A stretch of DNA of 35,223 nt from Streptantibioticus ferralitis. Lineage in GTDB: Bacteria > Actinomycetota > Actinomycetes > Streptomycetales > Streptomycetaceae. Every line of letters starts with the position of its first letter. Within the stretch, counting starts at the first letter, position 1. The stretch lies in contig NZ_JARHTQ010000052.1 of assembly GCF_029223525.1 (NCBI RefSeq), positions 1 through 35,223 on the forward strand, in the 5' to 3' direction. The notes beneath the pieces were generated by a model, which saw only the letters and a list, made by a program, of their open reading frames with translations, searched no databases and was not told the DNA's origin. Position numbers and translations under genes: made by a program. Shown here one piece after another: positions 1 to 35,223 of this stretch.

Positions 1-148
1 CTGTCCCCCCTGTTTTGCGGGTGGCAGGCCGTTTGTGCCGGGGTCTGGGCTTCCCCCGGCCGCGGCGACATCGCTGGGGCCGGCGGGGGGGTCTCCCCGG
101 CCACAGCGGGGGGCCCTCCTTGTGCGGGTGGCGGGCCCGGGGGCGGTG

Positions 149-177
149 GGCCGCGGGCCCCGGGCGGCCCCGCGGCC
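149..177 (-). terminator. GC-rich hairpin after the PhzE-like gene
   Basis: Perfect 9-bp arms (149-157 and 169-177) with an 11-nt loop begin 10 bp beyond the stop codon of the leftward PhzE-like gene. There is no T-tract, which is common for Streptomyces terminators. It probably ends the leftward operon. The rest of 1-186 is very GC-rich with further short inverted repeats, and I see no credible gene in it. Confidence 0.55.
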
Positions 178-186
178 ACAACGGCG

Positions 187-2067
187 TCAGCTCGGTACCG
201 CGGCCAGCGCCAACTCGGTGAGCAGCGTGCCGACGATGCGCGGACCGTCCTGGGTGAGCACCGACTCGGCGTGGAACTGCATGGACGCGAAGTGCGGGCC
301 GCGCAGCGCGTGCACCTCGCCGGTCAGCGGATCCCGGCTGGCCTCCACCCGTCCCACGTCCGGGCAGTCGACATGGTCGGAGACGCTGCGCGCGGCGAAC
401 GTGTTGTAGAAGCCGACCCGTTCACGCCGTCCGAACAGGTCGATCTCCCGTTGCACGCCCTGGTTCGGCACGTCCCTGCGCACCAGGTCGAACCCGAGCG
501 CCAGGCTGAGCACCTGGTGGCTCAGGCACACCGCGAGGAACGGCCGCCGCGCTTCGAGCAACGCCGCGGTCGCGGACCGCAGATGGGCGATCTTGGGATG
601 GTTCTCCTCCCGTGGATCTCCCGGGCCCGGTCCCATGACGACCAGGTCATAGCCCTCGAAGGAGTACGGCTCGTCGAAGCGCCGTACGGCCACCTCAAGG
701 TCCATGGACCGCAGTTGCTGCTCGATCATGGATGTGAAGGTGTCCTCCGCGTCCACCACCAGCACCCGCCGCCCCGCCAACTCCGGTGCTTGACACGGGC
801 GTTCCGCGTCACCCGCCAGCCAGAAGTCGGCGATGGCCGTGTTGCGCCGCTCAAGTGCCGCCCGCACGCTGGGGTGCTGGCCGAACCGCGCCGGACCGCT
901 CTCCAGTGCCGACAGCAGTCCGGCCGCCTTGGCACGGGTCTCGGCGACCTCGGACTCCGGGTCGGAGTGCCGTACGAGCGTGGCGCCCACCCCGATCCGC
1001 ATCCGGCCGCCGCTGTCGATGTCGGCGGTACGGATGAGGATGGAGGAGTCCAGGGTGCGCTCGCCGTGCTCATCGCGGCTGATGAGCGCGACGACCCCGC
1101 TGTAGTAGCCGCGGCCCCGCGGCTCGTACCGGCCGATCACCCGGCAGGCGCTCTCCAGCGGAGAACCGGTGACGGTGGGCGCGAACATCGTCTCCCGCAG
1201 GATGTCGCGCGGGTCGCTGGCGGTGCGCCCCTCGATGAAGTACTCGGTGTGCGCGAGGCGGGCCATCTCCTTCAGGTACGGGCCCACCACCCGGCCGCCG
1301 CCGTCGCAGATGCGGGCCATCATCTTGAGTTCCTCGTCGACGACCATGTACAGCTCGTCGGCTTCCTTGCGGTCGGCCAGGAAGTCCATCACCTCCGGCA
1401 GGGTCGGCCCGGACGGCGGATAGCGGTACGTACCGCTGATCGGGTTCATCACGGCGGTACCGCCGCGCACGCTGATGTGCCGCTCGGGGGTGGCGCCGAC
1501 GAACGTCCGGCTGCCGGTGTGGACGATGAACGTCCAGTACGCCCCGGACTCCCGCTCCAGCAGCCGCCGGAAGAAGGCCAGCGCGCTGAGCGGGGTGTAG
1601 TCGGAGATGTCGGCGACGAAGGAGCGCTTGATGACGAAGTTCGCTCCCTCCCCCGTACCGATCTCATCGGCGATGACCCGGCGGACGATGTCGGCGTACG
1701 CCTCGTCATCCACATCGAAGTCGCCGCCCGCCAGCCCGATCGGCACATCGGGGATCCGGTCCAGCAGATCCCCGGACCGCACGGTCGCCTGACCGGTGAC
1801 GGTCATCGCGATCAGCGGTGCCCCGTCGTCGGCGGCGACGAAGCCGCGCTCCGTGATCTGCCGGTACGGCACGATCGCCAGCACCTCATGGCCTGGGCCG
1901 GACGATCCACCGGGCAGCGGTATCCCGGCCAGCGTGTCCGGAGTGGACACCTCGCCGACGAGAACGTCCAGCGCGCCAGGGCCGGTCGACTCCGGCCGGT
2001 GCAGTACGGCGAAGGGCGGCGGCGTCGGTGCCAGCACCTGCCGGAACAGCTCTTCGGCGGCGGTCAT
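187..2067 (-). CDS. phzE: PhzE-like 2-amino-2-deoxyisochorismate (ADIC) synthase
   Basis: This 626-residue protein fuses an anthranilate-synthase component I-type chorismate-binding domain (about residues 110-385) to a C-terminal class I glutamine amidotransferase (about 433-620). The amidotransferase triad is visible: Cys514 in an AVCLSHQ motif, and His599 and Glu601 in FHAES. PhzE-type enzymes aminate chorismate at C2 and release ADIC without the pyruvate elimination that anthranilate synthase performs. The fused order (synthase, linker, GATase) and the length fit PhzE. The ATG overlaps the stop codon of the PhzD-like gene upstream by 4 bp, so translation is probably coupled. With the PhzD-like lyase and the SDR next door it should feed 3-hydroxyanthranilate. 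No phenazine assembly genes are present, so phenazine is not the likely product. Confidence 0.9.
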
Positions 2068-2744
2068 ACGGCGGCCTCCCGCAGGGCGTACCCCGTCACA
2101 CCGGCGGCGAACGGGTCGAGCTGGCCGGCGACCCTCTTGGCGGTGGTGACCACGGCGCAGCGTTCGGCCGCGTACTCCAGGGCCAGCCGGTGGTATTCGG
2201 GGGAGAAGTCACCGACGGCGTCGGCGACCAGGAAGGGCTGGATGTCGTTGGTGAAGGCCTCCACCGCGGTCATCAGCACACCGACATGCGCGTACACACC
2301 GCCGATGACCAGCTGGTCGCGGTCATGGGCGCGCATCCGCTCCAGCAGACCGGACTGGAAGAAGGCGCTGTAGCGCCACTTGGTGAACACCCAGTCGCCC
2401 GGTGCGGGAGCGAGCGCGTCGACAACCTGCCGATCGGCGGGCGTGGTGCGCATCCCGGGTCCCCAGAAGTCCTTGAGCAGACCGCGCTGTTCCTCGGTCA
2501 TGCCGCCGGGTTGCGCCGTGTACGCCACTGGCATGCCGAGTTCGGTGGCCCGCTCACGCAACAGGGCGAGGTTGCGTACCAGTTCATGCCGCAGGTCGTC
2601 AGGAAAGGGCTTCAGAAAGTAACGCTGCATGTCGTGGATGAGCAGCACCGCGCGGTCCGGATCGACCGTCCACGGTGCGGTGCTGTCGGGCAGATCGCCC
2701 GCTGTGGGCATCGGGTAGGGCTCGATGGCGGGTATGCCGGCCAT
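2064..2744 (-). CDS. phzD: PhzD-like isochorismatase/ADIC lyase
   Basis: The 226-residue protein is of the isochorismatase-like hydrolase fold and close to PhzD in length and N-terminal pattern ([15 protein letters not shown]). Asp38 (IHDMQRYF) and Lys122 (FTKWRYSAF) fall at the same numbers as the catalytic pair I recall for Pseudomonas PhzD, and there is no cysteine-hydrolase nucleophile. PhzD removes pyruvate from ADIC to give 2,3-dihydro-3-hydroxyanthranilate. I chose the ATG at 2744 because GAGAGGA lies just upstream and the protein then starts like PhzD. The open frame extends further upstream, but only through a structured intergenic region. Its stop overlaps the start of the PhzE-like gene (ATGA). 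Confidence 0.92.
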
Positions 2745-2797
2745 GGCGTCCTCTCGTGGTCTCGTCGCTGTCGTGATGTGTGCCGCTTGGCGCCGGA

Positions 2798-2933
2798 GCC
2801 TGTCCGGCGGATCCTGGCCGGGTCGCGGTCTGCTCGGTGCCGTCGCGGCGCGGGGCCGCGACGGTGGGGAGCGGCGGTCACGTGAGGGCCGCGGCCCACG
2901 GGCAGACTGATGCCGAGGATCCGCCGGACAGGC
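2798..2933. repeat. 18-bp perfect inverted repeat with nested hairpins
   Basis: An 18-bp sequence at 2798-2815 is exactly repeated in inverted orientation at 2916-2933. Between the arms lie a 9-bp hairpin (2840-2848 with 2856-2864) and a 12-bp palindrome (2886-2897). The element fills most of the 190-bp gap between the SDR and PhzD-like genes, ending 1 bp from the SDR stop codon. As RNA it could fold into a closed multi-branch structure. It could be an intercistronic processing or attenuation element, or a short MITE-like insertion with terminal inverted repeats. Confidence 0.75.
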
Positions 2934-2934
2934 G

Positions 2935-3705
2935 TCAGGCACCCAGGCCCGCGCCTCCGTCGACCGTCAGGACATGCAAGGTGATATGCGCTGCCCGGTC
3001 GGACAGCAGGAACACGACGGCATCGGCGATGTTCGACGGGCGGGCCAGCCGCCCCAGCGGAATGCCCACCCGGAACGCGTCGGGCCGGCCCTCTATGGTT
3101 CCGGCCGGGCCGGACTCGTCATGCCACATCGAGCTGAGCATCGGTGTGTCGGTGGAACCGGGCGCCACCACATTGCAGCGGATCCCGTACTTGGCGACCT
3201 CCAGGCCAAGGCTCTTGGTGAACATCGATGCCGCCGCCTTGGACGCGGCGTACGCGGCCATCTCGGTACGCGGCGTGCCCGCGGCATTGGACGCCACGGT
3301 GACTATCGCGCCGCGCATCCGCGGTGCCATGCGGTTGACCACCGCCCGGGACAGATGGAAGACCCCGTTCACATTGACCCCGAAGGTGGTCGACCAGTCC
3401 TCGTCGCTGAAGTCCCTGACCTCGCCGAGTCGCAGCACCCCCGCGGCGTTGACCAGGTACTCCAGTGGACCCAGCCGCGTCTCCACCGCGTCGACCATGG
3501 CATCGACATCCGCGCTGTCGGTGACGTCGGCGGGGAACGCCTCGACCCGCAGGCCGTCGGCGGTCAGCTTCTCCACGACGTCCCGCAGCCCGGCTGCGTC
3601 CCGGTCAACGGCGGCGACGGCGGCGCCGCGCTCGCCCAGCGCGCGGACCACGGCCGTGCCGATTCCGCCCGCTGCCCCTGTGACAAGGGCGACCTTGTTA
3701 TCCAT
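2935..3705 (-). CDS. EntA-like SDR, predicted dihydro-3-hydroxyanthranilate dehydrogenase
   Basis: A 256-residue classical short-chain dehydrogenase. It has the Rossmann motif TGAAGGIG (9-16), the NAAG motif (86-89), Ser139, and the catalytic Tyr152/Lys156 of a YxxxK motif. It resembles 2,3-dihydro-2,3-dihydroxybenzoate dehydrogenase (EntA/DhbA). Because it sits directly upstream of PhzD- and PhzE-like genes, its likely substrate is 2,3-dihydro-3-hydroxyanthranilate, oxidised with NAD+ to 3-hydroxyanthranilic acid. That assignment follows precedent in benzoxazole clusters that make 3-HAA from chorismate; the sequence alone does not prove the substrate. The start has GGAGGT 8 nt upstream. Confidence 0.85.
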
Positions 3706-3777
3706 TGCTGTGGACCTCCCTACGGCCGTCCCTGCTCCGGAACGGCAGTTGTGTGGTGGCTCGGCCGTGCCTGCGGA

Positions 3778-4965
3778 TCAGGCCGCCCAAGCCGAGACCA
3801 CCGATATGGCCTGACCTGGGTTGAGCCGCGGGTCGCAGAAGCTCGTGTACTTGTCGCCGACCTGGTCGATCCCGTACTCGTTGGTGACGCACTCGGTGAC
3901 GTCGTCCGGCGTGGTCTCCAGATGCAGTCCGCCCGCGATGCCACCCGCGGACCGGACGGCGCACTGGAAGTCCCGCACCTCCCGTACGACGGTGTCGATG
4001 AAGCGCGTCTTGAGCCCATCGGCGGCGGTGACCGTGTTGCCGTGCATCGGGTCGCTGAGCCAGATCACCGGATGGCCGGCCGCCCGTACCGCCTTGACCA
4101 GCGGCGGCAGCCGGTCGGCCACGGCCGCGGCGCCCATCCGGGCGATCAGCGTGAGCCGCCCTCGTTCGCGCCACGGGTCGAGCCGCTCGCACAGCTCCAG
4201 CAGCTCGTCGACCGGCATACCCGGGCCGACCTTGCAGGCGACCGGGTTGGCGACCTCGGCGAGCAGGGCGACATGGGCGCCGTCCACCTGCCGGGTGCGT
4301 TCGCCGATCCACGGCCAGTGCGTCGAGGCGAGGTACTGCCGCCCGTGCTCGTCCTGGCGCAGCATCGGGATCTCGTAGTCGAGCAGCAGCGCCTCATGGC
4401 TGGTCCACACCGGCGGGCAGATGCCCGACCGGCGGGACGGGTTGAGCCAGCCGAGGTGGGTCATGGCTTCGCTCGCCGCCTCGTAACCGGCGAGCAGCCG
4501 TCGTGGGTCGGGCCTCCTCAGATAGGGGTCGGGTTCCGGGCTGTTGACCATGTGGCCGCGGTAGACCTGGAGTTCGCGGCCGCCGACCTGTTCGGTGGGT
4601 TTGGAGCGGGGCTTGCCGAACTGTCCGGCCATCCGTCCGGCGCGTACCACCGGACGGTGCGTGATCATCTTCATCACGCCGGCCAGCACGTCCAACAGAC
4701 CCGCCTTGCGGGCGACATAGCCCGCGGTGCACTCGGCCGGGTCCTCGGCGCAGTCACCCGCCTGCACCACGCGCGCCTCGCCCGCGGCGACGCCGGCCAG
4801 CAGGGCGCGCAGCCGACGCACGTCCGAGGCGCTGACCAGCGCCGGGCGGGCCGCCAACTCGTCGGTCACCCAACGGAGTTGGCTGCCTTCCCAGTCGGGC
4901 TGCTGCAGTACGGGTTTGGAACGGATCGATTCGATACTGGAGGGGCTGACAAGAGCGTTGTCCAC
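3778..4965 (-). CDS. Class II (plant-type) DAHP synthase
   Basis: The 395-residue protein is a type II 3-deoxy-D-arabino-heptulosonate-7-phosphate synthase, like PhzC and AroF of actinomycetes. Recognisable segments include QAGDCAE, GRMAGQFGKPRS, a THWPWIGERTRQ stretch, NPVACKVGPG and LSDPMHGNT. It condenses PEP and erythrose-4-phosphate and supplies extra shikimate flux to the 3-HAA branch. The true start is probably the GTG at 4965, with AGGAGA 6 nt upstream. The frame stays open for another 48 codons to 5109, but that part is arginine-rich and unlike the family. The protein is shorter than primary-metabolism class II enzymes (about 450-460 residues), and its N terminus begins close to the core. 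This fits a pathway-dedicated copy. Confidence 0.9.
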   Translation of the reverse strand: MDNALVSPSSIESIRSKPVLQQPDWEGSQLRWVTDELAARPALVSASDVRRLRALLAGVAAGEARVVQAGDCAEDPAECTAGYVARKAGLLDVLAGVMKMITHRPVVRAGRMAGQFGKPRSKPTEQVGGRELQVYRGHMVNSPEPDPYLRRPDPRRLLAGYEAASEAMTHLGWLNPSRRSGICPPVWTSHEALLLDYEIPMLRQDEHGRQYLASTHWPWIGERTRQVDGAHVALLAEVANPVACKVGPGMPVDELLELCERLDPWRERGRLTLIARMGAAAVADRLPPLVKAVRAAGHPVIWLSDPMHGNTVTAADGLKTRFIDTVVREVRDFQCAVRSAGGIAGGLHLETTPDDVTECVTNEYGIDQVGDKYTSFCDPRLNPGQAISVVSAWAA

Positions 4966-5106
4966 TGGTGTCTCCTGGTGTCTCCCAAAGCGGAGGTGTC
5001 TCGCGGAGCGGAGGTGCGACGAGCACGGCCCCCGCCGCGGATCGCGTACGGGGGCATCCCGTAGTGCTCCACGCCGAACCGGTACGGCTTTCTCCGATCC
5101 AGCGCG

Positions 5107-5136
5107 CATCAGGGCGCCTCAGGGCGCATCAGGGCC
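5107..5136. repeat. Three short 10-bp direct repeats
   Basis: Three near-identical 10-bp units (CATCAGGGCG, CCTCAGGGCG, CATCAGGGCC) run through the end of the esterase gene. The 163-bp gap between the esterase and the DAHP synthase also holds a small hairpin with 6-bp arms (5047-5052 and 5058-5063). The significance is unknown. Confidence 0.5.
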
Positions 5137-7057
5137 TCGGCACCCAGCCCACGTCGTCCCAGAACCGCAGTTGGCGCGGATGCGGTGTGGTGGCGAGGCG
5201 CGCAAGGCGCACGACTTCGGCGTCGCGGCGGGGGGCGCGGGGGGCTTCGGTGGCTTCGGTGGCTTCGGTGCTTCCGGTGGCTTCGGTGGCTTCGGAGCTT
5301 TCGGTGGCTTCGGTGGCTTCGGAGCTTTCGGCGGGCTCGGCCGTCTTGGTGGCTTCGGCGCCATCGCCGGTTTCCGCACCGAGGATCAACGTGGTGGGTC
5401 GGTCGGGATGGAAGACCGGCCAGTCCGGGACGCCTACCGCGCTCGGTACGTCATCGCGGGCGAAGGCGGCCACGAGGTCGATGAAGATGTCGGAGATCCG
5501 CCGCTCCAACGGGCCGTCCCCGTAGGCCCAGGCGTTCTCCGGGATGCCGAAGGTGCCGAACAGGAACCTTGAGGTGGCCTCGTGCGGGGTGCCGAACGCG
5601 GGCGGGCGCGTGGGATGCGCGAACTCCATCACGTACTGGGCGCGGGTGCCCTCCGCGACCTGCTCGTCGGGGGCGGTGGCTGGTTCGCCATCGCCGGCGT
5701 GTCTCCCGTCGCCGACGTGCATCTCGGCACTGGCGTGCTTCTCGGCACTGGCGTGCTTCTCGGCACTGGCGTGCTTCTCGGCACTGGCGTGCTTCTCGGC
5801 ACTGGCGTGCTTCTCGGCACTGGCGTGCTTCTCGGCGAGCCGGACGATCGGGTACCGGAAGAGCCCGTCGCCCCAGATCTCGGTCCACAGCGATACCGGG
5901 TCCAGCGGCAGCCCGTCGGCCGCGGCGGCCTCCCGGTAGGCGGCCAGACAGTCGCCCACCAGGCGCTCCGAAACTCCGACCAGCCGCCTGTCCAGCACCG
6001 CGGCCACGGCCGCCCGTAGTTCTGCCTCGTTGGTGGGAGCCGGGGGTGCCGGAAGCGCGGACAGGCCGGGAACGGTGAAGAACGCACCCTCGGTGCGGGT
6101 GTACACGACCATCGTCGGCAGGCCGAGCGCGGGAAGCCGGTGATCGAAGCCCCCCATCCACCGGCCGTCACACACCGGCCCCCGGTACTCACGCCCGCTG
6201 TCCACCAGGCGCGTCGACGGGCTGCCGGAGAACACCGTCTGCCACGCGTCGAGCAGCGCTCCCGCGGGCACGTCCCGTAACCCGCGTACATCGGTGCCGA
6301 GCCGACGCGCGATGGCCGCGTAGACGGTACGGGAGTCCTCGGCGGTCAACGCGACCGCGGGCACCCACACATGGCACGGGCTGATCGGGATGATCCGGCG
6401 GATGAGCGACCGCACCTGAGGCAGCAGCGCGAGCTGCCAGGCGCTCGCTCCCCCCGCCGAGGTACCGCTCAGCGTGATGTTGTCGGGGTCGCCGCCGAAG
6501 GCCGCGGCGTTCCGCCGCACCCAGCGCAGCAACTCCGCCTGGTCCTGCAGTCCCCAGTTGGCGAACGACCCGGTGTCCGGGTCCGCGAGATCCTCGTGCA
6601 GCCCAAAACCAAAAGGTCCCAGGCGATAGTTGAACGTCACCACAACGAGGTCACCGCGCAACGCCGGACGAGCTCCGTCGTACGTCGGAAGTTCGCCGCC
6701 GCCGATCTGCCAGCCGCCGCCGTGGATGTACACCAGTACGGGCCGGGAACCCCGGATATCCGGCGTCCAGACATTGGCGTAGAGGGCGTCCTCGCGGCTT
6801 TCCGGTACGCCGGGTTGGAGAAACGGCGGTACGAAGCGCGTGGCATCCCGCACCCCGTCCCAGCAAACCGGCGAACGCGGCGAAGCGAATCGCAGCGCCC
6901 CCAACGGCGGCCGGGCGTAAGGCACTCCGCGGAACACGGTGTACTCCCGGCACCGCTCTCCCGCGACAAGCCCTTCGGTGGTGCGTACGACGACGTCGGA
7001 GGGGCGGCGGGCGGTGGACGAGGAGCCCGGAGGTGTCAGCACATACGGTGTCGCCAT
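5129..7057 (-). CDS. Type B carboxylesterase with two expanded repeat insertions
   Basis: A 642-residue carboxylesterase of the cholinesterase/type B family. It has the oxyanion-hole motif HGGGW (112-116), nucleophile Ser200 in GTSAGG, and probable acid Glu323 and His492 (GTPHEAT). There is no signal peptide, so it is probably cytosolic. The family is usually about 500 residues. The extra length comes from six exact AEKHAS repeats (about 409-444) and a Thr/Glu/Ala-rich tract (about 566-605), both in frame and both between conserved segments. Leu260 is encoded by TTA. As first gene of the 3-HAA operon it may hydrolyse or rearrange a late ester or thioester intermediate; the substrate is unknown. 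The ATG follows the stop of a possible small ORF by one base. Confidence 0.85.
   Translation of the reverse strand: MATPYVLTPPGSSSTARRPSDVVVRTTEGLVAGERCREYTVFRGVPYARPPLGALRFASPRSPVCWDGVRDATRFVPPFLQPGVPESREDALYANVWTPDIRGSRPVLVYIHGGGWQIGGGELPTYDGARPALRGDLVVVTFNYRLGPFGFGLHEDLADPDTGSFANWGLQDQAELLRWVRRNAAAFGGDPDNITLSGTSAGGASAWQLALLPQVRSLIRRIIPISPCHVWVPAVALTAEDSRTVYAAIARRLGTDVRGLRDVPAGALLDAWQTVFSGSPSTRLVDSGREYRGPVCDGRWMGGFDHRLPALGLPTMVVYTRTEGAFFTVPGLSALPAPPAPTNEAELRAAVAAVLDRRLVGVSERLVGDCLAAYREAAAADGLPLDPVSLWTEIWGDGLFRYPIVRLAEKHASAEKHASAEKHASAEKHASAEKHASAEKHASAEMHVGDGRHAGDGEPATAPDEQVAEGTRAQYVMEFAHPTRPPAFGTPHEATSRFLFGTFGIPENAWAYGDGPLERRISDIFIDLVAAFARDDVPSAVGVPDWPVFHPDRPTTLILGAETGDGAEATKTAEPAESSEATEATESSEATEATGSTEATEATEAPRAPRRDAEVVRLARLATTPHPRQLRFWDDVGWVPRP
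5234..5360. repeat. In-frame 9-bp (TEA-coding) repeat tract
   Basis: Imperfect repeats of the 9-bp unit GGCTTCGGT, interspersed with GGAGCTTTC variants, encode the Thr-Glu-Ala/Glu-Ser-Ser tract of the esterase (residues about 566-605). All length changes keep the reading frame. Confidence 0.85.
5723..5830. repeat. Six perfect 18-bp tandem repeats inside the esterase
   Basis: Six identical head-to-tail copies of CTCGGCACTGGCGTGCTT encode AEKHAS repeats on the minus strand. A degenerate copy lies at 5705-5722 and a partial copy follows at 5831. The unit appears to have expanded from a native RLAEKHAS helix segment of the enzyme. Perfect identity indicates a recent expansion. Confidence 0.97.
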
Positions 7058-7058
7058 C

Positions 7059-7160
7059 TCAGGAACCGCCCAGTTCCTGGGCTATGGCAGCGGCGTCAGC
7101 CATGGCAGCGGTGATTTCGAGGATACGGCGCGCTTGGAATTCAACGGCGGCATTGCTCAT
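7059..7160 (-). CDS. Possible 33-residue leader or small peptide upstream of the esterase
   Basis: A short reading frame starts at the ATG at 7160 (or the GTG at 7166), with GAGGGAG 10 nt (or 4 nt) upstream. It encodes a small, Ala/Glu-rich, probably helical peptide beginning MSNAAVEF and ending QELGGS. Its TGA lies one base before the esterase ATG, an arrangement typical of translational coupling. Its last codons form a perfect 7-bp inverted repeat (7060-7066 and 7073-7079) placed over the esterase start region. GC at third positions is only about 62 percent, below neighbouring genes, which weakens the coding case. I recognise no family. It could be a leader peptide, a small peptide product or a chance ORF. 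Confidence 0.4.
   Translation of the reverse strand: MSNAAVEFQARRILEITAAMADAAAIAQELGGS
7060..7079 (-). promoter_or_regulatory. 7-bp inverted repeat at the esterase start
   Basis: Arms CAGGAAC (7060-7066) and GTTCCTG (7073-7079) with a 6-nt loop sit 2 bp upstream of the esterase start codon. There is no good Shine-Dalgarno sequence for the esterase in this segment. A hairpin opened by ribosomes translating the small upstream frame could explain coupling; an operator palindrome is the alternative. Confidence 0.45.
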
Positions 7161-7561
7161 GGCCACAGTGCTCCCTCAACGAGCAGAAGTACGACGCGTA
7201 CGGGGCCGCGCCGGCCTCGTACAGCCGGGCCGCCGGACAACTTGCGGGTTTTAGATCGTGTGCCGGAGCCACTGCCACCACCAATGGACGTTTAGAAAAT
7301 TCGTCAGGTAAGCCGTAATCCATCAGGTTCCAGCCAGGTTTCACACCGGCAACCTGACAAATACCCGCCGGTATGTCACCCGGCTAGAATTAGGCGGCTA
7401 TTTTCGGGCTTTGGGAGCTCAATTCCCAATAGCGCGCGCGGAGTACGGACAGGGTGCGGGCATGGCGAAGGGGCCGGTACCCCTTACCCGCGGTGACACG
7501 GAGCGGTCCCGGTTCGGCGAACACCTGACAGCTCGCCCCCGGTGCGGTGAGGTGCCGGTAG

Positions 7562-7756
7562 CGCGGTCCTCACACCCGGGCCCGCGCGATCCTCGCGGAC
7601 TCCGGCACGGTCCCCCACCCCGCCGAGATCGCCTCCGCCCTCAGGGCCCGCGGCTACGCCGTACAGCCCGGAGACTGCTTCTCCACCATCGCGGAACATG
7701 AACATCCGGGGCGGCGCCCAGGCCTTCTGCTGGCTGAACAAGCACATGTTCCATAG
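7562..7756 (+). pseudogene. Coding-like fragment of unknown family
   Basis: A 64-codon open stretch between stops has no clear start and shows strongly biased third positions through about 7700. It translates to a sensible protein-like segment containing ILADSGTVPHPAEIASALRA and then ARGYAVQPGD. It looks like the remains of a degraded gene, not random intergenic sequence. I do not recognise the family. Confidence 0.35.
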
Positions 7757-7758
7757 GG

Positions 7759-7779
7759 CCCGGACCGCATCTGTCCGGG
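7759..7779 (+). terminator. Hairpin in the divergent control region
   Basis: Perfect 7-bp arms (CCCGGAC and GTCCGGG) enclose a 7-nt loop just after the coding-like fragment. A 13-bp direct repeat (CCGGGGCGGCGCC) occurs at both about 7706 and about 7775. It could be a terminator or an operator. Confidence 0.35.
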
Positions 7780-7872
7780 GCGGCGCCTGCGTCTGCACCG
7801 CTGACACGGGGGCGCCCGCGGGCTCAGGGCGTATGCCGACCGCCGATCAGCACACCCGTGGGCAGCAAGAAG

Positions 7873-7907
7873 TTGACCATTCTGACCGTGTCCTGACGCA
7901 GCTGACC
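7873..7907 (+). promoter_or_regulatory. Four spaced TGAC direct repeats upstream of the aminotransferase
   Basis: TTGACC (7873), CTGACC (7882), CTGACG (7893) and CTGACC (7902) recur in the same orientation at 9-11-9 bp spacing, close to one helical turn, about 70-100 bp upstream of the first gene of the rightward operon. Direct repeats at this spacing are typical of activator-binding promoter elements such as SARP sites. The cognate regulator is not evident. Confidence 0.4.
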
Positions 7908-7976
7908 ACTGTCGGGCCTTACGCCGCACGGGAACGTCCGGCTTTGATGGGACGCATGTTGGACAGGAGCTACGTA

Positions 7977-9227
7977 GTGCCCTGTGCGAAACGGGGCAGT
8001 GTACTGGGCGAGGCCGAGGTCACAGCGCTCGCCGAACTGGTGCAGGGCGGGGCCCCGCTGTCGATGGGTACCTGGCGCGACCGCTTCGAGCGGTCCTTCG
8101 CCCAGCTGGTCGATACCCGGTACGCGATGACGACCACCAGCGGAACCGTCTCGTTGGAGCTGGCGATCCAACTCCTCGACCTGCAGCCCGGCGACGAGGT
8201 CATCGCCACTCCCCAGACCTATCAGGCCACCGTCATGCCACTGCTGGACCGCGAGGTGACGGTCCGTTTCTGTGACATCGACCCGATGACGCTCAATATC
8301 GACCCGGCCGCGGTCGAGGCGCTGATCACCCCGCGCACCAGGGCCCTGCTGCTGGTGCACTACGGCGGCTGCCCGGCCGAGATGGACGAGATCATGGCGG
8401 TCGCCCGCCGCCACGGCATCCTCGTCGTCGAGGACTGCGCGCACGCATTGGGCGCCGACTACCGCGGACGCAGGCCGGGTTCGCTGGCCGACATCGGCTG
8501 CTTCAGCTTTCAGAACGCCAAGAACATCACCACGCTCGGCGAGGGCGGCATGGTCACCTTCGACCGTGACGACTGGGCCCTGCGCCTGGAACGGCTGCGC
8601 GGAAACGACGTCGACGCGCAGATCGAGCCGGAGGAGTGGATCGACCCCGACGAGCCGCTGGTGCTGCCGTGGATGAAGTACTCCGCCGCGGTCTACAGCG
8701 ACCGGGTCACCCGGATCCGGCGGGCCGGCACCAATGCCACGATGTCCGAGGCCGCGGCGGCCGTCGGCCTGGCGCAGCTCAGCAGGCTGGACACCCTTCA
8801 GGGGACCCGGAGCTCGATCGCGGCCCGGCTCGACGCGGTGCTGCGCCGCTATCCGTTCGTACGGCCCCAACAGGCACCCGCGCACAGTGGTCACGCCTAT
8901 CACCTCTACACCTGCTTCGCGGACAGCCGCGGTCTACGCGACCAGCTGCTGCTGGCCCTGGACCGGCGGGGGGTGGAGATCCAGCTGCGCTACTTCCCGC
9001 TGCACCTGACCCCGGAGTGGCGGCACCGCGGCCACGGCCGCGGCGAGTGCCCGGTCGCCGAGAGCATGTGGTTCGACCAGCACCTCAACCTCCCCTGCCA
9101 CCCCGGGCTGCGGACCTCGCAGGTGGAGTACCTCGTCGAGGCGCTGGACGAGTCGCTGGCCGAGGTCCAGGCCATGGCGGGCGGTACGGCCGCGCCCGAA
9201 CCGGGTGCCGCGCTGACGGCCGGCTGA
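7977..9227 (+). CDS. DegT/DnrJ/EryC1/StrS-family PLP aminotransferase, possible lysine 2-aminotransferase
   Basis: With the GTG start at 7977 (AGGAGC 6 nt upstream) the protein is 416 residues, and its N terminus aligns as expected for the family. The frame is open upstream to 7698, but those residues do not look like family sequence. Asp153 (VVEDCAHALGA) should bind the PLP pyridine nitrogen, and Lys182 (SFQNAKNITTLGEGG) should form the Schiff base. Many relatives aminate sugars or make AHBA, but no deoxysugar or AHBA genes are here. A NikD-type oxidase six genes downstream makes a NikC-like role attractive: removal of the alpha-amino group of lysine to give piperideine-2-carboxylate. That NikC belongs to this fold is from memory. 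Confidence 0.8.
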   Translation: MPCAKRGSVLGEAEVTALAELVQGGAPLSMGTWRDRFERSFAQLVDTRYAMTTTSGTVSLELAIQLLDLQPGDEVIATPQTYQATVMPLLDREVTVRFCDIDPMTLNIDPAAVEALITPRTRALLLVHYGGCPAEMDEIMAVARRHGILVVEDCAHALGADYRGRRPGSLADIGCFSFQNAKNITTLGEGGMVTFDRDDWALRLERLRGNDVDAQIEPEEWIDPDEPLVLPWMKYSAAVYSDRVTRIRRAGTNATMSEAAAAVGLAQLSRLDTLQGTRSSIAARLDAVLRRYPFVRPQQAPAHSGHAYHLYTCFADSRGLRDQLLLALDRRGVEIQLRYFPLHLTPEWRHRGHGRGECPVAESMWFDQHLNLPCHPGLRTSQVEYLVEALDESLAEVQAMAGGTAAPEPGAALTAG

Positions 9228-9236
9228 CGTCCAGGG

Positions 9237-10358
9237 ATGAACGTGAGTGGTAGCACGACCGCCGAGACAGCCTTACGGGTATCGGAGGCCGCGCCCGGGC
9301 TCGCTGCCGCGCGGCGGGGCCCGGCCGTGACCGTGCCGATCAGCGCACTGGACATGTCCTGCCCGCTGCGCAGCGGGGGCCAGGATCCGGAACACGTCAG
9401 GGCGCTGGCCATGCTGGACGCCTCGCTGCTGCCGCCTGTCCTGGTGCACCACCCGACGATGCGTGTGCTCGATGGGACGCACCGGGTGCAGGCTGAACTC
9501 CTGCGCGGCGGTACGCAGATCCGTGTGGAGTTCTTCGAGGGCACAGAGGAGGAGAGCTTCGTCCTGGCGGTGCGCTCGAACGTCGCACACGGACTGCCGC
9601 TGCCGCTGGCCGACCGCAAGGCGGCGGCCGCCCGGATACTGCGTGCCTACCCGCAGTGGTCGGACCGGTCGATCGGCTCGGTGTCGGGGCTGTCCCCGAA
9701 GACCGTGGGCGTCATCCGGCGCCGTTCAGCCGCGGAAGATCCTCAGCTGAACGGGATGGGCAGGCTGGGCCGGGACGGCCGTACGCACCCGACCAGCGTG
9801 GCCGAAGGGCGGCTGTACGCCAGCAAGTTGATCGGCGAGCGGCCGCACGCTTCGCTGCGGGAGATCGCCAGCTCTGCGGGAATATCGCTGGGCACCGCCC
9901 AAGACGTGCGCAAGCGGCTGGAGAACGGCCAGGATCCGGTGCCCGCGCCGCGTGGCGGGGCACACCGGGCGGCCGGCACCTCTCCCCGCACCCCGGTCGC
10001 CCCATGGCGCATCAAGGGCGGAGCAGCCGGCAGGGACGCCTCCGGCGGTGCCGGTGCCGGTACCGGGGACAGCCTCCCCAGGCCGGCGTCCCGGGGCACC
10101 GGCCCAGAGGTGCGGCGTCCGCCGTTGCCAGAGCGGCTGCGGTCCCTGAAGCAGGACCCCGCCCTGCGCTCTACCGACATGGGGCGCGTGCTGCTCCGGC
10201 TGCTCAGCTCCCACGAGATCCCGCTCGCCAATTGGCAGGCCCTCGTCGGCGGGGTCCCGCCGCACTGCGCCCGGGCGGTGGCCGACGTAGCGGGCGAATG
10301 CGCACGCATTTGGCAGGAGTTCGCGCGCGAGATGGCCGGGCGCGCCCCGGAACGCTGA
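9237..10358 (+). CDS. StrR-like ParB/HTH pathway activator (TTA-containing)
   Basis: A 373-residue regulator with an N-terminal ParB/Srx-like domain (about 32-105), including the conserved PPVLVHHPTMRVLDGTHR region. A helix-turn-helix segment lies near 142-165 and a second HTH-like segment near 205-228; the C-terminal part is variable. This is the layout of StrR/NovG-type cluster-situated activators. Codon 13 is TTA (9273-9275), so synthesis should depend on bldA tRNA. It lies 9 bp after the aminotransferase gene and is likely cotranscribed with it. The start could be the ATG at 9237 or the GTG at 9243. It is the best candidate for the main activator of the locus. Confidence 0.85.
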   Translation: MNVSGSTTAETALRVSEAAPGLAAARRGPAVTVPISALDMSCPLRSGGQDPEHVRALAMLDASLLPPVLVHHPTMRVLDGTHRVQAELLRGGTQIRVEFFEGTEEESFVLAVRSNVAHGLPLPLADRKAAAARILRAYPQWSDRSIGSVSGLSPKTVGVIRRRSAAEDPQLNGMGRLGRDGRTHPTSVAEGRLYASKLIGERPHASLREIASSAGISLGTAQDVRKRLENGQDPVPAPRGGAHRAAGTSPRTPVAPWRIKGGAAGRDASGGAGAGTGDSLPRPASRGTGPEVRRPPLPERLRSLKQDPALRSTDMGRVLLRLLSSHEIPLANWQALVGGVPPHCARAVADVAGECARIWQEFAREMAGRAPER

Positions 10359-10458
10359 TCTCGAAGGCCGAACCGCCCCAACCCAGGGCGCCCCCCACCC
10401 CCGGTACCGCCGGGCGCCTTCGTACCCCCGGACAGCGGATGTTGGAGGTAATTTCCCC

Positions 10459-10719
10459 TTGTCGACTCATGAGACCGCCGGCCTGCTGAGCACGGTGACC
10501 GAAACCCTGGCCGAAATAGGCTTTGACGAAGCGGAGTTGGCGCAGGCCACTTCGGACTGGAAGCTCCGTGCCGAACTCGGGCTCAGCTCGGTGGAGACCA
10601 CCGAGCTGCAGCTCGCGCTCAAGCAGCGGTTCGGCGTGACGGTCGACCTGTGGGACCAGGACGACTACACGCTGGGACAGCTGGCCGAGCTCGTCGCCGA
10701 GCAGCGGAGCCGGTCATGA
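10459..10719 (+). CDS. Free-standing acyl carrier protein
   Basis: An 86-residue ACP with the phosphopantetheine attachment site in LGLSSVETTEL (Ser44 likely). It starts at a TTG with GGAGGT 9 nt upstream. It directly precedes and overlaps (ATGA) an aryl-AMP ligase, so it is the likely acceptor of the activated aryl acid, as in starter-loading systems. The acyl-ACP would then be used by the KS-AT-ACP module. Confidence 0.9.
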   Translation: MSTHETAGLLSTVTETLAEIGFDEAELAQATSDWKLRAELGLSSVETTELQLALKQRFGVTVDLWDQDDYTLGQLAELVAEQRSRS

Positions 10720-12410
10720 CGGCGCCGGTGCGCGGACGCGCCGCGCTGGACACGGAGGTGCTCGCCATCGCCGCCGATCGTGGCGCGGCGTACCGCGACG
10801 CCGGGTTATGGCGGCAGGAGCGGGTGAGCGATCTGGTGCTCGACCGGTGCCGTGCCCAGCCCGATCGCTGTGCCATCGTGGACGGCGACCGCCGGATGAC
10901 GTACGAGGAACTGGCACAGGCGGTGCACGAAGCGGCCGACCGGCTGCGCGCCCGCGGCATCGCCCCCGGCGACCGGGTCTGCGTACAACTGCCCAACTGC
11001 CTTGAGTACGTCGTCCTGGTGCTGGCGCTGCTGCACGTCGGGGCGCCGCCGGTGCTGATCCTGCCGGCGTTCCGGGAGCACGAGCTGAACCACATCGTGG
11101 CGGTCACCCGGCCCGTCGCCCTCGCCGTGGACACCGGAACCCGCCGCTTCGACCAGCTCGGGCTGGCCCGCAGACTGCGAGACCGCCATCCCGGCCTGCG
11201 CCATCTGTTCGTACGGGGAGCGAGGCAGCTCGCCGAGGGCGAGACGGATCTGGTGCGGCTATGCCGCCCGGGGCCCGGCGGTACGGCGCCGGAGGCCGGC
11301 CGGGCCGACGCCGCCGCACCTGGTGCCACTCCTCAGGATGCCGCCGTCTTCCTCCTCTCCGGCGGCACCACCGGGCTGCCAAAGGCGATCCCGCGGGCCC
11401 ACGAGGGGTACGGATACATGATCCGTACCGCTGTCGGCATCGCGGGGATCACCTCGGAGTCGGTCAATTTGGCGGTCATGCCCGCCGCCCATGGCTTCGT
11501 CATGAACTGCCCGGGGGTGCTCGGCACTCTGATCGCGGGCGGCCGGGTGGTGCTCGCAACCCCCAACAGCCCGCGCGCCGCCTTCGAGTTGATCGAGCGG
11601 GAGCGAGTGACCCACTGCACCCTCGTACCGACCCTGCTGCTCCAGTGGCTGGCCACCGCGCCGGAGTCCGGGGCCGATCTGAGCAGCCTGAAGGTGATCC
11701 AGGTCGGCGGCGCCCGGCTCAACGCGGACGCGGCCGCCCGTGTCCGCACGGAGCTGGGCGCCACAGTCCAGCAGTGCTACGGCATGAGCGAAGGACTGCT
11801 GTGCTTCACCCGCCTCGACGACCCTGACGAGGTCATCCACACCACCCAGGGCAGCGCAGCCAGTGCGATGGACGAGTTCCGGGTCGTCGACGCCAACGGC
11901 AAGCCCGTGGCCCAAGGGAAGGTGGGCGAACTGCTGACCCGCGGCCCCTATACCGTGGCCGGCTACTACCGCAATCCCGAGGCCACCGCCGCGGCGTTCA
12001 CACCCGACGGGTTCTACCGCACCGGCGACCTGGTGCGCCTGGACCGCGGGGGCAACGTCGTCCTGGAGGGGCGGGTACGGGACTCCATCAACCGCGGCGG
12101 CGAGAAGATCTCCGCGGAGGAACTGGAGTCCATCGCCCAGCGCCACCCGCGGATCGTCCAGGCAGCCGGGGTCGCCATGGCGCACGAACTCTACGGCGAG
12201 GCGGTGTGCCTGTACGCCGTCCTCGACGGCGAGGGAACGGTCGGCCTGAGCGAGCTGCGCCGGTTCCTGGAACAGCAGGGCCTGGCCGCCTTCAAGTTCC
12301 CCGAGCGGCTGGAGCTCGTGGACGCGCTGCCGCTGACCGGCATCGGGAAGATCGACAAGAAGGCCCTCCGGGAGGACATCGCCGGCCGGCTCACGGCCGA
12401 GGCGCACTGA
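10716..12410 (+). CDS. DhbE/EntE-type aryl-acid adenylating enzyme
   Basis: A 564-residue stand-alone AMP ligase with phosphate-binding loop LLSGGTTGLPKA (213-224), the acid-binding region around 256-267, an acyl-adenylate motif FYRTGDL, and catalytic Lys545 (TGIGKIDK). It should activate an aromatic carboxylate and load it on the adjacent ACP. Where DhbE has HNYPLSSPG, this protein has HGFVMNCPG (259-267). The Asn that contacts the ortho-hydroxyl of DHB is Gly, and the residue opposite the 3-hydroxyl is Cys, as in salicylate ligases. This argues against 2,3-dihydroxybenzoate and fits picolinate better, with 3-HAA still possible. Residue roles are from memory of DhbE/EntE work. Codon 31 is TTA (10806-10808). 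The ATG overlaps the ACP stop. Confidence 0.88.
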   Translation: MTAPVRGRAALDTEVLAIAADRGAAYRDAGLWRQERVSDLVLDRCRAQPDRCAIVDGDRRMTYEELAQAVHEAADRLRARGIAPGDRVCVQLPNCLEYVVLVLALLHVGAPPVLILPAFREHELNHIVAVTRPVALAVDTGTRRFDQLGLARRLRDRHPGLRHLFVRGARQLAEGETDLVRLCRPGPGGTAPEAGRADAAAPGATPQDAAVFLLSGGTTGLPKAIPRAHEGYGYMIRTAVGIAGITSESVNLAVMPAAHGFVMNCPGVLGTLIAGGRVVLATPNSPRAAFELIERERVTHCTLVPTLLLQWLATAPESGADLSSLKVIQVGGARLNADAAARVRTELGATVQQCYGMSEGLLCFTRLDDPDEVIHTTQGSAASAMDEFRVVDANGKPVAQGKVGELLTRGPYTVAGYYRNPEATAAAFTPDGFYRTGDLVRLDRGGNVVLEGRVRDSINRGGEKISAEELESIAQRHPRIVQAAGVAMAHELYGEAVCLYAVLDGEGTVGLSELRRFLEQQGLAAFKFPERLELVDALPLTGIGKIDKKALREDIAGRLTAEAH

Positions 12411-12471
12411 ACCTCGGCGCGGCCCGCACACGCCGCACCTCCTCCCCCGAACACCGTCATGAGGTGAACGC

Positions 12472-13230
12472 ATGTATCTCGGGCAAACGACTCCGCTGAT
12501 CAAGCACGCCGCCGGTGCCGCATCGCCCCGCCACCAGCTCGTCTGCTTTCCGTACGCCGGCGGCGGCGCGTCCTTCTACCGCCCCTGGCGGGACGAACTC
12601 CCGCCGGACGTCGACCTGTTGGCGGTGCAGTATCCCGGCCGTGAGGAGCGCATCGACGATCCGCTGATCGACGACATGGACGAGCTCGCCGACCTTCTCG
12701 CCGCCGAGCTCGCCCCGTTGCTGGACCTGCCGTTCACGTTCTTCGGGCACAGCATGGGGGCCGCGGTCGGGTACGAGATCGCCCGCAGGTGGGAGCGGTC
12801 GGGCTACCCGACGCCGGACCGGTTGATCGTCTCCAGCCAGTTCGCCCCGCCCCGGATCCACGCTGGTGACCTCTTGCGGCGCGACGACGACGGGGTCCTC
12901 GACGAGCTCGTCCGGCTGGGCGGCATCCCCGGGAGCGCGTGCGAGAGCCCGGAGCTGGTGCGGCTGATCGTGTCGGTCGTGCGCAACGACTACCAGGTGC
13001 TGGAGTCCTGCCGGTTCGGCGACGACGCCCCAGCGCTGGACCTGCCCATCACCGCGTTCTGTGGAGCGGACGATCCGGCGGTGACACCGCAGGACGTACG
13101 CGAATGGGCCGACTTCACCCGTGTCTGCTTCACGAACCGGATCTTCGACGGCGGGCACTTCTACCCCCGTGAACGGCTCACCGAGATCGTGGCCGCGGTC
13201 ACGGAGCTGCTCGCCCGGCCCGCCCGCTGA
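12472..13230 (+). CDS. Type II (editing) thioesterase
   Basis: A 252-residue alpha/beta-hydrolase of the GrsT/TEII family. Nucleophile Ser94 lies in GHSMGA, an acidic residue in GADDP (200-201), and His229 in GGHFY. The N-terminal FPYAGGGA motif is typical. Such enzymes clear aberrant acyl groups from carrier proteins, here the free ACP and the PKS ACP. As no TE domain is fused to the PKS, it could also release the product. GAGGTG lies 5 nt before the ATG. Confidence 0.9.
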   Translation: MYLGQTTPLIKHAAGAASPRHQLVCFPYAGGGASFYRPWRDELPPDVDLLAVQYPGREERIDDPLIDDMDELADLLAAELAPLLDLPFTFFGHSMGAAVGYEIARRWERSGYPTPDRLIVSSQFAPPRIHAGDLLRRDDDGVLDELVRLGGIPGSACESPELVRLIVSVVRNDYQVLESCRFGDDAPALDLPITAFCGADDPAVTPQDVREWADFTRVCFTNRIFDGGHFYPRERLTEIVAAVTELLARPAR

Positions 13231-13292
13231 TGCCCCGCCACCTGCCCTGCCCCTGAGCCCGCCCCCGCACCGTGAAGAAATGAGTAACGCAC

Positions 13293-14492
13293 ATGAGCGA
13301 CAGCACCAAGCACTACGACCTCATCGTGATAGGAGGCGGGCCGATCGGCCTGTCCACGGCCTGGCAGGCCGCCCGGCGCGGCGGCCGCAAGGTACTCGTC
13401 CTGGAGCAGTACGGCTTCATGAACGAGCGGGGCGGGTCGAGCGGCGCCGAGCGGCACTGGCGTCTCCAGTACAACGAGCGGGACATCTTCGCGCTGACCC
13501 TTGAGGCCCTTCCGATGTGGCGGGAGCTGGAGTCGCTGACCGGCCGCAAACTGCTCCACGAGGTGGGCAGCCTGTGGTTCGGCGACACCGAGGTGGAGAC
13601 CAACGAGGGCCAGATCTCCGGGACCGCACGTGCCATGGACGCGCTGGACGTGCCGTACGAGTGGCTGACAGCCCCGGAGATCGAGCGCCGCTACGGCTTC
13701 ACCGGCCTCCCGGGCCACTACGAGGGCTTCCTCCAGCGGGACGGCGGCGCCATCGATGTACGCGGCACGATCGGCGCTGTCTTCCAGCTCTCCCAACAGC
13801 ACGGGGCGGTGCTGCGTGGCAACGAGCGGGTACTGGCGGTGAACCCGGATCCCGATGGCGTCACGGTACGGACGAAGGAGCACACCTACCGCTCGGACAA
13901 GGTCGTGCTCACGAACGGCGCCCACGCCAACGACATACTGGGGGCGTGGGGCTCGGGACTGGGCGTGGGCCTGTACGAGCTGCCGCTGGTCACCCTCCGC
14001 CAGCGCCGGGCCGAGCCCGGCAGGCCGTTCTGGTTCGCCTTCCAAAAACCCACGGCCGAGGACACCAACCTCTTCTACGGTTTCCCGCCCAACCCGTGGT
14101 CGACCAGCGAAGACATCCGGCTCGGCCCGGTCTTCGAGGTCGACGCGCTGGACCACGCCGACGACGCGACGGGCATACCCGCGCCGCGGCCCGTGAAGCG
14201 GGTGACCGACTGGGCCACCGCGCACATGCCCTGGGCCGACCCGCAGCCGACCGAGCTGTCCACCTGCCTGGCGATGCTGCCCACGAACCCCGCCCGGCAG
14301 TTCTTCCTCGGTGACGCCGGCACGCTGGTGGACGGTGGCGAGAACGTCGTGGTGTCCGTGGCCGGCTGGGGCTTCAAGTTCACCCCGCTGTGGGGGAAGA
14401 TCTGCGCCGATCTCGCCTTCGACGGAACCACCGCGTACGACATCAGCCGGCACGCTCTCACTCCCACCGGGCCGTCCGGGATCGTCAAATGA
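13293..14492 (+). CDS. NikD/monomeric sarcosine oxidase-type flavoenzyme
   Basis: A 399-residue FAD amine oxidase. The dinucleotide-binding motif GGGPIG lies at 14-19, followed by an acidic strand end (LEQYG). Cys325, in STCLAMLPTN, occupies the position of the cysteine that covalently binds FAD in sarcosine oxidase and NikD. In AGWGFKF, Trp359 and Lys362 follow Cys325 by 34 and 37 residues, the spacing I recall between Cys321, Trp355 and Lys358 of NikD; sarcosine oxidase has His where the Trp is. NikD oxidises piperideine-2-carboxylate to picolinate. This and the aminotransferase in the same operon suggest picolinate formation from lysine. Its stop overlaps the PKS start (ATGA). Confidence 0.82.
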   Translation: MSDSTKHYDLIVIGGGPIGLSTAWQAARRGGRKVLVLEQYGFMNERGGSSGAERHWRLQYNERDIFALTLEALPMWRELESLTGRKLLHEVGSLWFGDTEVETNEGQISGTARAMDALDVPYEWLTAPEIERRYGFTGLPGHYEGFLQRDGGAIDVRGTIGAVFQLSQQHGAVLRGNERVLAVNPDPDGVTVRTKEHTYRSDKVVLTNGAHANDILGAWGSGLGVGLYELPLVTLRQRRAEPGRPFWFAFQKPTAEDTNLFYGFPPNPWSTSEDIRLGPVFEVDALDHADDATGIPAPRPVKRVTDWATAHMPWADPQPTELSTCLAMLPTNPARQFFLGDAGTLVDGGENVVVSVAGWGFKFTPLWGKICADLAFDGTTAYDISRHALTPTGPSGIVK

Positions 14493-17400
14493 CCCTGCGC
14501 GACGACGACCTCACCAGGAACCTGGCCGCCACCGACGTCGCCGTCGTCGGGATGGCGGGCCGCTTCCCCGGCGCCGAGGACATCGACGCCTACTGGCGCA
14601 ATCTGCGGGACGGCGTCGAGTCCATCACGCGGCTGGCAGAGGAGGAACTGCTCGCCGAAGGCATCGAGCGCGCGGAGTTCGAGCGGCCGGAGTATGTACC
14701 AGCCGCCCCTCTCCTGGACGGTCCGGACCTCTTCGACGCGCGGTTCTTCGGCTTCAGCGCGCGGGAGGCAGCCCTCCTGGACCCGCAGCAGCGCCTGTTC
14801 CTGGAGTGCGCCTGGCACGCCCTGGAACACGCCGGCATCGACCCGGCGACGGTGCGCTCCGGCGGGGTCTTCGCGGGCGCGAACATGCCCGCGTACCTGA
14901 TGTCGAACCTGCTGGGCGGCCGGCGGATCGTGCTGGACTCCACCGTCTTCGAACTGCAGATCCACAACGACAAGGACTACTTGGCTACCCGCACCGCCCA
15001 TCAGCTCGGCTTCACCGGGCCCGCGCTGTCGGTGCAGACGGCCTGCTCCACCTCTCTGGTCGCCGTGCACGAGGCCGCGCAGTCGCTGCACACCGGGGCC
15101 TGCGATGTCGCCCTCGCGGGCGGCGTGTGTGTGAGGGTGCCGCACCGGGTGGGATACCGCTACGAGCGCGGTCTCATCTACTCGCCCGACGGGCACTGCC
15201 GCCCGTTCGACGCCGAGGCCCAGGGCACCGTCTTCGGCAGCGGCGTCGGCGTGGTCGTACTGAAGCGACTCACGGATGCGGTGGCCGACGGCGACCGGGT
15301 GCTGGCCGTGCTCAAGGGCTCCGCAGTCAACAACGACGGCTCCGACAAGGTCAGTTACACCTCGCCCAGCGTCACCGGGCAGGAGCGGGTGGTCCTTCAG
15401 GCGCTGCGCGCGGGCGGGGTGGACGCCCGGACCGTCACCGCCATCGAGGCGCACGGCACCGCCACCCCCATCGGCGACCCCATCGAGATCAACGCGCTGA
15501 CCCGCGCCCACCGGCACTCCACCCAGGACACCGGCTACTGCGCCATCGGCTCAGTGAAGTCCAACATCGGGCACCTGGAGTCCGCGGCCGGCATCGCGAG
15601 CCTGATCAAGGCCGTACTGCAGCTGCAGCACCGCGAGTTGGCGCCCAGCCTGCACTTCCGTACGCCCAACCCGCGGATCGACTTCGGCGCGACACCGTTC
15701 CGGGTGAACACCGAACGGGTCGCCTGGGAGCCGGGCGACGTGCCGCGCCGGATCGGTGTCAGCTCCTTCGGTATCGGTGGCACCAACGCCCACGTGGTCC
15801 TCGAAGAGGCGTCGGCCGCGTGCACGGCTCCCGAGCCGGTGGCCACTGGGCCCGCCACGGACCGGCCACAGCTCCTCCTGCTCTCCGCCAGGACACCGCA
15901 GGCACTGGAGGCGGCGACGGACCGGCTGGCCAGGCGGTTCGCCGGGCCGGACGCCCCGGCGGTCGCCGACGCCGCGTACACCCTGCAGACCGGCAGGCGG
16001 CCGATGCGTCACCGCCGCGCGGTGCTCGTCCCGCCCGACCCGGCGCGGGCGGCGTCGCTGCTCGGTGGCGCGGACCCCGACCGCGCACGCCAGGGGAACG
16101 CCGGCACCGGTCGGCCGCGCACGGTGTTTCTGTTCCCCGGCCAGGGGACGCAGTTCCCCAAGATGGGCCACGGCCTGTACACGGCGGACCCGGGCTTCGC
16201 GGCCGACATCGACCGCTCGGCCCGGCTGCTGCACCCCGATCTCGGCTTCGACCTGCGCGAGGCGCTGTACGGCACGGCAACCGACGCCGAGCGGCTCACT
16301 TCGACGGAGGTGGCGCAGCCCGCGCTGTTCACCACCGAGTACGCGCTGGCACGGCTGCTGCTGCGCTGGGGTGTGGCGCCTGATGACATGGTGGGCCACA
16401 GCGTCGGCGAGTTCACCGCTGCGTGCGTGGCCGGGGTGCTGCCGCTGGAGGACGCGCTGCACCTGGTCGCGCTGCGCGGAAAGCTGATGCGCGAGCAGCC
16501 GCCGGGCGCGATGCTGTCGGTCGAGGCCGCCGAGGAGACGCTCGTACCGCTCCTGCCGCAAGCGGTGTCCGTCGCCGCGGTCAACGCGCCGGCCCTGTGC
16601 GTGGCCGCCGGGCCCGAGGAGGGCGTGGCCGCACTGGAGCGCGCACTGGCCGACGCGGGAGTGGCGGCACGGCGGCTGCATACCTCGCACGCCTTCCACT
16701 CAGCGATGATGGACCCGGTGGTCGGCCCGCTGACCGAGGCGGTTCGCGGCGCCGCCCTCGTTCCGGGCGAGCGGCCGTTCGTCTCCGGGGTGACCGGGGA
16801 GGCGATCACCCCCGGGCAGGCCACGGACCCGGCGTACTGGGGCAGCCACGCCCGCCAGCCGGTGCGCTTCGCCGACGCGGTCCGTACCGCGGCGTCCAGG
16901 GGCCGTACCGTGCTGGTCGAGGTTGGTCCCGGCACCGCGTTGTCCACCCTGTCCAGGGCGGCCCTGGCCGACCGGCGGGGGATCTCCACCGTCCGCACGA
17001 TGCGCCGCCCCGGCGAGGCGGGCGACGACCTGGAGACGCTGCTGCTCGGTGTCGGGGACCTGTGGCTGGCGGGCGGCGAGATGCGGTGGCACGCGCTGCA
17101 CGACGGGCCACGGCGCAGGGCCGCGCTGCCGGGCTACCCGTTCCAGCGCGAGCGCCACTGGATCGGGCCGGGCGGCGGGCGGAGCGCCGGGACGGCCGGC
17201 TCGCCCGCAGAAGCCGCCGATGTACGGCCCATGGCCCCGGAAGCGAAGGCAACGCCCTCGGCCGAGGAGCGCTCGACGCGACCCGCCGGGCTGCGGTCCG
17301 GCTACGCCGCCCCGCGCGACGCGGCCGAGAAGCGGATCGTGGCGCTGTGGGAGGCGATCCTCGGGTTCGAGGGCATAGGGATCCACGACGACTTCTTCGA

Positions 17401-17572
17401 GCTGGGCGGGCACTCCCTGCTCGGCACCCAGTTGGTGAACCGGCTACAGGACGAGCTGGGGGTGACGGTATCCCTGCGGAAGCTGTTGTCGCACCCGACG
17501 CCCGCGAAGCTCGGTGCGGTTGTCACGCTCGCCATGGCGGACCCGGCAGCCGGAGCGGCCGAGTCGCCATAG
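14489..17572 (+). CDS. Single-module type I PKS (KS-AT-ACP)
   Basis: A 1027-residue polyketide synthase. The KS covers about 14-440, with Cys186 in TACSTS, His322 in AHGTA and His362 in KSNIGH. The AT covers about 545-835, with GQG at 551-553, Ser638 in GHSVGE, and the malonyl-type HAFH motif at 734-737. The ACP covers about 943-1010, with Ser976 in GGHSLL. All active-site residues are present. There is no KR, DH, ER or TE, and too little space between AT and ACP for a reductive domain. The KS has a cysteine and is not a KSQ loading type, so it should accept an acyl starter from another ACP, extend it once with malonyl, and leave a beta-keto thioester. Iteration cannot be excluded. Confidence 0.95.
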   Translation: MTLRDDDLTRNLAATDVAVVGMAGRFPGAEDIDAYWRNLRDGVESITRLAEEELLAEGIERAEFERPEYVPAAPLLDGPDLFDARFFGFSAREAALLDPQQRLFLECAWHALEHAGIDPATVRSGGVFAGANMPAYLMSNLLGGRRIVLDSTVFELQIHNDKDYLATRTAHQLGFTGPALSVQTACSTSLVAVHEAAQSLHTGACDVALAGGVCVRVPHRVGYRYERGLIYSPDGHCRPFDAEAQGTVFGSGVGVVVLKRLTDAVADGDRVLAVLKGSAVNNDGSDKVSYTSPSVTGQERVVLQALRAGGVDARTVTAIEAHGTATPIGDPIEINALTRAHRHSTQDTGYCAIGSVKSNIGHLESAAGIASLIKAVLQLQHRELAPSLHFRTPNPRIDFGATPFRVNTERVAWEPGDVPRRIGVSSFGIGGTNAHVVLEEASAACTAPEPVATGPATDRPQLLLLSARTPQALEAATDRLARRFAGPDAPAVADAAYTLQTGRRPMRHRRAVLVPPDPARAASLLGGADPDRARQGNAGTGRPRTVFLFPGQGTQFPKMGHGLYTADPGFAADIDRSARLLHPDLGFDLREALYGTATDAERLTSTEVAQPALFTTEYALARLLLRWGVAPDDMVGHSVGEFTAACVAGVLPLEDALHLVALRGKLMREQPPGAMLSVEAAEETLVPLLPQAVSVAAVNAPALCVAAGPEEGVAALERALADAGVAARRLHTSHAFHSAMMDPVVGPLTEAVRGAALVPGERPFVSGVTGEAITPGQATDPAYWGSHARQPVRFADAVRTAASRGRTVLVEVGPGTALSTLSRAALADRRGISTVRTMRRPGEAGDDLETLLLGVGDLWLAGGEMRWHALHDGPRRRAALPGYPFQRERHWIGPGGGRSAGTAGSPAEAADVRPMAPEAKATPSAEERSTRPAGLRSGYAAPRDAAEKRIVALWEAILGFEGIGIHDDFFELGGHSLLGTQLVNRLQDELGVTVSLRKLLSHPTPAKLGAVVTLAMADPAAGAAESP

Positions 17573-17587
17573 ACGCCACCGCTATGA

Positions 17588-17629
17588 CTCGTGAGGTCGG
17601 TGGTTCCCCCACGCCGCCGGTCTCACGGG
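17588..17629. terminator. Bidirectional terminator between convergent genes
   Basis: Two 16-nt arms (17588-17603 and 17614-17629) pair along their full length as RNA, with four G-U wobbles, around a 10-nt loop. The hairpin lies between the PKS stop and the convergent CGNR gene and covers the last codons of the latter. It is well placed to end transcription from both sides. Confidence 0.7.
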
Positions 17630-18153
17630 TTCTGTGCTGCCTGCCGGACGCGGAAACGGCGCACGGCGTCGCGGTTCGCGCAGGCGTGGGAGCAGTAGCG
17701 CTGCCGACCGCCGCGTGTGAAGTCGCCGTACGCCCGGCCGCACTCGGCCAGGGCACAGCGGCCGAGGCGGTCCATGCCGCGGCTGGTCAGATGCAGTGCG
17801 GTGCCCACGCTGACCACCGCCCGCACCACACCGGCCAGGCCCAGGCCGTCGGCGCGGTAATGGATATGCCAGCCGCCGTCGGCATGGTCGGTCAGCCGGG
17901 GGTGCGCAGACGAGATCGTCAGCAGCTCGTTGAGCAGGGCGGCCCGCCGCTCGGAGGTACCGGCGTCGACCACCGCGAGCCAGCGCGGGATGAACTCCAG
18001 GATCTCCGCCAGGTCCTCCTCGCCCACCGGCCGGTCGATCGCCATGCCCGCCGCGACGCAGCGTTCGGCGAATTCCTCAGGGGTGCGCGGGGGCGCGGCC
18101 GCGAGTTCGACGATCAGCCGTACGGGATCTTCCCCGTAAGGGTTCTGTTGCAT
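17623..18153 (-). CDS. CGNR zinc-finger regulator
   Basis: A 176-residue protein with an N-terminal ABATE-type stress domain and a C-terminal CGNR zinc finger. The metal ligands are Cys133, Cys138, Cys154 and Cys158; the signature reads CANR (158-161) instead of CGNR. Proteins of this family are presumed DNA-binding regulators. It is divergent from a DHA2-type exporter across 57 bp and may control it. There is no Shine-Dalgarno sequence before the ATG, and a TAATAC element lies 4 nt upstream, so the message may be leaderless or the start may be slightly internal. Confidence 0.85.
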   Translation of the reverse strand: MQQNPYGEDPVRLIVELAAAPPRTPEEFAERCVAAGMAIDRPVGEEDLAEILEFIPRWLAVVDAGTSERRAALLNELLTISSAHPRLTDHADGGWHIHYRADGLGLAGVVRAVVSVGTALHLTSRGMDRLGRCALAECGRAYGDFTRGGRQRYCSHACANRDAVRRFRVRQAAQNP

Positions 18154-18210
18154 AAGAGTATTACAGCAGGCTTGTTCCGGAAGGCTCCAGCCCCGGAAGG
18201 AAGCACATCC

Positions 18211-19593
18211 ATGCGCAAATGGCTGCCGTTAGTCGCCACCTGCTTGGGAACATTCATGCTCCTCGTCTACTCGACGATCGTGACGGTGGCGCTCCCCAGC
18301 ATGGCCCACGACCTGCACGCGAGCTTCGGCTCCTTGCAGTGGATCGTCGACGTCTACACCCTCGCCCTCGCGGGACTGTTGCTCGGCATGGGATCACTCG
18401 GCGACAACCTCGGACGCAAACGCCTCTACCTGGTCGGCCTGGGGGTCTTCGCCGTCGCCACGCTCGCCTGCGGCCTGGCCGGCAATGTCACCGCACTGAT
18501 CACCGCGCGAGCGGTGCAGGGCCTGGCCGGTGCCGCGATGTTCTCGACCCTTCTGCCCTTGATCGGACTTACCTACTCCGGACGTGACAAGGGTGTGGCC
18601 TTCGCGGTCTGGGGCGCGGTCGCCGGTGCCGCCGCCGGTATCGGCAACGTCGCGGGCGGGGTCCTGACGCAGTTCCTGTCCTGGCAGTGGATCTTCTTCG
18701 GCGGGGTGCCGGTCTGCGTGATCGCGGTGGCGCTGTCCGCCGCGGTGCTGATCGACGACACCAGCAAGTCGACCCGCGTCGACTACCTGGGCATCGTCAC
18801 CTTCACCCTGGCGGCGATCGGCATCACCTTCGGCGTCATCCGCGGCGGCGAGGAGGGATGGGAAGCCACTTCCGCGGTGCTCGGCTTCGTCGTCGGGGTG
18901 GTGATGCTCATCGCGTTCGTCCTCGTCGAGCGGGCCGGCAGCAACCCGATGATCTCGCTGACCCTGTTCCGCAAGCGGGAGTTCAACGGAACGCTGGTCG
19001 CGGCCATGGGCTACTACCTCGCCGGATTCGGGGCACTGCCGGTCATGTCGATCTGGCTGCAGGACAGCGTGGGGCTCCCCTCGCTGTCCACGGCCCTGGT
19101 CATCACGGTGCAGCCGGTGGCGTTCTTCGCCACCTCCGCCGTGGTCGGCAGCGCACTGCACCGGCTCCCCTCGCACTGGACGCTCGGCGGTGGCACGGTG
19201 ACCGTGGGCGTGGGCAATGTGCTCATGCTGACGGTCGACGCGGGCTCGTCCTGGACGGCGCTGGTTCCGGGACTGGTCATCACCGGTATCGGCGCCGGCA
19301 TCGTCTCCCCCGTGCTGCCCGCCATCGCCATGTCCGCCGCGCCCCAGTCCCAGAGCGGGGTCGCCTCCGCCGCGGCCAACTGCGCGCGCCAGCTCGGCCT
19401 GACGCTGGGAATCGCCGTACTCGGCTCGGTATTCCACCAGTTCTCGTCCGGTAAGGGCGGCGGTGATCCGCACACGCAGTACGCCAGCGGGCTGTCCGCG
19501 GTGTTCGTGGTCGCGGCCGCCGTCGGGCTGGGCAGCGGCCTGCTGGCGCTCTGGCTGCTCAAGGCACGGCGTCCCGCGGTCCAGCCGGCCTAG
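18211..19593 (+). CDS. DHA2-family (14-TMS) MFS exporter
   Basis: A 460-residue membrane transporter of the EmrB/QacA drug:H+ antiporter type. It starts at the ATG at 18211, with GGAAGGAAG upstream. The first segment has the motif TIVTVALPSM; the loop between TM2 and TM3 reads GSLGDNLGRKR, a form of MFS motif A. About 14 hydrophobic segments can be counted. Codon 7 is TTA (18229-18231). Paired with a divergent CGNR regulator, it is a good candidate for product export and self-protection. Confidence 0.9.
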   Translation: MRKWLPLVATCLGTFMLLVYSTIVTVALPSMAHDLHASFGSLQWIVDVYTLALAGLLLGMGSLGDNLGRKRLYLVGLGVFAVATLACGLAGNVTALITARAVQGLAGAAMFSTLLPLIGLTYSGRDKGVAFAVWGAVAGAAAGIGNVAGGVLTQFLSWQWIFFGGVPVCVIAVALSAAVLIDDTSKSTRVDYLGIVTFTLAAIGITFGVIRGGEEGWEATSAVLGFVVGVVMLIAFVLVERAGSNPMISLTLFRKREFNGTLVAAMGYYLAGFGALPVMSIWLQDSVGLPSLSTALVITVQPVAFFATSAVVGSALHRLPSHWTLGGGTVTVGVGNVLMLTVDAGSSWTALVPGLVITGIGAGIVSPVLPAIAMSAAPQSQSGVASAAANCARQLGLTLGIAVLGSVFHQFSSGKGGGDPHTQYASGLSAVFVVAAAVGLGSGLLALWLLKARRPAVQPA

Positions 19594-19816
19594 GGCGTCC
19601 GACGCACCGAGGTGCCCGGCAGCTGGGGCAGGAGGCAGCGGCGCCAACTCACCTTGTTCGTAAGGCCATTGGGCAGCAGGCTTGAACACCTGGGTTTCGT
19701 TGACACCTCTCACGGGCTCGCTGACGATCTATACGGCCGTGCATTTGCGCGAATGACGCGAAGACAGCGCGGAACTGGCCGCGCAGGCCGCGAATGGCGA
19801 AGGGACTGTGAGCCCG

Positions 19817-20842
19817 ATGGCGACACAACCGCCTCAGATCGATCTTTCTGTGACCGAGCCGCTGGATGCGGCAGTCGACGAGACCACAGCGCTCGCCCAG
19901 TACCCAGGGCTGCGCGAATTCCGGGCCGCCCTGGGCGGCACGCCGCTCGTCGAGGTGCCCGGTCCGCCCGGCGGGGCGAAGATCATGGCCAAGTACGAGC
20001 TCCGGAACCCGTCCGGCTCCGCCAAGGACCGCCCCGCGTACTCCATGCTCTGCCGGGCCATCAACGAACACACGGGCAAAGAAGGCCCGTTAAAAGTCGT
20101 GGACTGCTCGGGTGGCAACATGGCCCGCGCGCTGACGGGGCTCAACAAACTCACGGGAATTCCGGTACGGGCCGTGGTGCCGGATTCCGTACCGCAGAGC
20201 CTGCTGACCCACCTCTCCGAGGCGGGCACCGTCGTCGACCTGGTGCCGGCATCCGAGTTCCCGCTCTCCATCATGCGGCGCGCTTCACAGATAGCCGAGG
20301 AGGACCCGAGCTGGACGCTGCTGGCGCAGCACCGGAACATGGCGAATGTCGCCGCGCACCAGTTCTTCACGGGCCGGGAGATCGTGGGCCAGCTCGACGG
20401 TGCCCGCCCCAGTGCCGTGGTGGCGGCGGTGGGCAGCGGCGGCATGCTCGCCGGGGTGGCCCGGGCGCTGCGGAGCATCGCTCCCGACCTGTCCGTCATC
20501 GGCGTGACCCCCGCGGAGCTTCCGTACGGGACGACCGAACCCCCCAATGCCGAACCGAAGTTCGCCGGTGCCGGTGGGCTGACCTACGGGATGCGCCAGC
20601 CGTTCGTGGAGAAGCTCCTCCCGGAGTTCGAGAGCGCCCAGGTCTCGCACCCCGAAGCGCTCAGGGCGATGTACGACTTCTGGCACGAGACCGGCACCAG
20701 GATCGGCTCCTCGGCCGGCGCGAGCTGGCTGATCGCGTGCGAGAAAGCGAAGAATCTCGGGCCCGACGACATCGTGGTCACGGTCTTCGCAGACTCCGGC
20801 TCGAAGGAGGACTGGGAGAAAGTAGAAAGCATGGGGAACTGA
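19817..20842 (+). CDS. Cysteine synthase-like fold type II PLP enzyme with altered substrate loop
   Basis: A 341-residue member of the cysteine synthase/cystathionine beta-synthase family. Lys70 in NPSGSAKDRPA binds PLP, and AVGSGGM holds the cofactor phosphate. The usual TSGNTG substrate loop reads CSGGNMA (97-103), so the acceptor or substrate may be unusual. With a serine O-acetyltransferase gene 3 bp downstream, the pair should make a beta-substituted alanine from O-acetylserine: cysteine, 2,3-diaminopropionate or another. Codon 92 is TTA (20090-20092). The ATG at 19817 is favoured; a GTG at 19808 is too close to the AGGGA at 19801. TTGACA at 19700-19705 could be a -35 element, but no good -10 is spaced from it. 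Confidence 0.85.
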   Translation: MATQPPQIDLSVTEPLDAAVDETTALAQYPGLREFRAALGGTPLVEVPGPPGGAKIMAKYELRNPSGSAKDRPAYSMLCRAINEHTGKEGPLKVVDCSGGNMARALTGLNKLTGIPVRAVVPDSVPQSLLTHLSEAGTVVDLVPASEFPLSIMRRASQIAEEDPSWTLLAQHRNMANVAAHQFFTGREIVGQLDGARPSAVVAAVGSGGMLAGVARALRSIAPDLSVIGVTPAELPYGTTEPPNAEPKFAGAGGLTYGMRQPFVEKLLPEFESAQVSHPEALRAMYDFWHETGTRIGSSAGASWLIACEKAKNLGPDDIVVTVFADSGSKEDWEKVESMGN

Positions 20843-20845
20843 GCC

Positions 20846-21502
20846 ATGTTCCAGTCGAAACCTGCCCGGAAGCCGAGATCGGCGGCCGTGCCGTTCGGCA
20901 GCCGGCGCGCCGGAGACGGCCCGCTGTCCCGGATGCTCGAAGACATCGATACGACGCTGGCCCGCGACCCATCGATCGCCTCCCGGCCGGAAGCGGTATT
21001 CCACTCCACGCTGCCGGCCCTGTGGATCTACCGCGTCGCGCACCACCTGTACGGCCGGCGGCACCGGATCACTGCCCGCGTACTGACCAGCTGCGCACGG
21101 GTGCTGACCGGCGTCGAGATCCACCCGGGTGCGCGAATCGGCCGCCGGCTGTTCATCGACCACGGCACCGGCGTGGTGATCGGCGAGACCGCCGTGCTGG
21201 GGGACGACGTCACCATCTATCAGCAGGTCACACTGGGCGCCGTGGGGTGGTGGCGGGACAAGCTGCGGCCCAGCGGGGACCGGCGCCACCCGCAGATCGG
21301 CGACCGCGTCACGCTCGGCGTGAACGCCACGGTCCTCGGGCCGCTGGCCATCGGCGACGACGCCCTGATCGGTGCGCACGCCCTGGTGCTCGACGACGTG
21401 GCGCCGGGTTGCCGCATCATGGGCGAGCCCACCGTCGCCCGCCCCGGAAAGCGACGGACATCTCCCGGGCGGACAGCGCCTGAGCAACGTCCCGGCCCAT
21501 AG
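20846..21502 (+). CDS. Serine O-acetyltransferase (CysE-like)
   Basis: A 218-residue left-handed beta-helix acetyltransferase with hexapeptide repeats and the conserved FIDHGTGVVIGETAVLGDDV region containing the catalytic His/Asp. It transfers acetyl from CoA to L-serine to give O-acetylserine, the expected substrate for the preceding PLP enzyme. The genes are 3 bp apart and clearly form a unit. A dedicated serine activation pair in a biosynthetic locus indicates that a serine-derived amino acid or sulfur donor enters the product. Confidence 0.9.
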   Translation: MFQSKPARKPRSAAVPFGSRRAGDGPLSRMLEDIDTTLARDPSIASRPEAVFHSTLPALWIYRVAHHLYGRRHRITARVLTSCARVLTGVEIHPGARIGRRLFIDHGTGVVIGETAVLGDDVTIYQQVTLGAVGWWRDKLRPSGDRRHPQIGDRVTLGVNATVLGPLAIGDDALIGAHALVLDDVAPGCRIMGEPTVARPGKRRTSPGRTAPEQRPGP

Positions 21503-21591
21503 GACCGGTTGGCCGATAACAGTCCACCTGGGGCAGGGAGCGGCCGGGGTGGGATTAGTGTGGATCTTCATCGGAGTCACCGGATGGAACG

Positions 21592-22920
21592 GTGACATCC
21601 ATGGCCCCGATGAAGGATTGCCCGAATTCTATGACATCCCCTGGCCGCGCCCGCTGGGCCATCGGCTCACTCCTGGCCGGCGGCATCGTCGTCAACTTTT
21701 TCGACCGTACGGTTTTGTCGGTGGCCAGTACCCCGCTCGCCGAGGAATTCGGGTTGAGCCTTGGCGAACTCGGCGTCGTACTCGCGGCGTTCAGCTGGTC
21801 CTATTGCCTGGTCCAACTGCCCTCCGGCCTGTTGGTCGACCGTATCGGTGTGAAGTGGCTGAACCGTATCGCCGTTCCGTTATGGGCCATGGCGAGTCTG
21901 CTGACCGCCGTGGCTTCCGGTCTCGGACTCATCGTGCTGGCCCGGGTGCTGCTGGGCGTGGCCGAGGGCCCGTCGATGGTCGGCGCCTCGAAGGCGACCG
22001 CAGCGTGGTTCCCCACCGTTGAACGGTCCCGGGCCACCGCGCTGTTCGATGGCGCGACGAAGCTGGCCAACGTGCTGGCCTTTCCGACGCTGGCGTGGGT
22101 GATCAGCTCGTGGGGCTGGCGGGCCGGGTTCCTGTTCACCACCGCGCTGAGCCTGCTGTTCGCCGTGGTGTGGTGGAGGGGCTACCGCGACCCCGACGAG
22201 CACCCCCGGCTGCACGGCCCGGAGCGCGCATACATCCGCGGCGGGGGTGCGCGCGACGCGCCCCACGGCACGCCGGGCCCCTTGCGCGGTGTGCTGGGCT
22301 CCCGCCGGATCTGGGCGATGTCACTCGGCTTCGCCTGCTATGGCTACACCATCAATGTGGTGCTCACCTGGATGCCGGTGTTCTTCCAGCGGCAGTTCGG
22401 CGCGGCACTGGGCCAGGCCGGCCTGTACGCCATGGTGCCGTGGCTGGTGGCGACCGCGGCCGAACTCGTCGTCGGGGGATGGCTGGTCGACCGCATGGTG
22501 CGCGGCGGCCGGGACGCCGTCGCCGGCCGCCGGCCGGTGCTGCTGGGCGGGCTGGCTCTGGGCGCGACCATCGGCTGCGCAGGGTGGGCCACCTCGCCTC
22601 TCGGCGCGGTCTTGTGGATGTCACTCTCACTCGGCGGTCTCGCCGTGGCCGCGCCCGTGGCTTGGAGCCTGCCGGGGCTGCTGGCCCCGCCGGGCGCGGT
22701 CGGTGTGGTCGGCGGGCTGATGAATTTCGCCAATACCGCGGCCACCACCGGCGGGGTGGTGTTGACCGGCTGGTTGGCCGAAATCACCGGTTCGTTCGGC
22801 GCACCCTTTGTGTTCGCGGTCGTTGTGCTGGCCATCGGTGGCCTGCTCTACTGGCCGGCGCTACGGACGGACCGCGCTCCCGCTTCCCGTACCGCCGAAA
22901 TCAGAAAAGCACTCGACTAG
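21592..22920 (+). CDS. MFS transporter, anion:cation symporter-like
   Basis: A protein of up to 442 residues with about 12 membrane segments. The N-terminal FFDRTVLSVA pattern and the VDRIGVKWL loop are typical of the ACS (GudP/GarP/phthalate-like) group of MFS, which mainly import organic anions, though some export. Codon 97 is TTA (21880-21882). The start is uncertain: GTG 21592, ATG 21601, ATG 21610 or ATG 21631 are all possible and none has a strong Shine-Dalgarno sequence. It follows the acetyltransferase by about 90 bp. The substrate is unknown; a carboxylated precursor or the product are candidates. Confidence 0.85.
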   Translation: MTSMAPMKDCPNSMTSPGRARWAIGSLLAGGIVVNFFDRTVLSVASTPLAEEFGLSLGELGVVLAAFSWSYCLVQLPSGLLVDRIGVKWLNRIAVPLWAMASLLTAVASGLGLIVLARVLLGVAEGPSMVGASKATAAWFPTVERSRATALFDGATKLANVLAFPTLAWVISSWGWRAGFLFTTALSLLFAVVWWRGYRDPDEHPRLHGPERAYIRGGGARDAPHGTPGPLRGVLGSRRIWAMSLGFACYGYTINVVLTWMPVFFQRQFGAALGQAGLYAMVPWLVATAAELVVGGWLVDRMVRGGRDAVAGRRPVLLGGLALGATIGCAGWATSPLGAVLWMSLSLGGLAVAAPVAWSLPGLLAPPGAVGVVGGLMNFANTAATTGGVVLTGWLAEITGSFGAPFVFAVVVLAIGGLLYWPALRTDRAPASRTAEIRKALD

Positions 22921-23111
22921 ATACTGCGCGCCGATCTCGGCCAACTCGCCATCAAAAACCGTTTGAGATCTTGGCGTACCAACCGGTTGCGTGTCTCGTA
23001 TCACTTCGGCAATGCGGTCCCGTCATGTGCACTGGGGTATCCGCCCTCTCGACAGGACAACATTGCTTTAAGGTCGAACCATTCAGATCGAGACGGGGGC
23101 GTCGTAAGCGG

Positions 23112-24476
23112 ATGAACCACACCTCAGTATTAGCGATGTGCCTGGACCGGCTGTCCTGGTCCCCGGACCGGCTGGCTCGGGAGATCAACAGGGTCTGCGG
23201 GGCGGGCACCATCAGTGCCAAGGCACCGTACAACTGGCTCAAGGGGTCGTGTCCGCGTCGCGGTCTGCCTCGCGTCGTCTCCGAGATACTCGCCGAACGG
23301 CTGGGGGAGCCGGTGCCGGTCCACTCGCTGTGGCCCGGCAAATTCCCGCCCATGGCACCGGAGTCCGGCCAGGACCGATTACCGGGGACACCACCGGCAC
23401 CCTGCCACCCCGGATACGCGGTCCCGGCAAGCCGGCCGCACCTGGCTCCGCCGATCACCGCGACGGGCGACCAGGACCTGATCACCACGGCCGTGGACTG
23501 GCTGCTCAACACCGACTCCCGGCCCGCCGCGCAGCTGCGCGGCGAGGAGGTCGACGCGACGGCGCTGGGCATGATCAGCGAACGCATCTCCCAGTTCCGC
23601 CGGCTCGACGACGACCGCGGCGGCAGGCTGCTGCTGGACTGGGCCGTCCACGACCTACGGTGGGCCAGGACGCTCATCGACACCTGCTCCTACGACCAGG
23701 AGACCGGCGTACGGCTGCACGGGCTCGTGGCCGAACTCGGCCAGATCGTCGGCTGGGTGGCCGCCGACCTTGGCGACGAACCCCACGGCAGGCTCTACTT
23801 ACTCGACGCCCTGCGCTCCGCGCGCTCCGCGGGCGACCGCGCGCTGGCCGCGCACATCATCTCCTGCCTGAGCTACCAAGCCGCGTGGCACGGCCGGGGC
23901 GAGGAGGCACTGCGGCTGATCCAGATCGCCCGCAAGGGCACCGCCGACCAACCCCCAAGCCGTGGACAGGCACTGCTGGCCAGCCGCCAGGCCAGAGCCC
24001 ACGCCAGTCTCGGAGACCCGGTGGGCTGCCGGCGGGCACTGGAGGAGACCGCCGACATCAGCGAGGCCATCGGTGACACGCAGTGGACGGCCGAGCCCCA
24101 AGGGCGGGAGCCATGGGCCTACTGGGTCACCCCCGCCGTGCTGGTGGGCGACGCCGGCCGAGCCTGGCTGGAGGTCGGCAGGCCCGGCCGCGCCGCCCTC
24201 GATCTGGCCCGTGGCCTGGAGCTCTTCGACGGCAGCCAGCCACGCAACCGCCTGCTGCACCAATCCTCGCTGGCCGAGGCTCGGCTCTCGCTGGGCGAGG
24301 TCGACGGCGCGGCCCAGGCCGCCGGGGCGGCACTGGATCTCGCCGGTCAGGTGGCCTCGGCGCGCGGCCGAGCCCGCCTGGCCGGTCTACGCCGGCAATT
24401 CCAGCACCAAGACGCCGCCGAGGCCCGCCAGATCGTGCAGCGAACCGACCACGTATTGGGCCGTACGCGAAACTGA
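23112..24476 (+). CDS. HTH/TPR-like regulator of Streptomyces type (TTA-containing)
   Basis: A 454-residue protein with an N-terminal XRE-like helix-turn-helix (about 1-65), a proline-rich linker (about 78-120) and a long helical, TPR-like C-terminal region. This resembles a large family of Streptomyces regulators. Codon 230 is TTA (23799-23801), so it should be limited by bldA. The ATG at 23112 is the first good start; the 191 bp upstream carry AACCGGTT and GCCGATCTCGGC palindromes. It lies between the transporter and MurB genes and may control this half of the locus. Confidence 0.75.
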   Translation: MNHTSVLAMCLDRLSWSPDRLAREINRVCGAGTISAKAPYNWLKGSCPRRGLPRVVSEILAERLGEPVPVHSLWPGKFPPMAPESGQDRLPGTPPAPCHPGYAVPASRPHLAPPITATGDQDLITTAVDWLLNTDSRPAAQLRGEEVDATALGMISERISQFRRLDDDRGGRLLLDWAVHDLRWARTLIDTCSYDQETGVRLHGLVAELGQIVGWVAADLGDEPHGRLYLLDALRSARSAGDRALAAHIISCLSYQAAWHGRGEEALRLIQIARKGTADQPPSRGQALLASRQARAHASLGDPVGCRRALEETADISEAIGDTQWTAEPQGREPWAYWVTPAVLVGDAGRAWLEVGRPGRAALDLARGLELFDGSQPRNRLLHQSSLAEARLSLGEVDGAAQAAGAALDLAGQVASARGRARLAGLRRQFQHQDAAEARQIVQRTDHVLGRTRN

Positions 24477-24561
24477 GCCGTGGCCGAGCCTCCCAGAGGT
24501 CGCCCGGCAGCTGAGCGGGGCCGGGCGGCCGGAGGCTCCACGATGCCCCGCGACACGACTG

Positions 24562-24595
24562 CCGATGATCCGCCGATGATCCGTCGATGAACAAA
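24562..24595. repeat. Short tandem repeat downstream of the regulator
   Basis: Two copies of CCGATGATCCG and a degenerate third (GTCGATGAAC) run head to tail in the 243-bp gap before the MurB gene. No function is apparent. Confidence 0.5.
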
Positions 24596-24657
24596 GGTGC
24601 GGCGGACGATACTGGCTACAGCGCATCGAGAGCCTCCCGCCATATGGGCTGAAGCAT

Positions 24658-24715
24658 GTCTCCTGGCGGCTAAAGGACTCTCTTTCGTGATTTCCGGGAC
24701 TTTTTCTTAGGAGAC
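24658..24715 (+). promoter_or_regulatory. Inverted repeat that could mask the MurB ribosome-binding site
   Basis: GTCTCCT (24658-24664) is exactly complementary to AGGAGAC (24709-24715), which includes the Shine-Dalgarno sequence of the MurB gene 4 nt before its ATG. If both are in the transcript, pairing across a 44-nt loop would hide the ribosome-binding site. Confidence 0.35.
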
Positions 24716-24719
24716 CACT

Positions 24720-25754
24720 ATGCACGTCAATTACGGGGTGCCGCTTGCCCCGTTGACGACCCTCGGCATCGGCGGACCGGCCAGGTCCCTGGCCGAACTC
24801 CACGACCCCGCCGACTTCACAGACTTCGTCGAGGAGATGCGCCACTGCCCCGCCCCTCCCGTATGCCTGGGAGAGGGCAGCAACGTCCTCGTCGGCGACC
24901 GGGGCTGCGCCCTCCCGGTCGTGCGGATAGCCACCCGGGGGGTACGGGTGCTGGGAGCGGCCGACGACAGCCGGGTACTGGTCGAGGTGCAGGCCGGACA
25001 CCCGCTGTGGGACCTGGTGGAGACGGTGATAGCCGAAGGGCTGGCCGGGATGGAGATGCTGGCGGGCATTCCCGGCACCACCGGCGCGACGCCCGTGCAG
25101 AACGTCGGAGCGTACGGGCAGGAAGTGTCCGACACCCTGCGCAGCGTGGAGGTGTGGGACTGGCAGCTGAGCCGCCGGGTCACCCTGGACGCGGCCGAGT
25201 GTGCACTGGGCCACCGCACCAGCATGTTCAAGAAGTCCCGGCGCTGGACCGTACTGTCCCTCCTCTTCGCACTGCGCCGGGCCGAGTTGTGCGCCCCGCT
25301 GACCTACCGCAGCGTGGCCGAGGTGCTGGACGTACCGCTGGGACACAGTGTGCCCCTGGCCCAGGCCGCCCAGGCGGTCCTGGCGGTGCGCCGCAGGAAG
25401 GGCATGGTGCTGAACTCCTGTGAGAACGACCGCCGTTCCATCGGCAGTGTCTTCTTCAGCCCCGAGGTTGGCGGCCCGCTGGCCTCGAAGCTGCGCGACC
25501 TCGGCGCGCCGGTGACCCGCTTCCCCGACGGCACCACGCGTGTGAGCGCGAGCTGGCTCATCCGGCAGGCAGGCTTCGATCTGAACCACCCCCTCGCGCC
25601 CGGCGTCCGGATTTCCTCCTTGCACTACACCCTCGTCGCCGACGAGGGTGCCAGCGCGGCCAGCTTCCGCAAGGCCGTCGACATCGTGCTGCGGCAGGTG
25701 CTCGACCGCACCGGCGTCCGTCTCACGCCAGAGATCGACTTCATAGGGGACTGA
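24720..25754 (+). CDS. murB: MurB-like UDP-N-acetylenolpyruvoylglucosamine reductase
   Basis: A 344-residue MurB homologue. FAD-binding segments are present (LGEGSNVLV, 50-58; IPGTTGATPVQNVGAYGQE, 117-135). The catalytic residues correspond to Arg166 (GHRTSMF), proton donor Ser243 (GSVFFSP) and Glu338 (LTPEIDF), so the enzyme is probably active. The loop after Ser243 differs from the usual GSFFxNP. MurB reduces UDP-GlcNAc-enolpyruvate to UDP-MurNAc in peptidoglycan synthesis. This copy lies among secondary-metabolism and iron-uptake genes with no cell-division genes, so it may be a resistance duplicate or a recruited tailoring reductase. It overlaps the convergent ABC ATPase gene by 14 bp. 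Confidence 0.88.
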   Translation: MHVNYGVPLAPLTTLGIGGPARSLAELHDPADFTDFVEEMRHCPAPPVCLGEGSNVLVGDRGCALPVVRIATRGVRVLGAADDSRVLVEVQAGHPLWDLVETVIAEGLAGMEMLAGIPGTTGATPVQNVGAYGQEVSDTLRSVEVWDWQLSRRVTLDAAECALGHRTSMFKKSRRWTVLSLLFALRRAELCAPLTYRSVAEVLDVPLGHSVPLAQAAQAVLAVRRRKGMVLNSCENDRRSIGSVFFSPEVGGPLASKLRDLGAPVTRFPDGTTRVSASWLIRQAGFDLNHPLAPGVRISSLHYTLVADEGASAASFRKAVDIVLRQVLDRTGVRLTPEIDFIGD

Positions 25755-26583
25755 CCGCACCGGCCGCGGGCCCGGTGCTCGGGGCCGCGCAGTAGTGGCG
25801 GCCGATGGGGACGATCAGCGGAGTATCCGAGACCGGGTCGGGGACGACCCGGCAGTCCATGCCGAAGACCGTGTGCATCAGTTCCTCGGTCACGATCCGC
25901 GACGGCGGGCCCTCGGCGACGATCGTTCCGCTGTTCATCACCACGATGCGGTCGGCGTAGCGGCAGGCGAGATTGAGATCGTGCAGCACCGCGACGACGG
26001 TGGTGCCGTCCTTGCGATTGAGGTCGGTCAGCAGGTCCAGCACCTCGACCTGGTGCGGTACGTCGAGAAAGGTCGTCGGCTCGTCCAGCAGCAGCAGACC
26101 GGTGCACTGGGCGAGCGCCATCGCGATCCACACGCGCTGCCGCTGCCCGCCGGAGAGTTCGTCCACGGGGCACTCGGCGAGCTCCAGGGTGTCGGTGGCG
26201 AGCAGCGCTTGTGCCACCGCGTCGTCATCCTCGGCCCCCCACCGCCGCAGCCACCCCTGATGCGGGTAACGGCCCTGCCCCACCAGCTCGCTGACGCGGA
26301 TCCCGGCCGGAGCGACCGGGGTCTGCGGCAGGATGCCGAGGACGCTGGCGACCTGCCGGGTCGACATCGAGTGGATGTCTCGGCCGTCCAGGCACACCGC
26401 GCCCGAGGCGGGGCGCAACAGCCGTGCCAGGGCACGCAGCAAGGTGGACTTGCCGCAGCCGTTCGGGCCCACGACCATCGTGAACTCGCCCGCGGGGACC
26501 TCGATCGACAGCCCGCTGACGACCTCCCGCCCGTCGTAGCCCAGCCGGACTTCCTCGGCGCGCAGCACATGCCGTTCACTCAT
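25741..26583 (-). CDS. Siderophore ABC transporter ATPase (FepC/FecE-like)
   Basis: A 280-residue ABC ATPase with Walker A GPNGCGKS (39-46), signature LSGGQRQR and Walker B LLLLDEPT followed by the D-loop. It belongs to the iron-siderophore/cobalamin uptake class and energises the two permeases encoded just upstream, acting on the cytoplasmic face. GGAGGA lies 9 nt before the ATG; 34 bp separate it from the preceding permease. Its 3' end overlaps that of murB. Confidence 0.92.
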   Translation of the reverse strand: MSERHVLRAEEVRLGYDGREVVSGLSIEVPAGEFTMVVGPNGCGKSTLLRALARLLRPASGAVCLDGRDIHSMSTRQVASVLGILPQTPVAPAGIRVSELVGQGRYPHQGWLRRWGAEDDDAVAQALLATDTLELAECPVDELSGGQRQRVWIAMALAQCTGLLLLDEPTTFLDVPHQVEVLDLLTDLNRKDGTTVVAVLHDLNLACRYADRIVVMNSGTIVAEGPPSRIVTEELMHTVFGMDCRVVPDPVSDTPLIVPIGRHYCAAPSTGPAAGAVSPL

Positions 26584-26617
26584 CCGTCCCTGTCCTCCAG
26601 CTCTTCCTCCGGGGTGG

Positions 26618-27721
26618 TCATCCGCTACCTCCCGAGCGGTTGGTGGTGGTCACCATGAGAAGCAGATACGGGGCTCCCACGACACCTGTCACCACGCCCA
26701 CCGGAAGTTCCGTGGAGTCGAACAGATGCTGTCCGATGAAGTCGGACGCGGACATCAGGACCGCGCCCACCAGCGCCGCCGCCGTAAGGGCAGGCCCGCG
26801 CCCGCGCAGCAGCCCGCGTGCGATCGGCGCACTGACCAGGGCCACGAACGGCACCGGGCCGGCCGCCGCGGTTGCCACCGCGGCCAGTGCCACCGCCACC
26901 GCCAGCAGCACGAGCCTGCGGTACTCCACCCGCACCCCGAGCCCGGCCGCGGTGTCGTCGCCGAACTGCAGCACCCGCAGCGAGCGTGCCGGCAACGCCG
27001 TCGCGGGCAGCAGCAGGACCAGGCACAGCGCGAGCGTGCCGGCGTGCGGCCAGCCGCAGCCGTCCAGGCTCCCCGTCAGCCACTCCAGGGCCCGCTGGGC
27101 GTCACTGATCTGTGTGGTGGTCATCAGGTACGAGATCAAGCTGGACAGTACCGCCGCGATCCCGATACCAACGAGGACGAGGCGATGGCCGCTCACCCCT
27201 CTCCGCCACGCGAGCAGGTAGATGAGGGCGGCTGTGACCAGCGCCCCCGCCAGCGCCCCGAACGAGACCGCCATCCCGTCCAGCCCGAGGAGCAGCACGC
27301 AGACGACGGCCGCGGCGCTCGCGCCCGAGGTGATGCCGATGACGTCCGGACTGGCCAGCGGGTTGCGAATCAGGCTCTGGAAGAGCGCGCCGGACAGGCC
27401 GAACGCCGCTCCGCTCAGCACGGCCGTCAGCACCCGCGGCAGCCGTACGTCAAGGACGAAGAACTCGCTCTCCCAGGAGGCCCTACCGAGGAGTGGCCTG
27501 GCGAGCGAACGCATCACCTCAAGCAGCGGTACGCCGAACTCACCCAGCACCAGCGCGGCGACGAACGCCCCGAGCACGGCGAGCACCAGGGCGGCGATCA
27601 CAGCGTACGTACGTCTTTTGACGCGGCGGCGCGCCACGGCCACGGTACGACGTGCGGCTTCCCTGCACGCCATCTCCCGCTCCGCCGCTGCGGCGCGTCC
27701 GGTCACGGTGTCGCCGCTCAT
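26618..27721 (-). CDS. FecCD-family siderophore permease (second subunit)
   Basis: A 367-residue membrane permease of the BtuC/FecCD family with about ten hydrophobic segments and the family motif RLPRVLTAVLSGAAFGLSGA. A basic N-terminal extension of about 35 residues precedes TM1. The start at 27721 has GGAG 5 nt upstream and overlaps the stop of the preceding permease by one base (TGATG). The open frame continues to 27964, but only inside the other gene. It forms a heterodimer channel with the next gene product. Confidence 0.92.
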   Translation of the reverse strand: MSGDTVTGRAAAAEREMACREAARRTVAVARRRVKRRTYAVIAALVLAVLGAFVAALVLGEFGVPLLEVMRSLARPLLGRASWESEFFVLDVRLPRVLTAVLSGAAFGLSGALFQSLIRNPLASPDVIGITSGASAAAVVCVLLLGLDGMAVSFGALAGALVTAALIYLLAWRRGVSGHRLVLVGIGIAAVLSSLISYLMTTTQISDAQRALEWLTGSLDGCGWPHAGTLALCLVLLLPATALPARSLRVLQFGDDTAAGLGVRVEYRRLVLLAVAVALAAVATAAAGPVPFVALVSAPIARGLLRGRGPALTAAALVGAVLMSASDFIGQHLFDSTELPVGVVTGVVGAPYLLLMVTTTNRSGGSG

Positions 27722-28728
27722 CACAACTCCGCGAGCTTGCGCCCGCGTACCAACAGAACGAACACCGGAGCGCCGATGACCGGAGTCATCAGCCCAACCT
27801 GTAGCTCGGAGGGACGTACCGCCAACCGCCCCACGATGTCGGCCACCAGCAGCAGGAAGGGCGCCAGCAGCATCGAATAGGGCAGTATCCAGCGGTAGTC
27901 CGGACCAGTGATCAGGCGTGCCAGGTGCGGCACGGTCAGGCCGATGAAGGCGATGGGCCCGCACATCGCGGTGGCGGCTCCGCAGAGCAGGACCACTGAC
28001 AGCGCCGCCAGCATGCGGCCACGATTGACGTGTTGGCCCAGGGAACGCGCGGTGTCCTCACCCAGCGCGAGGGCGTTGAGCATCCGCCCAGAGGCGAGCG
28101 CCAACACCGCGCCGACAGCCAGGAAGGGCAACGCCTGTCTGATGACCGCACCGTCCCGGCCGGCCAGCGAGCCCACCCGCCAGAACCTGAACTGGTCGAA
28201 GGCGTCCGCGTCGATCAGCAGGATCGCGGTGATCAGCGAGGTCAGGGCGGCACTCACCGCGGCCCCGGAGAGCGCGAGCTTGATGGGCGTGGCGCCACCA
28301 CGGCCCAGCGAACTCACCGCGTAGACAAGGCAGGCCGCCAGTGCGGCGCCGACGAGACCGAACCACACGTAACCGGTCAGGGCGGTGATACCGAAGATGT
28401 CGATGCCTGCGACGACGAAGAGGGCGGCACCGGCGTTCACCCCCAGAATGCCGGGATCTGCCAGCGGGTTGCGGGTCACCCCCTGCATCACCGCACCGGC
28501 CAGCCCCAGCGCCGCCCCCGCCAGCACTCCAAGGACGGTGCGTGGGAGCCGTAACTCCCATATGGCCAAGTGGTCCACGTTGTGCGGATCGAAATGGAAC
28601 AGCGAGTCCACGACCCTGCTCAGCGGGACGGCCCGCGTGCCCACGGCCGTGCTGACGGCCGCCGCCACTACGAGGGCGAACAAAGCGGCACCTAAACCCG
28701 ACAACAGCTTGGCGCGGCTGCTTCTCAC
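27721..28728 (-). CDS. FecCD-family siderophore permease (first subunit)
   Basis: A 335-residue FecCD permease with the motif RLPRTVLGVLAGAALGLAGA and the NPLADPGILGVNAGA loop. It starts at a GTG (28728) with GGGGA 8 nt upstream. Codon 12 is TTA (28693-28695 on the plus strand). It is the first gene of the leftward three-gene transport operon, beginning 61 bp from an iron box, so iron-dependent repression is expected. Confidence 0.92.
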   Translation of the reverse strand: MRSSRAKLLSGLGAALFALVVAAAVSTAVGTRAVPLSRVVDSLFHFDPHNVDHLAIWELRLPRTVLGVLAGAALGLAGAVMQGVTRNPLADPGILGVNAGAALFVVAGIDIFGITALTGYVWFGLVGAALAACLVYAVSSLGRGGATPIKLALSGAAVSAALTSLITAILLIDADAFDQFRFWRVGSLAGRDGAVIRQALPFLAVGAVLALASGRMLNALALGEDTARSLGQHVNRGRMLAALSVVLLCGAATAMCGPIAFIGLTVPHLARLITGPDYRWILPYSMLLAPFLLLVADIVGRLAVRPSELQVGLMTPVIGAPVFVLLVRGRKLAEL

Positions 28729-28789
28729 CCCTGTTTTCCCCGTTCCCTCTGGCTGTTCACGACGTCACGACTTACGTGGCAGCTCCAAC

Positions 28790-28808
28790 TTCTGTAAGGC
28801 TAACCTCA
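28790..28808. promoter_or_regulatory. DtxR/IdeR/DmdR-type iron box
   Basis: This 19-bp segment matches the consensus TTAGGTTAGGCTAACCTAA at 15 of 19 positions, including an unbroken AGGCTAACCT core. It lies in the divergent gap between the permease operon and the binding-protein gene, about 60 bp from each start, so one site could repress both directions when iron is plentiful. Confidence 0.8.
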
Positions 28809-28866
28809 GCGATCTTTCGCGTCGACATTCGAAGCCTCGAACACCCCCGCGGACCTGAGGAGATAC

Positions 28867-29874
28867 ATGCCGCCCCGGCCCGGCCGACGACAGTTTCTGA
28901 CCACTGGCGCCCTCGGGCTCTTCGCGCTCGGCGCGGCGGGCTGCTCATCCCCGGAGGCGGGCCGCGGACAAGCCGCCCCCGGCCAAGGAGACGCCTGGAG
29001 CTTTACCGACGACGCCGAACGCACAGTCCGGCTGGGCCGCCGCCCGCAGCGCATCGTGGCCTACGCCACCGCAGCCGCGGCCCTGTGGGACTACGGAATC
29101 CGCCCGGTCGGCGTATACGGCGCCTTACGGAAGCAGGGCGGCGGCAAGGACGTCACCGTGCTCGGCGAGGTGGACCTGAGCCGCGTGGCCACGGTCGGCA
29201 CAACCTGGGGCCACATCAGTGTCGAGCGGCTGGGGAGGCTGCACCCGGACCTCGTCGTCGACCCCCTCCAGTACGGCGCGCCCCAGATCGACCCGAGCAG
29301 CCTGAAGCTCACCGAGAAGCTGGCCCCCGTGGTGTCCATAGAGGTGTACGGAGCCAAGGTCGACACCACCGTGCGACGCTACGCCGACCTCGCCGCCGCC
29401 TTCGGAGCCGGCTTCACCGCACAAGAGCTGCGACGCGGGAAGGCGGCGTACACCGCCGCCCGGGACAGAGTCCGCCGAGCCATCACCGGCAAACCCGGGC
29501 TACGGGTCCTATTCGCCTCCGCCGACCAGGACGGCATCAGGATCAGCAAGGCGGGATTCCCCTCCATCGCCGATTTCGAAAGCCTCGGCCTCAATGTCGT
29601 CAAACCCACCGGTGGCAGCACCATCTACGTGGAAAAGCTCTCCTGGGAACTCGTCGACCGCTATCCGGCCGATCTCATCCTCCTCGACGTGCGCTCCAGC
29701 AGCCTTCAACCGGCGGACCTGAGTAGCAACGGCCTGTGGCGAAGCCTCCCCGCAGTCCGCGCCGGCCAGCTCGGCCCCTGGAACCCCGAGCCCAACCTCA
29801 GCCACCACGGCATGGCCAAGGTCTACGACTCGCTCACCACGACACTCACCGGTGCCCGGCCGCACATCACCTGA
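28867..29874 (+). CDS. Iron-siderophore substrate-binding lipoprotein
   Basis: A 335-residue periplasmic-binding protein of the FecB/FepB class. The N terminus has a twin-arginine motif (RRQFLTT, 7-13) and a lipobox ending in Cys26 (GAAGC), so it is likely exported folded and lipid-anchored outside the membrane. The mature part has the two-lobe pattern typical of metal-chelate binders. GAGGAG lies 4 nt before the ATG. Codon 87 is TTA (29125-29127). It is divergent from its permeases and shares the iron box. It should deliver an Fe(III) chelate, possibly the product of this locus. Confidence 0.92.
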   Translation: MPPRPGRRQFLTTGALGLFALGAAGCSSPEAGRGQAAPGQGDAWSFTDDAERTVRLGRRPQRIVAYATAAAALWDYGIRPVGVYGALRKQGGGKDVTVLGEVDLSRVATVGTTWGHISVERLGRLHPDLVVDPLQYGAPQIDPSSLKLTEKLAPVVSIEVYGAKVDTTVRRYADLAAAFGAGFTAQELRRGKAAYTAARDRVRRAITGKPGLRVLFASADQDGIRISKAGFPSIADFESLGLNVVKPTGGSTIYVEKLSWELVDRYPADLILLDVRSSSLQPADLSSNGLWRSLPAVRAGQLGPWNPEPNLSHHGMAKVYDSLTTTLTGARPHIT

Positions 29875-29952
29875 CGCCAGGCCCCAGCAAGGGCAAACGA
29901 CATAAAAAGCCCCATCCAGTCACTTTCCCACAGGCCATGAGGGTCTGATCAA

Positions 29953-29985
29953 GTGAAGCCCAGGGGAGCCGAACCCCTGGTTCAC
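29953..29985. terminator. Strong hairpin after the binding-protein gene
   Basis: Arms GTGAA plus CCAGGGG (29953-29957, 29960-29966) pair with CCCCTGG plus TTCAC (29974-29985) around a 7-nt loop, with a 2-nt bulge. It lies about 80 bp after the binding-protein stop and is probably its terminator. Confidence 0.6.
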
Positions 29986-30007
29986 GCTCGCGTTCCAGCC
30001 GCGAGCG
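29985..30007. other. Second perfect hairpin, with an alternative partner downstream
   Basis: CGCTCGCG (29985-29992) pairs with CGCGAGCG (30000-30007) around a 7-nt loop, immediately next to the previous hairpin. TCACGCTCGC (29982-29991) can instead pair with GCGAGCGTGA at 30046-30055, which would break both hairpins. This is consistent with a switchable leader or simply with a compound terminator. Confidence 0.5.
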
Positions 30008-30063
30008 CGGCCCCCTCTCGATTCGGCACTTCGGTGACGCCAGCAGCGAGCGTGACACGTTTT

Positions 30064-30075
30064 CCTGAATTCAGG
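30064..30075 (+). promoter_or_regulatory. Palindrome, probable CmtR-type operator
   Basis: CCTGAATTCAGG is a perfect 12-bp palindrome 20 bp upstream of the ArsR-family gene. SmtB/ArsR sensors typically bind such short AT-centred palindromes over their own promoters, so autoregulation is likely. Confidence 0.55.
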
Positions 30076-30095
30076 ATTCCTTGTATCGTCGGGGC

Positions 30096-30431
30096 ATGCT
30101 GACGCTTGCTTCCGAGGTTGAGGTGCTGGCGCGGTTCGGCCGTGCACTCGCCGACCCGATCCGCTGCCGACTGCTCCTGGCGCTGCGCGAGGCCCCGGCC
30201 CACCCGTCCGACCTGGCCGAACAACTCGGCATCTCCCGCACGCGGCTGTCGAACCACCTGGCGTGCCTGCGCGACTGCGGCCTGGTCGTCGCCGTGCCGG
30301 TCGGGCGCCGCACCCGCTACGAACTCGCAGACCCCCGACTGGGGCACGCCCTGGACGACCTTCGCACCGCGGTGGTCGCCGTCGAGACCGACCGCGCCTG
30401 CGCCGAGGCCGAGACCAAGGACTGCTGCTGA
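30096..30431 (+). CDS. cmtR: CmtR-like ArsR/SmtB metal sensor
   Basis: A 111-residue winged-helix repressor. It resembles Mycobacterium tuberculosis CmtR throughout the DNA-binding region. Cys57 and Cys61 (HLACLRDCG) and Cys102 occupy exactly the positions I recall for the Cd(II)/Pb(II) ligands of CmtR. The C terminus adds a further CC pair. It should repress this operon until cadmium or lead binds. The ATG at 30096 gives the CmtR-like N terminus. Its stop shares one base with the start of the efflux gene (TGATG). Confidence 0.9.
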   Translation: MLTLASEVEVLARFGRALADPIRCRLLLALREAPAHPSDLAEQLGISRTRLSNHLACLRDCGLVVAVPVGRRTRYELADPRLGHALDDLRTAVVAVETDRACAEAETKDCC

Positions 30432-31141
30432 TGGCCGCCTCCATATCCCTCGGTCCGGCCCCTGCCCGCCGGGACGCCCTCACCCGGCGTATACGGCTGC
30501 TGGTGGCCGCCACCATCACCTACAACGTCATCGAGGCAGCCGTCGCCATCGCGGCGGGCACCGCCTCCTCCTCCACCGCCCTGGTCGGCTTCGGACTCGA
30601 CTCCGTCATCGAGGTCTCCTCCGCCGCCGCCATCGCCTGGCAGTTCTCCGCGACCGACCACACCGTCCGCCAAGCCCGCGAGAAGACCGCCCTGCGGATC
30701 ATCGCCTGCTCGTTCTTCGCGCTCGCCGCCTACGTCGCCATCGACGCAGCCCGCGCCCTCGCCGGGACCGGCGAGGCAGGTCACTCCTTGCCCGGCATCG
30801 TCCTCGCGGCCCTGTCCCTGGCCGTCATGCCCGTACTGTCCGCCGCACAGCGCCGCGCCGGAAGAGAGCTGGGCTCCGCCTCGGCAGTGGCCGACTCCAA
30901 GCAGACCCTGCTCTGCACCTACCTGTCGGCCGTACTCCTGGCCGGGCTCCTCGCCAACCTGCTGCTGGACTGGTCCTGGGCCGATCCCATCGCGGCCCTC
31001 GTGATCGCCGCCGTCGCCGTCAAGGAGGGCCGCGACGCCTGGCGCGGCGACGCATGCTGCACCATCCCGGCGGCGGCGAGCGACCTGGACAGCACAGCCG
31101 ATCCGCGCGGCTGCCAACCCGGCTGCGACTGCCGCGGCTGA
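30431..31141 (+). CDS. Cation diffusion facilitator-like metal efflux protein
   Basis: A 236-residue membrane protein with about five or six hydrophobic segments and membrane aspartates in GFGLDSVIE and AVADSK, as in CDF transporters. The C-terminal tail is short and cysteine-rich (DACC and CQPGCDC), replacing the usual cytoplasmic CDF domain. It probably exports the metal sensed by the CmtR-like repressor with which it is coupled. The 154 bp after it hold no recognisable gene. Confidence 0.85.
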   Translation: MAASISLGPAPARRDALTRRIRLLVAATITYNVIEAAVAIAAGTASSSTALVGFGLDSVIEVSSAAAIAWQFSATDHTVRQAREKTALRIIACSFFALAAYVAIDAARALAGTGEAGHSLPGIVLAALSLAVMPVLSAAQRRAGRELGSASAVADSKQTLLCTYLSAVLLAGLLANLLLDWSWADPIAALVIAAVAVKEGRDAWRGDACCTIPAAASDLDSTADPRGCQPGCDCRG

Positions 31142-31295
31142 CCCGAGGCCCCTACGCGCGGTAGCGGCAGGGGCAAGGGGACAGCCGTACCGGCCGCCAG
31201 CGGCGGAGAGACAGCGGATCGGACGAGCGGTACCTGGCTTCGAGCAGAAGTAAAGCCCCTGGTAGGACAGGTCTCACCACAAGATCATGTCCGTA

Positions 31296-31868
31296 GCCGG
31301 CCCGCGACGCCGGAGTGCCCCAGGCCACCGGCTACCGCTACCTGCACGAAGGCATCGACGTCCTCACCGACCAGGCTCCCGACCTGCACGAAGTCCCGGC
31401 CCGGTGTCACCGCGAGGGCATGTCGCACGTCATCCTGGACGGCACGCTGATCGAGTCCGACCGCCTCACGGGCGTCCGAGAAAACGGCAACGACCTGTGG
31501 TTCAGCCAGAAGCACAAAGCATTCGGCGGCAACATCCAGTTCCCGTCCGCGCCCGACGGCACCCCGCTGTGGGTCTCCGACGTCGAACCCGGCTCCACCC
31601 CTGACATCAACCGCCGCCCGCATCCACGCCCTGCCCGCTCAGTACAAGGCGGCGGCCGATGGCCTCCCGACCCTGGCCGACAAGGGCTCCATCGGCGCGG
31701 GCATCGGCATCCGCATCCCCGTCCGCCGCCCAAAGGGCAAGTCCGAACAGGCACTTCACGTCGACACCCTCATGTTCAACACCCTGCTGCGACACGTGAG
31801 AGCCCTCGGAGAACGCACCGCCGCCGAACTCAAGCAGCGATGGCGCACACTGCAGCACCCCACGCTCA
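31296..31868 (+). pseudogene. Remnant of a DDE (IS5-like) transposase
   Basis: The reading frame from 31296 gives a transposase-like sequence (PQATGYRYLHEGIDVL, then HVILDGTLIESDRL) up to the residues GSTPDIN. One extra C at about 31612 shifts the frame; the homologous sequence then continues in the next frame (ARIHALPAQYKAAADG, then LADKGSIGAGIGIR) until about 31868. The N-terminal part is missing (in-frame stop at about 31290) and the C terminus is replaced by unrelated sequence. Terminal inverted repeats were not found. It marks past insertion activity at the edge of the biosynthetic locus. Confidence 0.88.
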
Positions 31869-31971
31869 TTGGAAGTTTTGAATTTCCGCACTGCTCGCTC
31901 TTGGCGTCGCCAGACATGATCACTTCGGTTCCCCGCCTTCGGCGCGGCAACGATTAAGGGCAGGGTGCGTA

Positions 31972-32928
31972 TCAGGGCACAAGGACGATGCGGGTGCCTG
32001 TGGGGGTGTTGGCTGTCCAGGCGCTCTCGACGTCGCGCAGGGGCATGGTGAGGGTGTCGATCGTCAGGCCGGCGGTGGGGAGTCGGTCGGCGAGGTCCCG
32101 GTGGGCGGCGCGCATGCCGGCAGGCGAAACGGAGCCCTGGCCGCTGCCGCGGAAGTCGACGTCGGCCTTGCGCAGGGTGGCGCCGGGGAGGGCGATGGTG
32201 GGGCCGGCCATGGCTCCGACGTGTACCCAGCGCAGACGGTGGGCTGCATCGGTGCGGGCGCTGGTGAGGGCGGCGAGGGCGACTTCGGTGGGGTGGCCCC
32301 AGAGATAGTCCACGACCACGTCGGCGTTGGCGGCGGCCTGGGCCAGACGCCTGGCGACGGTGTCGTCGTCGGTGTCGAGCGAGACCGCGTGGTCGGCGCC
32401 GAGGGCCGGGAGCTTGGCCAGGGCCTGGGCGTTGCGGCCGGCGGCGGTGATCGTTCCTGCGCCGAGCAGGCGCGCGAGCTGGATGGCCATCTGTCCGGCA
32501 TTGCCGGTGGCGCCCAGGATCAACACGTGCTCACCGGGCTTCAGTTCGGCCCGGTGGGTCAGGGCGAGCCAGGCGGACACGGCCGGGTTCATCGCCGCGG
32601 CCACCATGATGTCGTCGACGCCGTCGGGCAGCGGCACCAGTTGGTCGGCCGGGATGGCGATGTACTCGGCCATGCTCCCGTTCGGCGCCTTCAGCCCGCC
32701 GAAGAAGACCCGGGTGTTCTCGGGCGTGCGGCCGACGCCGTCGAAACCGGGGACCAGAGGCAGGGTCTGGTCGCTGGTGTAGTGGGTTCCCGCAGCACCG
32801 GAGCGAACGCGCGGGTGGAGGCCCGCGGCGAGGACTCGGACGAGAACCTCGCCCTCGGCGGGCCGCGGGTCAGGGTACTGCTGGTAGCGGGGCGGCTGGC
32901 CGAAGGCGGTAACGACAGCGGCGCGCAT
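31972..32928 (-). CDS. Zinc-independent MDR/quinone oxidoreductase-like protein
   Basis: A 318-residue medium-chain dehydrogenase/reductase with an N-terminal GroES-like domain and NAD(P)-binding motif LGATGNAGQMAIQ. The usual zinc-binding cysteines are absent, so it is of the quinone oxidoreductase type. AGGGAG lies 5 nt before the ATG at 32928. It is divergent from a MarR-type gene, a common arrangement in which the regulator responds to a quinone or electrophile detoxified by the enzyme. It has no obvious link to the upstream pathway. Confidence 0.85.
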   Translation of the reverse strand: MRAAVVTAFGQPPRYQQYPDPRPAEGEVLVRVLAAGLHPRVRSGAAGTHYTSDQTLPLVPGFDGVGRTPENTRVFFGGLKAPNGSMAEYIAIPADQLVPLPDGVDDIMVAAAMNPAVSAWLALTHRAELKPGEHVLILGATGNAGQMAIQLARLLGAGTITAAGRNAQALAKLPALGADHAVSLDTDDDTVARRLAQAAANADVVVDYLWGHPTEVALAALTSARTDAAHRLRWVHVGAMAGPTIALPGATLRKADVDFRGSGQGSVSPAGMRAAHRDLADRLPTAGLTIDTLTMPLRDVESAWTANTPTGTRIVLVP

Positions 32929-32970
32929 GAGCACTCCCTATGAATGCTGGGTTTCACCGAATAATTGGTT

Positions 32971-32985
32971 AGTGTAACGTACTAT
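32971..32985. promoter_or_regulatory. Possible MarR operator in a divergent promoter
   Basis: TAGT...ACTA half-sites surround GTGTAACGT-like sequence in the AT-rich part of the 117-bp gap between the oxidoreductase and the MarR gene. The symmetry is weak. Confidence 0.3.
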
Positions 32986-33045
32986 CTGCGTCGCTTACTA
33001 TATGTGCCGGTCATGGTCCGGTCGCGTCATGGAAGGAGTCCCCAG

Positions 33046-33468
33046 GTGGGCGAGGATCTGGTGGTCACGGATGCACTGGTGCAGCTGTCGTTCCTGGTGC
33101 AGTCCGTCTTCGAGCAGGCGTGCGCCGAGCACGACACGCCTCCGGCCCAGGCCCGCCTGCTGGGTGTGCTGGAGGGCCGCAGCCCTGGCATGGCCGAGCT
33201 GGCCGGACTGCTCGGGGTCGAGCGTGCGAGCGTGACCGGCCTGGTGGACCGGGCCGAGCGCCGCGGCCTGGCACGGCGGGTGGCGGTCCCGGGTGACCGG
33301 CGCGCTTCCCGCGTCGAGCTGACCGGTCAAGGCCGACAGGTCGAGGCAGCCTTCCGGACCACCGTCACCGACCGCCTCGGCGCCCTGGTCGCAGACCTTC
33401 CCCGGTCCGACCACGCGCACCTGACCCGCATGGCCGCCCGCATCCTCGCCGCGGGTGCGGCCCGCTGA
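33046..33468 (+). CDS. MarR-family regulator
   Basis: A 140-residue winged-helix MarR protein with the recognition region LLGVERASVTGLVDRAERRGL and the wing GDRRASRVELT. The GTG at 33046 is favoured because AAGGAG lies 7 nt upstream; the frame is open further, but that sequence is not MarR-like. It probably controls the divergent oxidoreductase gene. Confidence 0.88.
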   Translation: MGEDLVVTDALVQLSFLVQSVFEQACAEHDTPPAQARLLGVLEGRSPGMAELAGLLGVERASVTGLVDRAERRGLARRVAVPGDRRASRVELTGQGRQVEAAFRTTVTDRLGALVADLPRSDHAHLTRMAARILAAGAAR

Positions 33469-33605
33469 CCCCCTTCACCGCAAACAGCTCGTGACGATCC
33501 GGTCGGCGCACGTCCCCGGGTGTGAGTAGTTGAGGAATTAGGAAATCCCAGTGCGCTCGACCCACGAGGCGGAACTCCGGTTCGACGTTGTTGGGACACG
33601 TCCGG

Positions 33606-34121
33606 TCAGGTGGCGGGCGGTGGTGTGTCGTCAAGGAGCGCCAGGCGTGCGGTCACGTCGTCAGCCAGCCTGGTGAGCAGTCGGCTCAGGTCGCTGCGGT
33701 CCTGATCCGACCAGTCGGTGATGGCGTCAGTGAACCAGCCGACCATCGATGCCGAGTAGCGGTTCGCCGCCTCCGCCCCCTGGGCGGTCGGCTCGATGAG
33801 GCTGGCACGCCGGTCGTGCGGGTCGCCGACGCGGCGCACGAGGTTGCGCCGCTCCAGCGCCTGGACCTGCCGGGTGATGTGCGGACCGACGACCTGCATC
33901 CGCTCCGCGATCTCCCCGACACGAAGCGGACGGTCCGCCACATGGAGCGTCATCAGCACCCCTACCGCAGGGCGGTCCAGGGCGAGCCCGGCGGCCTCGG
34001 CCGCCCGCTCGGCCAGGCGGCCTCGGGTGACGGCGTTGCTCAACTGTGCCAGTCGCGGAAGGACCGCGAGCACAGCCACCCCCGGCCGGTCGGGGCCGGT
34101 CGGCGACTCTGTTTTCTTCAT
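33606..34121 (-). CDS. MarR-family regulator
   Basis: A 171-residue MarR protein with the HTH VGEIAERMQVVGPHITRQVQALERRNLV and the wing DPHDRRASLIEPT. It is divergent from an FAD monooxygenase gene and starts about 21 bp from a perfect 17-bp palindrome, so autoregulation and control of the monooxygenase are likely. GGAGG ends only 1 nt before the ATG, so the exact start is uncertain. The 137 bp between this gene's end and the other MarR gene contain nothing recognisable. Confidence 0.88.
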   Translation of the reverse strand: MKKTESPTGPDRPGVAVLAVLPRLAQLSNAVTRGRLAERAAEAAGLALDRPAVGVLMTLHVADRPLRVGEIAERMQVVGPHITRQVQALERRNLVRRVGDPHDRRASLIEPTAQGAEAANRYSASMVGWFTDAITDWSDQDRSDLSRLLTRLADDVTARLALLDDTPPPAT

Positions 34122-34141
34122 GCCTCCACACTTCCACTTGC

Positions 34142-34158
34142 ATACCTAAGTTAGGTAT
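34142..34158. promoter_or_regulatory. Perfect 17-bp palindrome, probable MarR operator
   Basis: ATACCTAA-G-TTAGGTAT is a perfect dyad 21 bp upstream of the MarR start codon. MarR proteins bind sites of this size and symmetry. Confidence 0.75.
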
Positions 34159-34212
34159 CTGTACCGTCGGGGAGGCGCCGCATCCATGGGGCGCACTGCG
34201 TCTTCCATAAGG

Positions 34213-34229
34213 ATACCTAAGGTACGCAT
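34213..34229. promoter_or_regulatory. Second, degenerate copy of the MarR operator
   Basis: ATACCTAA-G-GTACGCAT keeps the left half-site of the previous palindrome exactly and matches 5 of 8 bases on the right. It lies 71 bp from its neighbour (34142) and 43 bp before the monooxygenase start. Confidence 0.6.
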
Positions 34230-34272
34230 CTTTGAGTGTGGCCGTTGGAAAGCCCTTCGAAAGGACCCCTTC

Positions 34273-35109
34273 ATGAACCACTCCGCGAACCGCAAGGTCC
34301 TCATCTCCGGCGCGAGCATCGCCGGGCCGTCCCTGGCCTACTGGCTCCACCGCTACGGCTTCGACGTCACCATCGTGGAGAAGGCGTCCGCCATCCGCGG
34401 CGGCGGCTACGCCATCGACATCCGCGGCACGGCCCGCGACGTCGTCGACCGCATGGGACTGCTCCCGCGGCTACGCGAAGCGCACGTCGACACCCGCAAG
34501 CTCTCCTTCGTGGACGCCGAGGGAACCCTCATCGGCTCCGTCCGCCCCGAGGCCCTCACCGGAAGCGCGGAGGGCCTGGACCTCGAAGTGCGCCGCGGCG
34601 ACCTGGCGGACGCCCTCTACGCACCGCTCCGCGACACGGTCGAATTCATGTTCAACGACTCCATCGACACGCTGGACGACGCCGGGGACCGCGTCGACGT
34701 CACCTTCGCCAGCGGTACCCGCCGCACCTTCGACCTCGTCATCGGAGCCGACGGGCTGCACTCCAACACCCGCGGGCTGGTCTTCGGCCCCGAAGAGGAG
34801 TTCCACCGCTACCTCGGCTTCACCTTCGCAGGCTTCACCCTCCCCAACGACTTCGGTCTCGCGCACGAGGGAGCGATATGGAACGTCCCCGGCAGGGCAG
34901 CCGTCCTCTACGCCCACGAACCCAGCGACCATCTGCACGGGTTCCTCACCTTCATGCAGGATGAGCCACCCATCGGCGCCTTCCGGAACCCCGAGGCACA
35001 GCACGACCTCGTCGCCTCCACGTTCCCCGAGGCCAGCTGGCACCTCCCGCGCCTGCTGACCGCCATGCGCGAGGCCGACGACCTGTTCTTCGACGTGGGA
35101 GTGTCATGA
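34273..35109 (+). pseudogene. FAD-dependent monooxygenase, 3'-truncated
   Basis: The 278-residue product begins like a PHBH/TetX-type flavin monooxygenase: ISGASIAGPSLAYWL dinucleotide fold (11-25), a DG motif in VIGADGLHSNTRG, and the central beta-sheet domain. The family is usually 370-400 residues. The frame ends in VGVS right after DDLFFD, so the C-terminal FAD-contacting GD motif and last helices are missing. AAAGGA lies 8 nt before the ATG. It is probably inactive, unless a shortened protein keeps another role. The break point is about 35095-35110. Confidence 0.75.
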
Positions 35110-35142
35110 ATCAGGTGGGCACCCGATCAGAAGGGACCCCAG

Positions 35143-35223
35143 ATGGACACGAAGAGCAGTCACCTGATCGAGGACGCTGACGGCGTGTCGGTTGCGGTGT
35201 TGGGCAGCGGCGTTGACGGTGCT
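35143..35223 (+). CDS. Start of an unidentified gene, cut by the window end
   Basis: An ATG with AAGGGA upstream opens 27 codons that run off the window. The residues (MDTKSSHLIEDADG, then SVAVLGSGVDGA) fit the first strands of an alpha/beta-hydrolase; a subtilase-like start is also conceivable, but the catalytic Asp would be missing. Too little is visible to decide. Confidence 0.4.
   Translation, partial: MDTKSSHLIEDADGVSVAVLGSGVDGA

Follow-up and report, generated by a model that had tools for sequence, protein, structure and literature searches.

In the biosynthesis of the caerulomycin and collismycin bipyridines, an NRPS module adds an amino acid after malonyl extension, and the steps after picolinate formation in nikkomycin and streptogramin biosynthesis are not known to prime a PKS module. 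A33853 is reportedly a hybrid of 3-hydroxyanthranilate (3-HAA) and picolinate. Proferrorosamine A (ros, Erwinia rhapontici P45) and siderochelin (sid, Amycolatopsis WAC04611) use a picolinate-type starter, one extender and O-acetylserine (PMC11481915), and the original prediction that no described pathway has the logic of the locus studied here is therefore not supported. The siderochelin authors credit the release step of their pathway to an unknown thioesterase (PMC11481915).

We analyzed a 35,223-nucleotide stretch of Streptantibioticus ferralitis DNA (the window). The window is an entire contig (C58), so on the left it stops where the assembly stops, which marks no limit of a cluster. The window most likely carries two independent clusters back to back, the end of a 3-HAA cluster and a proferrorosamine-type ferrous siderophore cluster. 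The presence and conservation of the genes, the split between the two groups and the iron boxes were read directly from the genomes compared.

The left part (187–7057, minus strand) is a chorismate-to-3-HAA operon with a carboxylesterase gene. The four enzymes predicted for this route were all confirmed: a PhzE-type ADIC synthase with chorismate-binding and glutamine amidotransferase parts (187–2067; Pfam PF00425 and PF00117), for which the top solved-structure match was 3r74 (E 3.5e-232), presumably PhzE; a PhzD-type isochorismatase, the lyase of the route (2064–2744; solved matches 3r77 and 1nf9, E about 1e-92); an EntA/DhbA-type SDR of the 2,3-dihydro-2,3-dihydroxybenzoate dehydrogenase type (2935–3705; TIGR04316, 351 bits, cut-off 300), which is proposed to form 3-HAA; and a class-II DAHP synthase with an uncertain start (3778–5109; PF01474). 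The carboxylesterase, which has AEKHAS and EATE repeats (5129–7057; PF00135) and is co-oriented with the operon, had not been noted before. Of nine genomic contexts of the left genes, three also include this gene (70% in genome G002 and 52–53% in G378 and G350).

The ADIC synthase shared 90% identity with a copy on contig C47 of G002, a genome of the same genus, in which diazotisation genes of the CreD/CreE/CreM type follow on from the left genes and the ADIC synthase and KASIII genes lie about 220 bases apart. The genome of the window has such diazotisation genes at the end of contig C42, which is collinear, via G002, with the start of the window. The C42 set comprises CreD, CreE and CreM-like diazotisation genes, a KASIII, an N-acetyltransferase and PabAB. 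The nitrosuccinate lyase equivalog model gave 777 bits for the G002 copy (cut-off 650), and the CreM-like call is by homology alone (AmAvDiazAvaA6, 76.6 bits against a cut-off of 975). The ends of C42 and C58 had no exact overlap in common; GC-rich sequence runs past the G002 match for 240 bases on C42 and 149 bases on C58, and the gap between the matches in G002 is 54 bases. The left operon of the window is the severed end of another cluster, and synteny supports C42 as the likely site of the remainder.

In predicted gene content, this cluster resembles the published penzonemycin cluster (pzm) of Streptomyces sp. SCSIO 40020 (PMC9323291). The left operon and C42, joined via synteny, bring 3-HAA genes together with CreD, CreE and CreM homologues, and have in common with pzm the DAHP synthase, ADIC synthase, isochorismatase and SDR as well as CreD, CreE, a CreM-like ligase and an SRPBCC protein. 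The KASIII, PF00797-type acetyltransferase, PabAB and carboxylesterase of the left cluster do not appear under these names in the pzm table, which names an acetolactate synthase and an F420 oxidoreductase (PMC9323291). Mycemycin was rejected as a product of the left cluster because its cluster draws 3-HAA from tryptophan (PMC5867642).

On the plus strand, the predicted DegT-type aminotransferase, NikD-type oxidase, ACP, aryl ligase, type II thioesterase and KS-AT-ACP module were all found, and together they suggest a lysine-to-picolinate logic coupled to one PKS module. The DegT-family aminotransferase (likely start 7956, end 9227, within the ORF 7698–9227; PF01041, 309.8 bits on the ORF) is a proposed L-lysine 2-aminotransferase and adjoins or lies close to NikD in 6 of 7 NikD loci examined. 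The lysine of its SFQNAK motif is residue 189; the G066 homologue had no match to this pattern. A probable pathway regulator, ParB/StrR-like by eye (9237–10358; HTH_23 and HTH_24 below threshold only), is followed by a free-standing ACP (10495–10719; PF00550, 24 bits, cut-off 20.8) that was kept in the related loci of Streptomyces albospinus, CT34 and S. rimosus. The EntE-type aryl-AMP ligase (10716–12410; TIGR02275, 552 bits, under the equivalog cut-off of 723.55) is a proposed picolinate ligase: the pocket position of DhbE Asn235 is glycine in all five NikD-linked ligases compared, a signature that DhbE lacks. The type II thioesterase (12472–13230; PF00975, 170.7 bits; GHSMG and GGHF motifs) is a candidate for release of the β-keto acid. 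The piperideine-2-carboxylate oxidase (13293–14492) matched NikD (2oln, E 9.7e-153, 59% identity) and retained the positions aligned to R53, E101, Y258, C321, W355 and K358, whereas the D276 position is valine in the window, S. albospinus and CT34; we take all of these NikD residues to have functional roles. In the single PKS module (14489–17572), KS, AT and carrier motifs were found, with an AT motif (HAFH) that we assume to be of the malonyl type and an LGGHSL motif in the carrier domain. The block thus has the aminotransferase and oxidase for a lysine-derived picolinate-type starter, as well as an aryl ligase and carrier that would feed one PKS extension. The nikkomycin and streptogramin routes (NikC/NikD, VisA) likewise use a lysine 2-aminotransferase and a NikD-type oxidase (PMC4021061, PMC9854754), whereas picolinate of the right block is proposed to prime the PKS module.

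The gene content of 187–17572 was as claimed, but the right limit at 17572 was too short because the conserved block extends to 29874, with eleven more called genes after the KS-AT-ACP gene. A CGNR zinc-finger regulator (17623–18153, minus; PF11706) and an EmrB/DHA2-like MFS exporter (18211–19593, plus; under the model's cut-off) precede a region where a long ORF listed at 19612–21483 is in the wrong frame; two plus-strand genes lie there. One encodes a cysteine-synthase-like PLP fold-type II enzyme (19850–20842; PF00291, 160 bits; cysteine synthase models under cut-off), with a loop of SGGNMA as against TSGNTG in a cysteine synthase. The other encodes a serine O-acetyltransferase (20888–21502), which scored above the cut-off of NF041874 (165.4 bits, cut-off 150) and under that of TIGR01172 (178.7 bits, cut-off 210.65). 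These are followed, also on the plus strand, by a second MFS transporter (21631–22920; PF07690 on the ORF 21592–22920; kept in the three loci), a predicted protein with no Pfam match above threshold (23112–24476; 56–80% in the three loci) and MurB, a UDP-N-acetylmuramate dehydrogenase that may be a housekeeping neighbor (24720–25754; NF010478, 287 bits, cut-off 231). A siderophore importer set completes the block: an ABC ATPase (25741–26568, minus; PF00005) with no counterpart among the S. rimosus gene calls, two FecCD-type permeases (26618–27601, minus; PF01032, 260.9 bits; and 27721–28728, minus; siderophore permease models all under their cut-offs) and a Peripla_BP_2-family siderophore-binding protein (28867–29874, plus; PF01497; kept in the three loci).

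The binding-protein gene and the permease gene next to it are divergent, and the space between them holds a predicted DtxR/DmdR-type iron box (28790–28808) that matches 15 of 19 positions, a score reached by 3 of 100 mononucleotide shuffles. The strict DtxR consensus with up to 3 mismatches gave no match over the window; a looser pattern matched once (expected 0.21; at least one match in 20 of 100 dinucleotide shuffles), and this box is supported by counterparts at the orthologous positions in S. albospinus (17/19) and CT34 (15/19). The FecBCD set with an iron box at the equivalent position occurred in 3 of 4 genomes; the main locus of S. rimosus gave no box, and contig C76 of that genome has two. 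The FecBCD-type genes and the predicted box point to iron transport under iron regulation. Outside the conserved block and close to the contig end, we also observed an FAD mono-oxygenase-like gene (34186–35109; PF01494), which makes a picolinate hydroxylase in the window conceivable.

The right block (7956–29874) was conserved in S. albospinus, CT34 and S. rimosus, in the last split over two contigs, with identities of 79–93% in S. albospinus and CT34 and with most genes kept at 49–73% in S. rimosus. The block genes of these relatives match window genes, save one 159-aa gene in S. rimosus. The 3-HAA operon lay beside the block in none of the three (55–60 kb examined in each), and their best ADIC-synthase matches (55–57%) were in a housekeeping-like setting. 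Near the close ADIC synthases of nine other genomes (20–40 kb stretches), no right-block biosynthetic protein was found at 45% or more identity and 60% cover, and these genomes had no NikD at E≤1e-70. The prediction that both acids are joined in one product, with 3-HAA condensed with a picolinoyl-acetyl unit from the KS-AT-ACP module, could draw on two intact gene sets that diverge over about 900 bases. Such a single pathway is nevertheless very unlikely, given that the two sets were apart in all 3 relatives and all 9 left contexts, that a conserved set of partner genes for the left operon lies on C42, where by G002 collinearity the operon runs on into a diazotisation-type cluster, and that the sole EntE-type ligase of the block is common to relatives with no 3-HAA genes there. 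An A33853-like hybrid was rejected on the same lack of co-inheritance (0/3 and 0/9), and 3-HAA as a PKS starter leading to a hydroxyquinolone was rejected because the ligase also occurs in genomes with no 3-HAA operon beside it. Adjacency is likewise the basis for a route in which the CreM-like enzyme would diazotise 3-HAA or a compound derived from it, for Japp-Klingemann coupling with picolinoylacetate of the right cluster to a pyridyl hydrazone; the tasikamides also arise by coupling of two separate clusters (PMC11705231), but we regard this route as extremely improbable here. Adjacency on one contig had hinted at a hybrid molecule, a false lead removed by the cross-genome comparison, which pointed to two clusters; a novel product of joined 3-HAA and picolinate pathways is probably absent from the window.

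The chemical steps of the right cluster were all deduced by homology and by analogy with the routes published for proferrorosamine and siderochelin, themselves proposals. Lysine would be converted by the DegT aminotransferase to piperideine-2-carboxylate, which NikD would oxidize to picolinate; the EntE-type ligase would load this acid onto the free ACP, and the KS-AT-ACP module would extend picolinoyl-ACP with one malonyl unit to 3-oxo-3-(2-pyridyl)propanoyl-ACP, from which the β-keto acid would be released; the type II thioesterase may carry out this step. In a parallel branch, the CysE-type acetyltransferase would form O-acetylserine from serine. The cysteine-synthase-like PLP enzyme, as the putative equivalent of RosC and SidD, would link O-acetylserine with the β-keto acid: it would turn O-acetylserine into aminoacrylate, to which the decarboxylating β-keto acid would add as the carbon nucleophile. 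The resulting open amino ketone could then close spontaneously to 2-(2-pyridyl)-1-pyrroline-5-carboxylate, which we take to be proferrorosamine A, alias pyrimine. Under iron control, MFS and FecBCD-type transporters would carry its Fe(II) complex out of the cell or back into it.

The assignment of the PLP enzyme bears on two other readings. The CysE and CysK-like genes could also supply cysteine for another picolinate-derived product, e.g. a caerulomycin- or collismycin-like thiazoline or bipyridine whose assembly would involve an NRPS encoded at another site of the genome, and the LGGHSL motif of the module carrier would suit this. We consider it unlikely, since no NRPS module is among the window's called block genes, the relatives' block adds only the one gene mentioned above, and the S. 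rimosus copies of the PLP enzyme (89%) and of the acetyltransferase (91%) lie on another contig (C76) with AsnB and a P450-like gene, a better fit to siderochelin carboxamide logic. In the other reading, this pair would simply supply cysteine or protect against stress, and the core would export a simple chelator, either picolinoylacetate or 2-acetylpyridine. In its favor, the PLP enzyme has ordinary cysteine synthases as its closest solved relatives, although with low scores, and both genes are missing from the main S. rimosus locus. This too is quite unlikely: a second copy of the regulator adjoins the two genes on C76, by which they appear to be functional partners of the picolinate-PKS part, and close copies of the PLP enzyme were rare in the samples scanned. 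In a family sample of 384, a copy above 50% occurred in the window genome only (four more at 48–49%), and in a class sample the enzyme was found at E≤1e-60 in 1 of 384. Searches of plasmids with the PLP enzyme gave no ros-like cluster (best match 48%, a Streptomyces plasmid cluster with other content; 37% in a Bacillus plasmid), and those with NikD gave six records, all below 60%.

The right block follows the logic described for proferrorosamine and siderochelin (PMC11481915). Siderochelin itself was rejected as the product, as the called right-block genes include no picolinate hydroxylase, the AT motif is of the malonyl type and the window's genome has no close AsnB/P450 counterpart. The sid cluster, like the right block, has a lysine-derived pyridine acid, a ligase, one extender, a serine O-acetyltransferase and iron transporters, and its RosC homologue has the same proposed role as the cysteine-synthase-like enzyme; S. 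albospinus, CT34 and S. rimosus have AsnB where sid has SidA (PMC11481915). However, sid uses 3-hydroxypicolinate, methylmalonyl, discrete KS/AT/ACP proteins and the cupin SidB (PMC11481915), whereas the window has a malonyl-type AT motif in one KS-AT-ACP protein. The in-operon type II thioesterase is a candidate for the release step in siderochelin-type pathways, and the window genome, apparently an untailored system, offers a contrast to the tailored ones (AsnB and P450) for study of the C-C bond formation proposed for the cysteine-synthase-like enzyme. Strains that carry the block and could serve for isolation are S. albospinus JCM 3399, CT34 and S. rimosus NRRL WC-3904. The ros cluster shares with the right block a picolinate starter and one malonyl extension by a lone type I PKS module (RosF), and RosC, a PLP enzyme, joins O-acetylserine before spontaneous ring closure, as proposed here (PMC11481915). 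The right block differs from ros in its hosts (Streptomyces and the window's genome) and perhaps also in including a type II thioesterase and a FecBCD-type importer. It is best read as a Streptomyces representative of an already known pathway type, that of proferrorosamine-type ferrous chelators, and extends the small proferrorosamine/siderochelin family to this genus.

Searches against Pfam, NCBIfam and solved structures bore out the gene functions assigned in the original prediction for the window, which spans an entire contig (C58, 35,223 bases) belonging to an 8.8-Mb genome assembled into 110 contigs at 99.17% completeness. Its G+C of approximately 70%, together with NikD matches of 91% in named Streptomyces, suggests a Streptomyces-like actinomycete. 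The left operon (187–7057, minus strand) encodes a full 3-hydroxyanthranilate (3-HAA) set via DAHP, chorismate and ADIC, with a carboxylesterase ahead of it. The right operon encodes a DegT aminotransferase and a regulator (probably ParB/StrR-like, assigned by eye), together with a free-standing carrier protein, EntE-type ligase, type II thioesterase (TEII), NikD and a single KS-AT-ACP protein. Codon-based gene calls, made with a home-made caller trained on the window genes, indicated that the long ORF at 19612–21483 lies in the wrong frame and replaced it with a fold-type II PLP enzyme (19850–20842) and a serine O-acetyltransferase (20888–21502). The carboxylesterase (5129–7057) contains about six tandem AEKHAS repeats mid-protein and EATE-type repeats close to its C-terminus. 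MurB (24720–25754), within the conserved right block, exceeded its NCBIfam cut-off and is perhaps a housekeeping anchor. A FAD mono-oxygenase-like gene (34186–35109; PF01494, 27.6 bits, cut-off 22) lies beyond the conserved block, close to the right contig end.

Searching the genome collection with NikD, a single-protein query that detects close relatives only, yielded three loci: S. albospinus JCM 3399 (91%), Streptomyces sp. CT34 (91%) and S. rimosus NRRL WC-3904 (72%). At E≤1e-70, 4 of 394 sampled family genomes and 2 of 394 sampled class genomes carried NikD, both counts including the window's own genome. Gene calls on the 55–60 kb surrounding each locus gave a common order in all three: DegT, regulator, ACP, ligase, TEII, NikD, KS-AT-ACP, CGNR, two MFS genes, a gene of unknown function, permeases and binding protein. 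The PLP enzyme and acetyltransferase kept their position in S. albospinus and CT34 and were missing from it in S. rimosus, where MurB was detected by tblastn only and the ABC ATPase was absent from the locus gene calls.

In G002, a genome of the same genus, the carboxylesterase, DAHP synthase, SDR, PhzD and ADIC synthase were 70%, 94%, 95%, 89% and 90% identical to those of the window, and NikD was not found. The G002 genes continue into KASIII, N-acetyltransferase and flavin mono-oxygenase genes (the last assigned by eye), with further PabAB, SRPBCC, CreM-like ligase, CreE-like and CreD-like genes. Protein families of this region were scanned chiefly on the copies on C42, a contig of the window's own genome. 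The G002 CreD-like protein exceeded the nitrosuccinate lyase equivalog cut-off (777 vs 650); the CreE-like protein had no NCBIfam match and was named by eye and from its neighbour gene. A 20-kb G002 stretch aligned with C42 (length 68,953) at 48936–68713 as far as query base 19,261; from query base 19,316 it aligned with C58, starting at position 150. By this collinearity, C42 most likely runs off its end into the window start; an exact overlap between the two contig ends was not found. Upstream of the main left cluster, C42 carries an extra N-acetyltransferase (38341–39144; 64%) and CreM-like ligase (40747–42318; 50% to the G002 gene). Some left-cluster relatives (loci L070–L071, L077–L078 and L075–L076) also appear, by eye, to hold genes for a molybdopterin nitrate reductase and for NirB-like and NarK-like proteins within the same stretch, which may provide nitrite in addition to CreD/CreE. 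According to PMC9323291, the penzonemycin cluster has 3-HAA and CreD/E/M genes, both of which it has in common with the left operon plus C42.

The original prediction had joined 3-HAA and picolinate through one PKS module in a single pathway, but two neighbouring clusters explain the data best. None of the five left-operon proteins had a match of at least 45% identity and 60% cover in the 55–60 kb around the three NikD loci; the sole sub-threshold matches were two SDR rows (34–37%) in comparison genomes G374 and G147. Elsewhere in the three relatives, the best ADIC-synthase-like genes (55–57%) sit beside a different DAHP synthase (40–41% to the window's), and the 20 kb covered there gave no match to PhzD or the SDR. 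We take these genes to be of the housekeeping type, because 390 of 394 family genomes have such a match at E≤1e-120. Conversely, in nine genomes fetched from the many listed with close ADIC synthases, no context contained any biosynthetic protein of the right block at 45% identity or above. The SDR was present in seven of these contexts (not in G383 or G171), and CreD and CreE lay within the fetched stretch in six of those seven (not in G350). The likely continuation of the left operon into C42, by synteny, also argues for two clusters.

The S. rimosus PLP enzyme was 89% identical to the window's, above the remainder of its block (49–73%), and lies on another contig, C76. There it follows an AraC-like regulator, an MFS-like gene (both labelled by eye), a P450-like gene, AsnB and a further copy of the block regulator (75%), in that order, and precedes the acetyltransferase. 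The AraC-MFS-P450-AsnB set flanks the block at one or other end in S. albospinus and CT34; CT34 AsnB exceeded the TIGR01536 cut-off (496 > 267 bits), and its P450 matched P450 models below their cut-offs. No close copy of the set was found in the window's draft genome, which gave three short matches (67–79% DNA identity). These arrangements make it probable that the PLP enzyme and the acetyltransferase act together with the picolinate-PKS part, with P450 and AsnB tailoring as an optional addition.

A DtxR/DmdR-type box (15/19; 28790–28808) separates the divergent permease and binding-protein genes, a score attained somewhere in the window by 3 of 100 mononucleotide shuffles; the strict DtxR consensus had no match in the window. 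The same position carries a box in S. albospinus (17/19) and CT34 (15/19). Boxes also precede the AraC-like/MFS-like genes in S. albospinus (16/19), CT34 (14/19) and S. rimosus C76 (14/19, with a second of 16/19 ahead of the MFS-like gene); none was found at the main S. rimosus locus.

From the gene set, and before a match in print was found, we derived a scheme in which a picolinoyl unit, C2 and O-acetylserine would give a pyridyl-pyrroline carboxylate. The AT motif, HTSHAFH, is of the malonyl type. All five NikD-linked ligases compared (window, S. albospinus, CT34, S. rimosus and G066, a genome of the same family) have Gly at the position of DhbE Asn235. The window, S. albospinus and CT34 share a V in NikD at the residue aligned to D276 of 2oln, where S. 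rimosus, G066, G374 and G147 have D. NikD-like FAD oxidases (32–34% identity) also occur on Staphylococcus plasmids (NZ_CP067015.1, 1320–2477, and four S. aureus plasmids). DegT lies beside or near NikD in six of seven loci, the exception being G147. On this linkage, and on a size and PLP lysine (423 aa, K189) like those given for VisA (419 aa, K190) in PMC9854754, we propose that DegT is a lysine 2-aminotransferase; the G066 homologue gave no match to the short PLP-lysine pattern of the window DegT. On G066 contig C104 (L026, L027), DegT, NikD (77% to 2oln), ligase and ACP adjoin a 1902-aa PKS and FkbH-type-looking genes (by eye), perhaps for a picolinate-primed larger polyketide.

The original prediction knew of no described pathway with this exact gene set, but the pathway type is known. 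Among the papers listed in literature searches that covered few subscription journals, none described a Streptomyces proferrorosamine-type cluster, and the Streptomyces clusters seem to add new members to a known type. In PMC11481915, Erwinia rhapontici proferrorosamine is built from picolinate, one malonyl (type I PKS RosF) and O-acetylserine (PLP enzyme RosC) with spontaneous ring closure. Siderochelin follows the same logic with 3-hydroxypicolinate and methylmalonyl, its carboxamide being made by the AsnB-type SidA and its thioesterase being unknown (same source), whereas the window block has no hydroxylase among its called genes, a malonyl-type AT motif and one KS-AT-ACP protein. The right block is thus most likely, judged from its genes, a plain version of the proferrorosamine/siderochelin logic.
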